DNA from: a virus
IMG/VR virus record: IMGVR_UViG_3300036715_002448
Location: 1 to 64,000 of that record
Strand: one strand, 5' to 3'
Length of the DNA stretch: 64,000 nt
Made by a program: the position numbers and the translations under genes. Numbering within the stretch: the stretch's first letter is position 1; each line of letters opens with the position of its first letter. This document shows positions 1 to 64,000 of the stretch, piece after piece. Below the pieces are notes generated by a model. It was not told the origin of the DNA and searched no databases. It was given only the letters and a program-made list of their open reading frames with translations.

Positions 1-687
1 ATCTTTAAGAATTTGCATATCAGCCGCTTCTTTATCCTTCGATAATTCATCTATGAACAAGAAATGTGCTGGATTGTTAGCATTTTGTTTAGCATCACCC
101 ATATCAAGTCGTTTTAAATAATTTCTATATGTAATTATTCTTAACAATGAATCTATGGCTGAGTTAAGTTTTGGGTACATACGATAAGCCGGGTCATTGA
201 CAGAAAGGCCATATTTACCATATTTTTGATTATAGTAAATTACAATAGAAACAATATCGGAAGGGCTAAATGATTTTTGCATTTTACTAGTAAAGGTATC
301 ACCCCAATTAAATCCTCTTAATTTAGAAACAACTGTTTCTAACCAATAGTTATAAACTTTAGCTGCTTCTTCGTCATCATACACGTATTCTCGGGATGCA
401 GAAATTGTAGGAGATGCTGTTGGTAATGTAATTCTTGCTCCTAATTCATTAGCTCTTTCGCCAAATATAATTGTTACTGGGTCATTTTTATCTAAAAGTT
501 TAACACAAGCTTCGTATCTACGAATAGCTTTATCTTTATTTGTTATAGCTTTTGCCATCACAGAAGCTAATTGAATTTCTTTGTCTTTATGACCATTTGA
601 TTTTTTTATAATGTCGCTAATGCGCGTTTCGTCTTTGGCATCTTCATTCAATACATAAAAATCGTCAAATTCAGGAATATTTTTCAT
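1..687 (-). CDS. Leader-bearing virion-type protein, 3' end cut by window edge
   Basis: An open frame starts at the ATG at 687-685 and runs without a stop to base 1, giving at least 229 residues, so the gene is truncated by the window. It begins MKNIPEFDDFYVLNE, the capsid-targeting-like leader shared by over twenty genes here, with a possible prohead-protease cut after LNE. The rest is a charged soluble protein with no motif I recognise. A late-promoter-like motif lies just upstream at 693-710. Packaging in the head is inferred from the leader only. Confidence 0.75.
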   Translation of the reverse strand, partial: MKNIPEFDDFYVLNEDAKDETRISDIIKKSNGHKDKEIQLASVMAKAITNKDKAIRRYEACVKLLDKNDPVTIIFGERANELGARITLPTASPTISASREYVYDDEEAAKVYNYWLETVVSKLRGFNWGDTFTSKMQKSFSPSDIVSIVIYYNQKYGKYGLSVNDPAYRMYPKLNSAIDSLLRIITYRNYLKRLDMGDAKQNANNPAHFLFIDELSKDKEAADMQILKD

Positions 688-692
688 CAATG

Positions 693-710
693 TATTTTAT
701 TTTATATATC
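693..710 (-). promoter_or_regulatory. Late-promoter-like motif
   Basis: Minus-strand GATATATAAAATAAAATA ends 5 bases before the ATG at 687. It matches the motif found upstream of the sheath, tail tube and other late genes, and resembles the T4 late promoter TATAAATA. Confidence 0.55.
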
Positions 711-772
711 TACACTTATTTTTTCTAAAATTTAAAAATATAAGAAAAATTTTCTTTTACAACATATCTCTT

Positions 773-2224
773 TTAAAATTCTTTAAATTTTTCAATTTCT
801 AATGTAGACTGAATATTACCATTTGGCCTAGCATTTAAATGAATATGGTACGAATGTTCTCCTTTTGCAATATCAAAAAGAAAAATAATTTGTTTGTTAG
901 AGTTCCTATCAATTATTTTTACAGTAGAGTCTTTTGAATTAACTCCATTTTGCAACATTGAAATTGTTTCACCTGCTTGGAATTTAGTAATGTTAGGAAT
1001 TCCATTTGAATTACCGGTTATTTTAAAAAACGTCGGATTGACACCAGAAATAGAAGCAGAAAATGCAGCTGCACCTAACAAATTTTCACCAATTTTAGAA
1101 CCATCAGATAATAAAACGCTTGCCAATTTCAAACTTGAGTATTTTGAAATTATTTCTAATTTGTCACCTTCATATTTTTTAGTATCTTGTTCAAGTTCTA
1201 CATTAACAGTTGCTTTTTTACATTCAGTGCTTATTTGTTTTCTTAATTGATCTATTTTGTTCTGCAATTCTTCTACTGACAAGTTTTGTTCATCAACAGT
1301 AACATTATAAGAAGACTCGTCATTTGTTAATTTTTTGAAATACTGTTTTGCTTTACCTCCTTGCGCCTTTTCTTGTTTTATTGAAATACTTATAATAGAA
1401 CCTTTAAGTTCATTTGTATATTTAAAATCATGTGAAAATAAATCATTAAGTAATCCAATTGCATCAACAGGTTTATTTCTGTTAATATAATTTAATTCAG
1501 TACTTATTTGTGACAAGAAATTTCTATCAATAGCATACATATCGCCAGGATTCCATTTATCAGAACGCATACCTGTTAAAGTCTCTCCAACTTTTCGTAT
1601 ATCATCAAAAATTCCTGTTCTTGTTAATATAGTATTTTTACTACTTATGCTTGATTTAATGTAGTTTGCTACTGACCAATAATCAATTAAATTATTTAAA
1701 GTAGTTTTGTTAAGAGGTGTTGAGTCTAGCCAACGTGAAATTTCATCAATCGTTTTATTATCAACACTTTCATTACCTACTTTAATTGATTTTAATTCAT
1801 TTATGACATTTGCTAAATTTTGTAAAGTTGGTTTGTTTATTTCCGAATAGAAAAGGTAAATAATAAGTCCTTCTTTTACATTAATTGTTGTTTCATGTCC
1901 TGCTTTTTTACCTGTTAATATAGAAGTTTTAGGTCCAACTACTATGTTTATTGAATTGTCTTCCGAAACAATAACAACATAATTTTTTTGTTTAAGTAAT
2001 TCTTCGCCTTCTTTTTTGTCTATTTTTTTGCAAGAATATGCAATATAATAAATTTCATTAGCAGTTATTTCTTCGGTAGTTGAGTACTCGTGAGCAATTA
2101 ATTCAGCAGGAACTTTGTTGTAAAAATTAGGTGATATGGTATAAATTCTATCAGGGTGGGCCCACACACGACTTTCATTTAACATAAAGTTAACAAAGTC
2201 ACTATATTTTAACATTTTTTCCAT
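773..2224 (-). CDS. Leader-bearing protein of unknown function, 483 aa
   Basis: The protein starts MEKMLKYSDFVNFMLNES, a longer variant of the capsid-targeting-like leader in which the Y-S-D-F-V core is followed by a possible cleavage site after MLNE. The remaining 460 residues are soluble, rich in Asn, Ser and Lys, and contain a short charged helical stretch around residues 310-345. I recognise no catalytic motif. Its start overlaps the stop of the upstream nucleotidyltransferase gene by one base, so the two are probably translated together. Its likely fate is the phage head, by inference from the leader. Confidence 0.8.
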   Translation of the reverse strand: MEKMLKYSDFVNFMLNESRVWAHPDRIYTISPNFYNKVPAELIAHEYSTTEEITANEIYYIAYSCKKIDKKEGEELLKQKNYVVIVSEDNSINIVVGPKTSILTGKKAGHETTINVKEGLIIYLFYSEINKPTLQNLANVINELKSIKVGNESVDNKTIDEISRWLDSTPLNKTTLNNLIDYWSVANYIKSSISSKNTILTRTGIFDDIRKVGETLTGMRSDKWNPGDMYAIDRNFLSQISTELNYINRNKPVDAIGLLNDLFSHDFKYTNELKGSIISISIKQEKAQGGKAKQYFKKLTNDESSYNVTVDEQNLSVEELQNKIDQLRKQISTECKKATVNVELEQDTKKYEGDKLEIISKYSSLKLASVLLSDGSKIGENLLGAAAFSASISGVNPTFFKITGNSNGIPNITKFQAGETISMLQNGVNSKDSTVKIIDRNSNKQIIFLFDIAKGEHSYHIHLNARPNGNIQSTLEIEKFKEF

Positions 2225-3138
2225 TATTCAAATATATTTGGATATTTTTCTATAGCTTCAGATGGAATAGGCATTTTAGCAGCTAACAAATAATCTTTAA
2301 AACGTTTTAAGATTTCGTTTCTTTTATTTGCATGTATAAATTTAGGAGAGTCGACTAAGGCAAAAACATTTTCGAAAGTCATAACATCCGATGGTTGTAC
2401 TCCTTCTCCAAATGCAAATTTAACAACTTCTTCTGGCGTATTTGTAACAAATTTATCTTGGTCATGTAAAAGAGTAGCAGTTTTAACTAATCCACCTTTT
2501 TTACCCATGAATGTTTTTGCAACTTGATAAAGTCCTTTTTCAAGACGAATAACATACATTTTGTATTCTTCAGTTTCTCCAGTTTCCGTTTTTTTAGTAG
2601 TTTCTTTCATCGACTCCGAAACAATAGACATTAATAATGTATTACGATACATTCCTTTATATTTAGATTCTGACTTAATAAAATTTGGTGAATAATACAT
2701 AAATTTAGACCAATCAAGATTCCCAGAAAGCATTAAATCTACTTGAGCAACCCCATTTTTAAAACTTCCATTAATTGGAGCGCCAAATGAAACCTGAACA
2801 AATCCTTTACTCACCTTTGTTAAATAACCTAATGATATTAGTTTCTTATCTAACCAATCCAAAGTCTCATCTAAAGAGATTCCATTAACACCTGCAATTT
2901 TATCAATTGACACAGCAACATCAATATCCCCAGAAGTCATAGTAGCAGGTTTTTTGCCATAAGAGCCTATTGGAAACGCATCAATTCCTTCACCATCTAA
3001 TCCAATTTTAGGAAAGATGTTTTTTTCAACCCATTTATAAGTTTCTATAACTTCATCTTGTGAAAGTGGCCTTGCTTCTTCTACAGCATTTCCGCCTTCT
3101 GTTAAAAGGCGGACAACAAACTCTTTATATTTAAGCAT
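2224..3138 (-). CDS. Leader-bearing Pol-beta-type nucleotidyltransferase
   Basis: The leader is MLKYKEFVVRLLTEGG. Residues 58-61 (GSYG) followed by the acidic pair DID at 71-73 form the GS...DxD signature of the DNA polymerase beta nucleotidyltransferase superfamily, whose members transfer NMP groups to nucleic acids, proteins or small molecules using metals bound by the aspartates. A third acidic residue is plausible in the VQVDLML segment around residue 130. The substrate cannot be read from the sequence. It lies in a chain with other leader-bearing genes and is one of two such enzymes in this cluster (the other at 5706-6782). The enzyme fold is well supported; packaging is inferred. Confidence 0.8.
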   Translation of the reverse strand: MLKYKEFVVRLLTEGGNAVEEARPLSQDEVIETYKWVEKNIFPKIGLDGEGIDAFPIGSYGKKPATMTSGDIDVAVSIDKIAGVNGISLDETLDWLDKKLISLGYLTKVSKGFVQVSFGAPINGSFKNGVAQVDLMLSGNLDWSKFMYYSPNFIKSESKYKGMYRNTLLMSIVSESMKETTKKTETGETEEYKMYVIRLEKGLYQVAKTFMGKKGGLVKTATLLHDQDKFVTNTPEEVVKFAFGEGVQPSDVMTFENVFALVDSPKFIHANKRNEILKRFKDYLLAAKMPIPSEAIEKYPNIFE

Positions 3139-3207
3139 CTATATTTTTTATTTTAAAGCAGTAATTCTATATTTGTCTATGAACTTCAATTAAATAGTTT
3201 TTGTACT

Positions 3208-3924
3208 TTAATAAATACTTACTTCTCTGTTGTTTACAATAAACTCATTACCTTCACCATCGATTGCTGGTACATCTTTTCCTTTTTTGAATTGAGGTAC
3301 GTCTTCAGCTTCAATATGAAGGAATTTACCTTTTTCTTCCCAAATAACAAATAATCCTTTTGCATCATTTGATTCATTAACGACAGATTCATTTGCTATT
3401 TTTTTCAATTTAAAAGTTATAACAAAATGACTATCTTTTGGCCATGGTTTAAAATCGTCGCGTTTGTCAATTATTGTAATTTCAATTCCTGCAGTTTTTA
3501 ACCCTTTTTCCAAATCTCTTGCTACCGAATCAGGGCTTTGTCCGCGACTGTAAAAATACCCACGTTTTGCAACTATAGAACCATCTCTTTTGAAAGAAAT
3601 GCTATCTACGCCAAGATAAACATTTTCCATTGCATCTTTAAGAGCTTTCTTTTCTTTAGGACTCAATGCCTTATCAACGGAAACTTCTTCATCTTCATTT
3701 ATTTTAACAAATTCTTCAAATTTAGGTATATCAAGAGCCTCAAATTTAAAATCTTGATTTTCTTGTGATTTTGCACTTACAACTGCAAGTAATCCTACTT
3801 TTGATTTAGGAACTTTGTATTGAATAATAGCTTTTTGTTTGGCATCCCATAAGTCTTTAGCTTCTATTTCATACCTGTTGCCATTCCAAAATGCAAAAAA
3901 TTTTGATTCATTTAAATCTTTCAT
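3208..3924 (-). CDS. Multi-segment protein with leader-like and internal protease-site-like motifs
   Basis: This 238-residue protein begins MKDLNES, which looks like a shortened leader, followed by a module (FFAFWNG...LWDAKQKA) that recurs in the C-terminal half of the protein at 6798-7346. A second complete leader-like string, IPKFEEFVKINE, occurs internally near residues 66-77, and ANESVVNES occurs near residue 180 before a third segment. The last string is nearly identical to DESVVNES in the 6798-7346 product. The layout suggests several small domains separated by prohead-protease-like sites. Function unknown. Confidence 0.75.
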   Translation of the reverse strand: MKDLNESKFFAFWNGNRYEIEAKDLWDAKQKAIIQYKVPKSKVGLLAVVSAKSQENQDFKFEALDIPKFEEFVKINEDEEVSVDKALSPKEKKALKDAMENVYLGVDSISFKRDGSIVAKRGYFYSRGQSPDSVARDLEKGLKTAGIEITIIDKRDDFKPWPKDSHFVITFKLKKIANESVVNESNDAKGLFVIWEEKGKFLHIEAEDVPQFKKGKDVPAIDGEGNEFIVNNREVSIY

Positions 3925-3933
3925 GTTTATGTT

Positions 3934-3947
3934 TTTATTTTATATAT
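3934..3947 (-). promoter_or_regulatory. Late-promoter-like motif inside the 3' end of the kinase gene
   Basis: Minus-strand ATATATAAAATAAA overlaps the last codons and stop of the upstream kinase gene and ends 9 bases before the ATG at 3924. It matches the shared late motif except that A replaces the usual G at the 5' side. Confidence 0.45.
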
Positions 3948-4456
3948 TTAATGTTATCAAATCCTTCCTCTTTCGTAGGTTCTTCATATTTATTAATCAT
4001 ATCATCGACTATATTAATTCCTACATGCTTTCCTGTTTCCTTTTCGCGTTTTTCTAAACGTTTTAAAATTTCTGCTCTGCTAGTTTTAAATACAACAACG
4101 TTTTTAGTATATCCAAAAGGAACTTTTGACAGTATTTTTTTTCTGCTAGAAACAGTCATATTAGTCATATCAACTACAATATCTTTTCTAGAATTCATGG
4201 TTTTATTAATATGATTTTCTAATTCCATATTAACCTTGCTTTGAAATTCTTTATTGCTAAAAGTTTCAGCATAAGTCATGCCTGTTCCTTTTCTTAGTTC
4301 ATCAACTATATCATCTCTCGATATTGTGATTGCATTCTTTGCATTTTCTGCTTTCCAAGTTGATTTTCCTGAAGCAGGAGGACCTACTAGTATTGTTATA
4401 GTAGGATTTGTTTTTGCTTCTAGAATATTTTCCACGAAGCTGTTAAATTTTTCCAT
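3935..4456 (-). CDS. Leader-bearing polynucleotide-kinase-like P-loop kinase
   Basis: After the leader MEKFNSFVENILEAK comes a P-loop, GPPASGKST at residues 25-33, then ISRDD (45-49) and VVDMTNMT (94-101). This arrangement matches the kinase domain of T4 polynucleotide kinase (P-loop, N-R-D-D, then SDTN), in which the second Asp acts on the 5'-OH acceptor. An Arg-rich lid (RLEKREKETGK) lies near residues 138-148. At 173 residues it has only the kinase half; the T4 phosphatase domain is absent. With the ligase-like gene of the same cluster it could form an RNA end-repair pair. The kinase call is firm; a nucleic-acid substrate is likely but not proven. Confidence 0.82.
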   Translation of the reverse strand: MEKFNSFVENILEAKTNPTITILVGPPASGKSTWKAENAKNAITISRDDIVDELRKGTGMTYAETFSNKEFQSKVNMELENHINKTMNSRKDIVVDMTNMTVSSRKKILSKVPFGYTKNVVVFKTSRAEILKRLEKREKETGKHVGINIVDDMINKYEEPTKEEGFDNIKYIK

Positions 4457-4465
4457 TATATTTGT

Positions 4466-4708
4466 TTAATCAGTTTTTATATATACATATACACTTTGTA
4501 CACCAAATCTTTCTCTAACCATTTTAATAGCCATTTTTGCTTTAAAGGTGTCTTCTAATTCAAATGTATTTCCATTTACTGTGTATTTAATACCATTTTC
4601 TTTTAAGTCAGAAATAAATGATTTTAAGGCTTTTGAAGATATCCAGCATTTAATGACACCTATTATTAGCTCATTTATAAATTCATTATATGATTTAAAA
4701 GTGCTCAT
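4466..4708 (-). CDS. Small leader-bearing protein
   Basis: This 80-residue protein opens MSTFKSYNEFINE, matching the leader consensus with a possible cut after INE. The remaining about 67 residues look like a compact alpha/beta domain (hydrophobic helix, beta hairpin, helix, final strand VQSVYVYIKTD). No known family is recognised. Its stop lies 9 bases before the kinase start at 4456, so the two genes are probably co-transcribed, with a promoter-like motif upstream at 4751-4768. Confidence 0.72.
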   Translation of the reverse strand: MSTFKSYNEFINELIIGVIKCWISSKALKSFISDLKENGIKYTVNGNTFELEDTFKAKMAIKMVRERFGVQSVYVYIKTD

Positions 4709-4750
4709 TTATTATTTTTAATTTCTTTAACAGTTTCTATTCAATTTAAG

Positions 4751-4768
4751 TTATTTATTTTATATATT
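4751..4768 (-). promoter_or_regulatory. Late-promoter-like motif
   Basis: Minus-strand AATATATAAAATAAATAA lies about 43 bases upstream of the ATG at 4708, in the gap between the small basic protein gene and the kinase group. Confidence 0.42.
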
Positions 4769-4829
4769 ATTTAAATAATTTTTATTGTCAAAATTGATAA
4801 ATTGTAATCATATATTATAGAAACGTCGA

Positions 4830-4946
4830 TCATTTTTTGTAAGATTTAAGGATTTCTGTATTGTGTTGTATTCTTTTTTCATTTTTTCTTCTGTTACTTG
4901 CATTAGCTTTTACTTTAGAAATTTTTCGTTTTCTTGTCTTTGCCAT
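4830..4946 (-). CDS. Very basic 38-residue protein
   Basis: A short frame starts at the ATG 4946-4944 and ends at a TGA at 4832-4830. The product starts MAKTRKRKISKVKANASNRR and has about 14 Lys/Arg and few acidic residues, so it could bind nucleic acid. It has no leader. The upstream A-rich tract (AAGAAAACTAAAATGG) is like those of neighbouring genes. It sits alone in an otherwise empty gap, which supports it being real, but it is short and no family is recognised. Confidence 0.5.
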   Translation of the reverse strand: MAKTRKRKISKVKANASNRRKNEKRIQHNTEILKSYKK

Positions 4947-5019
4947 TTTAGTTTTCTTATTTTATGTACAAATATAATAAAAAAGATTTAATACTGTAAA
5001 ACTTTTTATGTAGTTTATA

Positions 5020-5280
5020 CTATCTTTCCATTTCCCAAGTATAAGTAATAACCCATTGTAATGCTTGTTTAAGCAAACGTTGCATACGTGGGATTAGTTC
5101 TTTAACGTCAGGATGTTTAGATAGTTCTAACTCTAATTCTTTGTAATCTCTAATATCTCCTTTTTCAGTACCTATTTTTTTGTAAATTTCATAATATACT
5201 CTTCTTGTATCTGCATCCATTTGATCGGTGAATTTAGTTCCTTCATTTAGGAATTCTTCATAGTCTAATAAGTTTTTCAT
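5020..5280 (-). CDS. Small leader-bearing protein
   Basis: I take the ATG at 5280, not the in-frame ATG 30 bases upstream, because it gives the leader MKNLLDYEEFLNEG directly at the N-terminus as in the neighbours. The rest (about 72 residues) is mostly helical and charged, with an ELELSKHPDVKEL segment and a C-terminal ALQWVITYTWEMER. No family recognised. It starts 8 bases after the end of the next upstream leader gene, part of a long run of closely spaced leader genes. Confidence 0.75.
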   Translation of the reverse strand: MKNLLDYEEFLNEGTKFTDQMDADTRRVYYEIYKKIGTEKGDIRDYKELELELSKHPDVKELIPRMQRLLKQALQWVITYTWEMER

Positions 5281-5287
5281 GGTAGTA

Positions 5288-5473
5288 TTATTTTTTTCCT
5301 TTAAATTCAAGGGCTTTGTCTATTATAAAATATCCTTTGTCTGTATCTACAACCCAATGTTTTTCTTTTGCAGAAAAGAACACTGAATTAATTTTAGCAC
5401 CTGCAAAATCTGAAGGTTTTAATGCGCTTGCACCTTCTGATAAAAAATTTTCATAATTTGGTAAGTTTTTCAT
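5288..5473 (-). CDS. Very small leader-bearing protein
   Basis: A 61-residue protein starting MKNLPNYENFLSEG. After the predicted cleavage only about 47 residues would remain, forming a short beta-rich unit (INSVFFSAK...HWVVDTDKGYFIIDK). No family recognised. It is one of the shortest leader genes here, comparable in size to the mature T4 internal proteins. Confidence 0.7.
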   Translation of the reverse strand: MKNLPNYENFLSEGASALKPSDFAGAKINSVFFSAKEKHWVVDTDKGYFIIDKALEFKGKK

Positions 5474-5514
5474 ATTGATTTTATTTATTTATTTTATTTA
5501 GTAAGTCCATGTAG

Positions 5515-5697
5515 CTATTCGACGAAGGGAACAGATAAAGTCAATAAATTTTCTGCATCTTTTTTATATTCAGATGCTTTAAGTTTTTTAATTAAAATTT
5601 GGATGTCGTCTATCAAATTCAAAATTTCGGAATTAATAGAGTTTTCGTCGGGTTTGTCAGATGAAATGAATTCATCAATTGACTTTAAATTTTCCAT
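5515..5697 (-). CDS. Very small leader-bearing helical protein
   Basis: A 60-residue protein starting MENLKSIDEFISSDK, a diverged leader in which the expected Glu after FIS is replaced by SDK, so cleavage here is uncertain. The rest is acidic then helical (NSEILNLIDDIQILIKKLKASEYK). Function unknown. It starts 8 bases downstream of the nucleotidyltransferase gene and is probably co-transcribed with it. Confidence 0.65.
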   Translation of the reverse strand: MENLKSIDEFISSDKPDENSINSEILNLIDDIQILIKKLKASEYKKDAENLLTLSVPFVE

Positions 5698-5705
5698 AAA
5701 AGGTT

Positions 5706-6782
5706 TTATTTTAGTAGCTTCTTCACCAAAGGTACGTACTCTTCAACTAAAGATTTAATTTTATTAACTGCTTTAATTGCTAAATCAGAATATGCTTTAT
5801 CAAATTTAGGTGCAACCGCTGCTTTTTCCATTTTTAAAGTGTATCGATTAACAACAGCATTTAAAAATTCATTTGCAGATTTATATTTAACAGTTCCACC
5901 AAATTCACCCAATTGGTCTAATGTTTGAGCTAATAATTTTATACCTTCACATAAATCCTCTATTCTAGGATTATTTAGGTTCATTCCTTTCCAAGATTCA
6001 ATTGCTGTTGTATTTAAAGGTTTATCGGAACCTGAAAGTTCCCACATTAATTTAGCAATATCTTGCATGAAAGTTTGTATGTTTGCTGAGATAAGTTTAT
6101 CTTCAGTATCCTTTCTTTTAGAAAGTTCAACAATCTGATTTCCTATAAACTTAGCTCTTACTCCTCTTGCTTGAATAGAAATATCAAGAACTTCTCCGAG
6201 TGATGAATAAAGATTTCCCAATACAAAACCTTTTATATTTCTCATTGGGGTAAATCTAAATAAAGACCATGCAGCATATTCTTTATGGGTCATTACAAGA
6301 TCTACTTGTACCCATCCTTTTGTTTTTCCTTCAAGTTCTACTTCTACAATTAATTTAATGCCATTAATGCTTGACACTTTTTTAGTCTCAAGCAAGTCAA
6401 CTCCTTTATATTTTTCTGCTTCTAGCCACATTAACAATTCTTGATTGTATAATTTAGTAGTTGCAACTTCATCGTCACGTTCTTTACCATCCGTTAATTT
6501 AAGAGTAGGATAAGCTACCATATAATCAACATCTCCATAAAGTTTGTCAGGTTGATTTTTAATATCTTCTTTCCACCAAGTTCCACTTCCGATAGGACGT
6601 AAAAAATCCAGTGAAGGTAGTTCTAATTCTCTAAGATGTGAGTTAAAATCACTTGATAGTTTTTGAACAACATCATTAACTTTACCAATAACCTGTGGAG
6701 TTATGGGTGTTTCTTGAGTTTTAGTTGTAGAAAAACCACCTTCTAAAAGAGAAATAAATTCGTTGTATTTGTACAATGCCAT
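5706..6782 (-). CDS. Second leader-bearing Pol-beta-type nucleotidyltransferase
   Basis: The leader is MALYKYNEFISLLEGG. Residues 65-70 (GSGTWW) and the acidic pair DVD at 84-86 give the nucleotidyltransferase signature, with a third candidate acidic residue in the KGWVQVDLVM segment near residue 172. The 358-residue length leaves room for a helical C-terminal domain that may select substrate. It shares layout with the 2224-3138 enzyme (leader, GS...DxD, VQVDL), so the two are probably ancient paralogues, though sequence identity outside the motifs looks low. Substrate unknown; presence in the virion is inferred. Confidence 0.8.
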   Translation of the reverse strand: MALYKYNEFISLLEGGFSTTKTQETPITPQVIGKVNDVVQKLSSDFNSHLRELELPSLDFLRPIGSGTWWKEDIKNQPDKLYGDVDYMVAYPTLKLTDGKERDDEVATTKLYNQELLMWLEAEKYKGVDLLETKKVSSINGIKLIVEVELEGKTKGWVQVDLVMTHKEYAAWSLFRFTPMRNIKGFVLGNLYSSLGEVLDISIQARGVRAKFIGNQIVELSKRKDTEDKLISANIQTFMQDIAKLMWELSGSDKPLNTTAIESWKGMNLNNPRIEDLCEGIKLLAQTLDQLGEFGGTVKYKSANEFLNAVVNRYTLKMEKAAVAPKFDKAYSDLAIKAVNKIKSLVEEYVPLVKKLLK

Positions 6783-6797
6783 TTTAAAAATTGTTTT

Positions 6798-7346
6798 TTA
6801 AAGTATTTCATAAGATTCAGCATTAACTGAATTATCATCAAAATACTTTTTTAATTCTTGTTTTGTCAAGTTAGTAAATATCTTCAACATATAAACAAGG
6901 TCTTTATCCGCATAATGACGTCCTTTTTCTTTGCCTTCAAATTCGTAAGTATAACTTTCTATTTTATGTTGTGCTTTAGCAGCCCATAAATTAGTTTTTA
7001 ATATTTCTTCAGGTTCTCTATAAGTTCCATCTTCTATATAAAATTTTACTCTAAAAAAATGTGTAGCAGATTCATTAACAACAGATTCATCCATAGGAAT
7101 AAATTTTCCTTTATTAAAATCTGCAATAACTGCATTGTATATTTTTTCAAATCTTTTTTTGACAAGACCCTCTCTGTCATTAATTTTTTTTCTTAATTGA
7201 AAAAGTATTTCATTTGTGAAGTCTTTATCATTTTTATATTTTTTTGTTTTAACAAAAGAAATAATTTGGTCTAAGTAAGATTGGTCATCTGCTGTTATAA
7301 CATTTCCTTCATTTACAAAATTTTCAAATTCTGGTATGTTTTTCAT
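6798..7346 (-). CDS. Two-part leader-bearing protein
   Basis: It begins with the leader MKNIPEFENFVNEG. The first part (to about residue 95) is helical and lysine-rich. The string DESVVNES near residues 88-95 resembles an internal protease site and precedes a second module (FFRVKFYIEDGT...NLWAAKAQHKI) similar to the N-terminal module of the 3208-3924 product (FFAFWNG...LWDAKQKA). The shared module plus shared junction string suggests module shuffling between leader genes. Function unknown. Confidence 0.75.
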   Translation of the reverse strand: MKNIPEFENFVNEGNVITADDQSYLDQIISFVKTKKYKNDKDFTNEILFQLRKKINDREGLVKKRFEKIYNAVIADFNKGKFIPMDESVVNESATHFFRVKFYIEDGTYREPEEILKTNLWAAKAQHKIESYTYEFEGKEKGRHYADKDLVYMLKIFTNLTKQELKKYFDDNSVNAESYEIL

Positions 7347-7357
7347 ATTTATTATTT

Positions 7358-7882
7358 TTATTTTGAAAGTTTTACTATTTCCTTTTCAAGATCTGCAATT
7401 TGTCCTTTAACATGTTCTACAAAAAATTTAGCTGCTTTGTCAATTTCTTTTTTATTATAAATACCATATATTGGATATTTGTTAGAATAATTTGACTTAG
7501 GATCAAATATAGACAAACTAGTTCCTTCTAATTGAGCTGCTCCTAAACCATCCGCTAAGTCTGATTCAAAAAATGTATTAGGTTGAATAGAAATGCTATT
7601 ATTGTTAGAAACCAAATTAAATACGAATTCAATTAATGCTTTGTTGTCGTGATCTTTAGCTTTTGAATAATCTACTTTAGCATCAATAGTCAATTCATAT
7701 CCTGCATTATAAGGTTTAACTCTTGATACATAAGATTTAATTAAGTCTTTATCTAATAGTGATTTGTAAAATTTATCAACATCTTTTTGAATTTGAAAGA
7801 TTGCCGCTTTACAAGCACCTTGTGCTTTGATAACTTCGTTAGCTTCATTAAGGAATTGGTCGTAATCGAGTAAATTTTTCAT
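7358..7882 (-). CDS. Leader-bearing protein of unknown function
   Basis: A 174-residue protein with leader MKNLLDYDQFLNEA. The mature part has a helix, then a beta-rich central region (YELTIDAKVDYSKAK, SISIQPNTFF), and ends in a charged helix (QIADLEKEIVKLSK). No family recognised. It lies 11 bases before the next leader gene in the same orientation. Confidence 0.75.
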   Translation of the reverse strand: MKNLLDYDQFLNEANEVIKAQGACKAAIFQIQKDVDKFYKSLLDKDLIKSYVSRVKPYNAGYELTIDAKVDYSKAKDHDNKALIEFVFNLVSNNNSISIQPNTFFESDLADGLGAAQLEGTSLSIFDPKSNYSNKYPIYGIYNKKEIDKAAKFFVEHVKGQIADLEKEIVKLSK

Positions 7883-7888
7883 TTAAAT

Positions 7889-8719
7889 TTAATTATTTTG
7901 TGCAGTTATTTGGTCAAGTTTTACTTGCAATTTTTGAATTTCTTTTTCTAAATTCTTTTTTCTTGTTTGTTTACTATCAATGTTCATTTTTTTCCAAAAA
8001 TCAACAAGGTGCTGTCTGTATTCATCCATTTCAGCTTCCCATTGTTTTTTTGTTTTTTCTTGTCTTGCATAAGAAGTAGGATCCAGTTCTTCCCAAGTTC
8101 TATTAAAAACCCATTTTTTATCTGGTTCTTCCTCAATAATCTGATTTTTTACAGCTTCATAACTTGTTATTTTAGTATTAATAGCAAGATCTGCATCTAT
8201 TTTTTCAATATCTCTAACAAAATAAGAAATTTCTTTTGCAATCTTTTCCGCTTTCGACATTCTTTTAATTTTGTCTTGGTAAGCTTTTGATATTGTTGAA
8301 TTACCTGTTTTAGGTAAGGTTGTTTTAGTTATATATCTATAGTGCAAATGTTGGATATTATATCCACCTGCATAAATAACTTCAGTATTGAATGGGTAAA
8401 CAGTTTCATCGCGTTGTATTTGAGCTGAAATTTCAAGAGAGTCTTTAGGACCTCTGAAAGTATTTATTGAAATTAACTTATCAGTAGGTTTTGTAAACTT
8501 TTCAATAGAAGATACCATGTCATAAACAAGGCCTAATCTAACACTTGTTCTTGTGAAATTTGACCAAGGGTGATAGTGCTCAGGGTCATTTTGTTTTTCA
8601 CGAGTTTCAATACGATTTAAAAGGTCTTCAATAGTTTCTTCAAGAGTATCTAATATAACAGTAACAATGTTTTCTGTTGAATTAGCAACATGTTCATGAT
8701 ATGTTAGAAAAGTGCTCAT
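7889..8719 (-). CDS. Protein with diverged leader and C-terminal coiled coil
   Basis: The N-terminus MSTFLTYHEHVANST follows the leader pattern loosely (Y-x-E, then V-A-N) but lacks the usual F and final Glu, so processing is doubtful. A central region with HYHPW and WVFNRTWEELDP is followed by a strongly charged coiled coil from about residue 225 to the end (TRKKNLEKEIQKLQVKLDQI). No family recognised. It heads a chain of leader genes running to 5020 and has no obvious promoter motif upstream. Confidence 0.7.
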   Translation of the reverse strand: MSTFLTYHEHVANSTENIVTVILDTLEETIEDLLNRIETREKQNDPEHYHPWSNFTRTSVRLGLVYDMVSSIEKFTKPTDKLISINTFRGPKDSLEISAQIQRDETVYPFNTEVIYAGGYNIQHLHYRYITKTTLPKTGNSTISKAYQDKIKRMSKAEKIAKEISYFVRDIEKIDADLAINTKITSYEAVKNQIIEEEPDKKWVFNRTWEELDPTSYARQEKTKKQWEAEMDEYRQHLVDFWKKMNIDSKQTRKKNLEKEIQKLQVKLDQITAQNN

Positions 8720-8784
8720 AATGAATTAGTTTTAATTATACTACAAATATAATACCTTTTATTGAAACTTGAAAATTATTTAAG

Positions 8785-9160
8785 TTAAAAGTTCATCATA
8801 TCATTTAATAACTTGTAACTAAAATTACCTGACATAATAGGTCTTGTGGGTTTTGAATAATCTAACGAAACAGGAAATAACCAAAGAAAAAGTTTGCCAT
8901 CTTTAGTAAATTCTATTTCAATTTTTCGTCCTCCTGCATCATATTAAATACCCATGGATGGAACTATTTTATTTGGATATCTGTCATACTTCTTTAACAT
9001 ATAATCCATATATCAACAATTACTTTATTGATTATTGTGAAGTTCCACGAAAGATTGAATTGCTTTCTTATCCATTAAAATCAGTACCTACCAAATGTCT
9101 CATGTCTCATTTAGTAAAACCTTCTTCTAAAAAATCATCAAATGATTGTATATTTTTCAT
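8785..9160 (-). pseudogene. Decayed leader-bearing gene
   Basis: An ATG at 9160-9158 begins MKNIQSFDDFLEEGFTK and then meets TGA. Downstream coding recurs in other frames and ends with a coherent segment, GGRKIEIEFTKDGKLFLWLF onward, closing with a stop at 8787-8785. Several frameshifts and stops separate the pieces. The start sits 2 bases from the end of the intact leader gene at 9162-9479, as in functional neighbours. This is a former leader gene broken in place. Confidence 0.7.
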
Positions 9161-9161
9161 A

Positions 9162-9479
9162 TTAAATTCCTGTTATTTGGTTCTCGTAAAATTTATCAGG
9201 CCTTACATTAATAAATACATTGTTTTTAGCATTTAATATTTGCCTTAACATATTTTCTACCCCGATTGTATTGCGTGGGAATTTTCTATTGTGCATACCA
9301 GCAACTAATAACCATTTTGGTAAATTGTCAGCTCCCATATAGTCTCCTAAATTGTCTATAAAATCTTGTATATCAGAATTATCAAATTCAATAATTTTTC
9401 CACCATAAATAGTAACTTCTATTTTTTTATTAGTAGAACTTTCTGTTAAAAAGTCATCATAAGATTGTAAATTTTTCAT
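9162..9479 (-). CDS. Small leader-bearing protein
   Basis: A 105-residue protein with leader MKNLQSYDDFLTES. The mature part starts with a beta hairpin (KIEVTIYGGKIIEFDN), then acidic helices (DIQDFIDNLGDYMG) and a C-terminal region containing FINVRPDKFYE. No family recognised. It follows a decayed leader gene and precedes another, so it may be a surviving copy in a region of turnover. Confidence 0.73.
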   Translation of the reverse strand: MKNLQSYDDFLTESSTNKKIEVTIYGGKIIEFDNSDIQDFIDNLGDYMGADNLPKWLLVAGMHNRKFPRNTIGVENMLRQILNAKNNVFINVRPDKFYENQITGI

Positions 9480-9672
9480 TGTATAATTTTTTTTTAAAGT
9501 ATCCGTATATTGTTTTACCTTTTTCTAAAAGTTCATTGGACATACCTCCATCAAGTATATTATGCATTACCATCTATAGTTTACAAATTTTATAGCTTTG
9601 GTAATAGTTGTTATTTTTTTTTAGCTCCTCGAGTTCCTTAATTTAAAAATTCATTGAAATTTTTTAAACCTT
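9457..9672 (-). pseudogene. Second decayed leader-bearing gene
   Basis: Minus-strand coding just after the NMNAT-like gene reads EGLKNFNEFLN, then TAA where the leader Glu is expected, then GTRGAKKK. The A9 tract there shifts frame, and a later frame gives MVMHNILDGGMSNELLEKGK and ends at a TGA at 9459-9457, inside the start of the next gene. No start codon remains. I read this as a leader gene lost through start loss, a nonsense change and a frameshift. Confidence 0.5.
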
Positions 9673-9678
9673 CTGTTT

Positions 9679-10257
9679 TTATAAGTATTTTTTTAATTCA
9701 TCATAGTATTGGTGAACTGATTTAGGTGTCAATTTTTCAAATTCTGCTTTATTATCAGTAGCTATAGATTCTCTCACCTTTGTTCCAGATGGACCTCCTT
9801 GAACCCTTTCATCAACAACTTTCATAATAAAAGGTTCTGTTACAGGAACATCTGATCTTTCTGAGTTGATGTAATTTAATTGGGAAATATAAGATTTTTC
9901 ACGATCAGAACCACAAGCCATACTAATAGGATTGTAACCTTTATCCCTTAACCATTTAACAATTTGTGGAATTACTGTCAATTTTCCTTGTGGGTACAAT
10001 TCAAATGCTTCAATAAATTTAAATTCTTTAGCTACTGAATTTCCAATTTTTTCTAGTAAAGATTCAGGGAAAGGAGACTTTTCATTTTTTGAAATTATTT
10101 GTACAGGAATAACGTTTAAGTTGTATTCCTTAGAAGCTCTTTCAAAAGCAGCAACATGGCCATTATGCACGGGTTGATAACGGCCCGGGAATATCACAAC
10201 ACGTTCCCCAGTTATTGATTCGCAAAGGAATTGGGTATATGTAGGTAAGTTTTTCAT
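9679..10257 (-). CDS. Leader-bearing NMNAT/cytidylyltransferase-like enzyme
   Basis: After the leader MKNLPTYTQFLCES comes FPGRYQPVHNGH at residues 23-34, the nucleotide-binding HxGH motif (here HNGH) of the nucleotidylyltransferase superfamily. GPSGTKVRES near residues 155-165 corresponds to the ISxTxxR motif. These enzymes join an NTP to a phosphorylated substrate, for example NMN + ATP to NAD. The 192-residue length suits a single catalytic domain. NAD synthesis at the start of infection would be an attractive role, for instance against NAD-depleting defences, but the true substrate cannot be read from the sequence. Confidence 0.82.
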   Translation of the reverse strand: MKNLPTYTQFLCESITGERVVIFPGRYQPVHNGHVAAFERASKEYNLNVIPVQIISKNEKSPFPESLLEKIGNSVAKEFKFIEAFELYPQGKLTVIPQIVKWLRDKGYNPISMACGSDREKSYISQLNYINSERSDVPVTEPFIMKVVDERVQGGPSGTKVRESIATDNKAEFEKLTPKSVHQYYDELKKYL

Positions 10258-10263
10258 AATTAT

Positions 10264-10575
10264 TTAATTATAGTAGTATTGGTATTGAAATTGTCCTTGA
10301 ATTTGACTACCATCCATTATATTAAAACTATTTAGTATTGAATATACATCGGATGAAGTTATGCCTTGTTTGGAAAGCCTTTCACTTAAAAATCTTTTAA
10401 ATGATTTTGCTCTTTTTTCAGCGGCTTTAATAGAATCAAATTCTTCTTCAAGAATAGTTAGTATGAGTTCTTTTGTGTTGTTTTTTAAAAAATAGTTAAA
10501 TGTTATGTAATACTTTAACGTTTTTATAGAAAAAGACTCATTCAAAAATTCATCAAATGTTTTTAAATTTTGCAT
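10264..10575 (-). CDS. Small leader-bearing helical protein
   Basis: A 103-residue protein with leader MQNLKTFDEFLNES. The mature part is largely helical (ILTILEEEFDSIKAAEKRAK, then SFKRFLSERLSKQG) and ends with a Gln/Tyr-rich tail (QIQGQFQYQYYYN). No family recognised. It starts 9 bases after the stop of the upstream leader gene. Confidence 0.73.
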   Translation of the reverse strand: MQNLKTFDEFLNESFSIKTLKYYITFNYFLKNNTKELILTILEEEFDSIKAAEKRAKSFKRFLSERLSKQGITSSDVYSILNSFNIMDGSQIQGQFQYQYYYN

Positions 10576-10584
10576 ATTAAAATA

Positions 10585-11007
10585 TTAATTTACTGTGTTA
10601 AAAAATTTAGTTAAAATATCTGCCATTTCTTTATCAGTGTATGTTTTTCCAGCTTCTAATTCTTCTAAATTGGATGCTTTAACTGCTTCTGGGAATTTAT
10701 TATTAAAATGATTAACTTTCCAAGAATCTTTTTTGTTATTCCATTCCATATCAAAATTAGCCATCCCTAAGTTAGGATACGTTTCTTTGTCAAAAAATTG
10801 AACTCTTGGAAATGTTTTAGAGTCAGGGTCATAATAAACTGCTACACTTACGTGAGCGGTTGTTGTCCTATTTGACTTAATAGACATTATTATTTTCCCT
10901 CCTAATTTAGTAGTTTTTTTAGCATTTCCATATATGACATGTCCTAATGTAATACTATCTAATAAGCCTTCATTTAGGAATTCATCATAAGATTTTAAGT
11001 TTTTCAT
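10585..11007 (-). CDS. Leader-bearing protein of unknown function
   Basis: A 140-residue protein whose leader MKNLKSYDEFLNEG is the consensus form. The mature part is beta-rich (GGKIIMSIKSNRTTTAHVSV, then AVYYDPDSKTFPRVQFFD), followed by helical segments with an acidic LEELEAGKTYTDKEMADIL. Function unknown. Confidence 0.75.
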   Translation of the reverse strand: MKNLKSYDEFLNEGLLDSITLGHVIYGNAKKTTKLGGKIIMSIKSNRTTTAHVSVAVYYDPDSKTFPRVQFFDKETYPNLGMANFDMEWNNKKDSWKVNHFNNKFPEAVKASNLEELEAGKTYTDKEMADILTKFFNTVN

Positions 11008-11017
11008 TATTCATAAA

Positions 11018-11329
11018 TTATTTCGTTTTCCAAGAACCTAATACCATAATCATGTGAAGTACTATATTTCCATTGATTTTTTTATATTTCTTAACAAATC
11101 GGTTTGCTAAAGCAACTACTTCTTTTTTAAGTTCATTATCAAGTACTGCATCTGACAATGGATTTTTTTTCCATTCTTTGAACATAGCATTCGTTACCAT
11201 TTTAACATCACTCATCCATTCATCCCACTCTCCTTCAGCAGCTTCTTTATTATCATAGTATTCTACATCATATTTTGTCCAAGCCGTTTCTAGTAAAGAG
11301 TATTCTTCAAATGATTCTAAATTTTTCAT
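11018..11329 (-). CDS. Small protein with diverged leader
   Basis: A 103-residue protein starting MKNLESFEEYSLLETA, in which the usual F-L-N-E is replaced by Y-S-L-L-E; L-L-E still fits an L-x-E protease rule. The mature part is helical and rich in Trp (EGEWDEWMSDVKMVTN, FKEWKKNPLSD). No family recognised. About 100 bases with no feature separate it from the ParB-like gene upstream, apart from that gene's possible readthrough extension. Confidence 0.72.
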   Translation of the reverse strand: MKNLESFEEYSLLETAWTKYDVEYYDNKEAAEGEWDEWMSDVKMVTNAMFKEWKKNPLSDAVLDNELKKEVVALANRFVKKYKKINGNIVLHMIMVLGSWKTK

Positions 11330-11433
11330 ATTTTGTTTTTTATTTTTATTTAATTTTATGTTTAATACTATTTTATGTTTAATTAATCAAAAACTTATTT
11401 TTCAATTAATTTAAAGTCTGATTCATTTCCTAC

Positions 11434-12210
11434 TTATTCATTAACAAAATCGGAAAATTTCATAAATGTGCTTTCTGTTGCGTAAGGAGCTCTAACATCA
11501 ATTTTTCCTGCTGCTAAAATTTTTCCTACCATTTGAACTTGATTTGGTTTTATTTTAGGCATATCTGCACGTGGAGGTGCACCTGCTGGAGGTCCATTTC
11601 TTTTAATAAGCATTAAAGCATTTTGAACTTTGTGTTCTCCTTGTTTTTCAAACCATTTAATGGCTTTTTCTTTGTCGAAGTATTTTTTATCCATCCATTC
11701 ACCTTCGTATATACATTTTTTAACATCATCCAAAGTTGCAACAAAAATGCTAATATCACCACCTTCTGGTGGAAGTCCTCTTTTGTTTCCAAGTGCATCA
11801 CCAGCGGCTCTAAGAACAGGAATAAGGTCTCCAATGTTTAAATCTACCCTAAGTCCTTCAACTTTTGCATTTGCATTATTGAAAATAGTAGCAGCCCATC
11901 TATGATGACCATCTAAAATTCTATTATCTTTTGAAATAACAGCTTGTAAATCGCCACCTTCAACACCACTTATTGCCATACTTAATGCTTTGCCTAAATA
12001 AACTGCATCTTGGGAAGCTTTTAATGATTTAGCAGGAATTCCTATTTCTTTAGTATACACAACATCATCATGTGCACTACCATCTTGTTTTCCTTTTATA
12101 AAAAACTCATTTTCATCACCTTTAAATGGATCTGGAAATTCTCTTGGATTAACTTCTTTTGTGGGAAGAGCTTCGTTTAAAAAGTCTTCAAATTTTTGTA
12201 ATTTTGCCAT
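11434..12210 (-). CDS. Leader-bearing ParB/sulfiredoxin-fold-like protein
   Basis: The leader is MAKLQKFEDFLNEA. A ParB-like motif, ILDGHHRWAA, lies near residues 97-106 after the strand LQAVISKDNR; in ParB and sulfiredoxin-like proteins this kind of motif binds nucleotide or acts on nucleic acid. A Pro-rich linker (GPPAGAPPRADMP) follows. The protein ends FMKFSDFVNE, itself a leader-like string, right at the stop. After the TAA the same frame continues for 12 codons (VGNESDFKLIEK) to another TAA. So the gene may have gained a premature stop, or the tail is a C-terminal targeting signal. The exact activity is unknown. Confidence 0.78.
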   Translation of the reverse strand: MAKLQKFEDFLNEALPTKEVNPREFPDPFKGDENEFFIKGKQDGSAHDDVVYTKEIGIPAKSLKASQDAVYLGKALSMAISGVEGGDLQAVISKDNRILDGHHRWAATIFNNANAKVEGLRVDLNIGDLIPVLRAAGDALGNKRGLPPEGGDISIFVATLDDVKKCIYEGEWMDKKYFDKEKAIKWFEKQGEHKVQNALMLIKRNGPPAGAPPRADMPKIKPNQVQMVGKILAAGKIDVRAPYATESTFMKFSDFVNE

Positions 12211-12488
12211 TTTATTTTTTTATTTATTTTTCCCAACCCATACGAGTTAAGAGTTCCATCATGTTTTACTTCAGGAAAACTATCATCGTTAAAAAGAGTA
12301 GAAAAATGTTCACCTTTATCAAGATAGTAAATTTTATCGCCAACAATGGCGTGAGCATACCTATCTTCCATGTCTCTAAAAAAATTACTTTTTCTACCAG
12401 AAATTATTATATTTCTTGAATTTGAATAATCGACAATTGGTCCTAGTTTCTCATTCAAAAAATTTTCATAAGATTTTAAATTTTTCGT
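12177..12488 (-). CDS. Leader-bearing small protein with ACG in place of ATG
   Basis: The frame gives a full leader, KNLKSYENFLNEKLGP, but the codon in the start position (12488-12486) is ACG. The upstream gene stops there as TAACG, where a TAATG stop/start overlap would be expected. Either ACG serves as a coupled start or the start has been lost by a T-to-C change. An internal TTG start would remove the leader and is unlikely. The product (about 103 residues) is soluble with no known motif. Its 3' end overlaps the start of the ParB-like gene by 34 bases. Confidence 0.6.
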   Translation of the reverse strand, partial: TKNLKSYENFLNEKLGPIVDYSNSRNIIISGRKSNFFRDMEDRYAHAIVGDKIYYLDKGEHFSTLFNDDSFPEVKHDGTLNSYGLGKINKKIKWQNYKNLKTF

Positions 12489-12802
12489 TATGTCAACTTT
12501 AATTTTTTTAATACAGAATACGGAACTATTGAGTCATCACTTATTGGAATTCCAACGTGTTTTTTATCATCCGCAAAGTCTGCTTGAAAAACATTGGAAC
12601 TATTTCCAACTTGTCCTTGAAAAATACATTTTGTTACATATTCATCTTTACCTGTTACAGATCTTCCAATAGAACTACCGCTTCCATCGCTTGCTCTTTT
12701 GATATAAAGATAAATTTCATCGCCTGCATGTAATTTATGCCAATCTGGTTTAGTTGTTGTTGATTCATTTAAGAATTCATCAAATGTAATTAGTTTTTTC
12801 AT
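12488..12802 (-). CDS. Small leader-bearing protein
   Basis: A 104-residue protein with leader MKKLITFDEFLNES. The mature part is beta-rich (DEIYLYIKRASDGSGSSIG, CIFQGQVGNSSNVFQADF), perhaps a small barrel. Its first base overlaps the stop of the membrane protein gene upstream, and its stop overlaps the ACG start position downstream, so translation is probably coupled along this stretch. Function unknown. Confidence 0.74.
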   Translation of the reverse strand: MKKLITFDEFLNESTTTKPDWHKLHAGDEIYLYIKRASDGSGSSIGRSVTGKDEYVTKCIFQGQVGNSSNVFQADFADDKKHVGIPISDDSIVPYSVLKKLKLT

Positions 12803-13167
12803 TATATTTTAGTTTTTTTCTTTAGGCTTATAACTTCTTTCATTAACTTATTTAAAGTTTTTTGAATTTCTTTAATGTCTTCATCATCTTCATCATTGTC
12901 TTCGTCTACACTTTCTTGAATATCTTCAAGGTCATTAGCTACATCTTGTAATTTTTTACTTTGTGAGTTAACACTCATTTGTATAAAAATCGAAAGATAA
13001 ATAGCTTCTAAAGACACTATCAAAGTTATAACAAGTAGAATAGTGTTTTTATCAAAAATGTTTAAGAAGTACAAAAAAAATCCAGCAATAAACAATATAG
13101 TATGAATTATGAGAGAACTTACGGAACCTATCCAATATATTATAGCAAATGCTATTTTCTCTATCAT
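12802..13167 (-). CDS. DUF1003-like membrane protein without leader
   Basis: A 121-residue protein with two hydrophobic segments (about residues 5-33 and 42-65). The string SLEAIYLSIFIQMSVNSQSK resembles the core of DUF1003 and low-affinity iron-permease-like membrane proteins, where it is followed by a cytoplasmic helix. Here an acidic stretch (DEDNDEDDEDIKE) and a coiled coil follow. It is the one gene in this run that lacks the leader, so it probably acts in the host membrane rather than the head. The family call is from memory of the motif and moderate. Confidence 0.68.
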   Translation of the reverse strand: MIEKIAFAIIYWIGSVSSLIIHTILFIAGFFLYFLNIFDKNTILLVITLIVSLEAIYLSIFIQMSVNSQSKKLQDVANDLEDIQESVDEDNDEDDEDIKEIQKTLNKLMKEVISLKKKTKI

Positions 13168-13179
13168 ATTCCATATTGT

Positions 13180-13902
13180 TTATTTTAATTCTTTTTGTTT
13201 ATTAATAGTTGCTTTCAATTCAGATATAAACTCATTTTTACCAAGCTTATCACCATAATGTCCAGATCTAAATATTGGATTAGATGATACATCTACAACG
13301 TATGAAGTAGGACCACCTCCTTCATCAGTGATAGCATCAAAATTAAAGGTATATCTAGTATCATTAATAACTATTTCTGTTTTATAACCAATTGTCCATT
13401 TCCTACCATTTCTATCCATAGCATCTTTACCTTCCTGAGTAATTGCATAACCATTATGAGGTAGATAAATAATGTCGCATCCTTCTTTTATAACTGCTCT
13501 AGAAATGTCACCTACAAAACGATTTTGTAATTTTTTACCCGCGAGTTTTGTCATTTTTTCAACATAATTAGTAGGTACATCAGTTGCATCATAAAGGTTT
13601 TGTATTTCTTCTGGAGTAGCACCTAATTCAATAGCTTTATTACCTAATTTATTAAAATAACCATCATAAGATTTCCAGTTTATGTTATAATTTAACGGTG
13701 CGTTAGAAAGTTTTAAACCTGTTACAAAACGATACATTGCTTTATTTTTATCTGTTATAAGCTTAGCAGCTTTTTCACCATCGTCATGTTTCATAACTAA
13801 ATCTAACATACGGTCCCAGTCTTTGTTGGAAATGCCAGCTGCTTCATTAAGTATATCAAATGATTCGGCTAAGAATTCATCAAATGTTTGTAAGTTTTTC
13901 AT
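13180..13902 (-). CDS. Leader-bearing protein of unknown function, 240 aa
   Basis: It begins MKNLQTFDEFLAES, followed closely by a second possible site (DILNEA). The mature protein is alpha/beta with a Lys/Asp-rich N-terminal half and a beta-rich C-terminal half (TEIVINDTRYTFNFDAITDE, TSYVVDVSSNP). No catalytic motif is recognised. It sits directly downstream of the split ligase-like gene pair and may share its transcript. Confidence 0.75.
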   Translation of the reverse strand: MKNLQTFDEFLAESFDILNEAAGISNKDWDRMLDLVMKHDDGEKAAKLITDKNKAMYRFVTGLKLSNAPLNYNINWKSYDGYFNKLGNKAIELGATPEEIQNLYDATDVPTNYVEKMTKLAGKKLQNRFVGDISRAVIKEGCDIIYLPHNGYAITQEGKDAMDRNGRKWTIGYKTEIVINDTRYTFNFDAITDEGGGPTSYVVDVSSNPIFRSGHYGDKLGKNEFISELKATINKQKELK

Positions 13903-13959
13903 ATTTTAATTTTATTTTAATTTTCCAGTTTGGTCCTTTTCCTGTAGAAAGGTAATTAG

Positions 13960-15180
13960 CTATTTTTTATAAGCAACCATACCTCTTATCTGATTTAAAG
14001 CAGCAAATACACCAGTGTATTTATATAAAGTTCCTTTGTATAAAAATGTTATACCTTCTGATGGTATAATTGATTCAATTCCACCTACTGCAGTAATTCT
14101 AGAAAGTTCATGTTCTAATTTAGCAACATCTTCTTCTGATCCCGTTGTTCTGATTGTTTTTATGGCATTGTCGATTTCTTTTCTCATTGATTCAGATGCA
14201 GCAGTTGGATTTGCTACAAGAGCAGAAGATATATTTCTCATCAATTCCGTTCCTATTTCAAGAAATATGTTTTCTAATGGGGCAAACACTTCGCGTTTTA
14301 ACTTTTTGGCATCTTTCTTTTCAAGATTTATGTACCATTCAGCATCATTACCTAAGTCTTTTTTAATTTGTGGTATTGAATATGATTTATCAATATCCGC
14401 AATTCTTCTTGCTAATCCATCTAATGCAATTTCAGGTATTTGTATTTTGTCTTTTTCTGCTTGTTTCTTTATAATGTACTTACCCATTCCTATTGCATAA
14501 TCTAAAACAGAAGAATTTTCAGAACAATTTGAGTATTCCATTACTTCTTGAAGTTTCTTTTTATAATAAGACTCTCTTAATGCTGCATTTGGAAATGGTT
14601 TAATTGCAATATCTTCAGGACCTCTAACAAAAAATGTTTTTTGTGATTCTAAATTAGCATCTTTTAATAATTTTCCAATTTCACGACCAGCGGCTTTATC
14701 TTCTCCTTGTGGATTTCCATCCATATCATAAGAAACCACTCCATGAAAAACTAATAAGTTTTGTCCATAGGGTACTGTATTTTGTGTAATAGGTGTTATA
14801 ATTTCTACCGATGCAAATTTCTTACCATTATCAAATAACTTTTCTTTTTCTTTATCTGGCAAAGCTCCAATTGAAGATGTTAAGTCTTCCATTGCAGTTG
14901 TATATGCTATTTCAATATCTCCTCTTCCCGCAAACATATCAGCAATTCCTTTATAATCTAATGCATTTTCACCAGCGTTTTTAAGATGTGATTTGTTTCT
15001 TGCAGCTATAATTTTTCCATTTTTCCAAGAGATCATTATATTTTGACCATCCGTATTATGAACTAATATATTATTAGCAAAATACCTAGAAAAATTATCA
15101 ACCGTTAAGTCGTAACGACATTGATTTTTTTTAATATATTTAATTGACTTGATTTTAGATGTATCGTAAGAGTTCATCAT
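13960..15180 (-). CDS. C-terminal half of split ligase-like nucleotidyltransferase, with intein C-fragment
   Basis: Residues 1-42 are a C-intein: RYDLTVDNFSRYFANN is block F and ILVHN block G, ending in the catalytic His-Asn. The extein starts at residue 43 with TDGQNIMISWKNGKIIAARN. Joined to the N-half (15245-15772), whose extein ends VQTK, this gives KTDGQN, motif I (KxDG) of the RNA/DNA ligase and capping-enzyme superfamily, where the Lys carries AMP or GMP. FASVEII may be a later ligase motif (III). The spliced product would be about 440 residues. The enzyme seals or caps nucleic acid ends; its substrate is unknown. Confidence 0.85.
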   Translation of the reverse strand: MMNSYDTSKIKSIKYIKKNQCRYDLTVDNFSRYFANNILVHNTDGQNIMISWKNGKIIAARNKSHLKNAGENALDYKGIADMFAGRGDIEIAYTTAMEDLTSSIGALPDKEKEKLFDNGKKFASVEIITPITQNTVPYGQNLLVFHGVVSYDMDGNPQGEDKAAGREIGKLLKDANLESQKTFFVRGPEDIAIKPFPNAALRESYYKKKLQEVMEYSNCSENSSVLDYAIGMGKYIIKKQAEKDKIQIPEIALDGLARRIADIDKSYSIPQIKKDLGNDAEWYINLEKKDAKKLKREVFAPLENIFLEIGTELMRNISSALVANPTAASESMRKEIDNAIKTIRTTGSEEDVAKLEHELSRITAVGGIESIIPSEGITFLYKGTLYKYTGVFAALNQIRGMVAYKK

Positions 15181-15244
15181 TTATTATTTTTTTCATTTCA
15201 CTTTCCCAAATAACAAAGTATTTAAAATCGTGTATTTCTGCTAA

Positions 15245-15772
15245 TTATTTTTTTATAATCAATTCCATTCCTTCTTTTAAATTTTTAGCAACTATATCAC
15301 CTAGTCCTTTAACATATACTCTATGATTAGGTGTTACTCTTATTACATTTCCATCTTCTGTTTCTATTTCCAACCAATCTTCTGAATTATCATTGTTACT
15401 CCAATTTAATATATCAGCATATTCTACAGTATCAGACAATTCGTTAAAACTTAAAATTTTATCAAGTATTTTATTATCAACTACTTCTTTAATAGTAGTA
15501 AGGCCATTTTCTTTTAGCATAACAATAGAATCGCCTTCTATACATTTTGTTTGAACAAAATTATCGGGGGTAAATCCACCGTTAACTGTTAAACTTAAAA
15601 GTTCAAATAAATCCAAAAATGACAAATTCATATCATCAAAAGGATGTTGTAAATGACCATATGCCCCTCCACAAAAAATAGGGTCATAACTTGCATACAT
15701 AACATCATTACTTTCTGAATCAAAAATAGATATAAATTGATTGTATTTTAAAAAATTATGTGAGTTTTTCAT
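15245..15772 (-). CDS. N-terminal half of split ligase-like nucleotidyltransferase, with intein N-fragment
   Basis: Residues 1-76 are extein: a leader-like start (MKNSHNFLKYNQFISIFDSES), then GHLQHPFDDMNL, and an end at VQTK, the Lys being the expected adenylated residue. Cys77 begins a 99-residue N-intein (CIEGDSIVML is block A; VTPNHRVYV is block B). The stop follows after LIIKK, the usual split position. The C-half starts only about 65 bases downstream and no endonuclease gene intervenes, unlike the two other split genes here. Trans-splicing should rebuild the active site. Confidence 0.85.
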   Translation of the reverse strand: MKNSHNFLKYNQFISIFDSESNDVMYASYDPIFCGGAYGHLQHPFDDMNLSFLDLFELLSLTVNGGFTPDNFVQTKCIEGDSIVMLKENGLTTIKEVVDNKILDKILSFNELSDTVEYADILNWSNNDNSEDWLEIETEDGNVIRVTPNHRVYVKGLGDIVAKNLKEGMELIIKK

Positions 15773-15903
15773 TATACTTATATTGTTTCTATTGGATTTT
15801 TATTACACGTTCTAAATCCTATATAAAATTCTCTAGTAATTTTATGAGTCAATTTATAAACATAAAATACTCAATATTTTGTTTATTAAATATATATTTA
15901 ATC

Positions 15904-15918
15904 TTTTATTTATATATC
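15904..15918 (-). promoter_or_regulatory. Late-promoter-like motif
   Basis: Minus-strand GATATATAAATAAAA lies about 130 bases upstream of the split ligase N-half and just downstream of a terminator hairpin, so it could start transcription of the leader-gene run to the left. Confidence 0.5.
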
Positions 15919-15931
15919 TTCTATAAAAAGA

Positions 15932-15963
15932 AAAAGCCAATAACTTTAGCATTATTGGCTTTT
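15932..15963 (-). terminator. Hairpin terminator
   Basis: AAAAGCCAATAA pairs with TTATTGGCTTTT around a short loop, with T/A runs on both sides. It lies about 20 bases after the stop of the 15983-16204 gene and would end that transcript. Confidence 0.75.
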
Positions 15964-15982
15964 CGAAAAGTGCAAACTGAAA

Positions 15983-16204
15983 TTAATCAGTTGGTCCTTT
16001 TGGTGTTAGTTTTTGTTCTGGTTCTTCCCCAGATTGAACAGCTTCTGCAGGTGCATTTGCTTTATTCAATTCTTCAACGAAAAGAACTGCATCATAAATC
16101 AAAGCAGAATCTTTTAAAGAATAAACTCCTTTAGATTGAGCCATTTCTGCAGCTTGGATAAGTACTCCAATTGCTTGACCTAGGTTTGAAATTTTTTGTT
16201 CCAT
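15983..16204 (-). CDS. Small conserved protein, paralogue of the 19010-19201 product
   Basis: A 73-residue helical protein: ISNLGQAIGVLIQAAEMAQS, then KGVYSLKDSALIYDAVLFVE, and a Pro/Glu-rich tail. The product at 19010-19201 shares the same layout (VTNLGQAVSILVQAAEFAQT, KGVFNLKD), so the two are clear paralogues. No leader is present. Function unknown; the amphipathic helices suggest a small assembly or binding protein. A terminator follows directly. Confidence 0.78.
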   Translation of the reverse strand: MEQKISNLGQAIGVLIQAAEMAQSKGVYSLKDSALIYDAVLFVEELNKANAPAEAVQSGEEPEQKLTPKGPTD

Positions 16205-16213
16205 GTTTGTTTT

Positions 16214-17116
16214 TTATTTAATTATTTTAAATTTTTGTTGTATAATATTATATGTAGTTTCGAAATTTTGTTTAAGATCGTTAACTAAAAAATTAATTAA
16301 AACTGTTCGTAATTCTTTATTATTTAGCATTTTTTTAAATCCCCATAAATGAAAATACCATTTAGAAGCTTCTAAAATATTACCGCCGTTTCTAGGAGCT
16401 GGATCCCATTCGATTCTATTTTGTATACCTTCTTCACCGGGTAAGTATGTATTTGTTATTAAAGTAGAATACCTTTTATTCATAAATCTTGCTAACATAG
16501 GTAAAACACGTTGTTCAATAGTCATCATTTCACCATATAAAATAGATTTTTTGGAATTTTCTAAAGCAGTAGTATATGCAATTGTAGTCCACTCATCAAC
16601 AAGTTCTCTATCCCGTAAATGTAAAAAAGAAGTATTAACAGGCATTACATCAGTTAAATCTTTAAATTGATAAGCCATGTGTTTACTTAAAACCTTTTCA
16701 AGTTGTGGATAAACAACAGGACCATTACCTAAAATATGATTTTCACAAAACATACCAGAGAATGAAAGAGGTTTATCCATTTTCAAATCAGGCATTTGTG
16801 AAATAATAACATCAGTGTCTATTATAGCATATTCTTCGTCTGTTATTAAGAAATTACAAAGTATTTTTGCTATTGCCCAATACTGAGTTCTATTAATTCC
16901 TTTTCCTAATAACTCTAAAGAACCATAATTTATTTCGTCATAGTATTTATCAATACCATATTTTTCTAAAACTTTTAAATGAGCTGAGTCACAAATAAGA
17001 TTCATAGAATGTCCTAATTCTTTCCAATGTAAAATAGAAAGAAGCTGTACTAACAGTTCTATTTCAAACCATTCGTGAGGTTCATTGTATTGTTCATAAC
17101 AGTGATATCCATTCAT
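16214..17116 (-). CDS. Glycosyltransferase-like protein (GT-A type)
   Basis: A 300-residue soluble protein with IIDTDVI near residues 97-103, a DxD-type motif used by GT-A glycosyltransferases to bind a nucleotide sugar with a metal. Other features fit a retaining-type GT-A fold (ILGNGPVVYP, then HLWGFKK near the C-terminus). The overlap with the 66-residue gene and adjacency to the family 2 glycosyltransferase at 17316-18497 support a sugar-modifying cluster. The acceptor could be virion protein or host envelope glycan; family assignment is moderate. Confidence 0.65.
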   Translation of the reverse strand: MNGYHCYEQYNEPHEWFEIELLVQLLSILHWKELGHSMNLICDSAHLKVLEKYGIDKYYDEINYGSLELLGKGINRTQYWAIAKILCNFLITDEEYAIIDTDVIISQMPDLKMDKPLSFSGMFCENHILGNGPVVYPQLEKVLSKHMAYQFKDLTDVMPVNTSFLHLRDRELVDEWTTIAYTTALENSKKSILYGEMMTIEQRVLPMLARFMNKRYSTLITNTYLPGEEGIQNRIEWDPAPRNGGNILEASKWYFHLWGFKKMLNNKELRTVLINFLVNDLKQNFETTYNIIQQKFKIIK

Positions 17117-17313
17117 TTTACTTCTTCAAAAATAGATTCTTTGGTAATATTAATTTTAACTTGATTTTGCCCAGTTAAGTCTTTTAACAAAATATAAACA
17201 ATATCATCTCTATCCGCATCTACATAAACTTCCCATCCAAAATCCGTAATTTTTCTTTCATTTACCCAAGATTCTACTTTAATGTTAGGTTGTTTTTTAT
17301 AGTAAATTTGCAT
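17113..17313 (-). CDS. Small conserved-looking protein between glycosyltransferases
   Basis: A 66-residue soluble protein with a beta-rich middle (WEVYVDADRDDIVYILLKD) and no known motif. Its last bases overlap the start of the 16214-17116 gene, and its start lies 3 bases from the stop of the family 2 glycosyltransferase, so it is translated within that operon. Function unknown. Confidence 0.7.
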   Translation of the reverse strand: MQIYYKKQPNIKVESWVNERKITDFGWEVYVDADRDDIVYILLKDLTGQNQVKINITKESIFEEVK

Positions 17314-17315
17314 AT

Positions 17316-18497
17316 TTATTTTTTAAGATTTAAGAAAAATTTCTTATTTTCTTTTATTCTTGTTAAGTCAGGTTCTTCTACTAATCCTTTTTCTACCATT
17401 TTCCACAATTTTTTGTATGTTTGACTAGATTCTTCTTTACGTCCACTATACCAAGATGAAATACAATGCAAATCATAAATCTTCCAAAGATAAAAAGGAA
17501 CATCTATAAAAAGATTTGATTTTGGCGAAGGAGACTTTCCGGCATATTTCATTGCATGTGAACTATAAATATATGCAGTATCATAATCTTTTATTGATTG
17601 ATAATAAAGAATAAGTGGAAGTAAATGTTCAACTCTATACATATTAGTTTGACCACATCTACGATAAGCTTCCATAACTTCATAAATAGGATCATTACGT
17701 TTTGCTTTTAAACTTGCCACCATATAACGTGAATAGTAAATTTCTTCCCAGTACCCTGTTAAAGTTTCAGCTCGTTTTGTATACCATTCAATAGCTTTAT
17801 CTATGTTTTCACAATCTCTATATGATTGAGCCAAATAAAATACCCAGCGAGCATCTTTTTTAGGATCATTTGCAACATAATCTTCAAGAATTTTTGCATG
17901 TCCTTCATATTTTTCCTTAATAGTTTGAGAAGTCCATGAATTACCATCTGCTGTTACAAGAACATTAAATCCATCAATTATTGCCGATTTTATATCTTCT
18001 CTGTCATTTACTAAAACTTCGTGTAAAGGACCTTCAAACCTCCAACCATCATTAAGCTTGTAAAATTGCATACGATGATAATGTTGAGCACCATAAGTAA
18101 CTTTAACATTGGCTGCATCAAATTGTACTAATTTTCTTTTAAATAACCAAGATTCAAAATTCTTATCATAAATCAGTTGTTCATCGGCATCTTGCCAAAA
18201 ACCAAATGCATTTTCTAGATTTAGTTCTATTGCTAATTTATTAGCTTCATTTATTGATCTGTTTCTTGCATCGCCAAAATTTATCCAAGGATGGTCAACT
18301 ACTCTACCAGGTATATTCTTTTCTTTAAAAAAGTCTTCTACAATTTCTTTCGTTTTATCCGTAGAACCAGTATCTACTACAACATAAGCATCTATTAAAG
18401 AATATATAGAATTTAAACATCTTTCTATAACATTTTCTTCGTTTTTAACAATCATAGTAAGTACTATATTAGCACTCGGACTTTCTAGTTTATTCAT
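17316..18497 (-). CDS. Family 2 glycosyltransferase with C-terminal helical repeats
   Basis: The N-terminal domain shows the GT2 pattern: LTMIVKNEENVIERCLNSI near residues 13-31, VVDTGSTDKTKEIV near 38-51, and FWQDADEQLI around residue 100 (the DxD-like metal site). The C-terminal half is helical with TPR-like spacing (YLAQSYRDCENIDKAIEWYT and following). Such enzymes transfer sugars from nucleotide donors. The target is unknown; decoration of tail fibres or head is possible. The family call is firm. Confidence 0.85.
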   Translation of the reverse strand: MNKLESPSANIVLTMIVKNEENVIERCLNSIYSLIDAYVVVDTGSTDKTKEIVEDFFKEKNIPGRVVDHPWINFGDARNRSINEANKLAIELNLENAFGFWQDADEQLIYDKNFESWLFKRKLVQFDAANVKVTYGAQHYHRMQFYKLNDGWRFEGPLHEVLVNDREDIKSAIIDGFNVLVTADGNSWTSQTIKEKYEGHAKILEDYVANDPKKDARWVFYLAQSYRDCENIDKAIEWYTKRAETLTGYWEEIYYSRYMVASLKAKRNDPIYEVMEAYRRCGQTNMYRVEHLLPLILYYQSIKDYDTAYIYSSHAMKYAGKSPSPKSNLFIDVPFYLWKIYDLHCISSWYSGRKEESSQTYKKLWKMVEKGLVEEPDLTRIKENKKFFLNLKK

Positions 18498-18649
18498 TTT
18501 AATTCTTTATTAAGTTTGTTTTGTTTTCTTATTATTACTTTATCTTCTTCTCTTTTTAAAGCCTCTTCTTTAATTTGTTCTAAATTAGAATTGTTAGTAA
18601 TTTTATAGAAGTATGGTTTTTTAGCATAATATATTTGTAGATTTTTTCT
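18494..18649 (-). pseudogene. 3' remnant of a lost gene
   Basis: An open stretch without a start codon reads KNLQIYYAKKPYFYKITNNS and continues through EQIKEEALKREEDKVIIRKQ to a TGA that overlaps the ATG of the next gene, the usual coupling seen here. Upstream bases (18650-18804) contain stops in all frames. It looks like the 3' end of a decayed gene. Family not recognised. Confidence 0.4.
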
Positions 18650-18804
18650 TTAACTACATTAGCATTACTAGAATAGTATTTTTATGATTTTAAATTATTA
18701 GCAAAATGCTTTTTCTTTATCAATAAAATACTTTCACTTTCTTCATGTCATAAGAGTTTATTTTAAATATCTACAAAACTAATAAAAAAGTAATAAAAAA
18801 TTGA

Positions 18805-19008
18805 TTAAATTTCATCATTTTTATCGGACTTTGTAAAAGTACCGAAATCTTGATAAGGTAGGTTTTTAGGAGATTTTTTAACTTCTGGGTATTTTAAAAT
18901 AGTACCTTCATAAGGATCAAGGGAAACACCTTTAGACTTGAAAAAATCTGCAAATTTCTTCCAGGTCCCTTTGTAGTATCGTATATCCTTTAAGTTTCTA
19001 TCTTCCAT
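18805..19008 (-). CDS. Small basic protein of unknown function
   Basis: I take the start at 19008 (MEDRNLKDIRYYKGTWKKF), which follows the stop of the upstream gene at 19010; an upstream ATG would overlap that gene by 20 bases. The 67-residue product is basic and aromatic (ADFFKSKGVSLDPYEGTI, NLPYQDFGTF). No family recognised. Confidence 0.6.
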   Translation of the reverse strand: MEDRNLKDIRYYKGTWKKFADFFKSKGVSLDPYEGTILKYPEVKKSPKNLPYQDFGTFTKSDKNDEI

Positions 19009-19009
19009 T

Positions 19010-19201
19010 TTAAGATTTTTTAGCTTCATCGACTCCTCTGTCGGCTGTTTGATTTTGTTTATTCAATTCTTCAATAAAGTTAATCGACTCGACTATTATT
19101 GCTACATCTTTTAAATTAAAAACACCTTTTGTTTGTGCGAATTCAGCTGCTTGAACTAAAATTGAAACTGCTTGACCTAAATTTGTAACTTGTTCTTTCA
19201 T
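19010..19201 (-). CDS. Small conserved protein, paralogue of the 15983-16204 product
   Basis: A 63-residue protein, EQVTNLGQAVSILVQAAEFA then TKGVFNLKDVAIIVESINFI, clearly related in sequence and length to the product at 15983-16204. The C-terminal tails differ. Two amphipathic helices are likely. No leader. Function unknown; two copies flanking the glycosyltransferase genes suggest duplication. Confidence 0.75.
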   Translation of the reverse strand: MKEQVTNLGQAVSILVQAAEFAQTKGVFNLKDVAIIVESINFIEELNKQNQTADRGVDEAKKS

Positions 19202-19302
19202 TTTGTATTTGTTTAATTTTTAAAATTATATGATGTATTATTGTAAAAGTTTAAAAATTTTATGTATGTTTAATGTTATTTTGCATTTAATTTCAGTTAG
19301 CG

Positions 19303-19425
19303 TTATTCCCAAGAAGGGCCAAAAGTCATTAATTTTATCATTATAAAGTCTTCATTATATACAGCTAACTGAGCTAATGATACTACTATTTGGGCAGTTT
19401 GGAGTATTTTGTATTTAAGATTATT
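19303..19425 (-). other. Possible coding remnant in a 230-base gap
   Basis: A start-less open stretch reads YKILQTAQIVVSLAQLAVYN and ends MTFGPSWE at a TAA. It reads like coding sequence and may be the 3' end of a lost small gene. Nothing else is seen between 19202 and 19434. Confidence 0.25.
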
Positions 19426-19434
19426 TTAAGTATC

Positions 19435-20079
19435 TTATTTTTTAGGTATAGAATTAAAGTCAATATATTTTCCACTAACTATTTTTGCATCTGGATTTTT
19501 AACGGTAGCTTTAATTTCTAATGCTTTTGTACCACACTTAAAAAATAAGAATCTTTTTGGTATTCTGTAGATGACAAAATCAACAGTGTCTTTAACTATT
19601 GTATGACCTTCGAATGTTTTTGTTTTGGTAGAAAGGCACCCATTTTGTTCAATCCAAGGAGTTTTATAAGTGAAACATTTCAAAGTATCAATTTGTTTGT
19701 CTTTGTAAACTATAGAGTCTTTAACTTTTCCCGTTGCATCAATTGTAGTAGTTGTTCCTGTACTAACTAATGATTGTACATATTTTAACTTTATACCAAG
19801 GTCTGCAATTGTTTTTTTATATTGTTGCTCGTGTGCTTTAAATTCATCTTGTGTTAATTCAAGACGTTTAATTGTTGCAGCACTTTTACCATCTTTTGTT
19901 TTAAATGTGTTAATTGAATCAAAAAGTGTTTCTTGATTATTTGATAATCGTCCTATTTCAACATCTTTTGATTTATTTAGGTTTATTGACCAAAAAAGAC
20001 CACCAGATAGCAAAACTATGAGTACTATTGTTTTGTACTTCCAAAGGAATGCTAAAATTTGTTTAATAATAATTGACAT
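19435..20079 (-). CDS. Membrane-anchored coiled-coil protein
   Basis: A 214-residue protein with an N-terminal hydrophobic segment (about residues 15-30, IVLIVLLSGGLFWSI), then a long charged coiled coil (residues 35-95) and a beta-rich C-terminal part. The topology is that of an inner-membrane spanin or of the DUF6549-type proteins common in Bacteroidota phages. No lipoprotein partner is evident next to it, so a role in lysis is only a possibility. Confidence 0.65.
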   Translation of the reverse strand: MSIIIKQILAFLWKYKTIVLIVLLSGGLFWSINLNKSKDVEIGRLSNNQETLFDSINTFKTKDGKSAATIKRLELTQDEFKAHEQQYKKTIADLGIKLKYVQSLVSTGTTTTIDATGKVKDSIVYKDKQIDTLKCFTYKTPWIEQNGCLSTKTKTFEGHTIVKDTVDFVIYRIPKRFLFFKCGTKALEIKATVKNPDAKIVSGKYIDFNSIPKK

Positions 20080-20278
20080 AGTATTTGTTTATTTTATTTT
20101 ATTATGTTGTACTAGTAGTACCTACCATCGATTCTGGTATTAAGATTATTCATAATTGAGTCAAGGCAGTGAAGGTATATACATATTTATTTACTTCGGG
20201 TTTTTGTAAATACTTTCCAGTCAATTAATACTTCTATTATTTAAAAGTTTAGAAGGACCGCTTAATATCAATGTCAAA

Positions 20279-21235
20279 TTATGCTAATTTTGATTTTAGA
20301 TAGTCTATTTCTATTTGTTGTTCTTTAATCGCTTCTATTAACAAAGCTACCATATTTGCATATGCAACGGATAAAGTTCCATCGGGGTTTGTTGTAATTA
20401 CTTCAGGTAATACTTCTTGAACTTCTTGAGCAATAACCCCTGCTTTCCTAAGGTTATCATCCATATCAGTTCTTATGTAAGTATATCCATTAATTTTTTT
20501 TACTTTGTCTATTGCATTTGGAATAATTTGCAAATCAGATTTAACAGATTTATCAGAATGTGCAGTAATATCACCTATTGCATAAATAGAAATACCATTT
20601 GTTCCTGCAATCGAACCTACATGTATGGGATAAATTGGGGTAGTAGAACCTGTTCCAACTCCTAATTTTGTATTAATTATTACATTTCCTGTAGTAAAAG
20701 TAGCCCCGGTTGCAGTTAAACCTTGAACAAACCATTGAACTGCTTGAAATGTATTAGTAATAGAAAGAGCAGCATAATTACCTAAATCACTAAGATACAC
20801 TACATCTTGAAAATTACCAGTACTTCTAAAATTAACAGTTGTGTTCCCTTTTTTAGCTCCACTATTATCATAAGAAAATGACAAAGTGTCATTTTTATTT
20901 ATTTTGAAATTATTTGTTCCTACATTTAACAATCCTGATATGGTTCCGCCTGCTAATGATAAATATGACGTAGAATCAACTGATCCGTCGGCTTTAAGAA
21001 AACCTCCAGAAGTTCCACCAATTGTTTTATGACCTGTTGCTAGTACATATCCATTAACATCAAGAGTTTCTATTGGTGTTAATTTATTAATGGATATTCT
21101 TTTATTAGTAGAATCTAAATTGAAGATAGTGCTACCATCAGTAGCATTATTTATTATTAAAGAGCTTGTAGAATCAGAAAAAGGTTTGAGCTTTTGCACA
21201 ACCGCCCCGTTTTTGATTTTAAATTCATTTGCCAT
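20279..21235 (-). CDS. Tail fibre/appendage with S74 chaperone domain
   Basis: A 318-residue protein whose C-terminal 97 residues, from about residue 222, form a peptidase S74 intramolecular chaperone: HSDKSVKSDLQIIP carries the catalytic Ser, AGVIAQEVQEVLPEV is the typical core, and it ends in a coiled coil (AIKEQQIEIDYLKSK). This domain folds trimeric fibres and then cuts itself off. The N-terminal part holds beta repeats and FLKADGSVDSTSYLSLAGG, also found in the neighbouring fibre gene. It probably contributes to host recognition. Confidence 0.87.
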   Translation of the reverse strand: MANEFKIKNGAVVQKLKPFSDSTSSLIINNATDGSTIFNLDSTNKRISINKLTPIETLDVNGYVLATGHKTIGGTSGGFLKADGSVDSTSYLSLAGGTISGLLNVGTNNFKINKNDTLSFSYDNSGAKKGNTTVNFRSTGNFQDVVYLSDLGNYAALSITNTFQAVQWFVQGLTATGATFTTGNVIINTKLGVGTGSTTPIYPIHVGSIAGTNGISIYAIGDITAHSDKSVKSDLQIIPNAIDKVKKINGYTYIRTDMDDNLRKAGVIAQEVQEVLPEVITTNPDGTLSVAYANMVALLIEAIKEQQIEIDYLKSKLA

Positions 21236-21279
21236 AATTCACTTCCCTTTCCGTGAGTATTTTTAAAAAAAATTTAAAA

Positions 21280-21307
21280 AATGGAGTAACCAAATGATTA
21301 CTCCATT
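21280..21307 (-). terminator. Hairpin terminator
   Basis: AATGGAGTAA (21280-21289) pairs with TTACTCCATT (21298-21307) around CCAAATGA. It lies just downstream of the fibre gene ending at 21330. Confidence 0.7.
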
Positions 21308-21329
21308 CTAATTATATATCATTATGTTT

Positions 21330-22739
21330 TTAGACAATAATTAAGTTACGTGAAACTTTAATTGTTGCTGATGTAGCAGAACCCATAGTTGCAATTAATC
21401 TTGCATTACCAGAAGTAATATCACTCGTAAACGTTACCAATTGTCCGGCTGTTTCTAACACTCCATATTCAGACATCATAGTGGTTGTTCCATTATGTAT
21501 TAATGTTATTTCCGAAATTTGATAATTACTTCCTTGGGTTACTTGAATTAAATACTTACCTGATCTGTAAGTAGCAATTGGAAATGTATCAATAACTGTT
21601 GCAGATGTAGTAGAAAGTGTACTATTATTAGAACCAAATGAATTAATATTTGTTCCAGCGGTAGCTAATGTTAAATTTCCACCAACGGTGATAGAACCTG
21701 TTAAACCAATACCACCTTGAACTTGCAAAGCACCTGTAATTGTACTTGTCGAGTCAGCGTGATTTGTTATTGTAATAGCTGTTGGAGTAGAAGAACCTCT
21801 TCCGGTAACAGAACTTAAAGTATCAGTTTCTGCTGTTAAATAACCTGTTGTACTTGCTGCAGTAATACGACCTTTTGCATCTACTGTAAATGTATTAAAT
21901 CCTGATCCAGCAGTTACTCCAGTATTAGATAAAACAGTTGAAATTAAAACAGGAGAGGTTCCTGAAAAATTGGTAGCAACAGTAGCCCCAGCCATAACAA
22001 TATCAGGACCTGTAAGCCCGAGTATTACATTACGGGAAAAATACTCAGAAGTTGTTGCATTACCAATAAGAGTACCCAAAATAGTTGTAAAACTAGCAGT
22101 CGTACCGGTAAGGCCTCCCGTTAAAGTACCACCACTAAGTTGTAAATAAGAAGATAAAGATGATGAAGTTGCATAAGAATTACCATCAATAGAACCATCC
22201 GCTTTTAAAAATTGCGAAGAAATACCACTAGGAGTTTTAAATCCAGTAGCTTGTATATTACCTGTAAACGTCGCCCCGGTTGATGTTAATCCTAAACTAA
22301 AAATTGCTAAATCATTAAATGTTTTGCTACCTACAAAAGTTTGTGTTGTTGTATTAACAATACCAGAAACCGTTGCGCTTGCACTAGGAAATGCTGGAAA
22401 TATAACATCACTTCCACCTCCCGCTATTGTTAAAGTAGCAGTAGGACCAGCTATTGTACCATTAGTCCAAGATAAAGAAGTTGGATAGTAGTTAGTATCT
22501 ATAGTTGCTTTAAAAACTAAATTACTATCAGCCGTTCCACCAACAAACCAATACTCTACTAGAGGATTGGTTCCTGATTTAATACCAATTGTTAACCCTT
22601 CATAACGATAAGTTGGTATTAATGCAGTTAATGCTGCTGCTGTAGCTCCAGCTGTTGTACCTGCTAAATATGGACCATACTTGGCATCAGCAGGAGCAGT
22701 GGTTTTCGCTAGAATATTATCCGATAAGTTTATTGCCAT
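21330..22739 (-). CDS. Tail-fibre-like structural protein
   Basis: A 469-residue protein rich in Thr, Ser, Gly and Ala with repeated beta strands. Around residue 175 it carries GISSQFLKADGSIDGNSYA, shared with the fibre at 20279-21235, and later strings such as TVDAKGRITAASTTGYL that are typical of phage fibre shafts. The C-terminus (SATIKVSRNLIIV) would form a tip or attachment domain. No S74 domain. Trimeric fibre is inferred from composition and context. Confidence 0.78.
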   Translation of the reverse strand: MAINLSDNILAKTTAPADAKYGPYLAGTTAGATAAALTALIPTYRYEGLTIGIKSGTNPLVEYWFVGGTADSNLVFKATIDTNYYPTSLSWTNGTIAGPTATLTIAGGGSDVIFPAFPSASATVSGIVNTTTQTFVGSKTFNDLAIFSLGLTSTGATFTGNIQATGFKTPSGISSQFLKADGSIDGNSYATSSSLSSYLQLSGGTLTGGLTGTTASFTTILGTLIGNATTSEYFSRNVILGLTGPDIVMAGATVATNFSGTSPVLISTVLSNTGVTAGSGFNTFTVDAKGRITAASTTGYLTAETDTLSSVTGRGSSTPTAITITNHADSTSTITGALQVQGGIGLTGSITVGGNLTLATAGTNINSFGSNNSTLSTTSATVIDTFPIATYRSGKYLIQVTQGSNYQISEITLIHNGTTTMMSEYGVLETAGQLVTFTSDITSGNARLIATMGSATSATIKVSRNLIIV

Positions 22740-22753
22740 GATTATTTATTATT

Positions 22754-23956
22754 TTATGCAATTGTAGCTGTTCCAATTGTTGTTACTTTTTGTGCTACGT
22801 ATATTTTATAATTAACACCTGACCATAGTGATGTAGGTGAATTTAAAGCTAATGTTGTTGGAGCAGCGATTAAGTCAGTTGCACCACCTATGGTTCCATT
22901 ATTTAAAGCCGTTTCATACCAAGTAGTTTTTGCTGCAATTGAATCGTATATAGCAAACCAAATCCATTGACCAGATGCAGAAAAATTCATCGACAATGAA
23001 CCAGAACCTGAACCAGATGCTAATACTTTTGTTCCAGCTCCACCTTGTATAAGATCAACTACTTGAGCTGCTGACTGTTGAGAAGATGAACATCCATAGA
23101 AATAAGGATACGCTCCTTCTATTGCTACAGTGTTTGTATTAAAATTAGAATTAGCTGCTTGTGGAGCATTAACACTTAAAACTGCTGCACTTCTACCGTC
23201 CAAAACACCTTTATTGTTATTTTTGGCTACACCAGCATTATAAGCTGCTTTTCCTGACCATGTTGCTGAATTAGCACCATAAGCAACAGTTAAAGTATCT
23301 GTTATATTTAAAGTATATGTAAAATTTGGATTATTTGGGTCAGAATAACCAAATTGAGCAGGTATGTCACTAGCAGTAGTTCCCGTAGGATTAGAAACAG
23401 TCGCTAAAGAAGAAGCACCTCTGTACAATGTTAATGAAGTACAAATGCCACTATCATTTTTTGTAAATGAAGCAGTTAAACCTTGTGATACGCTAGAACC
23501 AACTTCTTTTAATCCTGATGTACTATTAATAAGAGAAATTACTGGAATAGTATAAGTAGGAGCTTGATCTGGAAATAAAATAGTATCTAATGCTTGTACA
23601 ATAGTTTTAGTTTTCCAAGTTGAAGCTGGGGCTGCAGCAGCTCCACCAACTACAGTACTTACAACTGTGTCGGCAATCAAAGAGTCATAAGTAGCAGCAG
23701 TACCACCAATAATTAATCCATTAGCGTCATAAGTAATTTTTGTATAAGTACCACTAGTTATTGCTGTATTTTTAAGAAGATATGCTGATAATGATGCAGC
23801 AGGAGCAAAATATCCAGCAGTAAACCCTTGCAAAAAATTAGCATTAAGATTAGTAAATAATGTACTATCTGTTGCAATACCAGGAACTAATTGAGCACTC
23901 GAATTATAAATCGAGGTTGCACCAATCATTATACCATCTTTAATTTTAAATGCCAT
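22754..23956 (-). CDS. Tail-fibre-like structural protein
   Basis: A 400-residue protein starting MAFKIKDGIMIGATSIYNSS, similar in style to the FKIKNGAV start of the S74 fibre. Ala/Thr/Ser-rich beta segments follow, and the string NLNANFLQGFTAGYFAPA is like fibre proteins that link to trimer shafts. Two late-promoter-like motifs in tandem precede it, suggesting strong late expression. Exact position in the tail is unknown. Confidence 0.75.
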   Translation of the reverse strand: MAFKIKDGIMIGATSIYNSSAQLVPGIATDSTLFTNLNANFLQGFTAGYFAPAASLSAYLLKNTAITSGTYTKITYDANGLIIGGTAATYDSLIADTVVSTVVGGAAAAPASTWKTKTIVQALDTILFPDQAPTYTIPVISLINSTSGLKEVGSSVSQGLTASFTKNDSGICTSLTLYRGASSLATVSNPTGTTASDIPAQFGYSDPNNPNFTYTLNITDTLTVAYGANSATWSGKAAYNAGVAKNNNKGVLDGRSAAVLSVNAPQAANSNFNTNTVAIEGAYPYFYGCSSSQQSAAQVVDLIQGGAGTKVLASGSGSGSLSMNFSASGQWIWFAIYDSIAAKTTWYETALNNGTIGGATDLIAAPTTLALNSPTSLWSGVNYKIYVAQKVTTIGTATIA

Positions 23957-23970
23957 ATTTCATTTTTTTT

Positions 23971-24010
23971 TATTTTATTTATATATCTCTTTTTATTTTA
24001 TATATATATC
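23971..24010 (-). promoter_or_regulatory. Two tandem late-promoter-like motifs
   Basis: Minus-strand GATATATATAAAATA (24010-23994) is followed by GAGATATATAAATAAAATA (23989-23971), both upstream of the ATG at 23956. They are two copies of the shared late motif in direct order. Confidence 0.55.
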
Positions 24011-24027
24011 TTTTTTATTTTTTTATT

Positions 24028-25503
24028 TTAAATCATCCTTCTAAACTTAAAAACATAATTAGAAGATTGAATATTAGAAAAATTAGAATATATTTGTAAT
24101 TTAATGTACCCAGGATTACCATCCGGGACATATTTATAAGTTCTTAAATACAAACCACCATCTGACCCACCACCAGATCTATGCAAAACAATTTCGTCAT
24201 TTGGCAATTCCATAGGATTTTTAACAACCCCGCTATACCAACTCAAAATTCCTGAATAGTATTCATTATTATTGGAGCCTCCTTGCCAACTATCATTTGC
24301 ATATAATTGCACTAAATAAGTTCCTGTTTCAATATCAGTTGAATTTATTCCAACATCTTGCCAACCGCTGGTTAAAATTAAACTTTTTGTAATTGTTTTA
24401 ATTTGATCAATATTAAATCCTTCAGTTGTTACAAATCCATTATGCTGAATAGTTCCATTAATAACTAAATTAGTTGATGAACTAGGACCTATTGTAATCA
24501 CTCCTAATTCATCTTTTATAGACGAGTCTCCAATAGAATTCTGACCGGTCCATTTAGCTAAATAATTCGCCATTCCTATTCCAGTAACACCTGTAATTTC
24601 AGATAATGTTTTCCAATGAGTTCCTGTTACTGTTGAAACTAAAACTTCCCCGTCTAATCCAACGGAATTTAAAGAGTCATAAAAAGCACCGGTTAATTTA
24701 AAGTCACCTTCGACTGTTAATTTTTGTAAAGACTGAGTACCACCAATTGAAACATTTCCTAAATAATATATACAACTTGTATTAGTTGTCCATACGCTTC
24801 CCTTAAAAGGAACTCCGTTTTGAAAAAAGCTTCCGGTAAAATTTACGTCACCATTAACATCTAAATTATATAAAGGTCCTGTTTTTCCTATTCCAATAAA
24901 ATCTGTTAAAGGGTCTGTGTAAATATTAGAACCGATTAAACGATTTGTTTCAGTAGACCAATAAACTAAAGAATTATCTGCTATTATGCCTTCTTTATAA
25001 ATAACAATTCCTGGATTATTTTCTGGTCCTAATAAAAAGTTACCATTTTTATCCATGGATATTATTCCATTATTACCTAATCCATCAAAATTTTCTATTT
25101 TTAATCCAGAATAAGTATTATTTGCTAAACTTTGAGTACTTCCATATCTAAGTGTAAAAAAATCTTGCGAGTTATAAACTGTATTAGCTGCTAATGTATC
25201 ACGAGTTCCTAATGTAACCCAACCATTTATATTATCATTATAAACTTGAATTCCTTCAGGCAATATAATTACTTTACCTATATTACCATCATTTCCGTAT
25301 CCTACATATAATCCATGATGAGTAGACCCAGTAGGACCAATTAATCCAGAAGTATTAACATACCCTAAAGGTCCTTGTAATACAGAATCATCACTTCTAT
25401 TATACAAGGAATCTATTAATGCAGAAAATTTATCTTCGGTAGAAAATGAACCGTTTTTAAATTTATCTTTTAATTGTGCGCGATTATATAGTGTTATAGC
25501 CAT
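24028..25503 (-). CDS. Tail-fibre-like structural protein
   Basis: A 491-residue protein. The N-terminal region (MAITLYNRAQLKDKFKNG, then FSTEDKFSALIDSLYN) is helical, probably a baseplate attachment part. It is followed by Gly-rich shaft repeats (VNTSGLIGPTGSTHHGLY; LYNLDVNGDVNFTGSFFQNG; LQKLTVEGDFKLTGAFYDS) and a C-terminal beta domain. The repeated LDVNGDVNFTG type strings are common in Bacteroidota phage fibres. Host-range function is inferred. Confidence 0.78.
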   Translation of the reverse strand: MAITLYNRAQLKDKFKNGSFSTEDKFSALIDSLYNRSDDSVLQGPLGYVNTSGLIGPTGSTHHGLYVGYGNDGNIGKVIILPEGIQVYNDNINGWVTLGTRDTLAANTVYNSQDFFTLRYGSTQSLANNTYSGLKIENFDGLGNNGIISMDKNGNFLLGPENNPGIVIYKEGIIADNSLVYWSTETNRLIGSNIYTDPLTDFIGIGKTGPLYNLDVNGDVNFTGSFFQNGVPFKGSVWTTNTSCIYYLGNVSIGGTQSLQKLTVEGDFKLTGAFYDSLNSVGLDGEVLVSTVTGTHWKTLSEITGVTGIGMANYLAKWTGQNSIGDSSIKDELGVITIGPSSSTNLVINGTIQHNGFVTTEGFNIDQIKTITKSLILTSGWQDVGINSTDIETGTYLVQLYANDSWQGGSNNNEYYSGILSWYSGVVKNPMELPNDEIVLHRSGGGSDGGLYLRTYKYVPDGNPGYIKLQIYSNFSNIQSSNYVFKFRRMI

Positions 25504-25506
25504 TTA

Positions 25507-26034
25507 TTATATTGCTTGCATTATGTATACTGTTATATCATAAGGTGATGTTGTATTATTTATTAACAAATTTTCAGCATATCCAACATTAGAATTTGTT
25601 ATAAATATGTCTTTAATAATCACATAATTAGTAGTTCCGGCATTTCCAATAGATTCTGGAATTTCGTTACCTATTAAACCTGCTTGAGCTGGTAAACCTA
25701 ATTCAATAATCTTAGAAGACTCTATTGCACTAGGCGGCCATATAACTTTAATGAATAAAAATCCTGCATTTAATTGTACAGTTGCAGTAGCACCAGCTAA
25801 AATTTTTACAGAGTCTATTCTAGTTGAATCTACTTGTTGGAAAAAAGGACTTAAATCCAAATCTGGAGAAGAAAAAACCACATTAGCATTTTGGTAAACC
25901 CCGGGAGTATTTTTAAAAAATCTTATAAATTTACTATTATCAGTAGATCCTCCACAAAAGTTTTTTTCTTGAAGGTCTAAAGTTTCTTGTGAAAATTGTG
26001 ATATTGTATATCCTAATGTATTTTGATCAGCCAT
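25507..26034 (-). CDS. Structural protein next to fibres
   Basis: A 175-residue beta-rich protein (DLSPFFQQVDSTRIDSVKIL, TVQLNAGFLFIKVIWPP) without catalytic motifs. It starts 7 bases after a late-promoter-like motif and ends 3 bases before the fibre gene at 24028-25503, so it is probably a fibre-associated or baseplate component. No family recognised. Confidence 0.62.
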   Translation of the reverse strand: MADQNTLGYTISQFSQETLDLQEKNFCGGSTDNSKFIRFFKNTPGVYQNANVVFSSPDLDLSPFFQQVDSTRIDSVKILAGATATVQLNAGFLFIKVIWPPSAIESSKIIELGLPAQAGLIGNEIPESIGNAGTTNYVIIKDIFITNSNVGYAENLLINNTTSPYDITVYIMQAI

Positions 26035-26040
26035 TATTAT

Positions 26041-26057
26041 ATTTTATTTTATATATC
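26041..26057 (-). promoter_or_regulatory. Late-promoter-like motif
   Basis: Minus-strand GATATATAAAATAAAAT ends 7 bases before the ATG at 26034. It directly follows, and overlaps by a few bases the area of, the stop of the 26059-26721 gene. Confidence 0.58.
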
Positions 26058-26058
26058 T

Positions 26059-26721
26059 CTAAAGCCCACCTTTTATGAGTCCTTGGTAAGTATTAGTGTC
26101 ATTATTTATATGTCCTTCATCTAATTTAGCATCTAATTTTTCGACAGTTAAAGTTTCTGATATTCCATTAGGTTTAGTAGCTTCTTCTGATATATTATTA
26201 GGAACATCAAATTCAGCATTAAAAACATCATCTTGTTTTTCTGTTTTGGTAGTAGGGTTTTCTTCTAATGCAATTTCTTCTTTTTCTTCTTTATTAGGAG
26301 TTACATAATCAACTAAAGATTTAATAAATCCAAGTGCAACAAGTGGTAAAACAGCACCAGAAATGATTGAAAGAACACGCATTTGTTCTACTTTTGACAA
26401 ATCTTGTAATCCAAATAATTCAATCCAATAAGCATAGTTACTTAAATGTGCATAAGTAAAATAAACATTATTCATTACTTGAAATAAAGTTAAAACAATA
26501 AACAAAGCCCAAACAAGTCCTTTATGCATTCTGTTATAAATTACTATAGATGCCAATGAAGCTGCTGCTCCTATTTCAAAAGCAACTGCTAAAAATATAG
26601 ACATTCCGTGTCCATTTGACATTTCAAAAAAATCAATTGAATGGATTGTTGAAATAATAGATGTTATAAAATATAATGTTACGAATATGCCTATAATACC
26701 TCTGTTAAAAATTTTGTTCAT
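26059..26721 (-). CDS. Four-helix membrane protein with acidic tail
   Basis: A 220-residue protein with about four hydrophobic segments in the first 145 residues (GIIGIFVTLYFITSIIST; GMSIFLAVAFEIGAAASLAS; GLVWALFIVLTLFQVM; VLSIISGAVLPLVALGFIKS), then a soluble tail rich in Glu, Asn and Thr. It resembles no lysis protein I recognise. A role in host membrane remodelling or superinfection control is possible but not shown. A late-type promoter motif precedes it. Confidence 0.7.
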   Translation of the reverse strand: MNKIFNRGIIGIFVTLYFITSIISTIHSIDFFEMSNGHGMSIFLAVAFEIGAAASLASIVIYNRMHKGLVWALFIVLTLFQVMNNVYFTYAHLSNYAYWIELFGLQDLSKVEQMRVLSIISGAVLPLVALGFIKSLVDYVTPNKEEKEEIALEENPTTKTEKQDDVFNAEFDVPNNISEEATKPNGISETLTVEKLDAKLDEGHINNDTNTYQGLIKGGL

Positions 26722-26733
26722 AAAATATAATTT

Positions 26734-26751
26734 TAATTTAATTTATATATC
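26734..26751 (-). promoter_or_regulatory. Late-promoter-like motif
   Basis: Minus-strand GATATATAAATTAAATTA lies 12 bases upstream of the ATG at 26721, immediately after the terminator hairpin at 26759-26793. Confidence 0.52.
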
Positions 26752-26758
26752 TGCCCTA

Positions 26759-26793
26759 AAAAAGCTCTTAAATTTTTAGTTTAAGAGCTTTTT
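26759..26793 (-). terminator. Hairpin terminator
   Basis: AAAAAGCTCTTAAA (26759-26772) pairs perfectly with TTTAAGAGCTTTTT (26780-26793) around TTTTTAG. It sits 18 bases after the stop of the 26812-27243 gene. Confidence 0.8.
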
Positions 26794-26811
26794 AAATAAA
26801 GTGAAAATTGT

Positions 26812-27243
26812 TTATTTTTCAATAAGGATTTCTTGGATGTTTGTTTTATTTACAGCAGTAATAATATATTCATCAATGCAAGTTTTTAATTCTTTTGTCA
26901 TCATTTCTTTTACTTCCGTAATATCAGTTGCTAATACATAAGAAGTTCTAGTAACACGTTTGATTTTTCCAGTATTATCATTTTCTTCTAAATAAAGAAC
27001 TTTACAAGAATAGTAAGAGAGATCATCTCTTGGATCTGTTAAATTCAGGATTTTGTCTGGGGTAATTTCTCTAATTGATTGAATTTTTGAAATTTTACTT
27101 CCAATTTCTCGGTAAATGTACTCATCTACACTTGTCATTGTACCTTCATTAACTCCTAAAATATAACGTCTTGATGCTGATTTTTGTTTTCCTTTATCGT
27201 CAATAAAGGATTCAATTAATTTAACTTCGTAATAAGATTTCAT
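26812..27243 (-). CDS. DUF4494-like protein
   Basis: A 143-residue protein with two similar halves: MKSYYEVKLIESFIDDKGKQ ... YIYREIG, and YYSCKVLYLEENDNTGKIKR ... EMMTKEL. Both match the pattern (YYxCKV..., KxxxxxYxVxA, then a helix) of DUF4494, a small family common in Bacteroidota and their phages. Function unknown. It overlaps the stop of the upstream small membrane protein gene and is followed by a strong terminator. Confidence 0.62.
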   Translation of the reverse strand: MKSYYEVKLIESFIDDKGKQKSASRRYILGVNEGTMTSVDEYIYREIGSKISKIQSIREITPDKILNLTDPRDDLSYYSCKVLYLEENDNTGKIKRVTRTSYVLATDITEVKEMMTKELKTCIDEYIITAVNKTNIQEILIEK

Positions 27244-27530
27244 TATTTTGTTTTTTCTAAGATTTGTAGTTCTTTGTCTATTTCATTTTGTCTATTGACA
27301 TCTAAAATTTTCCTATCGGTTGACTGTATCATTCGTTTTTCATTTTTAAGACCTTCAATTTCCAAGTCTTTATGGGTTGGTAATGAATCAATTTTAATGC
27401 TAACTGCATCAATTTTTTTATCAACTTCACTCGTACTTAAAGAACATGTTCTCAAAAATATTATTGATAATAACACAATTATAATTATATTTACAATTGA
27501 AAAGTCATTTTTTGATGTAGGATATTTCAT
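27243..27530 (-). CDS. Small membrane-anchored coiled-coil protein
   Basis: A 95-residue protein with one N-terminal hydrophobic segment (IVNIIIIVLLSIIFLRTCSL) containing a Cys at its end, followed by a charged helix to the C-terminus. The topology could be that of a spanin or a lipoprotein-like anchor. No family recognised. It is overlapped by both neighbouring genes, so translation is probably coupled. Confidence 0.65.
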   Translation of the reverse strand: MKYPTSKNDFSIVNIIIIVLLSIIFLRTCSLSTSEVDKKIDAVSIKIDSLPTHKDLEIEGLKNEKRMIQSTDRKILDVNRQNEIDKELQILEKTK

Positions 27531-27769
27531 TTTTTATATTTTTTTGTTGGCTTTGGTGTTTGTTGTGGAAGTTTACTATCATAATAATCATCTATAAAAC
27601 AGTCACAAGGAATATTTGTAGAACCGCATTTAGGACACCTATCGCTTACAACTGATTTTGGAGTTTCTAACACTGGATCAGGCATTTCTTCAGCGAGTTG
27701 AGAAGTTTTCTTTGGTTTTTTAGATTCTTCTTTTTCTGATAATAAAAATTCGTTAAACTTTTTAAACAT
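27527..27769 (-). CDS. Leader-bearing small zinc-ribbon protein
   Basis: An 80-residue protein starting MFKKFNEFLLSEKEE, a leader outside the main cluster. It carries a Cys cluster, RCPKCGSTNIPCDC, near residues 44-57, a likely zinc knuckle, and a Lys/Pro-rich tail (PQQTPKPTKKYKK). If packaged it could bind DNA or RNA after entry. The promoter motif lies 6 bases before its ATG, consistent with late expression. Confidence 0.7.
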   Translation of the reverse strand: MFKKFNEFLLSEKEESKKPKKTSQLAEEMPDPVLETPKSVVSDRCPKCGSTNIPCDCFIDDYYDSKLPQQTPKPTKKYKK

Positions 27770-27775
27770 TTTAAT

Positions 27776-27793
27776 TGTTTTATTTTATATATC
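27776..27793 (-). promoter_or_regulatory. Late-promoter-like motif
   Basis: Minus-strand GATATATAAAATAAAACA ends 6 bases before the ATG at 27769 and overlaps the stop codon area of the 27792-28337 gene. Confidence 0.58.
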
Positions 27794-28337
27794 AATCAAC
27801 TGTGGGTTTAACTTCTTCTGTTAATTTTGCTTCATTTCCTGGAACTGGCATGTTAGCTAATTCTTCTACAGAAATTCCATTTTCAGCAGCCATTAATTCA
27901 AGTGATAAATCACGTAAAATTTGACGGTCATTATTTAATTCTTGCATTGGTTTTGCAAATTCATCTGCAACAACTTTGAACAATTTAGCATTTTCAAATC
28001 CTGTTCCTTCATATGTTTTAATGAAGTGAAAAATTGCTTCGATAAATTGACTAGATAATTTACCATTTATCGTTCCTGTTTTTGAATTAGATATTTTAGA
28101 AAGTGCATCATAAATTTGGTCAACCGCGTAGCATTCATAACCTTTCCATTTAACGGTGGTTAAGAAATTGTCATACATAAAACGAGTTTCTTTTTTATCT
28201 AATTTAATGGCATATTCCTTATCATTTAATACCGATTGAAATGCATCAAATTTTTGTCGAGCTTCATCGATTTTTAATTTATTAACTTGTTCTACTACAT
28301 CTTTAGTGTCTTTTTTCTTTCCTTTTACTACTCGCAT
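27792..28337 (-). CDS. Soluble protein of unknown function
   Basis: A 181-residue protein starting with a basic stretch (MRVVKGKKKDTKDVVEQVN), then helices with aromatic residues (KKETRFMYDNFLTTVKWKGY) and an acidic C-terminus. It shows no leader and no motif that I recognise. A virion or replication role cannot be told apart from sequence. Confidence 0.65.
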   Translation of the reverse strand: MRVVKGKKKDTKDVVEQVNKLKIDEARQKFDAFQSVLNDKEYAIKLDKKETRFMYDNFLTTVKWKGYECYAVDQIYDALSKISNSKTGTINGKLSSQFIEAIFHFIKTYEGTGFENAKLFKVVADEFAKPMQELNNDRQILRDLSLELMAAENGISVEELANMPVPGNEAKLTEEVKPTVD

Positions 28338-28366
28338 AATTAATTTTTTTATAAGTTTGTTTATTT

Positions 28367-29098
28367 TTATATGTTGATATTTAGTTTTTGTTTCAATTTT
28401 TGATATTCTTTAATGAATTTTTGGTACTGTCCATTTGTGAATTCTAGTTTCTCATCATTACTTAATGTATCTGCTGTTTTTCCTATATTTTTATCATGGT
28501 GATTAACAACTGAATTAGAAACTAAAACATGGTCAATTTTTCTTAATTTTAATTCTTCTGCTAATATGTTATCTGAATACCAAAATTTAACTCCTTCATT
28601 TAGCATACCAATAGTTTCATAGAGACTTCTTTGTTGGAAAATACACCATCCACAAAATTCATTTCTAACTTCATATCCTAAATAAACATTATTTTCATGT
28701 CCTTTGTTGGAACCATGCACAGCCGGACACCAAGGACTAGCTGATTTGATGTTTGGATACTCTTCCATAACTTTTATAATATTAGAAGCCCAATCCTTTT
28801 CATAAGTTAAGTCAGAATTACATAATGCGACATAAGGAGAGTTTCCTTCTTTAATACCTAAATTCAAATATGCATTATAATTAAATGGTATTGTTGGATA
28901 AATTGTTTTACAAGAATGCATCCATTTTTTTTCATTGTATTCATCATAATCTATATTTAGATTTGATTCTACTATAATAGCATGGTATGCTACATCACCA
29001 TTATCAGACTCAAAAAGCGAGTCTAATCCTTTTTTAGTCGTTTTATAAAGTTCTGTATTGCTAGCATACGAAACTATTATTACATCTACATTTTTCAT
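28367..29098 (-). CDS. Family 2 glycosyltransferase
   Basis: I take the ATG at 29098 (MKNVDVIIVSYASNTELYKT); an in-frame ATG 27 bases upstream adds only a few residues. The GT2 features are the opening VDVIIVSYAS, the VALCNSDLTYEKDW segment (a DxD-like NSD), and a C-terminal HHDKNIGK. About 243 residues, one GT-A domain. It forms a cluster with the GT17-like gene, a decayed glycosyltransferase and another GT2 gene. Substrate unknown. Confidence 0.82.
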   Translation of the reverse strand: MKNVDVIIVSYASNTELYKTTKKGLDSLFESDNGDVAYHAIIVESNLNIDYDEYNEKKWMHSCKTIYPTIPFNYNAYLNLGIKEGNSPYVALCNSDLTYEKDWASNIIKVMEEYPNIKSASPWCPAVHGSNKGHENNVYLGYEVRNEFCGWCIFQQRSLYETIGMLNEGVKFWYSDNILAEELKLRKIDHVLVSNSVVNHHDKNIGKTADTLSNDEKLEFTNGQYQKFIKEYQKLKQKLNINI

Positions 29099-29158
29099 AT
29101 TATTATTTTTTATTGTATATTGCAAGAGAAGTCCATCCTCCTTTTCCTATATTATGTG

Positions 29159-29950
29159 TTATTGCAATAAATTTATATTTTTAGGTAAGTATGTATTTAT
29201 TGCAATTGGAATAATCTCAAGGTCTAATCCTTCTCTTTTGAATAAGTCTCTATTGTTTTTTATAGCATCTTCTATATTTTCTTTTGAAGTAAATTCAGCA
29301 GTATTAAATTCTTGATGCGCAAAATTTTTGATTTTATTTGCTATAAGTTCAGTTGAACCAAAATAAGAAAAATGCCAACCTCCATTTTTAATAGAATAAC
29401 AGGAACAAAATCTTATTTGTTCAGGATCACCGACTTGTAACAATTTAACATACGTACATACTTTTGGATGATACCATTTATATTTAAACCTACTTTCTAC
29501 ATTATAATAATAAAAGTCTTGTTCTAATGCAAGTACGCCATTAAAGAAATTATTTTTTAAATACAATAAAGTATTTGGGTCAGGTATTTCATCACAATCA
29601 GTTATCGTTACAATATCAAACGGATTCATTTTTATTTTAGAAAATGCCCGCATTATAGCAATTCTCTGAAAACGTTCTCTTACCCAAGAATCATTTGTTA
29701 CAGGAAAGTCATCAACTATGATATGAATAATTTTATGTAAGTATTTTGAATATCTTTCTTTGTTATTTTCAAACCAAAGTTCTTTATCATTTCCTGAATG
29801 AGTTTTAGTAGCTTCAACTAATACAAAATAATCTACAACAGAATTTAATTCAGCTAATCTAAAATCTAACATGTCAAGCTCATTATAGAATGTAAATGCA
29901 TCTATGATTTTTGCAGTAACTTTTAAATTTGATAAATTATTTAATTCCAT
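29159..29950 (-). CDS. GT17-like glycosyltransferase
   Basis: A 263-residue protein with IIDAFTFYNELDMLDFRL near residues 15-32, VLVEATKTHSG, and DIVTITDCDEIPDP (the DxD-type site DCDE). These match glycosyltransferase family 17 (beta-1,4-N-acetylglucosaminyltransferase type). GGWHFSYFG follows further on, also typical. The acceptor is unknown. It is preceded by a decayed glycosyltransferase gene. Confidence 0.82.
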   Translation of the reverse strand: MELNNLSNLKVTAKIIDAFTFYNELDMLDFRLAELNSVVDYFVLVEATKTHSGNDKELWFENNKERYSKYLHKIIHIIVDDFPVTNDSWVRERFQRIAIMRAFSKIKMNPFDIVTITDCDEIPDPNTLLYLKNNFFNGVLALEQDFYYYNVESRFKYKWYHPKVCTYVKLLQVGDPEQIRFCSCYSIKNGGWHFSYFGSTELIANKIKNFAHQEFNTAEFTSKENIEDAIKNNRDLFKREGLDLEIIPIAINTYLPKNINLLQ

Positions 29951-29991
29951 AAATATATTTTTAAGATTATATGAAAAAATACAAATAATGT

Positions 29992-30263
29992 TTATTCTCT
30001 TAAAAAATTATAAATAGACAAAACTTCCGGAATATAACAAATAGATCCTGCTTTTGATGCACATTCACTAGCAAATTTCCCATCTACTGTATATTGATTT
30101 AATTCCCATCTTATGTTTTTTTCATCAAGGATGATTTAATAACAAAATTATGAAAGTTTATATGGTTAATGGCAAAAAGTGTGCCTGTTAATATAGGACT
30201 TCCGTCCTTATTACTTTTAAATTTTTTAGATCTACTACAAGGAGTTATTATATTTAAGAACAT
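29992..30263 (-). pseudogene. Decayed glycosyltransferase gene
   Basis: It starts with an ATG at 30263 (MFLNIITPCSRSKNLKVIRT), a typical GT2 opening, then breaks. A second frame reads PILTGTLFAINHINFHNFVI, and a third reads NIRWELNQYTVDGKFASECA and ends with a stop at 29994. Internal sequence between opening and end is far too short for a whole enzyme, so there has been a deletion plus frameshifts. It sits between two intact glycosyltransferase genes. Confidence 0.7.
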
Positions 30264-30265
30264 AA

Positions 30266-30910
30266 TTAATTTATTCCTTCTTCAGGCAATCCTGGTACAT
30301 GCATTACAATATATGTATAATCTTCTGAATTTGCTTTTTTTATTTTGCCTCTATAGTTAATTATTCTTTGTATAAATCGCCAATCATGTCCATAATAATA
30401 GTCATGTTTAAATCTTCTGACAAAGTCTGTTTTAACTATTATTTCTGAATGTCCTATATAGCCTTCTTTTAATTCTGTATTTCTAATTACATTAGATGGA
30501 TTTATTATTGTATTAAAATATACCATATCAAAATCAGTTCCTTCAATTTCACTTAAATAGTGTTCAAAATGATTAAGTAAAATTATATCATCATTGCCAC
30601 AAAAAATTAAATACTTTCCTTTTGCAAAATCTAATGCCTTATTAATAATATAAGCGCCATAACCACCGTGGTGCTTTTTTAAATTGTAAATATGTAATAT
30701 GTTACCTGTTTCTTTTGCAATCGTTTGATATTTTTTAGCATCGCCAGAATCAATAATTTTTTGAAAGTCAGAACATCCATCTCCTATTATAAAAGCTTCC
30801 CAATTATTTATTGTTTGTGCTAATATATTTTCGATAGTTCTTCTTGTTCGTAGAGGACGTCCATAACACGGAACTACAATTGTTATTCTAGGCTGACTTA
30901 ATTTTTTCAT
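30266..30910 (-). CDS. Family 2 glycosyltransferase
   Basis: A 214-residue GT2 domain: RITIVVPCYGRPLRTRRTIE (residues 8-27), FIIGDGCSDFQKI, then GKYLIFCGNDDIILLNHFEH (the GNDD metal site). It is short of a full C-terminal part. The start overlaps the end of the RecB-like gene by 23 bases. Substrate unknown. Confidence 0.83.
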   Translation of the reverse strand: MKKLSQPRITIVVPCYGRPLRTRRTIENILAQTINNWEAFIIGDGCSDFQKIIDSGDAKKYQTIAKETGNILHIYNLKKHHGGYGAYIINKALDFAKGKYLIFCGNDDIILLNHFEHYLSEIEGTDFDMVYFNTIINPSNVIRNTELKEGYIGHSEIIVKTDFVRRFKHDYYYGHDWRFIQRIINYRGKIKKANSEDYTYIVMHVPGLPEEGIN

Positions 30911-31610
30911 GATAGTTTTTAACTAATTCGTAAAATTCTTCAAAATTTTCCATTATTTGTTTTTTGTCCATTTCAAACATTTGAACGTCTCCAGTTTCAC
31001 AACTTATCCATATTTCATTGGATTCTGGAAAACTACCAAGTCTTTCAAACATTGCAACTGAATAAGCAGCAGTTTGCATTTTGTAATTTTTAATCCATTC
31101 TTCTTTTTTAGGCCTTTTACTTGATTTAAAGTCAATTATTTTTAATTTATTAGTTTTAGACTTAACTGCCAAGTCAAGCCTTCCAGCATAACCGCCTCCT
31201 TTAAGAGACCAAACAGGAACTTCTTGACAAACAATAGATCCAATTCTATCATAAAAGTCTGAATTACTTTTAAATTGCAAGAAAAGATTTTTCCCACATT
31301 CAATTTCTTCTTTTGTTAAATCTTTAGATAATTCTAATGCGGTTTGGAATGTTTGTTGTAGTGGATTTTCAACATGGCTTACAAAAGTATAAATAAGGTA
31401 CTGTTCGTGCAATGTATGCATAAAAGTACCTCTATTTGCTGAATACTTTGATATTTGTGCAGCTTTTTCTTTACCAACATCTTGTTCCCATTTAAGTAAA
31501 GAAGTTTTGTCAGTCATTGCACCTAATACCGTGGTAACACTGGGTAACATTAACCCAGAAGATTCATCAACCACGTAATACCTGCCATTATTTTTTGAAA
31601 CAGTTCTCAA
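30888..31610 (-). CDS. PD-(D/E)XK nuclease, RecB/Cas4-like
   Basis: A 240-residue protein with the motif set of RecB-family nucleases: GYAGRLDLAV (the D), KLKIIDFKSSKR (the DFKSS catalytic Lys), then MQTAAYSVAM (Q-x-x-x-Y motif). SVTTVLGAMTD and the helix GTFMHTLHEQYL are also typical of the N-terminal region. It would cut or resect DNA in replication, recombination or host DNA breakdown. It is embedded among glycosyltransferase genes. Confidence 0.83.
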   Translation of the reverse strand: MRTVSKNNGRYYVVDESSGLMLPSVTTVLGAMTDKTSLLKWEQDVGKEKAAQISKYSANRGTFMHTLHEQYLIYTFVSHVENPLQQTFQTALELSKDLTKEEIECGKNLFLQFKSNSDFYDRIGSIVCQEVPVWSLKGGGYAGRLDLAVKSKTNKLKIIDFKSSKRPKKEEWIKNYKMQTAAYSVAMFERLGSFPESNEIWISCETGDVQMFEMDKKQIMENFEEFYELVKNYHEKIKSA

Positions 31611-31613
31611 TTT

Positions 31614-32159
31614 TTAAAAAATAAAATCAAGGATAGATTTCCCTGAATAGTTAATAACTAACGTATTAATTGCCGTAAAAATACCTATGTACAATCCTAA
31701 ATTTCCTATCCATCCAATAAATTTCCAAAATGATAAAAATTCAGTTGGTGGCGATAATAATACCAAATAAGCAAAAGCGTCTTTGTCATTTATTCTTTCT
31801 ATTTCTGGATAAACAAATTCATTTAATTGACATTGCATTAATACAATGTCTAATTCACGCAATTGTTCTACCATCCATGCCCAAACCATTTTATGTTTAT
31901 CTTCTTCATAGAATTCCTCAGGAACATTTATAACAGTATAAAGTCTTCCGATCTTATCAGTTCTTATTTCATATTTGAACTGTGCTAAAATAGCTTTTGT
32001 TGATTCTTCTTTAAGAGCTTTTCTTACTATATTCCAAGTTCTTATGTCATCTATTACTTCAGCTGGCCAAGACCAAACATTAAATAGTTTCATTTTTTTT
32101 CTTGATTTTAATGATTTTAATAATTGCGTTGTTGTTCTGGGCGACAAAATTTTCAACAT
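31614..32159 (-). CDS. Membrane-associated protein of unknown function
   Basis: The longest frame starts at 32159, where the ATG overlaps the sigma-factor stop (ATGTTGA). A second ATG at 32093 gives a cleaner start (MKLFNVWSWPAEVIDDIRTW). The C-terminal region has one or two hydrophobic helices (FWKFIGWIGNLGLYIGIFTA). No motif is recognised. Coupling to the sigma gene suggests joint expression. Confidence 0.65.
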   Translation of the reverse strand: MLKILSPRTTTQLLKSLKSRKKMKLFNVWSWPAEVIDDIRTWNIVRKALKEESTKAILAQFKYEIRTDKIGRLYTVINVPEEFYEEDKHKMVWAWMVEQLRELDIVLMQCQLNEFVYPEIERINDKDAFAYLVLLSPPTEFLSFWKFIGWIGNLGLYIGIFTAINTLVINYSGKSILDFIF

Positions 32160-32761
32160 ACACTGCTTTCTAATTTTTCTTTTAATATTACTTTTGCACG
32201 AAAGATCCTATTTTTAATTGTTTGTAAAGGAAGATTATATTTTTCAGATATTTCTTCGTATTTTAGATTATTGTAATATCTATCTAATAATACTTCTTTG
32301 AATTTTTCAGGAAGTGCTTCAAGCAATTCATGCAATTTAATGATAACTTTTTCCTTTTCTTCAACTTCTTCGCCATCTACTAAATGATCTTTAAATTCAC
32401 CAAGTAAATCAAATTCTAGTTTAGATATTGAATTTTTGTTTTCATTGTCTTCTAATTCCGAAAAATGAATCATTGAGTCACGTTTTCTGTTTCTAAGTTC
32501 CATACAAGCGGAAGTGTAAGCAATTCTATAAACCCAGGTAGAAATATGCCATTCTGGGTTATATTGATATATTTTTTCATGAACGGTTGTAAATGTATTT
32601 GCGACTATAACGTCAACATCTGAAGGGTTTTTGATTATTTTGCTTACATATTTTAGCAAACCCGGCTTTAATCTATTGTAAAGTTCTGTAAAAGATTGGT
32701 CCGAACCTGTGTTTTTAAATTCTAATCCTAATTCCTGCAAATTTTTTTGTCCTAAACTCAT
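32153..32761 (-). CDS. ECF-type sigma-70 family factor, candidate late sigma
   Basis: A 202-residue protein. Region 2 spans about residues 20-90 (LYNRLKPGLLKYVSKIIKNP; HISTWVYRIAYTSACMELRN), region 4 spans about 140-195 (LPEKFKEVLLDRYYNNLKYE; ISEKYNLPLQTIKNRIFRAK). Length and domain set match ECF sigma factors. T4 uses a minimal sigma (gp55) for late TATAAATA promoters; this gene is the candidate for the repeated motif seen here. The fold is firm, the target is inferred. Confidence 0.87.
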   Translation of the reverse strand: MSLGQKNLQELGLEFKNTGSDQSFTELYNRLKPGLLKYVSKIIKNPSDVDVIVANTFTTVHEKIYQYNPEWHISTWVYRIAYTSACMELRNRKRDSMIHFSELEDNENKNSISKLEFDLLGEFKDHLVDGEEVEEKEKVIIKLHELLEALPEKFKEVLLDRYYNNLKYEEISEKYNLPLQTIKNRIFRAKVILKEKLESSVC

Positions 32762-32858
32762 AAAGTTTTTATTTTAAAAGTGAATACTATTTTGTTATAT
32801 TTTATACAATATAATCAAAAAACTCGATACATGAAAATAATTATCGTTTATTTAACAA

Positions 32859-35600
32859 TTAAATTCCTTTTGCATATACAATTCTATTATCTCCAATTGC
32901 AATTTGCATACCTGATGTCCTTAAAGCTTCTATTAATGCTTTTGCAATATCTTGTGGAAGCTTGTCATTAATAGTATTGTTAACAATTGGCTCAATTTTT
33001 CCTTTTATAGGAGTTAAGGTTTTATCAGATTGTATAGTTGTATTAAGCGGCGTTATTGTTGGTTTAACTGTACTTGGTTCTGATGTATTTCCAACACTAT
33101 TTCCAACATTTTTTCTTAAAACTTCCATAAGAATTCTTTGCATTTCTTCGGTCATTTTACTAAATGCACTTTCTATAGATTCTTTGATTGCACCGGAAAT
33201 TGCTTCAGGATTTTTAGAAAGAACAACAAGAGATTTCATCATAGAATCAGTTAATGTCAAGTTTTTAACGTCAATATCATTTATATTGTTTTTAATTTGT
33301 CCCATTGAATTTGCAATACGTTCAAAATTATTAGCAACGGTATTCAGTTGGTTAAACTTCTTAGTATCGTCATATTGCATCATCATATTCAATGCTCCTT
33401 GTAGTATTTGAGTATCTCTAAAGAACCAATTAGCATCTTTGAATTTTTTCAATCCAGTTGCAAATACTACTAAAGAGTCTCCGATAGATGCTATCATAGG
33501 TGCAAATGAATCAGCTTTAACAGTTCCAACTGAGTCATTTATAGCACTTTGTACACCATTTATCGCTCCTAATAAAGCCGCGTTATCTTTTGATCCATCC
33601 CATTTAACCGACTTAAATTTTAACAAAGCTTCGGAAAATAACCAAATAGCTGCCCCAGAAACAAATAATCCACCTGCACCTACCAGAGCTAAAATAGTTT
33701 GTAAAATTCCCATTGCTGGATTAACTTTAATATTTACAGAACCGCCTGCTAAAGTATTAGTAGTCATTGCAATAGCATTACCTAATGTGGCATTTAAAGT
33801 TGGATTCCAACCTACTGATTTAAATTTTATTAATGCTTCTGACATTAACCATATAGCAGCCGAACCAATTATAATAGAACCAGCGCTAAATAATGATATA
33901 ATAGTTCCCAACATAGATTGTCCTACAGTAGGTTGTCCGGTTATTGATGTTTTTCCACTAATAGAATCTATGACAGAAGTAATTACACCACTTAAAGTAA
34001 CGGAATCTGCAGGTGTCCAATTAACTGTTTTAAACTTTTCTAAAGCAGTTGACATTAACCATATAGCAGCCGAACCTAAAATGAGAGGTCCTATTGAAAT
34101 TAATGACATTATAGCTTGCAATCCTTGTCCAACTGCTCCAGCTACATTACCCATTATTCCTTTATTTGCACTAGTTCCACTTAATGCAAAAAGTACAGAT
34201 TTTATTGTATATTGTAAATCATTTGAATTCTTTTGTGTCCAATTTAAAGATTGGAATTTCTCTAATGTATAAGACATAATTAAAATAGCTACTGCGCTAA
34301 GTCCTAAAGCTATTGCACCAGGTATAATTAATTCAGATGCTACTCCAGCAAGAGTCATAACAAGACCCACACCAGACATAAGTCCTAATACTAAAGCCGT
34401 ATCTACTAAAGTTATGTCCATTTTTTTAAAAACGAACATCGCTAATGCCATTAAAATTATAGGAACACTTGATAACATCATCATAAATGCTCCTTTTTCT
34501 ATTTCCGATGCAAATTTACCGGCAATTGCAAATACTAAAGCAGTTCCACCAATAACTAGCAATGAAAATAATGCCATTCCTGGATCTACAATTGTATTAA
34601 ATACCCAGAACGCACCCGCTAAAACTATTATAGAAATACCAATCCATGCTAAGTTTTTAATACCGCTATCAACCGGCTTAGTACTTATTAATGAAAAAGC
34701 AAACGCTAATCCAACAATAATCATAACTGTTAAAAGAGCTCCAATTGTCATTTGCGGTGCTATTAATGTTATGGCTGCTAATCCTAATCCAAATAATAAA
34801 ATTCCTGCACCTATTTTAACAATAACAGAAAGACCTTTCAAACTTTTCTTATTATCTTTTGATAAAAATACATCCAACATTTTTACAATTAGAACAAAAG
34901 CACCAGCGCCTAAAGCAGCAGGTATAGAAACTAATGCGAATCCAGCTAAAGCTAATCCGAATAAGAAAATATCCTTACCCATATCAACTAAAGTTTTTAC
35001 ATTTTTTAAGTTTTTACCTTTTATATTACCTAACGAATTTATTATGTAATCCACGGTTTTTATAAAAACCTTTGTTCCTAAATTTATTAAAGGTGATAAA
35101 ACCTTAAACATTACAATTGATTTTGCAAAAAGAAGTATATTTCCACCAATAGACAACAGTTCTCCTATAGCTTTTATAGATTCTGTAGATTTTTTCGCAG
35201 CATTACCACCAATATTCTTTAATCCATCACCTATAGCTTTAAATAATGCCCTAACAGTAGCGGCAATTCCTGGTTTAATACTATTTGATGCTTTAACAAT
35301 CATTAAGTAAGCAGACCCAAACTGTTTAAAACTTTCACTATCACTTTTAGCCATTTTAGGTTCTGCTACAGCAGCATAATTTTTACCTTTGATAGTAATA
35401 GCTTTTTTAATTTCGGTTAAAATTTTAGTTTGGTTTTTTAATTCTATAGTAGTTTCGCTCTTAAGTATGTTTTTCATTGAACTTAAAATCGCAAAATTCG
35501 TATCGTTTGTTTCGACGATAGAATCAACCATCGCATCAATTTTTCTAAATATTGATGCGATGGCAGCTTGTGCTGAATTATCTTGTCTTGCTTGTGGCAT
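32859..35600 (-). CDS. Tape-measure-like protein with many hydrophobic segments and internal repeats
   Basis: A 913-residue protein. The N-terminal 140 residues are helical. A long hydrophobic middle (about residues 140-480) holds many membrane-type segments. Then comes a run of about five repeats, each holding a hydrophobic piece followed by a [LI]xKFxxxxW string (SYTLEKFQSLNW, TALEKFKTVNW, EALIKFKSVGW, EALLKFKSVKW, GLKKFKDANW). Size, composition and position after gp26- and gp51-like genes fit the tape-measure protein, which sets tail length and may form a channel. The family is not certain. Confidence 0.68.
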   Translation of the reverse strand: MPQARQDNSAQAAIASIFRKIDAMVDSIVETNDTNFAILSSMKNILKSETTIELKNQTKILTEIKKAITIKGKNYAAVAEPKMAKSDSESFKQFGSAYLMIVKASNSIKPGIAATVRALFKAIGDGLKNIGGNAAKKSTESIKAIGELLSIGGNILLFAKSIVMFKVLSPLINLGTKVFIKTVDYIINSLGNIKGKNLKNVKTLVDMGKDIFLFGLALAGFALVSIPAALGAGAFVLIVKMLDVFLSKDNKKSLKGLSVIVKIGAGILLFGLGLAAITLIAPQMTIGALLTVMIIVGLAFAFSLISTKPVDSGIKNLAWIGISIIVLAGAFWVFNTIVDPGMALFSLLVIGGTALVFAIAGKFASEIEKGAFMMMLSSVPIILMALAMFVFKKMDITLVDTALVLGLMSGVGLVMTLAGVASELIIPGAIALGLSAVAILIMSYTLEKFQSLNWTQKNSNDLQYTIKSVLFALSGTSANKGIMGNVAGAVGQGLQAIMSLISIGPLILGSAAIWLMSTALEKFKTVNWTPADSVTLSGVITSVIDSISGKTSITGQPTVGQSMLGTIISLFSAGSIIIGSAAIWLMSEALIKFKSVGWNPTLNATLGNAIAMTTNTLAGGSVNIKVNPAMGILQTILALVGAGGLFVSGAAIWLFSEALLKFKSVKWDGSKDNAALLGAINGVQSAINDSVGTVKADSFAPMIASIGDSLVVFATGLKKFKDANWFFRDTQILQGALNMMMQYDDTKKFNQLNTVANNFERIANSMGQIKNNINDIDVKNLTLTDSMMKSLVVLSKNPEAISGAIKESIESAFSKMTEEMQRILMEVLRKNVGNSVGNTSEPSTVKPTITPLNTTIQSDKTLTPIKGKIEPIVNNTINDKLPQDIAKALIEALRTSGMQIAIGDNRIVYAKGI

Positions 35601-35611
35601 TCATAATTTAA

Positions 35612-35914
35612 TTATTTTAACTTCATTCCTGAAGGCATTGAAGGAAATTTAAAGTTATTCATTTTTGGCATATATTTTTCTACACCTTTCATCATACCAT
35701 CAGGTGTCATATTGTTACTTCCACTCTTGCCATTTTCTGCATCAGCTTTTTCTTTAAGGATGTCTATTAAATCTTCAACCATGTATTCGTATTCATAATA
35801 AGGCAAACATTCTATTTCAGAAGGTTGTGTGTGAAAATGAAATTGAATATATGCCCTAGTTTTATAGTAATTCCGAATCGATATCTGAAACAACGAAAAG
35901 AGATTTGATGCCAC
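35612..35914 (-). CDS. gp51-like small protein overlapping gp26-like gene
   Basis: A 100-residue protein starting at a GTG, overlapping the 3' end of the 35862-36836 gene by 53 bases in another frame. It has ECLPYYEYEYMVEDLIDIL, a pattern typical of small proteins between gp26-like and tape-measure genes in T4-type phages. The overlap and position recall tail assembly chaperone pairs made by frameshift (G/GT type), but I see no clear slippery site. Either GTG start or frameshift is possible. Confidence 0.65.
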   Translation of the reverse strand: MASNLFSLFQISIRNYYKTRAYIQFHFHTQPSEIECLPYYEYEYMVEDLIDILKEKADAENGKSGSNNMTPDGMMKGVEKYMPKMNNFKFPSMPSGMKLK

Positions 35915-36836
35915 TGGGAAAGGAAATCGGAACGGTCACCTCCGCTTGACACTTTTCACATTCAACTGTCAGATTTTCTTTTACTCCAACTTTACACATG
36001 TCTATTAATGAATTCATTGTTTGGAATAACTTTAAATCCCATGACATGTATTCTATTTGCATGTTTGATATAATTTTTTCGTTCAATCCTCGCCAATCTT
36101 TTAACATATAAGGCAAAGTTTTCAAAAATGATTTATCAAGTTTTTTACCTTCTTGTTGTTGTTTTTGAATCCATTTAGTAACTTCCATCATAATACCGAC
36201 GGATGGTGGTGCTATTACAATATTACCATTTGATTTTGTTTGAACAATAAATTTCCTAGAATCTTCATCATAGTACTTCATTATTTTATCACTTGGTTCA
36301 TTAGACTCAAATGATGTACTTCTAACTTCTACTTTACCTGAAGTTCCGCATTCATTGCAAGTATAATTTATAACCAAATCATTTTCTCCTTTAAGAAAAG
36401 TAAGCTCACGAACTGCCATTATAACGTAAATTCTATCTTCTTCTTTTAAATCTTTAAAACTACGCATAGATGAACCTTCGCGATATGTTAAACAAGATTT
36501 AAGAACTTGGTTTAATGCTTCGTCAATTGAATAAGGATCATCTTCGCTAATTGTAGAAAATTGTTTAATTTCCGTAACAGTTGCTGCTCTAATTAAAAAT
36601 CTCGCATCTTTACCATAAAAAATTCCTTTAGTCGGAAAGTTTTGTGCGTAAATTTCTATGTAACCTGGTAAAAAACTTGGTTCATCAAGATCTTCTTCAA
36701 ATCCTTTTGCTTTACCTAAAGAACTAGGTTTAGTAATAGGTTGTTCTTCTATTTGTGTACTAGAAATAGAACCATTGTTAAATTCCCTTTGGTCAAGATC
36801 ATCTAAACCTGGATTTTTGTGTGTTTTGTTATTCAT
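35862..36836 (-). CDS. gp26-like baseplate hub assembly protein
   Basis: A 324-residue protein with an N-terminal disordered part, then RFLIRAATVTEIKQFSTIS and DDPYSIDEALNQVLKSCL, a pattern I associate with the T4 gp26-type baseplate family. Two Cys pairs, YTCNECGTSG near residue 170 and ECEKCQAEV near 300, could bind zinc. It sits upstream of a gp51-like and a tape-measure-like gene, the order expected for the baseplate hub. Assignment is moderate. Confidence 0.7.
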   Translation of the reverse strand: MNNKTHKNPGLDDLDQREFNNGSISSTQIEEQPITKPSSLGKAKGFEEDLDEPSFLPGYIEIYAQNFPTKGIFYGKDARFLIRAATVTEIKQFSTISEDDPYSIDEALNQVLKSCLTYREGSSMRSFKDLKEEDRIYVIMAVRELTFLKGENDLVINYTCNECGTSGKVEVRSTSFESNEPSDKIMKYYDEDSRKFIVQTKSNGNIVIAPPSVGIMMEVTKWIQKQQQEGKKLDKSFLKTLPYMLKDWRGLNEKIISNMQIEYMSWDLKLFQTMNSLIDMCKVGVKENLTVECEKCQAEVTVPISFPSGIKSLFVVSDIDSELL

Positions 36837-36854
36837 AAAAAATAAGGTATTTGT

Positions 36855-36875
36855 TATTTTATTTATTTATATATC
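36855..36875 (-). promoter_or_regulatory. Late-promoter-like motif
   Basis: Minus-strand GATATATAAATAAATAAAATA ends about 18 bases upstream of the ATG at 36836 and begins right at the gp52 stop codon. Confidence 0.55.
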
Positions 36876-36876
36876 A

Positions 36877-38121
36877 TCATTTTGATGACTTTATCTTTTT
36901 CTTCAATTCAATCAAATCGGATTTATACATTTCGGTAGCAGTTAATTTTTGAATTTCTGCAAATTGATTTCTATTTTCTTTTATGTTATTTAATAAATCT
37001 TCATATTTTTCTTTTGTTAAGTTGTAAATTGGTAAATTTAATAAATAGTCAAAAGAATCATTTATTTTTTCAATTTTGGTAAGTTCTAAGTCTGTAATAA
37101 TATCTATTTTAGGCCTATTATTAATCTTAAGTTTTCCGGTTATTACAAGCTTAATAAATTCAGCTTTATTAGTAAGAACCTTGTGGTCATAATCTAATTC
37201 ATCTAATTTATATTGTTTTCTTTTATCATAAAAAGTTAATCTAAAATTGATAAAATAGTTTATTAAAGCAGTAGCTGAGTCAAATTTAATTATCTTGTTG
37301 TGCTCATCTAAACAAGTAATGTTTTCTGTTTCAGTTTCCGTCATTTTCAAAAGCCAATCTAATTGATTTTTTTTCTGACGGGTTTGCAATTCATTACGAT
37401 TGAATTTAATTATATATTCAATCTTAGATTTTTTGCAGTTATTATCATAATATAAAATATGTCCTTTTTCTTCCAAGTTGTTTAAGTGAGCCTCGTATTT
37501 TTGGTATGTTAACGAAGGTGGTAATTCTGTTACTTTAACAGTTGATGTGTTAACAATTTCATATTTTCCTTTTAGTTCAAATGTTGATGTATCATTATCT
37601 ACTTTAATAATTTCACCAGTATATTCGCTCCACCAAGGTAAAGGTTCTTTGAATTTTTTACCATCTAATGCTAACAAACAAGCATCTATAACATCATTAA
37701 CATTTCTATTTAAAATATTTGTAGCAAAACCAACTGCAATACCAGAAGTACCATTTAATAAAATAACTGGAATAATTGGCAAAAACCAATTTGGTTCTAT
37801 TTCCAAGTCTTCTTCTATTTTATATTTCAAAAGATCAAAATCTTTATATAAAGTTCTAAAATTAGCATTTAATTTTACCGAAACATAACGTGCTGCACCT
37901 GGTTCGGTAGACCTTAAAGAACCAAATTGTCCAATACCATCAAATAATGGCATGGAATTTTTAAAAGTTTGCGCCATTCCAATAATAGCTCCATCCATAG
38001 AAGAATTATGCACTACTATGTTAGATTTTCCTATTACAAAATTCTCATATTTAGGGACAGTTATATCATAAAATCGGTTTGGAGACTCTAATATATTTTT
38101 TTTAATGCTTTTTATTTTCAT
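36877..38121 (-). CDS. 52: Topoisomerase II medium subunit (gp52), C-half with intein C-fragment
   Basis: Residues 1-39 are a C-intein (RFYDITVPKYENFVIG; SNIVVHN), ending His-Asn. The extein starts at Ser40: SSMDGAIIGMAQTFKN, IGQFGSLR, then GAARYVSVKL, whose Tyr is the DNA-cleaving residue of type II topoisomerases. Joined to the N-half (39161-39703) it gives YHHGSSSMDGAI, matching T4 gp52 YHHGDASMEGAI. The product would be 453 residues, T4 gp52 being about 442. The ATG overlaps the 3' end of the endonuclease gene by 20 bases. Confidence 0.9.
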   Translation of the reverse strand: MKIKSIKKNILESPNRFYDITVPKYENFVIGKSNIVVHNSSMDGAIIGMAQTFKNSMPLFDGIGQFGSLRSTEPGAARYVSVKLNANFRTLYKDFDLLKYKIEEDLEIEPNWFLPIIPVILLNGTSGIAVGFATNILNRNVNDVIDACLLALDGKKFKEPLPWWSEYTGEIIKVDNDTSTFELKGKYEIVNTSTVKVTELPPSLTYQKYEAHLNNLEEKGHILYYDNNCKKSKIEYIIKFNRNELQTRQKKNQLDWLLKMTETETENITCLDEHNKIIKFDSATALINYFINFRLTFYDKRKQYKLDELDYDHKVLTNKAEFIKLVITGKLKINNRPKIDIITDLELTKIEKINDSFDYLLNLPIYNLTKEKYEDLLNNIKENRNQFAEIQKLTATEMYKSDLIELKKKIKSSK

Positions 38122-39094
38122 TTTTTATTAAAGTATTTATAAATTCTTTACATTTTACTAAATTTTCTTCAGGTGTTTCAGTGTCCCAAATAACAAGAAC
38201 TCTAAAACCTCTTTCTTCTGCTAATTCTATTTTATTATTAAAGTACTCATATGTTTTAATATAATTTTCTTTAGTAAAAGGATGCACCCAATTCAATAAG
38301 GAATTATCATTTCTATAGTCAGGATGCCAATTAATGCCATTATATTCTATTATAATTTTTTTACTTAAAATTGTAAAATCATAAAGTCTGAACATGTCAT
38401 TTTTACACAAAAAGTATTCATTTTTATTATTTACAGGACTTGCATAAAACAAATCTTCTTTTATTAAATTTAACTCCGTTGTCAAATAATCAAATAGTTT
38501 AATAAAAATTTTTTCTGCTTCTTTAGAATATCCATTAAATACTACTCTAGGGTCGTACCCATATTTTTCAATACAAGTTAATCTACTTTTTTGATATGCT
38601 TTTTTGTAAAATAAAGGATCCTCTTCTAATCTTTTTTTAAGTGTATTATTTCTTTTTTCTACAACTATAGGACTTTTTATTGCTGCTGTAACTCCTAAAT
38701 GTTCTACTAGTGATTTTTTTATTTTTTCTTTTACATCAGCTCTTTGAAATACGTTTGTTATACCTTCAGTTCTTAATAAATTACGCTCCCATGCTTCTCT
38801 AGATTTTGATTTTTTAGATAAGTTATGAGCCGTTCCACAAGATAATAAATATGATTGTTTTTTTAATTCTTTTGCACATACAATAGAGCATGTTTGTTGT
38901 CCACTTTTATTTTTAAATAAAGTTCCACATATTTTACAAGGTACTATTCTCTTACAAGAAGGGCACAATGTTAGATTTCTATGTAAATCTTTTTCAAAAC
39001 AAGCATTACCTACATTTTTATAAGTATACTCGGTTCCACAATTAGTACATATCCTATTAGATTTTCTTAATATATTTAGTTCTATTGCATTCAT
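38102..39094 (-). CDS. Free-standing Vsr-like homing endonuclease between gp52 halves
   Basis: A 330-residue protein. The N-terminal 90 residues hold several Cys pairs (ICTNCGTEY, LCPSCKRIVPCKICGT, QTCSIVC), probably zinc-binding. The C-terminal domain shows FRLYDFTILSKKIIIEYNG followed by INWHPDY and a late VLVIWDTE: the layout of the very-short-patch-repair-like EDxHD endonucleases linked with split inteins. It would cut uninterrupted gp52 alleles and spread the intein. It has its own late-promoter-like motif. Confidence 0.8.
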   Translation of the reverse strand: MNAIELNILRKSNRICTNCGTEYTYKNVGNACFEKDLHRNLTLCPSCKRIVPCKICGTLFKNKSGQQTCSIVCAKELKKQSYLLSCGTAHNLSKKSKSREAWERNLLRTEGITNVFQRADVKEKIKKSLVEHLGVTAAIKSPIVVEKRNNTLKKRLEEDPLFYKKAYQKSRLTCIEKYGYDPRVVFNGYSKEAEKIFIKLFDYLTTELNLIKEDLFYASPVNNKNEYFLCKNDMFRLYDFTILSKKIIIEYNGINWHPDYRNDNSLLNWVHPFTKENYIKTYEYFNNKIELAEERGFRVLVIWDTETPEENLVKCKEFINTLIKNENKKH

Positions 39095-39096
39095 AT

Positions 39097-39114
39097 TGTT
39101 TTATTTTATATATC
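39097..39114 (-). promoter_or_regulatory. Late-promoter-like motif
   Basis: Minus-strand GATATATAAAATAAAACA ends 2 bases before the ATG of the endonuclease gene at 39094, so the inserted gene appears to bring or use its own late promoter. Confidence 0.58.
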
Positions 39115-39160
39115 TTTGCAAACTTACCAAATATACCATCACGGCAATAGATATAATAAT

Positions 39161-39703
39161 TTATTTAATATATTTTAAAATATCATCAGATTCCAACAAT
39201 TCATCTGCTCTTTTCCAAATGCCGTTAGTTAGTAAAAAAGGATGATTTGCTGTGCATTTTATTAATTCGCCGCTTTCTAATAGTATTTCATATTCTACAT
39301 CTGTTATTTGTCCTAACCTAGGAAAACATCCTTCTGAAAAAACAAATTTGTTATTTTTTTCGTCAAAAGAAACAACTTTCATTTTTTTATTAGGAAATTT
39401 TTCTACCCAGTCACCTATTAGAATATAAGAACCATCTTCTAATAAAATAGGAGTATCATAAGCAAGACAGCTTCCATGATGGTACATTTGATTTGCTGCA
39501 CACCTACCACTTAATTGAAATACTTTTAGTGGTTTTTCATTTAAGGTTTTCCAAACTCTAATGGATTCGTTTATAATTTTCCTTTGAGTTGGTTTAAAAC
39601 CATCTACAACAGATGGAATTGCTCTATTTTCTACAGTGTATTTACCATATTCAGCATATTCACTGTCTAAATACTCCGTAATAGTTTTTTGTTGAGTGTT
39701 CAT
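39161..39703 (-). CDS. 52: Topoisomerase II medium subunit (gp52), N-half with intein N-fragment
   Basis: Residues 1-78 are the N-extein of the GyrA-like subunit (YTVENRAIPSVVDGFKPTQR, then QMYHHGS). Cys79 begins a 102-residue N-intein: CLAYDTPILLEDGSYILIGD is block A and KCTANHPFLL block B. The frame stops after DILKYIK at the usual split site. The gene starts 1 base from the stop of the large-subunit gene upstream. Trans-splicing with the 36877-38121 product is needed for the full subunit. Confidence 0.9.
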   Translation of the reverse strand: MNTQQKTITEYLDSEYAEYGKYTVENRAIPSVVDGFKPTQRKIINESIRVWKTLNEKPLKVFQLSGRCAANQMYHHGSCLAYDTPILLEDGSYILIGDWVEKFPNKKMKVVSFDEKNNKFVFSEGCFPRLGQITDVEYEILLESGELIKCTANHPFLLTNGIWKRADELLESDDILKYIK

Positions 39704-39704
39704 A

Positions 39705-41567
39705 CTAAAAATTAATCAATTTGTCTTTGCGTAAATTTGAATTGTCACCAAACCAAATATCTAATGATTCTGAAGATTGTTTGTCTGCTGTAAGTTTTAA
39801 CAAAAATGGATTTTCAATTATTTCTTCGTACTCTGTATCTTCTAAAGCTGCAAGTCCTTTCTTATATTCTATGCTCCATTTTGTAGTTTGTGTTTTACTT
39901 GCCCATTCTTCGAAATCTTGCATAGTATAAAAATTTAACGAATCTTTTTTGTTTTTTGCTACTACAAGAGGAGTCATAACTTTATAAATCCTACCATCAG
40001 TAAACAATTCCGGCCAAAATTTGTAAAAGAAATTAGTAAGCAAAGAAGCGATAGAAGTGCCATCTGGATCTGCATCTACGTAAAACAAAATCCTACCATA
40101 TCTTAAATTTTCTGCTTTTTCACCAAATTTTAATCCTAAAGCACCCATTAAATTTTTAACTTCTTCATTTTTGATAATGTCGGTTGTTTTCATTTCATTA
40201 ACATTCAAAAATTTACCACGTAATGGGAAAGCACCAAACAAATTAGGTTCCCTACATTTTCTAACAGCCGAAAGAGCTGAATCCCCCTCAAATAAACCTA
40301 AAGAACATTGCTCCCTATGTGTTCTTGCTTTAGCATCTATAAGTTTTAGGATTTTTACATTACTTACATCCTTGTTCAATTTTCTAATTTTTGAATTCAA
40401 GTCTGCTTCTTGTTTTCTTTGAATCCAATCTAAGATAGAAGCAACAACTTCAGATGCAAATATATTTTTAATAAGTTTATCAGAAACCTCATGAGAAGAA
40501 CCAAAGTCTTTAGGTTCGGTAATAAGTTTTTCTTTAGTTTGCGAACTAAATGATGGGTTAATGATTGTACAATTAACAAAAAGCATTATGTGATTTTTTA
40601 TATCACCAGGTTTTATTTCAACTTTGTGTTTTTTCTTTATCAAAAATCGTAATTTTTCTACTATTTGATTAGTTATATGTGAAACATGAGTACCTCCATC
40701 TTTAGTTTCATTAGAATTAACAAATGAAATTGTTTCGTATCCTGCTGCGGAATATCCTACTGCTACTTCCCAATTTTCAGAACGTTCTGTCCAAGTAGTA
40801 ACAGTACTTCCATCCTCTGGATTATTAACATAAAGGTCGGCATATTCTTTAAAGGATTTAAATCTAAACCTTTCATCGTTAAATGTTATTTTCAATTCAA
40901 CATTACATGCAGCTATATCAAGCACTCTTTTCTTTAATAACAAATAATGGTCTTCATCTATTTTAGAAAGACCAAAGTATTTGAAGTCAGGAACATAAGA
41001 TATTTCTGTAAAGTTTTTTGACGACTCTGTAATTTTAACAGCCGACCTATGAGACATGTTATCTGAAAACGTTTGTAAAAATTGTTTTTGGCCATCTGCT
41101 GTTTTAACAATGAATGTTTTAGAAAATATATTTGTTAATGTACTTCCTAATCCATTTGTTCCTGCTACAACTCTATCTTCACTATCGTCAAAATTAGAAC
41201 CAGAACGAAGTTGTGAAAATATTAATTCCGGGATCCATTTTTTGTGTTGGGTATGTTGTATAACAGGAATTCCACCATTATCCTTAACAGTAATGGTGTC
41301 ATCGGTAACAGATACTACAATAGTGTTTAGATTCTTATTTCTTTTTGACTCATCTACTGCATTTGTAAGAATTTCATCAAAAATTTTAAGAAAAGCAGGA
41401 TTATAAGTTACTGATTTTCTTTGAATTTTATTATTTTCATATACAAATTCATCGGATGTTTGTTGTTTTGTAGAGCCTATGTAAGTTGAAGGACGGTGTA
41501 ATACGTGCTCTACGTCGGTTAAAACCTTGTATTTGCTTGATACTTCTTTTGCTACTTCTTTAGACAT
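39705..41567 (-). CDS. 39: Topoisomerase II large subunit (gp39 with gp60 part fused)
   Basis: A 620-residue GyrB-like protein. The GHKL ATPase motifs are DEILTNAVDES near residue 65, VKDNGGIPV near 95, and GTNGLGSTLTN near 135. The TOPRIM part has LFEGDSALSAVRK near 430 and ILFYVDADPDGTS near 495, the metal-binding acidic residues. In T4 the equivalent is split into genes 39 and 60; here it is one gene. It pairs with the gp52 subunit to unwind and decatenate replicating phage DNA. Confidence 0.92.
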   Translation of the reverse strand: MSKEVAKEVSSKYKVLTDVEHVLHRPSTYIGSTKQQTSDEFVYENNKIQRKSVTYNPAFLKIFDEILTNAVDESKRNKNLNTIVVSVTDDTITVKDNGGIPVIQHTQHKKWIPELIFSQLRSGSNFDDSEDRVVAGTNGLGSTLTNIFSKTFIVKTADGQKQFLQTFSDNMSHRSAVKITESSKNFTEISYVPDFKYFGLSKIDEDHYLLLKKRVLDIAACNVELKITFNDERFRFKSFKEYADLYVNNPEDGSTVTTWTERSENWEVAVGYSAAGYETISFVNSNETKDGGTHVSHITNQIVEKLRFLIKKKHKVEIKPGDIKNHIMLFVNCTIINPSFSSQTKEKLITEPKDFGSSHEVSDKLIKNIFASEVVASILDWIQRKQEADLNSKIRKLNKDVSNVKILKLIDAKARTHREQCSLGLFEGDSALSAVRKCREPNLFGAFPLRGKFLNVNEMKTTDIIKNEEVKNLMGALGLKFGEKAENLRYGRILFYVDADPDGTSIASLLTNFFYKFWPELFTDGRIYKVMTPLVVAKNKKDSLNFYTMQDFEEWASKTQTTKWSIEYKKGLAALEDTEYEEIIENPFLLKLTADKQSSESLDIWFGDNSNLRKDKLINF

Positions 41568-41700
41568 TTATGCTTTATTTTTCTTAAAGATTATATGAGT
41601 ATTAATTTAAAAAGTTTTATAATTGACTTTGAACAAGTTGTATTCATTTTTTATTTTTAGTTTGAATAGTATAAATATAAACAAAAAAATTGACATAAAA

Positions 41701-41729
41701 AAATCCTGATAGTACTATTATCAGGATTT
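41701..41729 (-). terminator. Hairpin terminator
   Basis: AAATCCTGATA (41701-41711) pairs perfectly with TATCAGGATTT (41719-41729), flanked by A and T runs. It lies downstream of the tail tube gene and upstream of the topoisomerase gene. The rest of the 41568-41862 gap shows nothing else. Confidence 0.82.
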
Positions 41730-41862
41730 TTCAATATTTAACTTATTTTATAAATTCCGTATTAAGATCAATTTAGGTATGTTTTTAAAAAAATATTTGC
41801 ATTAAAAATTCCAGCAGTTTATACTAGAATCTTTGTATTACATGAAATATTAGTAGGAAATA

Positions 41863-42435
41863 TTAAACTATGTTTTCTTCCCACCAGTCAGAAGAGAATC
41901 CTACTTCAAAATCTTTTATAATTTCTCCACTTTCATAGTCTCCTTTAATTTCAGGAAGTGTTCCTAATGGTATAATAGCATGGAAAGTTCTTTGCCAGAA
42001 AATATCTCCTTTACGATTATAGTTTGTTACAATAATAGCAGCGTCGCCGCTATAATCTTTTTTCAAACCTTGTTCTCCTGTTAAAGGATTGTATGCTAAT
42101 CTCCACCAGTTACGTAAAATTTTGTATACATAAAACTCATTTGCATCATTAAGATTAAGGTTAAAACCAATCTTAATTTCTTTAGTTGTTGTATCTTCAG
42201 GTCCTGATTTAAGATAAGTACGTTTAGCAAATTTATATGCTTGGGTTTCTGTTTCAAGTCCTTTGTCCATATCAAGTCCTTCTATTTTAGTAACGTGCTC
42301 TAAAATAACATCAGATCCAGCTCTAATTGCAGAAGGTAGTATAAGTTTTACTTCGAATAAGTTACCATAAATTGGTTCTTCGTTTTTCATTGAAGCCTTA
42401 CTACTTCTATAGTGAGGTAATCCTGTTTGTGCCAT
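41863..42435 (-). CDS. 19: Tail tube protein (gp19-like)
   Basis: A 190-residue protein starting MAQTGLPHYRSSKASMKNEE. It has the size and features of T4-type tube monomers: NLFEVKLILP, VTKIEGLDMDKG, VYKILRNWWRLAYNPLTGEQ, and a final FEVGFSSDWWEENIV. It forms the inner tube of the contractile tail. The gene follows the sheath gene as in T4 (18-19), has its own late-type motif, and ends at a strong terminator. Confidence 0.88.
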   Translation of the reverse strand: MAQTGLPHYRSSKASMKNEEPIYGNLFEVKLILPSAIRAGSDVILEHVTKIEGLDMDKGLETETQAYKFAKRTYLKSGPEDTTTKEIKIGFNLNLNDANEFYVYKILRNWWRLAYNPLTGEQGLKKDYSGDAAIIVTNYNRKGDIFWQRTFHAIIPLGTLPEIKGDYESGEIIKDFEVGFSSDWWEENIV

Positions 42436-42449
42436 ATTTTTATCTATGT

Positions 42450-42465
42450 TTTTATTTTATATATC
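42450..42465 (-). promoter_or_regulatory. Late-promoter-like motif
   Basis: Minus-strand GATATATAAAATAAAA ends about 14 bases upstream of the tail tube ATG at 42435. Confidence 0.6.
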
Positions 42466-42476
42466 AAAACTTTTTT

Positions 42477-42510
42477 AAATTAGTACCTTCATTTTAGAAG
42501 GTACCAATTT
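42477..42510 (-). terminator. Hairpin terminator after sheath gene
   Basis: GTACCTTC (42483-42490) pairs with GAAGGTAC (42497-42504); the stem extends through AAATT/AATTT with one mismatch. It lies directly after the sheath stop at 42514 and before the tail tube promoter motif. Confidence 0.68.
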
Positions 42511-42513
42511 TAT

Positions 42514-45500
42514 TTAGTAAAGGCCTGTGGATATTTGACCTGTTTTAAGAATGGTTGTTCTATGAACTAAAATTCCTAAACCTTGAACTGGTTCAATGTA
42601 TGTGTCAAGTATACCATAGTGAGCTTGAATAATTTCGTTTGTATTATTTGTAGTGTCCATTACATTTGAATAACTATAAACTCCGCCATCAGAAAGTACT
42701 TGTGCCATGAAATTATCCGCAAGTGTTTTAATTTCTAAACGTACTTGGGCGGTATTGTATTCCCAACGATAATTTTTCAATATTCCTTCAATTTGGTCTT
42801 GTATGTAAATAAGTAATTCTCTTACATGTGCTTGAGAAAGAGCTGATTGTACATTTTGTTGACCGGTTTGGTTAGCATTAATTACTAAACCAAATCCTTT
42901 TTTGTTAACTATTGCATTATAACCAAATGGTTCAATATAGTCAAGGTCTTGTTTGTCAAAGTTATATTCAACACCTGCTAATCCATTACCAGAAACAACT
43001 CCTCTACGAGGACCAGCTATAATAGCATATGGATTTCCTTGATTATTTTTTTCAATAAACAAGTTAGAAACATGTGCTGCAGGTGGAATTGAAACATTTG
43101 TTCCAGCTTCTCTAATAATTAAATTAGGACCATACCAAGCCCCATAATTAGAACCTTCATCGATTGTTGGTAAACTAAATACATTAGAAGGATTCAAATC
43201 AAGATTTCCACCTTGTGCAATATAATAAGTGTTAAACAATGAAGTAGAATTTGCTTTGAAAAGAGGATTAACACTTTCTTTAAATTGTTTTACAGATGGC
43301 ATATTTAAAATTGCAAATACTGAGCCGCGATTTTTAGCAAGAGTAGTTAATCTAGATTTTGAACTGCGTTCAATAGTACCTTCGAAACTATCTACAATAT
43401 AACGGAATGATATGATTTCTCTATCAGTTAAAGCTTGTGCAATATTTGTATTGTACATTACATCTAAAATTTCATTTTGACGGTCAAGTGTACCATTTGG
43501 TATTTGAGCATCTCTTAAAGTATAACCATTAAGATTAAAGAATGTATAATTTTGAGCAAAATCTTTAATATCTTTGTATCTTTGAATTTCCCAGTTACTA
43601 TCAACATAAATAGGTTCGTTAGTTGTTACTTTAATAAATCCATAAGTTGGAGATAACGGATTAGTGTCATTAATAACAGAAGTTATTTTTGTCAATCTAG
43701 ATTTTCCATTTATAGGAGAAATACTAGTTGCACCGGTTCCACCGAAATTTACTACAAGATATTGTCCTTTAACAAGACGTCCCGTAAAACCATCTTGGCC
43801 AAAAGGTCCATTAGGAGTATTATCTAACCAAACTATATTTGTTGGATTAGCTGGCGTTAAATTAGAAGATACTTTAAATTTTTCATTTATATCACCTGTT
43901 AAAGTTTTAATCAATACAACACCGCCGTTAAGATTTCCACTTAATGCATTTAAGGTTACATAATTTATTTTTTTATTCAATTTAACATTTGTTAATCCTG
44001 AACCAATAACACCAAATAAATCATTTGTAAATGTTTTAGTAAAAGAAACAATACTTGTTGAGTCACCAGCCGCTCCTGTTACTATTTTATCACCATCTGT
44101 TATTAATCCTGATTGATAGTCAGCAAACAAGTCAGAGTCTGGACCTGCAAAAACATAATTATTTCCAGAAGCACCTATAATCCAATTCATATCTGATATA
44201 ACTTTAAGGCTTCCTGTAGAACCGCTTGAAATAGCATCAATTTTATAAAAACCATCTACTAAAGAATTAACAGGACCAGCAATTCCTGAATTTGCATCAA
44301 GTGCAAGTTTAATTCCTAATAAAACAGTTTGTCCTGTCGCATCATACGTTTTAGTAACAATTTCAGAATAATTAACGGTAGAAGTAACACCTACAGCTAC
44401 AGTTGGTAAATAAGTTTTACCAATTTGTAATGTATTTACCCAATTTTCAAAATCTGAAACAGTAGCAAATGCGCTTACATAACCTGCAGGTTTGTCGGCA
44501 CTAGGTCCATAAACAGTCAAAGTATCATAACAACCCGGAACATATCCATTAGCACTTTGCATAGCTGCTGAAGATCTTAAAAGACCATTAGCAGCAACCC
44601 CGGAAGTACCACTAACGATAAAAGACATTGTGTTATTTGCAGCAGATGAATATTTCATATAACTAATAGTTTCTACAATAGAACCAGAATAAGACAAGAA
44701 ATTAACGGAAGTAGGTTGTTTCGAATTCATAGAATGTCCTACTAAGTCAATTAAGTCCCCGGATAAAAATCTTTGTTTACCTGCAAAAGTTACAGGTTGT
44801 TCATCAAACACCGATTTGTTAATAGAAATAAGTAATCCGGTTTTTGGTGTTTCTAGATTGACAATATCTTCAATAAATAAATTATTACCAACTTTATCAG
44901 AAGTTTCTGGGATTAAGCATCCTGTATAAACTCCTGCTATAGAAACTTGTGGTAAATTTAAGAAAGAAACTAATCCATCTTTTTGATTTCCATAAGCATC
45001 TATATAGATTTTTTTAAGACCATTATTATCAAAATAAGGACCAAAAATAGGGTCAATTGATAAGCTAGTGTAGTTAGAATAGTCACCGTCTAATACAATA
45101 ACATCAATCATATAATCTGATATGTAGTCATTTTCATTTAAGAATACAGGAACCTTTCCATTACCATACCATTCTTTAGCTGTAATATCAAATCCAATTG
45201 CATCAGATTTACGAATAATAACAGAAAGTTGTTTTCTACCGATATTTGCAATCGTAATTAATTTTTGGTTTGCTACACTTTGATAGTCAGAATTAGCTGC
45301 GGTGTCTTGCAAAGCTTCTGCATTTGCATACCAAAATTTATCTTTATTAAAGAATCCAGAAACTGGTGCTAATACTGCAGGTGAATTAGCTTCTGTAGAT
45401 GAACTTGAAATAGATTGGAATTGAGATTTATCAATATTGTCATCTAAGTTAAGTAAATTAAGAGCAATAATAGGGCCTTTTGTTAAACAAGTCAAGGCTG

Positions 45501-45732
45501 TTCTGTGGAAAAATGAACCTTTTCTTTCAAGAGAAGTATCACGATCTCCGTAAACAGAAGTGAAAAAATCTGTATCTGCGCAATATAATGGAGTGTTAAA
45601 AACTCCTTTTTTAGAGAACCCAATTACCAAACGAGTTGTTTGAGAAGGCACACTAATAGTTTGTGATTTGTCGAAAGTAAGACGGTACACACCGCTACTA
45701 ACAAACTGTTTTAATGATGGAGATATTGCCAT
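42514..45732 (-). CDS. 18: Contractile tail sheath protein (gp18-like)
   Basis: A 1072-residue protein, much longer than T4 gp18 (659). The N-terminus (TTRLVIGFSKKGVFNTPLYC) and the C-terminal region (LEIKTLADNFMAQVLSDGGV; IEPVQGLGILVHRTTILKTG) fit sheath proteins, as does AIIAGPRRGVVSGNGLAGVE near residue 905. The extra length lies in the middle (about residues 330-720), Gly/Ser/Thr-rich and probably surface domains. It lies between terminase and tube genes, as gene 18 does in T4. Confidence 0.87.
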   Translation of the reverse strand: MAISPSLKQFVSSGVYRLTFDKSQTISVPSQTTRLVIGFSKKGVFNTPLYCADTDFFTSVYGDRDTSLERKGSFFHRTALTCLTKGPIIALNLLNLDDNIDKSQFQSISSSSTEANSPAVLAPVSGFFNKDKFWYANAEALQDTAANSDYQSVANQKLITIANIGRKQLSVIIRKSDAIGFDITAKEWYGNGKVPVFLNENDYISDYMIDVIVLDGDYSNYTSLSIDPIFGPYFDNNGLKKIYIDAYGNQKDGLVSFLNLPQVSIAGVYTGCLIPETSDKVGNNLFIEDIVNLETPKTGLLISINKSVFDEQPVTFAGKQRFLSGDLIDLVGHSMNSKQPTSVNFLSYSGSIVETISYMKYSSAANNTMSFIVSGTSGVAANGLLRSSAAMQSANGYVPGCYDTLTVYGPSADKPAGYVSAFATVSDFENWVNTLQIGKTYLPTVAVGVTSTVNYSEIVTKTYDATGQTVLLGIKLALDANSGIAGPVNSLVDGFYKIDAISSGSTGSLKVISDMNWIIGASGNNYVFAGPDSDLFADYQSGLITDGDKIVTGAAGDSTSIVSFTKTFTNDLFGVIGSGLTNVKLNKKINYVTLNALSGNLNGGVVLIKTLTGDINEKFKVSSNLTPANPTNIVWLDNTPNGPFGQDGFTGRLVKGQYLVVNFGGTGATSISPINGKSRLTKITSVINDTNPLSPTYGFIKVTTNEPIYVDSNWEIQRYKDIKDFAQNYTFFNLNGYTLRDAQIPNGTLDRQNEILDVMYNTNIAQALTDREIISFRYIVDSFEGTIERSSKSRLTTLAKNRGSVFAILNMPSVKQFKESVNPLFKANSTSLFNTYYIAQGGNLDLNPSNVFSLPTIDEGSNYGAWYGPNLIIREAGTNVSIPPAAHVSNLFIEKNNQGNPYAIIAGPRRGVVSGNGLAGVEYNFDKQDLDYIEPFGYNAIVNKKGFGLVINANQTGQQNVQSALSQAHVRELLIYIQDQIEGILKNYRWEYNTAQVRLEIKTLADNFMAQVLSDGGVYSYSNVMDTTNNTNEIIQAHYGILDTYIEPVQGLGILVHRTTILKTGQISTGLY

Positions 45733-45743
45733 ATTTTTATTTA

Positions 45744-45760
45744 GTTTTATTTTATATATC
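45744..45760 (-). promoter_or_regulatory. Late-promoter-like motif
   Basis: Minus-strand GATATATAAAATAAAAC ends 11 bases before the sheath ATG at 45732. Confidence 0.62.
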
Positions 45761-45770
45761 TTTTTGATTT

Positions 45771-47654
45771 TTAAAAAATGTCATATATGTCTTCTACTTT
45801 TTCTCCATCTTCATAAGTTTCATAAATTTCATCTATTAATTTCTGTTTATCAGGATCTAATAAGTCAAAAAATTCTTCTACAATTTCTTCAAAGTCATTT
45901 GTTTCCAAGATTGCTGCCGCGGTTATAGAACTCATAAAAAGGTCATCATGACCTGCCTGTGCAGAATAGGTTCCATTTGGATTTCTTGAAAACATTTTAG
46001 CCTCATCTACTGTGTTCGTTTCTAATAATTGCATCCTTCCATTACCTATACATTCTCTTAAAAATTCTGAATATAGTATTTTGTTTTCTTTTCCATAACG
46101 AATTCCTATAGATTTATGAATAGAAGTTACTCTATGTTTGAATTTAACAAAAGTTTCTTCATCAAAATCGTTTTTATGTGGATATAAAGTGATAAGATTT
46201 TTAACAAGTTCAGATCCATAAGTGTTATATTCTAACATTATTCGGATATTTTCTTGATTAAAAATATTTACAGATAACTCATAAAGAATTTTTGCATAAT
46301 CTTCACCACTAATTAAATTATTTCTAAAAACTCCAATTTGCTTTAATCCGAAAAATTTAGAAAAATTAGCCGCATTTTTGATATTCAAAATGTCACTATT
46401 TTCTAATGTAACAACTTCGAATATGTTAATAACAGAATAGTCACGTCCAACTCCTTCAGCTAAATCAACTGAAAATACATAAAAATTAGGGGAATTGAAA
46501 AAATCATCTACATCAACATCAGGATCCCACTTTAAATTAGAATAATCTACATATATATCATCTAATGCATCAAATTCTCTAAATACAAAATCTTTTTTAT
46601 TCCTATCTAAACGTAAAATTTGTTCAGCATTAAGCAATAATGAAGATGATGAAAGAAATTGGCAACCATATTGTTTGTTAAATTCTTCTTCTGACCCCAA
46701 ATTGGCTATTTCACGTGCTTTCCAAGCTTCATCTCTACCTGGAACCTGCCACCAATCTACTCTTAACGGTTTATATTCGTTCATTCCGTCCAATGCATCT
46801 TGGAACAAGTCATGAAATAAATCATATCCATTAGGAGTTGATGAAATAATTACCCTTGATACTTTTGAAGAAGAAAGTGTAGGATAAATATTACCATAAA
46901 AAGGCCTTTTAATATTTTCTTGAATATGAGCAAACTCATCCAAGAATAATAAATGAATAGTAAAACTAATACCAGAAGTTTTTGTAGTGTTTTGTGTTAT
47001 AATACGACATTTGTTATCAAATATCATAGTACCTACATCTTTTTTCATTATACCTGGTTTTAAGAAAAATGGAAGGCCTTCAATAATATTTCTAATTTTG
47101 TCCATAATTTCTTTTGTAGTAGCACCCTTATTCGCAATAAGTAGTGCATTTTTTTCAAATTGAAATAATGTAAACCAAATTAAAAAAATAGATGAAGTAA
47201 TTGTATTATGGGAAAGTATATCATTAGTCCAATATCTGTGATCGTCTGAATTAACAGTTAAATCAAACATTGCAACTTTTTTATTGTATTTTTCTAAAGA
47301 AGTAATAGTGGAAATTCCAGATTTTGTTATAATAGTAGACCCTATTTGAAGATCTTTAACAAAAACCTCTTTGTAATTTTTATCAAAAACTATGTGATTA
47401 TCAGCACATTCTAAAAACTTACCACAGGAAGTTTTTAATTTATATATGGTGTATGGTTGTGTTTGATGTATGTTTGTAGCTGGTTGCCATCCTGAGTCAG
47501 TGTCGACAAAATAACCATCTAACTCAACAGTGTTTTGGATTTTTTTAGTTATGTCATCTTCATCTAGTTTAGAATTTCTAAATTCATATTTTTCAATTAA
47601 TTGTATAATTAATAATATAAAAAAAATTAATGGTCTTTTAAAAATTGTAAACAT
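45771..47654 (-). CDS. 17: Terminase large subunit (gp17), C-half with long intein C-fragment
   Basis: Residues 1-150 are an unusually long C-intein holding block B (FLECADNHIVF), block F (KVAMFDLTVNSDDHRYWTND) and block G (ILSHN). The extein starts with Thr151 (TITSSIFLIWFTLFQF), continuing Walker A from the N-half. Walker B is HLLFLDEFAHI. The RNase H-like nuclease has FSVDLAEGVGRDYSVI and, near the end, QAGHDDLFMSS. The spliced product is about 607 residues (T4 gp17 is 610). The first 20 residues are hydrophobic, overlap the endonuclease gene's end, and may not be the true start. Confidence 0.9.
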   Translation of the reverse strand: MFTIFKRPLIFFILLIIQLIEKYEFRNSKLDEDDITKKIQNTVELDGYFVDTDSGWQPATNIHQTQPYTIYKLKTSCGKFLECADNHIVFDKNYKEVFVKDLQIGSTIITKSGISTITSLEKYNKKVAMFDLTVNSDDHRYWTNDILSHNTITSSIFLIWFTLFQFEKNALLIANKGATTKEIMDKIRNIIEGLPFFLKPGIMKKDVGTMIFDNKCRIITQNTTKTSGISFTIHLLFLDEFAHIQENIKRPFYGNIYPTLSSSKVSRVIISSTPNGYDLFHDLFQDALDGMNEYKPLRVDWWQVPGRDEAWKAREIANLGSEEEFNKQYGCQFLSSSSLLLNAEQILRLDRNKKDFVFREFDALDDIYVDYSNLKWDPDVDVDDFFNSPNFYVFSVDLAEGVGRDYSVINIFEVVTLENSDILNIKNAANFSKFFGLKQIGVFRNNLISGEDYAKILYELSVNIFNQENIRIMLEYNTYGSELVKNLITLYPHKNDFDEETFVKFKHRVTSIHKSIGIRYGKENKILYSEFLRECIGNGRMQLLETNTVDEAKMFSRNPNGTYSAQAGHDDLFMSSITAAAILETNDFEEIVEEFFDLLDPDKQKLIDEIYETYEDGEKVEDIYDIF

Positions 47655-48847
47655 GTGTTTATTACATTATTTTTGTTTTGTTTTATATCGTTTTCCCAAA
47701 CTTCTAAAACTTCAAATCCTTTAGAATTTGCAAATTCTATTTTTTGTTTATCATAATTCCATTTTTCCTGAGCAGTCATTTTTAAATTTTTATTATAATA
47801 ATCAGCTTTATATTTTATTGGATTGCAGTGCCAATAGTCTCCATTAATTTCTATAATTTTTTTACCAACTTTAAAATCAAACCCTATCCATTTTCCATGT
47901 TCTTCATCAAAAATTTCAAATTCATTTTCATAGCAAATTGCATCAGGATAAATTTTCAAAAGTTCACTAATAACAGTTTTTGACATGTTTGAAATTCTTG
48001 TTGAATTAATCTTTTTAGGTTTTCTAGAAAATTCACCATTTTTGTATTTTTCTTCAATCTTAGCCGACCATTTAGAATTTCTATCATTAAATCTTTTAGT
48101 TCCTTCAATTTCTCCTAGTTTAGCAATACATTTTTCTAAAGTAAATGTTTTTTGTCTTTCTGATATTTTTTGTTTTGCTTCATCTTCCGAAAATCCTTTA
48201 TTTAACCAGTATCTTTTTTGATTAGGATTAACAATATCAAATGTTTTTAAAAAATTATCTCTATCTGTGTCATTTTTATATTTTTTAAATTTTTTTGAAA
48301 ATGGACTTATAGACTGTCTTTGTTCTAAAGTTGTTTTTGATTTATGATTGTTATTCATTTCGCCAGTTCTATTAAATGATAGTCTTTTACTTTCATTTTT
48401 AGATACTATTAAAGAATTTGGATATTTTAATTTATATTTTTCAGTTGTCCAGTTGTCATGTCTTTGTAAATGAGAAAAAATTGATTTTGTAGCAACTCCG
48501 CAAATTTCACATTTAATATAATCATCAGGATATTTAATCAAAAGTTCTTTAGACTTTTCTAATTCTATTAATTTTTTTTTAAGTTCTTTTTCTTTAGTAT
48601 CATTTTTTCTACAATTGGATGAACAATATATTGCGTAACTTTTACCAAAAAAACTAGGTTCATTGTCGCACATTTTACATTTTACAGTAGACGTTAAATT
48701 ATTTTTTACATAGAAATATCTTTTTCTAATACTTGAATTAATAGGTAAAAATGATGTTAAATAGATTAGTTCATTTAACTCATTTTTGGATATTCTTGAA
48801 AATATATTACAAGATTTAGATTTTAAAATTTTTTCTTTTATGTCCAT
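47627..48847 (-). CDS. Free-standing Vsr-like homing endonuclease between gp17 halves
   Basis: A 406-residue protein. N-terminal Cys motifs (VKCKMCDNEP, IYCSSNCRKN, IKCEICGV) suggest zinc-binding units, followed by helical DNA-binding-like parts (RYWLNKGFSEDEAKQKISER). The C-terminal domain has WIGFDFKVGKKIIEINGDYW followed by HCNP and then VLEVWENDI, the EDxHD/Vsr-like nuclease layout. It differs clearly from the gp52-linked enzyme outside the catalytic core. It overlaps the downstream intein half by 28 bases. Confidence 0.8.
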   Translation of the reverse strand: MDIKEKILKSKSCNIFSRISKNELNELIYLTSFLPINSSIRKRYFYVKNNLTSTVKCKMCDNEPSFFGKSYAIYCSSNCRKNDTKEKELKKKLIELEKSKELLIKYPDDYIKCEICGVATKSIFSHLQRHDNWTTEKYKLKYPNSLIVSKNESKRLSFNRTGEMNNNHKSKTTLEQRQSISPFSKKFKKYKNDTDRDNFLKTFDIVNPNQKRYWLNKGFSEDEAKQKISERQKTFTLEKCIAKLGEIEGTKRFNDRNSKWSAKIEEKYKNGEFSRKPKKINSTRISNMSKTVISELLKIYPDAICYENEFEIFDEEHGKWIGFDFKVGKKIIEINGDYWHCNPIKYKADYYNKNLKMTAQEKWNYDKQKIEFANSKGFEVLEVWENDIKQNKNNVINTCLQFLKDH

Positions 48848-48862
48848 TTTGATATAAATTTG

Positions 48863-48879
48863 TATTTTATTTATATATC
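48863..48879 (-). promoter_or_regulatory. Late-promoter-like motif
   Basis: Minus-strand GATATATAAATAAAATA ends about 15 bases before the ATG of the endonuclease gene at 48847. Both endonuclease genes of the split loci thus have this motif. Confidence 0.58.
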
Positions 48880-48932
48880 TTTATGGATGCAAAGTTTTAT
48901 GTTCTACAAGACAATTTAGTAAAAAAAGTGTA

Positions 48933-49478
48933 TTATTTTTCTAGAATTTCTAGAATTTTATATAATTTAACTTTTATTTTACCTAAAATAGATGGACTAA
49001 TTGCACTATAATAAAAATCACCTATTGTAGTATCTTTAATTTCTCCATTAGGATATTTTATTTTAATTTTGCTATTATAAAAGGTACACTTACCACATTG
49101 ACGCGGGGCCATAAGAATATCCCATCTATTATGTTGAAATGTCCTAAGAATTTCCTCTTGGTAATCACGGAGAGTAATTTGTTGATAACCATCATCAGTC
49201 ATTACTTTACAATATGTATTTGCAAAATATACAATATCACGAGCACAATGCCTAAGTTCATCCAATTCAAATTGGCTATAATTAAATACTAATTGTCCTC
49301 GTCTAAAATTTTGGTCACCTTCATAAAAAGGATTATCTCTAGTGACATATCCTTCTTTCATCGCTAGTACAAGTTTATCAACTTTTTCAGTAGTCCATAC
49401 TAGTTTATCTGCATTATCTAAGTTAATTTCTGTATCATCTTTTATTCCTGTGAATGAAGATGATAGTGGATTTGCCAT
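48933..49478 (-). CDS. 17: Terminase large subunit (gp17), N-half with short intein N-fragment
   Basis: Residues 1-130 are the N-extein, including LRDYQEEILRTF (adenine-binding region) and ILMAPRQCGK, the start of Walker A. Cys131 opens an intein fragment of only 51 residues (CTFYNSKIKIKYPNGEIKDT, then TIGDFYYSAI). It has block A but no block B, which lies instead in the C-half, so the split site is atypically early, as known for some TerL inteins. The start lies 16 bases after the gp16 stop. Confidence 0.9.
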   Translation of the reverse strand: MANPLSSSFTGIKDDTEINLDNADKLVWTTEKVDKLVLAMKEGYVTRDNPFYEGDQNFRRGQLVFNYSQFELDELRHCARDIVYFANTYCKVMTDDGYQQITLRDYQEEILRTFQHNRWDILMAPRQCGKCTFYNSKIKIKYPNGEIKDTTIGDFYYSAISPSILGKIKVKLYKILEILEK

Positions 49479-49493
49479 TTAAAGTTAATTATT

Positions 49494-50096
49494 TTATTCA
49501 TCTTTTTCCTCGCCAAGCTCTTCTTGAATTTGTTGCATTAAATCACGGCTACCTCTAATAGTAATACCATTATGGGATGAAATTTGCTTTGGACGAGATT
49601 GTCCGTTATCAGATTTATCATAGATGTCAATATCTCTTTTAAGCTTTTTCATCGATTCCTCTGTCGCAAGAATTTGAAGTGTTTGATGTTTCATAATATC
49701 AAGCATTGTACGTTGAAGCCCTGCCAAAACCTCGAACATACGAGGAGATGCATCCCCACCATCAATACTTACCATTAACAATGTAATAGCTCTATCAGCA
49801 ATTTCCATTTGCTGGATTAATCCTGCCATGGTAGACGTTTCTATTTTTGCCCTAGCAGTTATATAATCATTTTTGCTTATAAGTTCCTCGGAAAGGTAAA
49901 ACTTCAACAAAGAATTCATCAAACTTTTAGCTTTATTAACTGACTTGGCTTTTATATCAACATAATCAACTGGTTGTACAGTTTTAAATGTTGGCAATGA
50001 AGAATTCTTAGCCATTGGAAGTCCATCCGGTTCAAAATCATCTTGCAAAATAGAATCTAATGTTTCTTTTGCAATGTCTTGTTTAGTTATGTCCAT
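49494..50096 (-). CDS. 16: Terminase small subunit (gp16-like)
   Basis: A 200-residue protein. The central helical part (SLMNSLLKFYLSEELISKND; LIQQMEIADRAITLLMVSID; VLAGLQRTMLDIMKHQTLQI) and C-terminal ITIRGSRDLMQQIQEELGEE fit T4-type gp16, which forms a ring that regulates DNA packaging by gp17. The position right before gp17 supports it. Confidence 0.87.
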   Translation of the reverse strand: MDITKQDIAKETLDSILQDDFEPDGLPMAKNSSLPTFKTVQPVDYVDIKAKSVNKAKSLMNSLLKFYLSEELISKNDYITARAKIETSTMAGLIQQMEIADRAITLLMVSIDGGDASPRMFEVLAGLQRTMLDIMKHQTLQILATEESMKKLKRDIDIYDKSDNGQSRPKQISSHNGITIRGSRDLMQQIQEELGEEKDE

Positions 50097-50144
50097 AATT
50101 TTTATTTAGTGTGCTAATCGTAGTATTCACGAAGTATTTATTAG

Positions 50145-51989
50145 TTATCTAACAAAAGAATGTTCTAATTTTATAGGAGGAATGGCATTGTCAATAACTA
50201 ATGCTAATTCTTGTTCTTTAACTACGTATTGATTGAGTATGAGTGATTGTTGTTCTTCTTCTATAGGTTCTGACCAAATCCTTATATTTGTTAAGTTTAA
50301 TGTACCTGCTTTTAATTGATAAGGTGTTTCGGTTGGTAATATATCAACCGGCGTGTAATCCAAAGTTTTATTATATATTTGAAGAAGATTTGTTGTTCTG
50401 TTTTGTGTTGGATTTGATTCATCAAATTTAATTCCCCAAATATAAAAAGATAGTTGTTTAAATTCTGGTTGCAAATTAAACACAATACCATACCAAATAT
50501 CATTAGATAAAGTAGGCAAATTGGTAAATACATATTCGGCATTATTTATAATTACGGATATTGATGTTGCTGCCAATCCTGTGTAATTTACTTTTATTTG
50601 TATTCCATTTGAATTAGATAAACCATCTAAAATTACATCATAAGAATTTTTGTCTAATGCTGAATGGTTTAATTTAATCCATGCAGTAAATGCAAAATTA
50701 TCTTTTTTTAATATGTTAACTAATTTTTTGTATTTTACTGCAATGTCACCAAAATTCATACCAGTTTTCAAGTCATAATAATGTTTTGAAATAATTGTAT
50801 AATAATTTTGTAAAGTTTTAGCTTGTATTACTAATGAACTATTTACATGGCTTCTAACATAGTCATACCCGCCTATAGCAACTGTTGTATATTGGCTTGG
50901 TTTTGTTACTCTTAGATATTCTTTTTCTACAGCAGGTTGTAATGTAGTTTCAAAACTTTCATGCAAATCAGTAACATATTTATCAATATCTGGATTTTCA
51001 CGCATAACATTAAGTTTATCGGCCCATTTATACAACATTATTTTGTAGTATGCTTCCATTCCCATAAAGTCACGGAACATATAAGCCGAAGTCACTTCGT
51101 AAATACGATCTATTAATGGAAAATAAATATAATCCTTTTCTTCAGGTATTCCATTAACACCAAAAGCTCTTTCAAAATGTTCTCTTGTAATATGTCCTTC
51201 TATTCCTTCGGCAAACTCCATATCCATAGGAGTGTATTTGTCAGCATTATCCGGGAATGAGTTATCTGGGATGGCCATTTTAATATCTTTTACGTCATAT
51301 ACTTCAAATAACGAGTATTCATGTAAAACTGGGTCACCTGAGTTTGATGTTGGCCTTGTTTTGAAATACCTAACAACATGTCCAAACATCTCATTAGTTG
51401 CGCAAGCCATTTGTTGATAAATAGCTTGAGCAGGCTTCATTATATCATAAGGCCTGAATAATGAATCTGTATTACTTACTAAAATTCCTGTTGAAAAATT
51501 ACTACCTGGAGATGCTTTTGCTTTACAAGAATCTTGATTCATTGGATATGGTAAAGCCTCTGGCGATTCAGGTATTTTACCAGGTTCATAGTATATTTCT
51601 ATTCTGTTAATTGAACGAGCTCCATTAGAAGTTCCTCTTCTAACAAACTTAAATTGTAAATCAAAAGAATCTGGATCTTGTCTAATTATTTTTGAATAAA
51701 TATCATCAATTCCGGATACAGGTTTACCTCCATCTGTTATTTGTGTCCAAGCTGACCAAACAATTCTAGGATTCCCTAATGATAAAGATGCTCTTGTTGC
51801 ATTAATTATGTCATAACTCCATCTTATGTAAATATCATGACCTTGGTCCCAAGATTCAATAGGATTTATGACAAATTGAATGTCTGTTATTGATTTTATG
51901 TATGTAAAAGTGCCAGTAAAGTCTACTCGTATAGTATCGCCTTCTGTATAAGTTATGTTATTAGAATCAATAAAGAATTCAAGTTTCAT
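50145..51989 (-). CDS. Neck-like structural protein with C-terminal lectin-like domain
   Basis: A 614-residue protein. The N-terminal half has DYIYFPLIDRIYEVTSAYMF, and GMEAYYKIMLYKWADKLNVM, a pattern seen in T4-type neck and connector proteins. The C-terminal part (about residues 430-600) is beta-rich (FAFTAWIKLNHSALDKNSYD, NDIWYGIVFNL) like concanavalin/LamG-type domains. T4 has neck genes 13-15 before 16; this position agrees. The gp14-type assignment is tentative. Confidence 0.62.
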   Translation of the reverse strand: MKLEFFIDSNNITYTEGDTIRVDFTGTFTYIKSITDIQFVINPIESWDQGHDIYIRWSYDIINATRASLSLGNPRIVWSAWTQITDGGKPVSGIDDIYSKIIRQDPDSFDLQFKFVRRGTSNGARSINRIEIYYEPGKIPESPEALPYPMNQDSCKAKASPGSNFSTGILVSNTDSLFRPYDIMKPAQAIYQQMACATNEMFGHVVRYFKTRPTSNSGDPVLHEYSLFEVYDVKDIKMAIPDNSFPDNADKYTPMDMEFAEGIEGHITREHFERAFGVNGIPEEKDYIYFPLIDRIYEVTSAYMFRDFMGMEAYYKIMLYKWADKLNVMRENPDIDKYVTDLHESFETTLQPAVEKEYLRVTKPSQYTTVAIGGYDYVRSHVNSSLVIQAKTLQNYYTIISKHYYDLKTGMNFGDIAVKYKKLVNILKKDNFAFTAWIKLNHSALDKNSYDVILDGLSNSNGIQIKVNYTGLAATSISVIINNAEYVFTNLPTLSNDIWYGIVFNLQPEFKQLSFYIWGIKFDESNPTQNRTTNLLQIYNKTLDYTPVDILPTETPYQLKAGTLNLTNIRIWSEPIEEEQQSLILNQYVVKEQELALVIDNAIPPIKLEHSFVR

Positions 51990-51998
51990 TAAGTTAGT

Positions 51999-52469
51999 TT
52001 ATTTTACACTACTAGCTTCAATAACATGTTGAACAACTGTTTGAACAGCCTCAGGATTGATTGACTGTTTTGAAAGGTATTGAATAAACATTGTTATAGC
52101 TAATCCTGCGATAGATCCAAAAACAATCCATAGTGCTTTATTTATTCCACCTTGCCATTTTTCAATATTATCTATCCTATTTAGTATTTTTGGTAATAGT
52201 TTATTAATATCTTCGTCTTCTGTAATATGGTCTTCTATTAATTCTGTATTTTTGTTAACTTTTACAACGACTCCGTTATCAGGATCTAATAGTCTTTTAC
52301 TCAAATCAGAAACCTTTTCTCTAATAACTTTTTGTTCTTCCATTATTTCATTAACACTATTTTTAATTGAATTTAATTCACCATTTGGCAACCTCTTACG
52401 AATTTCTTCCAATTTTTTAAAAATGTCATCAAATAAATCTCCTTGCATAGAGTCTGTACTATTTGCCAT
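51999..52469 (-). CDS. Coiled-coil protein with single C-terminal membrane segment
   Basis: A 156-residue protein: a charged coiled coil (residues 10-105), then one hydrophobic segment (ALWIVFGSIAGLAITMFIQY) and a short tail. The layout is like XhlA-type holin-associated or hemolysin-type phage proteins, but homology cannot be shown from sequence alone. A late-type promoter motif lies upstream. Confidence 0.65.
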   Translation of the reverse strand: MANSTDSMQGDLFDDIFKKLEEIRKRLPNGELNSIKNSVNEIMEEQKVIREKVSDLSKRLLDPDNGVVVKVNKNTELIEDHITEDEDINKLLPKILNRIDNIEKWQGGINKALWIVFGSIAGLAITMFIQYLSKQSINPEAVQTVVQHVIEASSVK

Positions 52470-52482
52470 GTTATCTACATAA

Positions 52483-52499
52483 TTTTTTATTTATATATC
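52483..52499 (-). promoter_or_regulatory. Late-promoter-like motif
   Basis: Minus-strand GATATATAAATAAAAAA lies about 14 bases upstream of the ATG at 52469. It may start the gp16-gp17 late transcript. Confidence 0.58.
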
Positions 52500-52537
52500 T
52501 AAGACAATTTACTTAAACTATGTAAAAGCAATAAAAT

Positions 52538-52948
52538 CTACAATTCTGTTTGTTTTTTTAGTTTGTCAAATATGAGTTTTGTCTCTGTAGGATTAAATTT
52601 AATCATCATTTTCAAATCCTGTTCTGACATCTTATGAGTAGTTAGGTATAAAGACACAAGTTCTTTAGGAGGGTACCATTCTTTTTGAGATTCTGTTTTT
52701 TTCGTTTTTGTATAAACCCAATAAGGGACCTTATTATATCTAGAAGCAACCATTTGCCAAAGGTCGACAAGTACAGCCCCATTGATCCCATTAAAATTAA
52801 GAGATTGTGCCGTTGATGGGTATTTGATGGAAAAAAATCTGTTAACAATAAAACTATGTTTGCTCTTTGCTATATTAGATATTTCTGAATACTTTTTAGA
52901 GTCTGTAAACATTATTTTTATCAAATCAAATAATTCAATATTAGCCAT
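52538..52948 (-). CDS. Protein of unknown function next to replication genes
   Basis: A 136-residue protein with FDLIKIMFTDSKKYSEISNI, an aromatic basic region (NRFFSIKYPSTAQSLNFNG), and a helical C-terminus. It overlaps the 3' end of the next upstream gene by 8 bases. The position between late and replication genes would suit a small clamp-loader subunit (gp62) but I see no clear resemblance. Confidence 0.62.
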   Translation of the reverse strand: MANIELFDLIKIMFTDSKKYSEISNIAKSKHSFIVNRFFSIKYPSTAQSLNFNGINGAVLVDLWQMVASRYNKVPYWVYTKTKKTESQKEWYPPKELVSLYLTTHKMSEQDLKMMIKFNPTETKLIFDKLKKQTEL

Positions 52949-53192
52949 TTGTTTTTGTATCTTTAGTCTCGTTAATTCTAATTTCGTTAATAAATTTTTT
53001 CTTTTCTAACAAAAATTTCTTTTCGTTAAGCGTATTAGAGTCTTGTATTGCAGTTGAAAGTTTTTCTACTGCTAATATTAATCTTTTTATATCAAAATCT
53101 TTTTCAGATGATGTAGTATTTTTATTCGTAACTCTAAGAATTGTTTTAGAAGACCTATTGTTTTCATTGCTTCCTGTGTGTTCTCCAGCCAT
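52941..53192 (-). CDS. Small hydrophilic protein
   Basis: An 83-residue protein, Asn/Ser/Thr-rich at the N-terminus and with a Lys-rich helix at the C-terminus (LNEKKFLLEKKKFINEIRIN). No family recognised. Its stop overlaps the start of the next gene, and its start follows the nuclease gene stop by 14 bases. Confidence 0.6.
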   Translation of the reverse strand: MAGEHTGSNENNRSSKTILRVTNKNTTSSEKDFDIKRLILAVEKLSTAIQDSNTLNEKKFLLEKKKFINEIRINETKDTKTNG

Positions 53193-53206
53193 TATGTATA
53201 ATTTAA

Positions 53207-54448
53207 TTATTTTAGTAATTCAGACCAATAGGAGTCATCAAATGAACCCTGTGTGTCTGTTATGTTAACAGATGTTGTTGGTTTAATATTTTTTAATATA
53301 CTTGTATCATTTGGATTTAAATCACTTTGATAAGTAGTAAGTTTTAAAATTTCTTCCTTTCTAATCATAAGATCCAAATGTACTGCAGATATTTTTAAAT
53401 TTATTTTATGTTCAATATCATCCATAATCGCATCAAAAATATCAGTTGGTAAACAATTTTTATGCAAAAACATTAAATCACGATTCATTTTCCATTTAGC
53501 GACAAGCTCAGCATTAGTTTTGTCTTGTATGTTTAAATGAGTTTTTGTTAATTCACAAATCAATTTAATAAATTCATCGGCGAAAAAATGATGTTGTTTG
53601 ACTGAAAAATTTAATCCTTTAAACTTAGATAAAATATCTTCAGATTGTTTATCTGTTATTACATATCTTTGTGGACCTCGTTTAGTTTCCTTAATCTTTA
53701 CATACAAAGGAGAAACATTATCACCATCATCACCTTTTAGAATTTTTTTAAATAAAAAGTCATTAGTATTAATTTCATCGATTTTTATTTTTTCCTTTTG
53801 TATTAAACTTGTTAAATCTGATTTAACAGTATCAAGTGATTGTGCACCAAGGTTAAAAATATCAGCAACATCTCCAGAATCTTCTATTTTTAACCAATTT
53901 GAAAATCCAGGAAATACATGTAAGTTTTTGTCAAACTTATTATAATACACTGTACTAGCATCTAAATTTTTGTCATAGTTAATCAATTGAAGAAGGTCAT
54001 TATCACCAGATATAATAATTGCATTTTGCCCCATTTGGTTAAGATAACTTGACCAACCAAAAATTAAGTCATCAGCTTCAGCATTTTTAACTTTAGAAGT
54101 TATAACACCCATTTTTTTGATAGCAGTAATAAATTCATCGTGAACAGCAAAAACAGCAGCCCAATCAACATTAGTAGATTGAACTCTATTTCCTTTGTAA
54201 TCTTGGTCTGTTGTCATTTGTTTACGCCAAGACGAGTAATCCATACAATAAACAATTTGGTTTGTTACATCCCTAAAACGACGTATTTCAGCTGCAAAAT
54301 CAACCGATAATTTCCAAAGCAATAATTGTTTATCTGCTTCTGGGTCATCTATAAAATTCATTCCTTTTCCCATTTTCATACGTTGGCAAACATGGAATGT
54401 TTTAAGCAGCCAAAAATTTCCATCCAGAAGTAGCGTAAATTTATTCAT
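53207..54448 (-). CDS. rnh: FEN-type 5' nuclease (T4 RNase H-like)
   Basis: A 413-residue protein with PIN/FEN motifs: LLLDGNFWLLKTF (first Asp), YCMDYSSWRKQM, KNAEADDLIFGW near residue 123, and IIISGDNDLLQLINY near 145. A helix-hairpin-like part with GDDGDNVSPLY near 240 follows. T4 RNase H is 305 residues; the extra length is C-terminal. It removes RNA primers and flaps in lagging-strand synthesis. Confidence 0.85.
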   Translation of the reverse strand: MNKFTLLLDGNFWLLKTFHVCQRMKMGKGMNFIDDPEADKQLLLWKLSVDFAAEIRRFRDVTNQIVYCMDYSSWRKQMTTDQDYKGNRVQSTNVDWAAVFAVHDEFITAIKKMGVITSKVKNAEADDLIFGWSSYLNQMGQNAIIISGDNDLLQLINYDKNLDASTVYYNKFDKNLHVFPGFSNWLKIEDSGDVADIFNLGAQSLDTVKSDLTSLIQKEKIKIDEINTNDFLFKKILKGDDGDNVSPLYVKIKETKRGPQRYVITDKQSEDILSKFKGLNFSVKQHHFFADEFIKLICELTKTHLNIQDKTNAELVAKWKMNRDLMFLHKNCLPTDIFDAIMDDIEHKINLKISAVHLDLMIRKEEILKLTTYQSDLNPNDTSILKNIKPTTSVNITDTQGSFDDSYWSELLK

Positions 54449-54541
54449 AATTTAATAATTTTTATATTTTTTGTGGCATTTTTTTTATTTTATTCTCTTT
54501 TAAAATTTAAGATAAGTTAAATTAAAAATATATCAAAAAGA

Positions 54542-55324
54542 CTAAATAGTTTTTAAAAATTCATGCAATTGTTTATTCCACTTAGCATCTTCAAGTGCAT
54601 TGTGTTCATTAGTTTGAACAGGATATCCAGGTAGTTCACTAATATCTAAATTGACACCTTTTGATTTTATGCTACGTTCTATTAGTTTTTCATCCAATAT
54701 TTGTTTCAAATCATTACAGTACATTGGGAACCCTTTAGGCAAATCTGTCATAAGTCCAAACAACCAACAGAATACAACCCAGTCATAATCTGAATAATAT
54801 CCATAAAATGTTGGAAATAAACTAGGACTTACAGGTTCATATTTTTGAGCTTCCTGTAAAGGGGTTAAACCAAACTGGTTATCCGATTTTCCATAAACAA
54901 ATTCTATTACTTCATTTGCTATTTGAATATTAGATTTTCCATATTTTTTTACAAGCATTTTTAACCTATTTAACGTGAAAGCTTTAACAGGTGTTTTTGT
55001 TTCTTCGGTTCCTTTTTTAACTATAATATATGAATAACCATATTCTTTTATACAAAGTTCTTCAAAAATAGGTTTAAGAACATTGTCCCTAATCCAATAT
55101 ATCTTTTTTCCTGAAAATCCATTGTATTTTTCAAAAGAAGTTAATTCGGCAACATAATATCTATTCCAAGCTTCTTTTATATTAAATTCATTTGAAATAG
55201 AATAGTATTGTTTATCATCTTCCGAAACAATTCCAATAGAAATTAAATCTATAGTAGGTTTTGACTTTCCTATAATGCTCTTTTGCGGCCCTTCTATGAA
55301 CTCGGTATCTAAGTAGTATTTCAT
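54542..55324 (-). CDS. DEDD-type 3'-5' exoribonuclease-like protein
   Basis: A 260-residue protein. The opening YYLDTEFIEG holds the first DxE, DYDWVVFCW near residue 180 the next Asp, and NEHNALEDAKWNKQLH near the end the H...D motif. This set matches DEDDh exonucleases such as the Rv2179c/T4 DexA-like group. It would degrade RNA or DNA ends. It forms a pair with the HAD gene (55326-55748), 1 base apart. Confidence 0.78.
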   Translation of the reverse strand: MKYYLDTEFIEGPQKSIIGKSKPTIDLISIGIVSEDDKQYYSISNEFNIKEAWNRYYVAELTSFEKYNGFSGKKIYWIRDNVLKPIFEELCIKEYGYSYIIVKKGTEETKTPVKAFTLNRLKMLVKKYGKSNIQIANEVIEFVYGKSDNQFGLTPLQEAQKYEPVSPSLFPTFYGYYSDYDWVVFCWLFGLMTDLPKGFPMYCNDLKQILDEKLIERSIKSKGVNLDISELPGYPVQTNEHNALEDAKWNKQLHEFLKTI

Positions 55325-55325
55325 A

Positions 55326-55748
55326 TTAAATTATTTTATTTAATTTTAAAAGTTCTTCGACTTTAACCCAATCAACAAAAGGTTTATTAGAAAGTTCTAA
55401 GTTAAAATTCAAAGGACATCCCAAAGACGCATCATCAATATACATTTGGGCAAATGCCTTTGGACTAGATGTCCATGATTTTTGAGTAGGATTTGTATTT
55501 ATTCCAAACAGAGGAATTTCATTTTCTTTAAACCATTCTACTGCTTCTGTTAAGTACTGTCCGGGAATTCCAAAAATACTTGCATCAGGAGCTGCTACTA
55601 CTTTATCATCACTTCTCATCGTAAATAAAATTAATTTATGCCCAGCTTCTATTAATTTTTTTAAAACAGGAACAGCTCCAATATCTTTACCTATTCTTGG
55701 AAACTCGTGCGTTACGCAAGTTCCATCAAAGTCAATACATACCACCAT
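55326..55748 (-). CDS. HAD-superfamily hydrolase
   Basis: A 140-residue protein with motif I CIDFDGTCVTHEFPRIGKDI (nucleophile Asp in DFDGT), motif II LILFTMRSDD, and a C-terminal YIDDASLGCPL (acidic motif). Short HADs of this type dephosphorylate small molecules or nucleotides. Phage homologues often lie near nucleotide or nucleic-acid repair genes. Substrate unknown. Confidence 0.82.
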   Translation of the reverse strand: MVVCIDFDGTCVTHEFPRIGKDIGAVPVLKKLIEAGHKLILFTMRSDDKVVAAPDASIFGIPGQYLTEAVEWFKENEIPLFGINTNPTQKSWTSSPKAFAQMYIDDASLGCPLNFNLELSNKPFVDWVKVEELLKLNKII

Positions 55749-55884
55749 ATTTTTTCCATTTAAAATTTTTATGTGTCATTCTTTTTCCATTCACACAATA
55801 AGCAATACAAAATGCTATAAAACTACCTTTTTCGTCTGATTCATTTGTGCTATTCCATATTTTAATTATATTTTTATTGACAAG
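55732..55884 (-). pseudogene. Probable homing-endonuclease C-terminal remnant (NUMOD-like)
   Basis: A start-less open stretch upstream of and overlapping the HAD start reads NIIKIWNSTNESDEKGSFIA, then AYCVNGKRMTHKNFKWKKYG and stops. The W-N-S-x-x-E ... FKWKKY pattern is like the DNA-binding repeats (NUMOD) at the C-terminus of phage HNH homing endonucleases. The nuclease part is absent. The rest of the 55749-55942 gap has nothing else. Confidence 0.42.
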
Positions 55885-55942
55885 TCATATTATATTAATA
55901 GAATAGAAAGTGCTTTACTTAATTTTTCTTTTTGATTATTTA

Positions 55943-56896
55943 TCACGCATTAAGAATAGCTTTTAATTTAAACACTAAAGAAACCATACAAACAACAGGG
56001 TCAATAACAAATTTTAATTCAAATGAATGTTTATTAACTTCATAAGCAACTTCACCAATTTTTCTAATGTAATTTGGTTGTTCTAATTGAATATAATCAA
56101 TAAAGTCTGTTCCTAATGACTTAATAATATCATCTACCTTTGTTGAGTAGTTTGATACAAGGAATTGGTAAGATTTTACTTCATCATAAGATTTATCAAA
56201 TAACATTTCGTAAACATCTTTAAAAACTCCATGGAATTTTTTAATATCAACCAATGTTATTTTCATTTTTCCTTCTGTATAAAATCCTTGTAAAATGTTA
56301 ATAATAGAACGCATATCAGGAAATTTACGTTTTGTCAATTCAATTAATGCATCCTTTTCAATTGACATTCCTTCAATTTTAAGAATTTCAAATATTCTTA
56401 CATAATATTTCTTTTCGATTTCTGCTTCTTCTTCAGCCGTAAAATCAAAATTTATACAATCAAAACGAGACTGAATATTATCAGGAATTTTGTTGAAATA
56501 ATTACAAGTTGCTATGAATCTAGCGGTTGACTCAAATTGTTCAATTGTACCACGAAGAGCTTTCATGTATGCATCAGATACACCATCAAACTCATCAAGA
56601 ATAACATATTTCAATTGGCGGTTACCATCCAAAACAGATAAAGAAGAACAAAATTCGGTTATTTTTGTTCTAACATTTTCAACAGAAGTATCAAGTGAAC
56701 AGTTAACAAAAAGAGTTGCATTATGTTTGCATAGTACTTTAGCTGTTGTCGATTTTCCGGTTCCAGGGCTAGAATATAAAAGTAAATTATTTTGCACTCC
56801 TTTGGAGAGTTTGTTCATAACCCTAGATGGTAAAATAATTTCAGATAATTCGGTCGGACGATACCTTTCAGTCCATAATAATTTTTTTGGATTCAT
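55943..56896 (-). CDS. 44: Clamp loader ATPase subunit (gp44-like)
   Basis: A 317-residue AAA+ protein. Walker A is LLYSSPGTGKSTTAKVL near residue 45, Walker B VILDEFDGV near 100, sensor ARFIATCNYFNKIPDNIQ followed by SRF (arginine finger) near 130. This matches T4 gp44 (319 residues), which loads the sliding clamp onto primed DNA. No gp62 is recognised in the window. Ends with a short helical domain. Confidence 0.9.
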   Translation of the reverse strand: MNPKKLLWTERYRPTELSEIILPSRVMNKLSKGVQNNLLLYSSPGTGKSTTAKVLCKHNATLFVNCSLDTSVENVRTKITEFCSSLSVLDGNRQLKYVILDEFDGVSDAYMKALRGTIEQFESTARFIATCNYFNKIPDNIQSRFDCINFDFTAEEEAEIEKKYYVRIFEILKIEGMSIEKDALIELTKRKFPDMRSIINILQGFYTEGKMKITLVDIKKFHGVFKDVYEMLFDKSYDEVKSYQFLVSNYSTKVDDIIKSLGTDFIDYIQLEQPNYIRKIGEVAYEVNKHSFELKFVIDPVVCMVSLVFKLKAILNA

Positions 56897-56932
56897 TTAC
56901 TTTAAATTTTTCTATTTTTTAAATTATATGTC

Positions 56933-56962
56933 AAAAGGACGGATTTGTTTATCCGTCCTTTT
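56933..56962 (-). terminator. Hairpin terminator
   Basis: AAAAGGACGGAT (56933-56944) pairs perfectly with ATCCGTCCTTTT (56951-56962) around TTGTTT. It would end the transcript coming from the small membrane protein gene at 57152-57325. Confidence 0.85.
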
Positions 56963-57151
56963 AAGTATTTAGAAATATAAAATAAGAATGAGTATTGTCT
57001 TTCGTATTGAACTGTGTCCGCCTAATTCAAATAAATGGCCCATTAAGACTTTTAAAGTAAATCACTGATAAGAATGCTAATCACTTAATTTGATTTTTTC
57101 AATGGTATTATCAATAGTGTTGCTCATTGCTAGTAATTTAGAATGTTCAAT

Positions 57152-57325
57152 TTATTTTGGCTGGCATACAGTTAATAATACTAAAAATGCAATCAAAGAA
57201 ACTACAAAAAACCAACTTAGTAAAGTTATATGTTTTTCACGTGCTTCTTGTTTTAGCCTAATAGCTTTTAGTCGTTCAATGTCATTTCTTTGCCATTCAC
57301 GAAAAGCTTCGAGTGTATTTTTCAT
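57152..57325 (-). CDS. Small single-span membrane protein, stop followed by in-frame coding
   Basis: A 57-residue frame: a charged helix (MKNTLEAFREWQRNDIERLK), then a hydrophobic segment (LLSWFFVVSLIAFLVLLTVC) and QPK. The frame continues past the TAA with IEHSKLLAMSNTIDNTIEKI and ends at TAG (57077). The stop may thus be a recent nonsense change. Too short for many gene finders. No leader: MKNTLEAF lacks the motif. Function unknown. Confidence 0.55.
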   Translation of the reverse strand: MKNTLEAFREWQRNDIERLKAIRLKQEAREKHITLLSWFFVVSLIAFLVLLTVCQPK

Positions 57326-57382
57326 ATTTACATTAATTTATATTTGAATTTTTATATGACATAAAATACTTCCACTTAATTT

Positions 57383-57631
57383 TTATAATTTGTTTAATGG
57401 AACTTCATCAATCTTTTTAAAAATTATTCGCTTTTTATCAACTCTTTCCGAAGGCAAACATTTAGGACAATTTTGAGTAAACAATGACCTAAAAATACAA
57501 CCAGCACATCCATAATATGCTTCTGTTATTTGTACTTTGGCGAGATGGTCAACATATTTAACATAAGCCAAGCTTCCTAAAGACCAATCTGTCCCAGCAT
57601 ACTGTGTTAATTCTTTGTTTATTACTGACAT
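57383..57631 (-). CDS. Small cysteine-rich protein
   Basis: An 82-residue protein with YYGCAGCIFRSLFTQNCPKC near residues 39-58, two C-x2-C pairs likely to bind zinc. A basic C-terminal part (RVDKKRIIFKKIDEV) follows. No family is recognised. It may bind nucleic acid or protein. Confidence 0.68.
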   Translation of the reverse strand: MSVINKELTQYAGTDWSLGSLAYVKYVDHLAKVQITEAYYGCAGCIFRSLFTQNCPKCLPSERVDKKRIIFKKIDEVPLNKL

Positions 57632-57690
57632 ATTTAAAATATATTACAAAACAATTTTTCTGAAAAACTTTTGATGTTCATGTTTTTAAA

Positions 57691-58122
57691 TTAATGATTA
57701 GCACAGATTGGACCAAGACCTCTTTCAATACTTTTAGCATCAGTTAATTTCTTTCCACAACAAAGACATTTGCCAGTATGCATGAGTTCAATGTTATTGT
57801 CCAGGTAATCGAATTCTTTACGTTCTACTTTATCTAATACGAATGCTATTGCAATTGCTGAAGGAGTGTTAACGATTGATTTTTTGTTAAAAATCTTGCC
57901 ATTAAAATAAGTTCCAACTCGTTTGAATTTTGAGTACTCAGTTTCAACTTTAACGTGAGTGTACCAATTACCATTGAATTCAGAACGAGAAATTCGGTAA
58001 GTGTAATCTTTGCCGGTTCTCTTTGACTTAATAGTGAATTCGGCACCATTGTTATTTTTTTCTGAAGAAAGTGTTGCACCTAATGCATAAGAAGAAATGA
58101 GATGAGAATTAGCCGAGTTCAT
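57691..58122 (-). CDS. DUF6011-like zinc-binding protein
   Basis: A 143-residue protein whose C-terminus reads TGKCLCCGKKLTDAKSIERG then LGPICANH. The CxxCG[RK]xLTDxxSxxxGxGPxC pattern is that of DUF6011, found in phage and plasmid proteins. The N-terminal part is beta-rich (EFTIKSKRTGKDYTYRISRS). Function unknown, probably a zinc-stabilised nucleic-acid or protein-binding unit. Confidence 0.78.
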   Translation of the reverse strand: MNSANSHLISSYALGATLSSEKNNNGAEFTIKSKRTGKDYTYRISRSEFNGNWYTHVKVETEYSKFKRVGTYFNGKIFNKKSIVNTPSAIAIAFVLDKVERKEFDYLDNNIELMHTGKCLCCGKKLTDAKSIERGLGPICANH

Positions 58123-58308
58123 AATGAAGTATTATTATGTATGATTAATTTGATGTATAAAAATAATATTTTTTCACAAAATAATACTTCAAATATAGTT
58201 AAACTTTGTTAAAAGTAAAGTTAAAATTTATTTCTTTGTTTCAGCATAAATAATGTAGTATGCACTAACTACATTTATAACAAAGAAAAAACCAAATAAA
58301 AAAGTACT

Positions 58309-58467
58309 TTAATTAAAAATAGGATTTAACAATGGAATTCCAGCAAAACCATTAATTTCCATTTTAGAATAATGAAAAAATAATTCTACTGCCCAAACTA
58401 TGGCACTTAGTACATTAAATGCCATAAAGAAAATAACTAATAAACCGTGAAAAATTTCACTCTTCAT
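58309..58467 (-). CDS. Small membrane protein, stop followed by in-frame membrane segment
   Basis: A 52-residue frame: MKSEIFHGLLVIFFMAFNVL, then SAIVWAVELFFHYSK and NPIFN before TAA. In the same frame after the stop comes STFLFGFFFVINVVSAYYII then YAETKK and TAA at 58228. The second part is clearly another membrane segment. The stop thus looks recent, or readthrough joins the two. A minimal membrane protein in a stretch with no other gene. Confidence 0.55.
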   Translation of the reverse strand: MKSEIFHGLLVIFFMAFNVLSAIVWAVELFFHYSKMEINGFAGIPLLNPIFN

Positions 58468-58473
58468 TTTGTT

Positions 58474-59034
58474 TTATTTAATGATAAAATTCTTGACAAT
58501 TAAATTTTGTACTAAATGATTACCTTTTTTGTTAAAGTATGGTGTTCTTGCTTCTACTTCTAAAACTACGTAGTGTCCTTTTATACGTTTTCCAACATTT
58601 CCTATCATAGGTAGTACATATTCATAACCTCCATATTCAGCTTTTTTATAAGTTCCTTTGGCAAAAATAACATTATAAATCAAACCAGAAGGTTCATATT
58701 GTTTATAGTATGCGAATTTTTCTACTCGATAATCATCATAAAAAACAGTTAGGTTTTTAACAAAAAGAATTTCAACTTTATGAATTTCATTAGGAGTTAA
58801 CGAAGGAATTGAAATAAGCTTATTGTTTTTGTCTGTTGTATATTTTTCAATTTCATCATAATATACAACAGACATATCTTGGGCAATACTTTTTAGTTTG
58901 TCAATGGTACAAGTGTCTTTTAACCAAAGAAAATAATCAATGTCTATGTCGTAAATCTCTTTTAGTGTTTTACCTTGATATTTACCATAAGGATAAATAG
59001 TATCTTCGCCTTTAAAATCTATTCTTGTTGCCAT
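58474..59034 (-). CDS. Protein with exodeoxyribonuclease X C-terminal-like domain
   Basis: A 186-residue protein. The N-terminal 45 residues, IYPYGKYQGKTLKEIYDIDI then DYFLWLKD, match the small ExoX C-terminal/DUF3820 module (fGKyxGxxlxei...dYLxWl), often fused to nucleases. The rest is beta-rich with no nuclease motif. It probably binds DNA or RNA. It ends 6 bases before the small membrane protein gene. Confidence 0.7.
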   Translation of the reverse strand: MATRIDFKGEDTIYPYGKYQGKTLKEIYDIDIDYFLWLKDTCTIDKLKSIAQDMSVVYYDEIEKYTTDKNNKLISIPSLTPNEIHKVEILFVKNLTVFYDDYRVEKFAYYKQYEPSGLIYNVIFAKGTYKKAEYGGYEYVLPMIGNVGKRIKGHYVVLEVEARTPYFNKKGNHLVQNLIVKNFIIK

Positions 59035-59108
59035 AACTTTAATTAATTTTGATGTATAAAAATAATAAAATTATCCTATATATAAAAATACTGCACAAAA
59101 AGTTTTGC

Positions 59109-59519
59109 TTATTTAACCTTATTTAACCATTCATTTATTATTTTAAGGTCATTAATATGTTTTTCTTTAGATGGTGAATTATTATAAATGTATTTATTTT
59201 TTGCATTTATCAAATTATAAATATCGCCACATTTAATAAGTCCTATCATTTGTCTGTTTTCTAATGAATACAAAATGTCTAAGTTAATATTTAATAGTGG
59301 ATTCTTATAAGCAACGGAATTGATCGTTTTTCCTTGTGTTTGAATCCAACCTTCGGGAATTTTCAAATCTAATTCAATTATAGGTTTGTCAACTATAATG
59401 TCTATGTCCGCGTTTTTCCTGCCTAGGTCAATACCAAGCAATTGTAAAAAAAGAGAGCCACTAAGCGCTGCATCGTGACTCTCGTTTAATTTAATTATTT
59501 CTTTTGCAATATTTAGCAA
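59109..59519 (-). CDS. Small nucleotidyltransferase (MNT-like)
   Basis: A 136-residue protein with ALSGSLFLQLLGIDLG near 18-33 and NADIDIIVD at 37-45, the GS...DxD signature of minimal Pol-beta nucleotidyltransferases. A third acidic residue may be in NINLDILYSL near 91. It has no leader; MLNIAKEIIKLNES ends in LNES but lacks the F-x-E-F core. It sits downstream of two leader-bearing genes. Substrate unknown. Confidence 0.75.
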   Translation of the reverse strand: MLNIAKEIIKLNESHDAALSGSLFLQLLGIDLGRKNADIDIIVDKPIIELDLKIPEGWIQTQGKTINSVAYKNPLLNINLDILYSLENRQMIGLIKCGDIYNLINAKNKYIYNNSPSKEKHINDLKIINEWLNKVK

Positions 59520-59526
59520 GTTCGTA

Positions 59527-59973
59527 TTATCTTATTTTTTTTTCAATATCCCATTGTATTCTTTCTAATGGTTTTTCATCACCACCGTTTTTGTAAATTT
59601 GTTTCCTTACATAGTCAATAAGTCCTGGTTCATATCTGGCATTTTGGGCCATTTCAAAAGACTCTCCATAGCTATTATCTGCCATAGATTTAATCCATTT
59701 GTTGTAACTTGTTTGATTCCATGAAGAACTACCACCTCCTCTAATTTTCTTAAATTTTTCTATTGCATTTTTATCTGGTGGCGTAGCCTTTACTTTAGTT
59801 GACATAAATTTTTTATCACCAGAAATATAAACATCAAATCCATGATGAGGTTCTACTTCTTCTATATAATAATCTTTACCTTCTGTGTGCACTGTACCTC
59901 CTAACATCGGGTGGTTTTTTTCATTTATTTCTGACTCATTAACAAAATCAGAAAATCTTAAAAAATTTTCCAT
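59527..59973 (-). CDS. Leader-bearing protein of unknown function
   Basis: A 148-residue protein with leader MENFLRFSDFVNES, followed by a second possible site (EINE). The mature part has beta segments (TVHTEGKDYYIEEVEPHHGF) then helices with GGGSSSWNQTSYNKWIK and a C-terminal QWDIEKKIR. No family recognised. It lies 9 bases after the RimK-like gene in the same operon. Confidence 0.75.
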   Translation of the reverse strand: MENFLRFSDFVNESEINEKNHPMLGGTVHTEGKDYYIEEVEPHHGFDVYISGDKKFMSTKVKATPPDKNAIEKFKKIRGGGSSSWNQTSYNKWIKSMADNSYGESFEMAQNARYEPGLIDYVRKQIYKNGGDEKPLERIQWDIEKKIR

Positions 59974-59982
59974 TGTATATTT

Positions 59983-61473
59983 TTATTTTTCGAATTTTAT
60001 TCCCATGTGATTATTACCTTTAGCTTCTCTTGGGTTATATTCACCGTCAAAACTAGAACAAGTAAAAGTTTTGTAAGGATTTATACTTACACCAAGAATT
60101 TCCATAAATTTACGATTTACTAAAAATTTAGTACTTTTATCAGTTCTATCAACTAATGATACTAATACATTTTTATACCTTTTACCTAAAAATACAACAT
60201 CCATTTCAATTATTGGCCTTTCGTGTACATTAGGTCCTACTTCAGCATTAGAAATTCCTACTACTTTACTTGTAAAATGTTTTCCATTAATAGACCATTC
60301 AACAGTTTTCTTATTATCTGAAACTTCCATTTTATCATAAGTCATTGAACAAGAAATAGCACCATTACCTGTATCAAATTTGGCTACAAATTCACCAATT
60401 CCTGGAACTTGAACAACTTCACGGAATCCAATAACTTTTCTTGAACGAATCCAGTTAGACTTATCGGTAAAATAGTCAATTATATTTTTAACCACATCTA
60501 TTCCTGTAGCATCTTTAAGTCCTTGTGTACCTGGTGAAGAATTAACTTCTAACACGTAATTTTGTTTTGATTTTTTATCAACAATAATATCTACACCAGC
60601 CCAATTACATCCAACTGCCCTCGCTGCATCAATTGCCATTTGTGATTGCTCTGGTGTTATTTTAACCTTTTCTGCTTTTCCACCTAAAGAAACATTTGTA
60701 CGAAAATCTTTATCAATTTTATTTCTACGCATAAAACCTAAAACAACAGAGTCATCTTCAGAAGGTTTTGGTGAATTAAATTTACGAGTAAGAACATGTA
60801 TTCTTAAATCATAGTCGGAGTCAATTTTTTCTTGAATAAGAGTTTCGATATCTGCGTCAACTTTCCAAAGTGTTTGAAGAACTGATTTAAGAGAAGCTTC
60901 CGATTCAATAACAGAAACACCAATACCATGTGAACCAGATAACATTTTAAGAATAACTGGAAATTTTCCACCTATTTTTTTAACAGCTCCATCGATAGAG
61001 TCCTCCCCGTTGATTAGCGCTGTTCTTGGTGTTTGAATTCCGGAATTTTCTAGGATTTTTGCAGTAACCCATTTATTTTCACAATTTAAAGTAGATTGTA
61101 AAGTATTAACTACAAAGAAATTTAAGTCTTCTAATCTTTCTACTAAGTCACGTGTACGAGTATTTCTTACAATACCGCGGCGTGTTAAAATTGCTGTATA
61201 ATCTGAATCAATTTTTACAGAATTTTCTTTATCTGCTAAAAGTAATCCACCATTTTTTAAAATTGTTAAAGTTGCTGTATTAATATCAATTACATAAAAA
61301 GGAATTCCTCTAGAATCACATTCCTTTTTAACAGCAGGAACAGTATAAGATTCTTCGCTAACATTTGATAAAAGAACAATTTCTGCTTTTTGTTTTTTAG
61401 AAGCATTTGTTTTTTTTACAGTATTTATTGCTTCATTTACAAACTCGTCATAATAGTTAAATTTATTTTTCAT
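59983..61473 (-). CDS. Leader-bearing RimK ATP-grasp ligase fused to RimB-type protease domain
   Basis: The leader is MKNKFNYYDEFVNEA. Residues about 45-340 form a RimK-like ATP-grasp: FPVILKMLSGSHGIGVSVIE (ATP-binding Lys and Gly-rich loop), DFRTNVSLGGKAEKV, and NYVLEVNSSPGTQGL (metal-binding E-x-N). From about residue 350 a second domain has EFVAKFDTGNGAIS (catalytic Asp 367 in D-T-G), HERPIIEMDVVFLG and LVSLVDRTDKSTKFLVNRKF, matching the RimB retropepsin-like family. RimK adds Glu tails to ribosomal protein S6 and RimB removes them. A packaged enzyme could alter host ribosomes or other proteins at once. Confidence 0.85.
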   Translation of the reverse strand: MKNKFNYYDEFVNEAINTVKKTNASKKQKAEIVLLSNVSEESYTVPAVKKECDSRGIPFYVIDINTATLTILKNGGLLLADKENSVKIDSDYTAILTRRGIVRNTRTRDLVERLEDLNFFVVNTLQSTLNCENKWVTAKILENSGIQTPRTALINGEDSIDGAVKKIGGKFPVILKMLSGSHGIGVSVIESEASLKSVLQTLWKVDADIETLIQEKIDSDYDLRIHVLTRKFNSPKPSEDDSVVLGFMRRNKIDKDFRTNVSLGGKAEKVKITPEQSQMAIDAARAVGCNWAGVDIIVDKKSKQNYVLEVNSSPGTQGLKDATGIDVVKNIIDYFTDKSNWIRSRKVIGFREVVQVPGIGEFVAKFDTGNGAISCSMTYDKMEVSDNKKTVEWSINGKHFTSKVVGISNAEVGPNVHERPIIEMDVVFLGKRYKNVLVSLVDRTDKSTKFLVNRKFMEILGVSINPYKTFTCSSFDGEYNPREAKGNNHMGIKFEK

Positions 61474-62020
61474 TATTTCGTTTAATATATTTTATAATTT
61501 TTTTATTTTGTCTTAAAATTTTTTCTTTTATTTCCGCAGTAAATCTATAAGATGAATCAACAATTTTACTATTAATTTCTTTACTATCTTTTATATAAGT
61601 TTCAAAACACTTGTCACAAGTAAAATTCCTTGCCGTAATTTGATTTATTTTTGAAATTATTGGTTTGTTACAATACGCACAATGCCATGGATATTCTTTA
61701 TATGTTCTTTTTATATATTCTTTAGATGATACTTCTTTTGTTTCAGGATTGAAATAAATTCTATTAATTTTTTGGTATTTTAAATTTTCTCTTTCTATCT
61801 TAAAAATACATTTAAGAAACAAATCATCCTCTAAATACTTAGCTATTACTTTGTTATAATCAAGTATCATTTTATAAGAAGTAGGAATACCAACTAATGA
61901 TATTCCATGTTTTGATTTGCTTCCTTTTATTTTCTTTTTAACTATAGTAACATTACCAATACGAATAGAACCAGTACCAAATTGGTTGCCATATTTAATC
62001 CAACTATTATTGTTAGCCAT
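61463..62020 (-). CDS. Zinc-ribbon protein of unknown function
   Basis: A 185-residue basic protein without leader. WHCAYCNKPIISKINQITAR followed by NFTCDKCFETY (about residues 111-140) gives two C-x2-C pairs, a likely zinc ribbon. The basic C-terminus (KIIKYIKRNNEK) could bind nucleic acid. Both ends overlap the neighbouring genes by 8-11 bases, indicating translational coupling with the RimK-like gene. Confidence 0.68.
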   Translation of the reverse strand: MANNNSWIKYGNQFGTGSIRIGNVTIVKKKIKGSKSKHGISLVGIPTSYKMILDYNKVIAKYLEDDLFLKCIFKIERENLKYQKINRIYFNPETKEVSSKEYIKRTYKEYPWHCAYCNKPIISKINQITARNFTCDKCFETYIKDSKEINSKIVDSSYRFTAEIKEKILRQNKKIIKYIKRNNEK

Positions 62021-63395
62021 AAATCATTAAATCATCAAGTTGTTTTCCTATATCATTTATTATAAAATCAGTGGTTAACGTTTCCATTTCTAATTCTAGT
62101 AAAAGTGTGTGAATTTCATCCATTGTTACACCTTCATTTTTTGCCGACTCTATTTTATTTCGTAATGCGGCCATTTTGCTAGCTAATTCATTTCTTCCAG
62201 CTTGTACAGTTTTAAAAGTATCATGTAATTGGGCTATTTCCTTTTCGCTTAATTTGCCCATTGCTTTAGAATCACTCATCGTATTAGTTAATTCTTTAAG
62301 TTTTTTAGCAAGATTATCCTTTTTAACTCTTAAAACAGCATGTTCGTTTCTTAATGATTTAATTTCATCCGTATCTTTATCATCTTCTTTTTCTGCATAA
62401 ATATCTCTTTGGTCAGTTGGTTTTATTTTTTTAGCGGCTTCTATTTCATCAGCTTTATCTTTAGCTTCTTTATCTAATTTTTCTGCCTCTTCTCTTTTAG
62501 ATTTATCTCCAGGAGATTCTTCTAATTTGTTTTCTTGTTTTCCGGTTTCTTCAGGTTTTTTAATAGAGCTACCATTGCTGGCATTACCAGCTTCATTATT
62601 TATAACTGATATATCATTTGAATTAGTTTCTGTTTTACCTCTTTTATCTACTTCAGCCTCATTTTTTTCAGATTCACCAAGTTTTTTTTTCGCTTCCTCT
62701 AATCGAGATGTTATTTCCCTTAGTGATTCATTACTTATATGAGCCTTCGACAATTCTTGTAAAAATTTTACTTTGTATTTAAGTTTTTTAGATGTTATAT
62801 ATGCTTTTAAATATGGATTTTCATCCTCTGTCATAGCATTTAAAAAATCTATTTGAGCTTTAATAGAATAAGAATTTGATTTTTGCAATTTCTTGTATTT
62901 GTCCTCCAAAGTTTTAACAACTTCCTTTAACGATTCTATTTTTTTAGTTTCACGGTCAGACGGTTCTTCATCTTTATTAGGACCAGTAGTTCCTTTAGGT
63001 TCTTCATCTTTATTAGGACCAGTAGTTCCTTTAGGTTCTTCATCTTTATTAGGACCAGTAGTTCCTTTAGGTTCTTCATCTTTATTAGGACCAGTAGTTC
63101 CTTTAGGTTCTTCATCTTTATGTGATAATGCTTTTTTCTTTTTTCTTAATACATATAATGCATTATCTATTGATTTATTCTTTTTTGCAATAGCAGGATT
63201 TCTTCCAGGATTTTTTTGTTTTTTAGATATTAAACTAGCTATTTTATCATCTAAGCTATCTTCCGATTCAAAAAGTACTCCTTCACATAATAATTCTTGG
63301 ATTATTTCTAATTCTTTTTGTTCAGAAAGTTCATAAGACTCAAATAAAATTCGGTCATATTCTTTTATTAAAAAATTACTTAATTGTTCTTTCAT
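62013..63395 (-). CDS. Charged coiled-coil protein with tandem 12-residue repeats
   Basis: A 460-residue, very hydrophilic protein. Four copies of DEEPKGTTGPNK lie near residues 92-139, then a long charged coiled coil (residues 150-445), rich in Glu and Lys. The N-terminus (MKEQLSNFLIKEYDRILFES) is only weakly leader-like. Composition is like phage head scaffold/core proteins, which are helical and highly charged, but no direct similarity is seen. The repeats are in phase and probably vary in number. Confidence 0.68.
   Translation of the reverse strand: MKEQLSNFLIKEYDRILFESYELSEQKELEIIQELLCEGVLFESEDSLDDKIASLISKKQKNPGRNPAIAKKNKSIDNALYVLRKKKKALSHKDEEPKGTTGPNKDEEPKGTTGPNKDEEPKGTTGPNKDEEPKGTTGPNKDEEPSDRETKKIESLKEVVKTLEDKYKKLQKSNSYSIKAQIDFLNAMTEDENPYLKAYITSKKLKYKVKFLQELSKAHISNESLREITSRLEEAKKKLGESEKNEAEVDKRGKTETNSNDISVINNEAGNASNGSSIKKPEETGKQENKLEESPGDKSKREEAEKLDKEAKDKADEIEAAKKIKPTDQRDIYAEKEDDKDTDEIKSLRNEHAVLRVKKDNLAKKLKELTNTMSDSKAMGKLSEKEIAQLHDTFKTVQAGRNELASKMAALRNKIESAKNEGVTMDEIHTLLLELEMETLTTDFIINDIGKQLDDLMIYG
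62962..63121 (-). repeat. 36-bp tandem repeat, four full copies plus partial
   Basis: The 36-base unit starting ggttcttcatctttattagg is repeated without visible change from 62962 to 63105, with a 16-base partial copy after. It encodes DEEPKGTTGPNK on the minus strand. Perfect identity points to recent expansion by slippage or recombination. Confidence 0.93.
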
Positions 63396-63411
63396 ATTTT
63401 TATTTGATTTT

Positions 63412-63930
63412 TTATCTCCAAGTTGGTATTAAATTTGACAATCCAGGTAATTCAGTTCCTTCTAATTTAGCAATTTGTGCTTTTTTATCTGCTATATCTA
63501 AAAACATTTCTAATTCTTTTTTATGCATATCGTAAATATGTTGTAATGCAGCTTTTGCTTTTCCTCTAGTAAAAAGATACATTAAATATTTAAAAGCACC
63601 ACCTGTAGCTTTGGTTGTTTTTTTAATAACAGAAGCTCCGGCATTAAATACAGATGATGCATCCAAGTCTCCAATTGGAACTGATCCACTACTTCCTCGT
63701 TCATTTAATGCTTCATAATTTTCTTCAAAACTTTCTAACAAATAATTCATAGTAGAGTTACTTATAGATTCAGTCATAATACCTGACGCCGAATACTGTG
63801 TAAGCATCAAATAATTAATAAGTTCTTTCATTTCATCTGTCGTAGGTTTGTATTGATATTGACTACAAAGTTTAGAAAATTGGCTTATATCCATTTGTAG
63901 GCCAATTATAAGTGAGGGTTTTGCAAACAT
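63412..63930 (-). CDS. Protein of unknown function, possible structural
   Basis: A 172-residue protein. The start at 63930 (MFAKPSLIIGLQMDISQFSK) follows a late-type motif; an ATG at 63894 is an alternative. The middle has GSSGSVPIGDLDASS, the C-terminal half is helical (KAALQHIYDMHKKELEMFLD). IMTES, LLES and LNE-type strings occur, but no leader. No family recognised. It lies upstream of the repeat-containing protein and may share a transcript with it. Confidence 0.63.
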   Translation of the reverse strand: MFAKPSLIIGLQMDISQFSKLCSQYQYKPTTDEMKELINYLMLTQYSASGIMTESISNSTMNYLLESFEENYEALNERGSSGSVPIGDLDASSVFNAGASVIKKTTKATGGAFKYLMYLFTRGKAKAALQHIYDMHKKELEMFLDIADKKAQIAKLEGTELPGLSNLIPTWR

Positions 63931-63946
63931 AACTTAACTAATTTAT

Positions 63947-63962
63947 TGTTTATTTATATATC
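63947..63962 (-). promoter_or_regulatory. Late-promoter-like motif
   Basis: Minus-strand GATATATAAATAAACA lies about 17 bases upstream of the ATG at 63930. The remaining bases to 64000 show nothing else. Confidence 0.55.
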
Positions 63963-64000
63963 ATAGAATTTTTTGACACTATTTATAGTACTTAATAAAA

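What the first reader, a model, noticed from the sequence alone, without database searches (positions are those of the whole stretch)
1..15772. Large family of unrelated proteins sharing a capsid-targeting-like N-terminal leader
At least 20 intact genes here, plus 27527-27769, 59527-59973 and 59983-61473, start with variants of MKNLxSYDEFLNES followed by unrelated domains. The pattern K-x-x-x-[YF]-x-[ED]-F-[LIV]-x-E closely matches the T4 internal-protein leader MKTYQEFIAE, which sends proteins into the prohead and is removed by gp21 after [LI]-x-E. T4 has only a handful of such proteins; here the set is several times larger and enzyme-rich. The shared start is seen directly; head loading, cleavage after FLNE and delivery to the host are inferred. 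This is the strongest candidate for an undescribed system in the window.
Basis: partly seen in the sequence, partly recalled or inferred. Interest (0 to 1): 0.95.

Follow-up and report, generated by a model that had tools for sequence, protein, structure and literature searches.

The report
Huge phage's large head-delivered protein set
A huge uncultured bacterial virus, and its relatives, put the same short address tag on 20 to 50 otherwise unrelated proteins; the tag matches the one phage T4 uses to load proteins into its head and inject them, so these phages probably carry a far larger injected toolkit than T4, although no one has yet looked for these proteins in the virus particle.

Summary
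In 1-15772, 21 intact ORFs start with the leader; others lie at 59.5-61.5 kb, and more sit outside the window in the head-gene block at 66-77 kb. A leave-one-out profile finds 21 leader genes in this 94-kb record, 46 in a 294-kb relative and 30 in a 246-kb relative; 0-0.3% of shuffled N-termini pass. Reversed-pattern controls give zero hits. A pattern built from these leaders finds only ipII, ipIII and the uncharacterised 61.1 in T4. The record encodes a T4-type prohead protease with intact catalytic motifs, beside leader-bearing genes between and around portal, protease and capsid genes. Orthologues found by their domains alone keep the leader in 54 of 56 distinct cases, although the spacing varies. 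The conserved end is [LIVF]-x-E followed by S/A/G/N, with extra cleavage-like sites just downstream. I conclude that these are T4-type capsid-targeting propeptides on an unusually large cargo set (46+ per genome). Cargo includes an NMNAT-like enzyme, a RimK-like ligase and a pol-beta-like nucleotidyltransferase; most cargo is unknown. Packaging, cleavage and injection are inferred, not shown. "Enzyme-rich" is overstated. The kind is known from T-even phages; the scale, the lineage-specific leader variants and the multi-leader ORFs are new.

The parts
1..690 (-). leader gene MKNIPEFDDFYVLNEDA..., cut by the record end; relative of a head-block leader protein in G004 (254098-254775)
773..2224 (-). 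leader gene MEKMLKYSDFVNFMLNES (targeting core and cleavage-like site separated); orthologue in G003 MKLLKFKDFVSNFTFINEA
2224..3138 (-). leader gene MLKYKEFVVRLLTEGG; GS...DxD nucleotidyltransferase-like motif (by eye only); similar start in G004 MRNMLKFKDFVSTFLNESGNAIEDSRPLT
3208..3924 (-). no N-terminal leader, but an internal leader-like stretch (IPKFEEFVKINEDEE) where the homologous stand-alone G004 protein starts MNHIPKFNEFINEADE
3935..4456 (-). weak leader MEKFNSFVENILEAK on an AAA_33 P-loop kinase
4466..4708 (-). leader gene MSTFKSYNEFINE
5020..5280 (-). leader gene MKNLLDYEEFLNEG (true start probably ATG at 5280)
5288..5473 (-). leader gene MKNLPNYENFLSEG
5515..5697 (-). degenerate leader MENLKSIDEFISSD (no final Glu)
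5706..6782 (-). leader MALYKYNEFISLLE then GGF...; pol-beta-like nucleotidyltransferase fold; six orthologues all with leader ending [LI]xE-GG[WF]
6798..7346 (-). leader gene MKNIPEFENFVNEG; internal VVNES
7358..7882 (-). leader gene MKNLLDYDQFLNEA
7889..8719 (-). degenerate leader MSTFLTYHEHVANST; orthologue in G003 has MKNLKTYDSWLNES
8810..9160 (-). decayed leader gene (MKNIQSFDDFLEEG, then frameshift and stops)
9162..9479 (-). leader gene MKNLQSYDDFLTES
9679..10257 (-). leader MKNLPTYTQFLCES on an NMNAT-like (CTP_transf_like) nucleotidyltransferase
10264..10575 (-). leader gene MQNLKTFDEFLNES
10585..11007 (-). leader gene MKNLKSYDEFLNEG (best-scoring leader in this record)
11018..11329 (-). 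leader variant MKNLESFEEYSLLETA
11434..12210 (-). leader MAKLQKFEDFLNEA at the N-terminus and a second leader-like STFMKFSDFVNE as the last residues; the G004 homologue continues into a second domain after its internal leader
12177..12491 (-). ORF with leader ITKNLKSYENFLNEKLGP in frame, but no ATG/GTG/TTG at its head
12488..12802 (-). leader gene MKKLITFDEFLNES
13180..13902 (-). leader gene MKNLQTFDEFLAES, followed by a second LNE site
15245..15772 (-). leader MKNSHNFLKYNQFISIFDSES, N-part of a KTDG-motif nucleotidyltransferase, interrupted by a Hint/intein module
13960..15180 (-). C-part of the same KTDG protein: intein C-end (VHN) joined to TDGQN...; separate ORF from 15245-15772
27527..27769 (-). 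weak leader-like start MFKKFNEFLLSEKEE; similar-looking starts in G003 and G004 (MSFKKFFEFLLEG)
59527..59973 (-). leader gene MENFLRFSDFVNES
59983..61473 (-). leader MKNKFNYYDEFVNEA on a RimK-like ATP-grasp protein; all retrieved homologues keep a leader

Best explanation
The shared start is a T4-type capsid-targeting propeptide. Its aromatic helix (K-x-[LI]-x-x-[YF]-x-[ED]-F-[LIV]) binds the scaffold core while the prohead assembles and so drags each tagged protein inside. The gp21-type (S77) protease encoded in the head block then cuts after the Glu of [LIVF]-x-E, just before a small residue, which frees the mature protein in the head. Head-block members serve or replace core proteins. The scattered members are cargo injected with the DNA, acting in the first minutes of infection (NAD and RNA repair, nucleotide transfer, peptide ligation, and many unknown, probably anti-defence, activities). 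Some ORFs hold a second internal leader, so one chain may yield two cargo proteins. Shown here: the leader family, its conservation and context, the protease gene, and the match to T4. Inferred: targeting, cleavage, injection and cargo function.
For: Protease gene with intact catalytic motifs. Leaders on genes between protease and capsid and between portal and tail genes, in matching slots in related genomes. A pattern from these leaders finds only ipII, ipIII and 61.1 in all of T4, with 0 control hits. Domain-found orthologues keep the leader in 54 of 56 distinct cases, with flexible spacing between the aromatic core and the xxE site. E13 is the only invariant column in 75 otherwise unrelated proteins (profile selection favours Glu). 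P1' is S/A/G/N in 75 of 91, and a second [LIVF]NE within 20 residues is enriched 5.6-fold (20 against 3.5 expected, p about 1e-9). The protease has 11 [LIVF][NS]E sites and the capsid protein starts MYL[IL]NE. AF2 predicts the leader as a detached low-confidence helix before a confident domain. PHROG 'internal head protein' matches one leader protein (1.6e-5). T4 precedent: ten residues suffice for targeting and gp21 removes them (PMC9026906).
Against: No virion proteomics exist for these phages, so packaging, cutting and injection are unobserved. Two leaders here (5515-5697, 7889-8719) lack the Glu. No shared late promoter was found upstream, so timing of expression is untested. Several leader proteins in the head block could be structural and never injected. 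A T4-type scaffold gp22 was not identified as a separate protein, so the receptor for the leader is unknown.
Confidence: 0.87

Rival explanations
1. The leader does target proteins to the prohead, but most of the tagged proteins are core or structural components (or are degraded in the head) rather than injected effectors.
For: Several leader genes lie inside the head block and are orthologous across related genomes; phages of this size have large heads that may need more core protein.
Against: Most leader genes lie outside the head block, are variable between relatives (many without any counterpart), and some are enzymes (NMNAT-like, RimK-like, nucleotidyltransferase) with no obvious use in building a head.
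Confidence: 0.22
2. The leader is a docking tag for some other phage structure or complex in the infected cell (a compartment or a repair complex), and the resemblance to the T4 signal is convergent.
For: Nothing computed here distinguishes a docking helix from a prohead signal directly; a short aromatic helix could bind many things.
Against: The conserved [LIVF]-x-E plus small residue end, extra downstream sites, placement beside the protease, and selective retrieval of T4 ipII/ipIII all point to prohead processing.
Confidence: 0.08
3. The similarity is at the DNA or RNA level: a translation-start or recombination cassette that spreads ahead of unrelated genes.
For: Leaders precede unrelated domains, as a mobile cassette would; ATGAAAAA starts could suit strong initiation (general knowledge; leaders listed).
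Against: Conserved residues use mixed synonymous codons, no upstream motif is shared, and spacing changes by whole codons while the residues stay.
Confidence: 0.02
4. Chance similarity in an AT-rich, lysine/leucine-rich proteome.
For: Single degenerate leaders (11018, 3935) would be unconvincing alone.
Against: 0-0.3% of shuffled N-termini pass against 18%, 10% and 9% of genes in three genomes; reversed-pattern controls are zero.
Confidence: 0.01

Closest known systems
T4 capsid-targeting sequence (CTS) and internal proteins IPI, IPII, IPIII, Alt
   Same: N-terminal 10-13 residue leader with aromatic-x-E-F-[LI]-x-E; S77 (gp21-type) prohead protease, gp20 portal and gp23 capsid in the same genome; leader on unrelated mature proteins.
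   Different: Three residues longer on average, different lineage-specific wording (MKN[LI]xxFEEFLNE), frequent extra cleavage-like sites, 20-46 tagged genes per record against 3 pattern hits in T4, enzymes among the cargo, and ORFs with a second internal leader.
Sphingomonas phage PAU head proteins (gp142, gp152, gp154 and others)
   Same: Many consecutive genes around portal and protease share one leader; two are annotated internal capsid proteins and one scaffolding.
   Different: Its leader reads MK[TS][LI]xxL[YF]E, on 17 genes; that pattern has no hits in G000, G004 or T4.
phiKZ/SPN3US-type inner-body and ejection proteins
   Same: Many head proteins with propeptides cut by a prohead protease and ejected (PMC5694885, PMC13282480).
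   Different: Long propeptides (often over 100 residues) in a different phage group; no short common leader. Here the protease scores best with S77 (1.6e-15) and weakly with S80 (8.6e-6).
MuF-type polyvalent proteins
   Same: Diverse effector domains thought to be injected with DNA (PMC7824862, PMC9503650).
   Different: There, domains are fused into giant virion proteins; here mostly single small proteins carry a removable tag.

Membership tests
T4-type CTS-bearing internal proteins | Short N-terminal leader of the form aromatic-x-[ED]-F-[LIV]-x-E on otherwise unrelated proteins | tested here: met
   only E13 invariant across 75 proteins
T4-type CTS-bearing internal proteins | gp21-type S77 prohead protease with catalytic residues in the same genome | tested here: met
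   ELDHP, ISSRA, YDLVADP in 15 of 15; this record and 8 of 9 other large IMG/VR records tested carry S77
T4-type CTS-bearing internal proteins | Cleavage consensus [LI]-x-E at the end of the leader | tested here: met
   sequence only; two genes of this window lack the Glu
T4-type CTS-bearing internal proteins | T4-type head genes (gp20, gp23) and leader on core genes beside them | tested here: met
T4-type CTS-bearing internal proteins | Same leader recognised in T4 itself | tested here: met
   ipII and ipIII found; ipI and alt not found by this pattern
T4-type CTS-bearing internal proteins | Proteins present in the virion in cleaved form | not testable with these tools
   Needs virion mass spectrometry
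T4-type CTS-bearing internal proteins | Injection into the host with DNA | not testable with these tools
   Needs infection experiments
phiKZ/SPN3US-type ejection proteins | Long propeptides and a different (S80-type) protease | tested here: not met
   Short leaders; protease scores far better with S77 (1.6e-15) than with S80 (8.6e-6)
MuF polyvalent proteins | Effector domains fused to MuF, portal or other giant virion proteins | tested here: not met
   No such fusion seen in the Pfam scans of leader proteins; most leader proteins are 60-500 residues

The most novel reading that the evidence does not exclude
In this clade of huge phages the capsid-targeting signal has become a general cargo tag. 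Dozens of different enzymes and small inhibitors, in part made as multi-leader chains that the prohead protease separates, are loaded into each head and injected as a ready-made takeover and anti-defence proteome, with each phage lineage using its own wording of the tag matched to its own scaffold.
Probability: 0.55. Interest if true: 0.87.

Novelty: new variant of a known kind. Interest (0 to 1): 0.74.

Why it matters
If true, the injected proteome of uncultured huge phages can be read straight from sequence: a short tag marks every cargo protein. It gives candidate first-minute effectors and anti-defence proteins (46 in one genome, nearly all of unknown family), a large natural set of tags for packaging foreign proteins into phage heads, and a direct test of why huge phages have huge heads. 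T4's three internal proteins each block a different type IV restriction enzyme (PMC12373910), which suggests what the unknown members may do.

Tried and rejected
Chance and composition: rejected by shuffles and reversed patterns. DNA-level cassette or shared promoter: rejected or not found; no T4-type TATAAATA enrichment upstream of leader genes. Single-sequence search for NMNAT relatives found none; an alignment found 142, of which 80 were kept. PADLOC found no defence-protein matches in 75 leader proteins; Pfam and PHROGs named few. An idea that the KTDG protein is the ligase half of the NMNAT-ligase fusions of other phages was dropped: no BLASTP similarity. Its AF2 model is poor (pLDDT 64) and its best PDB fold hit, T4 RNA ligase 1, is not significant (E 0.41), so 'RNA ligase' is only a motif-based guess. 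ADP-ribosyltransferase-like YHG motifs in leader proteins were followed only by eye and one weak PHROG (RNA 2'-phosphotransferase, 2.5e-4). One regex version ('tight') was faulty and was replaced; the protease-motif count used a wrong pattern and was redone. One NMNAT case counted as a miss (L099) has a leader at a downstream ATG; the other (L117) has a leader ending QSE.

Full report
What the record is. The window is bases 1-64000 of a 94,163-base virus record (29% GC, nearly all genes on the minus strand). The rest was fetched and analysed in pieces. It has a T4-type head block at 64.7-77 kb: gp23-type capsid protein (64696-66321, Pfam 1.7e-35), S77 prohead protease (67723-69555, 1.6e-15) and gp20 portal (69624-71273, 8e-75). 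Protease and portal are closest to huge phages: LR756500 (462 kb), further huge-phage genomes of 635-735 kb (one of them deposited twice), Lak phages of Prevotella, then Tenacibaculum PTm1 and Sphingomonas PAU. IMG/VR holds relatives up to 294 kb, so this record is probably a fragment of a larger genome.

The observation. I counted 21 intact leader ORFs in 1-15772, one decayed gene and one without a normal start codon. The leader consensus over three genomes is M-K-N-[LI]-x-[TS]-[FY]-[ED]-E-F-[LIV]-N-E-[SAGN]. The strict motif occurs 25 times in the first 25 residues of 112 proteins and 11 times in nine times as much other sequence. A leave-one-out profile finds 21 of 115, 46 of 446 and 30 of 322 genes in G000, G004 (294 kb) and G003 (246 kb), against 0-0.3% of shuffled N-termini. 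The strict DNA pattern finds 13, 28, 15 and 19 hits in G000, G004, G003 and LR756500 and none in any reversed control. Codons vary synonymously and no upstream motif is shared, so selection is on the peptide.

Link to T4. A spacing-tolerant version of the pattern, run over the whole T4 genome, finds three places: ipII, ipIII and 61.1. IPII and IPIII start MKTYQEFIAE, the experimentally established capsid-targeting sequence; residues 4 and 7 govern targeting and 8 and 10 govern processing (PMC9026906). IPI, IPII and IPIII each inhibit a different type IV restriction system after injection (PMC12373910). Ip genes in T-even phages have been found by their signal sequence before, with at least ten reported (PMC12373910), so the kind is known.

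Context. Leader genes occupy the place between protease and capsid (66452-66685, 66678-67649) and the stretch beyond the portal (72582-72881, 72998-73720, 73717-74100, 76007-76969). Those beyond the portal have orthologues in matching slots in G003 and G004; G004 also has a leader gene between protease and capsid, G003 has none there. The protease keeps GELDHP, ISSRA and YDLVADP in 15 of 15 homologues and aligns with the T4 gp21 structure 5JBL. S77 is present in this record and in 8 of 9 other large IMG/VR records tested.

Processing signature. After the leader Glu comes S, A, G or N in 75 of 91 cases, and a second [LIVF]NE within 20 residues occurs 20 times against 3.5 expected. The protease itself contains 11 [LIVF][NS]E sites, and the capsid protein starts MYL[IL]NE in all ten distinct copies seen. 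In an alignment of 75 leader proteins only E13 is invariant; the profile used to choose them favours Glu, so this is not an independent test.

Independent test by orthologues. I collected relatives by their mature domains: NMNAT-like (24 distinct close relatives), RimK-like (15), KTDG protein (11), nucleotidyltransferase (6). The NMNAT query excluded the leader; the other queries included it but matched over the whole domain. A simple two-module rule matches 54 of 56; the two misses also carry leaders on inspection, one after a downstream ATG and one with a QSE end. The same rule matches 7 of 90, 19 of 275 and 20 of 378 remaining proteins in the three genomes, several of which are clearly leader variants. 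Spacing between the aromatic core and the cut site varies (FVNEA, FVINEA, FNALNEA, WVTINEA) while both modules persist, and in two families the site abuts the domain exactly (xxE-GGAYGH; [LI]xE-GG[WF]). More distant NMNAT relatives (26-34% identity), mostly fused behind a ligase-like domain, start directly with that domain; 9 of their 32 distinct N-termini match the same loose rule, so this contrast rests on the sequences themselves.

Cargo. Recognisable in the window: NMNAT-like, AAA_33 kinase, RimK-like ATP-grasp, a pol-beta-like nucleotidyltransferase (AF2 pLDDT 81; Foldseek pol beta/lambda E 1e-5 to 1e-3, low TM-scores) and a KTDG protein split by an intein at its motif. Most of the rest match nothing. 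In the nucleotidyltransferase model residues 2-12 form a detached helix with pLDDT below 50 and the domain is confident from about residue 20.

Multi-leader ORFs. G004 171723-172910 has a leader at residue 1 and another at 243 before a second domain; the window homologue 11434-12210 ends exactly at that second leader. In 3208-3924 an internal leader-like stretch marks the start of a protein that stands alone in G004. These suggest chains that the protease could divide, but read-through of adjacent ORFs or internal starts could also explain some of them.

Lineage-specific wording. PAU has its own leader, MK[TS][LI]xxL[YF]E, on 17 genes, including annotated internal capsid proteins gp142 and gp154 and scaffolding gp152; the pattern has no hit in T4, PTm1, Lak-A1, G000 or G004. 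LR756500 leaders read MKYI... This fits a tag that co-evolves with each phage's own core, an inference.

Literature. Seven searches of the held library found no report of a capsid-targeting leader family in huge phages; the library lacks most subscription papers and preprints, so absence there is weak evidence.

Limits. ORF calls are mechanical; records may be incomplete; head loading, cleavage and injection are inferred. Confidence: prohead-targeting propeptide 0.87; injection of most non-head-block members about 0.7; multi-leader processing about 0.45.

Noticed in passing
T4 record NC_000866: 18966-19130 (locus L070): T4 gene 61.1 (54 residues, function unknown) starts MKTFKEFIKE, the same signal as ipII and ipIII; it may be an unrecognised T4 internal protein.
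   Followed up: partly
Sphingomonas phage PAU JQ362498 (locus L065): 17 genes share a different leader, MK[TS][LI]xxL[YF]E, clustered around portal, protease and scaffold genes.
   Followed up: partly
window 8810-9160, minus strand: Decayed leader gene: intact 17-residue leader ORF, then frameshift and stops; the remnant resembles leader proteins G003 49352-49684 and G004 281423-281749 by eye.
   Followed up: partly
window 12177-12491, minus strand: A leader-bearing ORF whose expected ATG reads ATT; either a non-standard start or a lost start.
   Followed up: no
window 13960-15772: KTDG-motif protein split into two ORFs with intein halves exactly at the motif (K | TDG); orthologues are uninterrupted single ORFs.
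   Followed up: partly
window 36877-39703; record 77876-81196 and 89237-92189: Further genes look broken up by intein pieces and small ORFs (topoisomerase-like, gp46-like, polymerase-like by eye), like fractured genes with split inteins.
   Followed up: no
G004 79550-80371 (locus L214) and LR756500 (locus L213): NadV-type (NAPRTase family) genes without a leader; in G004 one coexists with the leader-bearing NMNAT-like gene.
   Followed up: partly
window 62013-63395: Run of DEEPKGTTGPNK-type tandem repeats inside a 460-residue protein near the head block.
   Followed up: no

What the first reader, a model, noticed from the sequence alone, without database searches (positions are those of the whole stretch)
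59983..61473. Leader plus RimK ligase plus RimB protease in one chain
RimK-type ATP-grasp enzymes add glutamates to ribosomal protein S6, and RimB-type retropepsin-like proteins remove them; in bacteria they are separate genes under shared control. Here both lie in one protein behind a capsid-type leader. A packaged enzyme with opposing activities could retune host ribosomes from the first minutes, or mature and modify virion proteins. Motifs for both domains are visible (EVNSSPG; KFDTGNG).
Basis: partly seen in the sequence, partly recalled or inferred. Interest (0 to 1): 0.75.

Follow-up and report, generated by a model that had tools for sequence, protein, structure and literature searches.

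The report
Phage-packaged RimK ligase–RimB protease fusion
A phage gene makes one protein that joins a RimK-type amino-acid ligase to a RimB-type protease behind a capsid-targeting tag, so the phage probably carries it in its head and injects it to alter host proteins; the fusion was noticed in marine phages in 2008, but its tag and link to virions seem new.

Summary
Observation confirmed. ORF 59983-61473 (-), 496 aa, has a T4-type capsid-targeting leader (MKNKFNYYDEFVNE|A; T4 IPIII: MKTYQEFIAE|A), a RimK-family ligase and a C-terminal retropepsin-like domain, which models closest to bacterial RloA2 (Z 14.8; retroviral proteases at most 7.8).

The fusion itself is not new: marine-phage RimK with C-terminal DUF785 was reported in 2008, and bacterial hybrids in the opposite order were assayed in 2025. 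What I add is the leader's conservation: 33 of 37 complete representative loci, down to about 35% identity, even in a relative without the protease. The phage proteins form one clade apart from cellular RimK. The record has a prohead protease, the gene sits in a conserved head operon, and a homologue (YerA41 g112, by my gene-order match) was found in particles by published LC-MS/MS.

Most likely it is a packaged enzyme, ejected with the DNA, that adds amino-acid tails to a host protein and trims them. Ribosomal protein S6 as target is unproven; the protein is far below the S6-ligase cut-off. Ligase and leader are the constant parts; the protease is lost or degraded in at least two lineages.

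The parts
59983..61473 (-). Whole K-B gene, 496 aa: leader, RimK-type ATP-grasp ligase, RimB/Rlo-type retropepsin
61432..61473 (-). Capsid-targeting-type leader, residues 1-14 (MKNKFNYYDEFVNE), predicted cleavage after E14 before A15
   Evidence: T4 ipIII read from its record; leader region has low pLDDT in the model
60460..61383 (-). RimK-family ATP-grasp ligase domain, residues about 31-338
60529..60549 (-). EVNSSPG motif, residues 309-315; E309 and N311 invariant in 39 of 39 rows
60052..60441 (-). Retropepsin-like domain of the PF05618/DUF785 (RimB/Rlo) kind, residues about 345-474
60367..60375 (-). Catalytic DTG, residues 367-369
59527..59973 (-). Next gene downstream, 148 aa, unknown function, also with a leader (MENFLRFSDFVNE|S)
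   Evidence: no Pfam or PHROG match
61463..62020 (-). Gene just upstream, overlapping the start by 11 bases; Cys-pair (HNH/zinc-like) protein, syntenic in relatives
62013..63395 (-). Lys/Glu-rich, scaffold-like protein of variable length with an N-terminal leader-like stretch; syntenic
63412..63930 (-). 172-aa protein between the major head protein (record 64696-66321, outside the window) and the Lys/Glu-rich protein; syntenic

Best explanation
The gene encodes a capsid-packaged protein-modifying enzyme of a T4-like, jumbo-phage-related phage. The N-terminal 14 residues place it in the prohead core and are cut off by the phage's prohead protease after Glu14 (inferred from conservation and from T4). 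The mature RimK-retropepsin protein stays in the head and enters the host with the DNA (inferred from T4 internal proteins and from a particle-associated homologue). In the cell the RimK domain uses ATP to add amino acids, probably glutamates, to the C-terminus of a host protein, and the RimB-type domain trims or cuts such tails and may stimulate the ligase (inferred from RimK and RimB biochemistry). Shown here: domain identity and folds, conserved active sites, leader conservation, head-operon setting, one phage clade. Not shown: packaging of this very protein, activity, the amino acid used, or the target.
For: Ligase: rimK_fam above cut-off; K176, D222, R224, R250, R258, N260, D295, E309 and N311 in 39 of 39 rows; top Foldseek hits are RimK structures, including 5zk6, RimK with RpsF. 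Retropepsin: profile hits 9g59, 9g58 and 2pma; RloA2 Z 14.8, 2pma 14.5, RloA 14.0, next rows at most 7.8; DTG in 37 of 39 rows. Leader: 33 of 37 complete representatives by one pattern; Glu at leader column 14 in 36 of 37 rows with a letter there. In Mosig (187 called ORFs) 4 match the pattern, and by eye only the K-B protein has a real leader. Head protease, portal and major head protein are in the same record; a gene order with the sizes of major head protein / ~190 aa / Lys-Glu-rich / ~165 aa / K-B appears in 9 of 11 loci. The YerA41 homologue (33.7% over residues 1-472) is annotated 'structural protein', and g112 'Ribosomal protein modification protein*' is LC-MS/MS-identified in particles (PMC7354516 Table 3). 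One branch of 53 phage-type rows, support 100/97, apart from 18 cellular and 2 cyanophage RimK rows.
Against: No direct evidence for this protein in a particle and no activity data. YerA41's homologue lacks a recognisable leader, so its detection supports virion association of the family but not the leader's role; that preparation also held replication and transcription enzymes, so carry-over is possible. YerA41 transcribes it in the middle phase, and in Mosig it sits beside regA and DNA polymerase, not in the head operon, which also fits work inside the producing cell. Four representatives (L016, L030, L072, L083) miss the pattern. The score is far below the S6-ligase equivalog. The RimB domain is degraded in L072/L083 and absent in Melnitz and L100.
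Confidence: 0.58

Rival explanations
1. The enzyme works inside the prohead or virion: it is packaged to glutamylate or trim phage core proteins during head maturation, not to act on the host.
For: The gene lies in a conserved head operon next to a Lys/Glu-rich scaffold-like protein; leaders target proteins to the prohead core in T4 (PMC9958956, PMC10229621 passages).
Against: The gene sits elsewhere in Mosig and YerA41. The Lys/Glu-rich neighbours measured have no Glu run longer than 4, below the five Glu that suffice for RimB (PMC11957791 discussion). ATP would be scarce in a DNA-filled head (inference).
Confidence: 0.15
2. It acts mainly in the cell that makes it, in the middle of infection, on translation or amino-acid metabolism; packaging is incidental.
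For: Middle expression in YerA41; next to the translational repressor gene in Mosig and Melnitz.
Against: Does not explain a leader kept across about 35% identity and in 33 of 37 complete representatives, nor its absence in cyanophage RimK and in the cellular RimK proteins inspected.
Confidence: 0.2
3. It is a RimK-fold ligase with another product: another amino acid, a free peptide such as poly-alpha-glutamate, or a small molecule, with no protein acceptor.
For: The generic rimK_fam model is passed but no equivalog is: MptN 132 of 350, LysX 108 of 275.6, RimK 99 of 331. The bacterial RimBK hybrid showed no RpsF glutamylation (PMC11957791). RimB stimulates poly-glutamate synthesis by RimK (PMC11957791 abstract).
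Against: The fused domain belongs to proteases reported to cut poly-glutamate (PMC11957791, PMC12239564), which favours Glu chains, though not necessarily on a protein.
Confidence: 0.3
4. The C-terminal domain is a binding or regulatory module, not an active protease.
For: RimB binds RimK and stimulates its poly-glutamate synthesis (PMC11957791); the active site is degraded in L072/L083.
Against: D367 is invariant in 39 of 39 rows and T368 and G369 are kept in 37 of 39.
Confidence: 0.2

Closest known systems
Marine phage RimK with C-terminal DUF785 (Monier et al. 2008, PMC2530865)
   Same: Same domain order and the same T4-like marine phages; one occurrence flanked by regA, as in Mosig. Very likely the same family.
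   Different: In the passages I read, the paper mentions no leader, packaging or protease function; it proposed a role like phosphorylation of S6 by a T7 kinase.
RimBK hybrid of Desulfotalea psychrophila and others (Little et al. 2025, PMC11957791)
   Same: RimB-type retropepsin and RimK in one chain; the bacterial one is proteolytically active on poly-Glu RpsF.
   Different: Opposite order (RimB at the N-terminus); chromosomal; no capsid leader described in the sections read.
T4 internal proteins IPII/IPIII and Alt
   Same: Short N-terminal propeptide cut by gp21; packaged in the head; IPI is injected with the DNA; Alt is a packaged enzyme that modifies host RNA polymerase (PMC9958956, PMC5694885 passages and a reference title).
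   Different: Unrelated mature proteins; no ATP-grasp or protease domain.
RloA/RloA2 retropepsins of Pseudomonas (PMC12239564)
   Same: Best structural match to the C-terminal domain.
   Different: Secreted single-domain enzymes with signal peptides; RloA is in an operon with a separate ATP-grasp protein.
Cyanophage 'ribosomal protein S6 glutaminyl transferase' (S-RIM8, S-RIM12)
   Same: Phage RimK.
   Different: 292-296 aa, RimK alone, no leader, and placed with cellular RimK in the tree.

Membership tests
RimK-family ligases (TIGR00768) | Score above the curated cut-off over the ATP-grasp fold | tested here: met
   166 bits against 143.4
RimK-family ligases (TIGR00768) | Conserved ATP-grasp catalytic residues | tested here: met
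   Lys176, Asp295, Glu309, Asn311 and others in 39 of 39 rows; their catalytic role is known from RimK and recalled
Ribosomal S6--L-glutamate ligase (NF007764) | Equivalog score | tested here: not met
   99 bits against 331
Ribosomal S6--L-glutamate ligase (NF007764) | Adds Glu to S6 | not testable with these tools
   needs an assay
RimB/Rlo retropepsins (PF05618, DUF785) | Retropepsin-like fold closest to PF05618 structures | tested here: met
   9g59 Z 14.8, rmsd 2.6, 120 aligned; 2pma Z 14.5, rmsd 2.7, 122 aligned; 9g58 Z 14.0, rmsd 2.6, 121 aligned; next rows at most 7.8
RimB/Rlo retropepsins (PF05618, DUF785) | DTG active site | tested here: met
   Asp in 39 of 39, Thr and Gly each in 37 of 39 rows; aligned with DTG of 9g59, 9g58 and 2pma
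RimB/Rlo retropepsins (PF05618, DUF785) | Curated Pfam gathering score | tested here: not met
   15.7 bits against 27 for the single sequence
RimB/Rlo retropepsins (PF05618, DUF785) | NCBIfam RimB or Rlo equivalog cut-off | tested here: not met
   window domain RloA2 36.4 of 250, RloA3 19.8 of 210, RloA1 18.6 of 280; the RimB model matched only 8 of 36 members at E 0.01
RimBK hybrid | RimB domain N-terminal to RimK | tested here: not met
   order here is RimK then RimB
T4-type capsid-targeted internal proteins | Short N-terminal leader ending at a Glu cleavage site | tested here: met
T4-type capsid-targeted internal proteins | Phage encodes a gp21-type prohead protease | tested here: met
   L006:4723-6555, phrog_207 E 2.5e-42; Mosig and YerA41 also list one
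T4-type capsid-targeted internal proteins | Present in virions with the leader removed | tested here: inconclusive
   a homologue is in YerA41 particles (PMC7354516 Table 3); leader removal and this protein not examined

The most novel reading that the evidence does not exclude
Many marine T4-like and jumbo phages carry in their heads, and inject with the DNA, a writer-and-eraser for amino-acid (probably poly-glutamate) tails: a RimK ligase and a retropepsin in one chain, delivered before any phage gene is expressed. In the marine T4-like branch it may be the main or only leader-bearing internal protein. This would be a virion-delivered protein modification distinct from ADP-ribosylation by Alt.
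Probability: 0.4. Interest if true: 0.8.

Novelty: new variant of a known kind. Interest (0 to 1): 0.6.

Why it matters
Phage RimK genes have been noted since 2008 without a setting in which they act. A conserved capsid-targeting leader, together with particle detection of a homologue, makes a sharp, testable claim: the enzyme acts at the very start of infection. It offers tractable systems (phage Mosig on Pelagibacter, phage YerA41) for asking whether phages reshape host translation, or other pathways, by adding and removing glutamate tails. The natural variants without a working protease give a built-in test of which half matters.

Tried and rejected
S6 as an established target: not accepted, because the S6-ligase equivalog cut-off is missed by a wide margin.

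Lys/Glu-rich neighbour as a ready-made RimB substrate: rejected as it stands, since the longest Glu run is 2-4 in the four such neighbours measured. No ORF of the record in that call had five Glu in a row.

RimK and RimB brought in together from a bacterial RimBK: not supported, because the domain order is opposite and the phage ligase forms its own branch. Haloarchaeal RimK with C-terminal DUF785 (mentioned in PMC2530865) was not compared.

YerA41 leader: I looked for the same pattern and found it in 1 of 194 called ORFs, not in the K-B protein, so the leader argument does not cover YerA41.

K-B order in cellular genomes: the genome scan kept 80 of 133 relatives. Of 38 of these 80 examined more closely, 10 were K-B by my rule. 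Most lie on short MAG contigs and look phage-like to me; I did not prove that they are phage.

Leader control on cellular RimK was crude: of 38 loci, 28 were K-only by my rule (including truncated L096, degraded L090 and phage-like L100), and the pattern hit 2 of these 28 (L116, L122), both inside the domain by eye. The rule there missed L100, whose leader is preceded by TTG, not ATG. An earlier, poorer version of this control gave 9 of 80, of which two (L092, L100) are real-looking leaders by eye.

The leader pattern was written after seeing leaders and changed slightly; counts are quoted with their call. Rows dropped: near-duplicates (79 loci to 40 representatives), three 5'-open representatives from the count, L020 and L028 (open-ended) from A2, and L072, L083 and L014 from A3.

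Foldseek of the full model was filled by RimK, so the C-domain was folded and searched alone.

Full report
What is there. The ORF at 59983..61473 on the minus strand is real, 496 aa, ATG start. Three parts follow one another: a 14-residue leader, a RimK-type ATP-grasp ligase (Pfam RimK 132-334, E 4.9e-38; NCBIfam rimK_fam 166 bits, cut-off 143.4), and a C-terminal domain that single-sequence searches see only weakly (PF05618 15.7 bits, cut-off 27; RloA2 E 9e-8). The AlphaFold2 model from 39 aligned sequences has mean pLDDT 84.8, with the leader region unsure.

The C-terminal domain. A profile of 36 phage C-domains finds PDB 9g59 (E 1.2e-10), 9g58 (1.6e-7) and 2pma (1.6e-6), with the DTG motifs aligned. 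The domain folded alone (pLDDT 89.1) matches RloA2 (9g59) Z 14.8, 2pma (DUF785) Z 14.5 and RloA (9g58) Z 14.0; the next rows are retroviral-type proteases at Z 7.8 or below. Foldseek likewise puts these three entries first. So it is a retropepsin-like domain of the PF05618 kind that holds RimB and Rlo. D367 is invariant in 39 of 39 rows; T368 and G369 are each kept in 37 of 39. The two exceptions, L072 and L083, are a 592-593-aa subfamily whose motif has decayed.

The ligase. The RimK residues listed are invariant in 39 of 39 rows, and the top structural matches are RimK structures. No equivalog is reached: MptN 132 of 350, LysX 108 of 275.6, S6 ligase 99 of 331. It is a RimK-family ligase of unknown amino acid and acceptor.

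The leader. T4 IPIII, read from its own record, begins MKTYQEFIAEA. In T4 a 10-residue capsid-targeting sequence sends proteins into the prohead core and gp21 removes it (PMC10229621 and PMC9958956 passages), and such proteases cut after Glu (PMC5694885 passages). The K-B leader reads MKNKFNYYDEFVNE|A. A pattern for such leaders, written after seeing them, fits 20 of 110 ORFs of the record in their first 20 residues against 17 of 2100 internal 20-mers. Over 37 representative relatives with complete N-termini, 33 fit; in the alignment 36 of 37 rows with a letter at that column have Glu, and 23 then have Ala. Relatives at about 35% identity keep it (KFNEYITE|E, KFREFISE|A, FKDYLTE|A). In Mosig 4 of 187 called ORFs fit, and by eye only the K-B protein has a real leader. 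Cyanophage RimK proteins from S-RIM8 and S-RIM12 start directly with the domain. The Melnitz protein lacks the RimB domain but keeps the leader, MTQKFSQFITE.

Setting. The record (94163 bases) carries a portal protein, a head maturation protease (phrog_207, E 2.5e-42) and a major head protein on the same strand just upstream. The order, judged by ORF sizes, of major head protein (~540 aa), ~190 aa, Lys/Glu-rich protein, ~165 aa, K-B appears in 9 of 11 related loci laid out. The head protein is nearest to a 462-kb uncultured phage (55%), then Lak phages at about 35%. In Mosig the gene is elsewhere, beside the translation repressor and DNA polymerase genes; in YerA41 it follows ribonucleotide reductase genes.

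Particle evidence. YerA41 encodes a homologue (33.7% over residues 1-472), annotated 'structural protein' (YerA41_066). Its genome paper lists g112, 'Ribosomal protein modification protein', with the asterisk for LC-MS/MS-identified particle proteins and middle expression (PMC7354516 Table 3). I equate g112 with YerA41_066 from gene order: the RNR subunits g109/g110 and dCTP deaminase g114 match 063/064 and 068 (annotated a dUTP diphosphatase). The YerA41 protein lacks the leader pattern, and that preparation also contained replication and transcription enzymes, so this supports virion association of the family, not the leader's role.

Family and history. All 53 phage-type rows fall on one branch (100/97) apart from 18 cellular and 2 cyanophage RimK rows (cellular rows were picked by hand, several are long branches, and the tool warns about them). 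Melnitz lies inside this branch, so there the protease was probably lost and the leader kept. Ligase and leader are therefore the constant parts.

Prior knowledge. Monier et al. 2008 reported over a hundred marine contigs with phage-like RimK, several with DUF785 on the C-terminal side, and proposed a role on host translation (PMC2530865 passages). Little et al. [quoted passage not shown]). Rlo enzymes cleave poly-Glu (PMC12239564 passages). Searches in the held library for RimK with phage and S6, with bacteriophage and virion, with capsid, jumbo phage or internal protein, and for DUF785 listed no paper that, from its title and the start of its abstract, ties phage RimK to a capsid-targeting leader; I read only some of the listed papers, and most subscription journals are not held.

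Mechanism and confidence. Ligase plus retropepsin folds: about 0.95. Packaging through the leader: about 0.85. Ejection and action on a host protein: about 0.58. S6 as that protein: about 0.2. Packaging of this very protein, leader cleavage, activity and target all remain to be shown.

Verdict. A correct and useful observation whose core fusion was already on record; the new content is the conserved leader, its head-operon setting in this phage group, the link to a particle-associated homologue, and the loss of the protease half in some lineages.

Noticed in passing
window 4466-13902: A run of small minus-strand ORFs, 12 by the pattern, begins with nearly the same leader (such as MKNLKSYDEFLNE|G): a candidate battery of packaged proteins. 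Of the eight scanned against Pfam, only 9679-10257 has a match.
   Followed up: partly
window 9679-10257: Leader-bearing cytidylyltransferase-like protein (Pfam CTP_transf_like E 4.6e-6; phrog_3041 E 2.3e-12): a possible packaged nucleotide enzyme.
   Followed up: partly
L072:7731-9509, L083:7734-9515, L090: A K-B subfamily of about 590 aa with a decayed DTG (FDSDK or FDDNK) and extra C-terminal sequence: a ligase with a probably dead protease.
   Followed up: partly
L176:82-1131 (phage Melnitz) and L100:1457-2524: RimK-only relatives that lack the RimB domain but keep the leader; next to the translational regulator gene in Melnitz.
   Followed up: yes
L098, L099 (contigs of 410 and 400 kb filed under Firmicutes): K-B genes with phage-like surroundings; a gene shortly after it in L098 starts MKNLNHYISE|A. 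Possibly misbinned large phages.
   Followed up: partly
window 62013-63395: Tandem repeats of DEEPKGTTGPNK in the Lys/Glu-rich scaffold-like protein; its counterpart's length varies from 365 to 915 aa in the syntenic loci.
   Followed up: no
L003:10803-11177 (YerA41_070): The depositors annotate a 'mono-ADP-ribosylating toxin' four genes after the K-B gene of YerA41.
   Followed up: no
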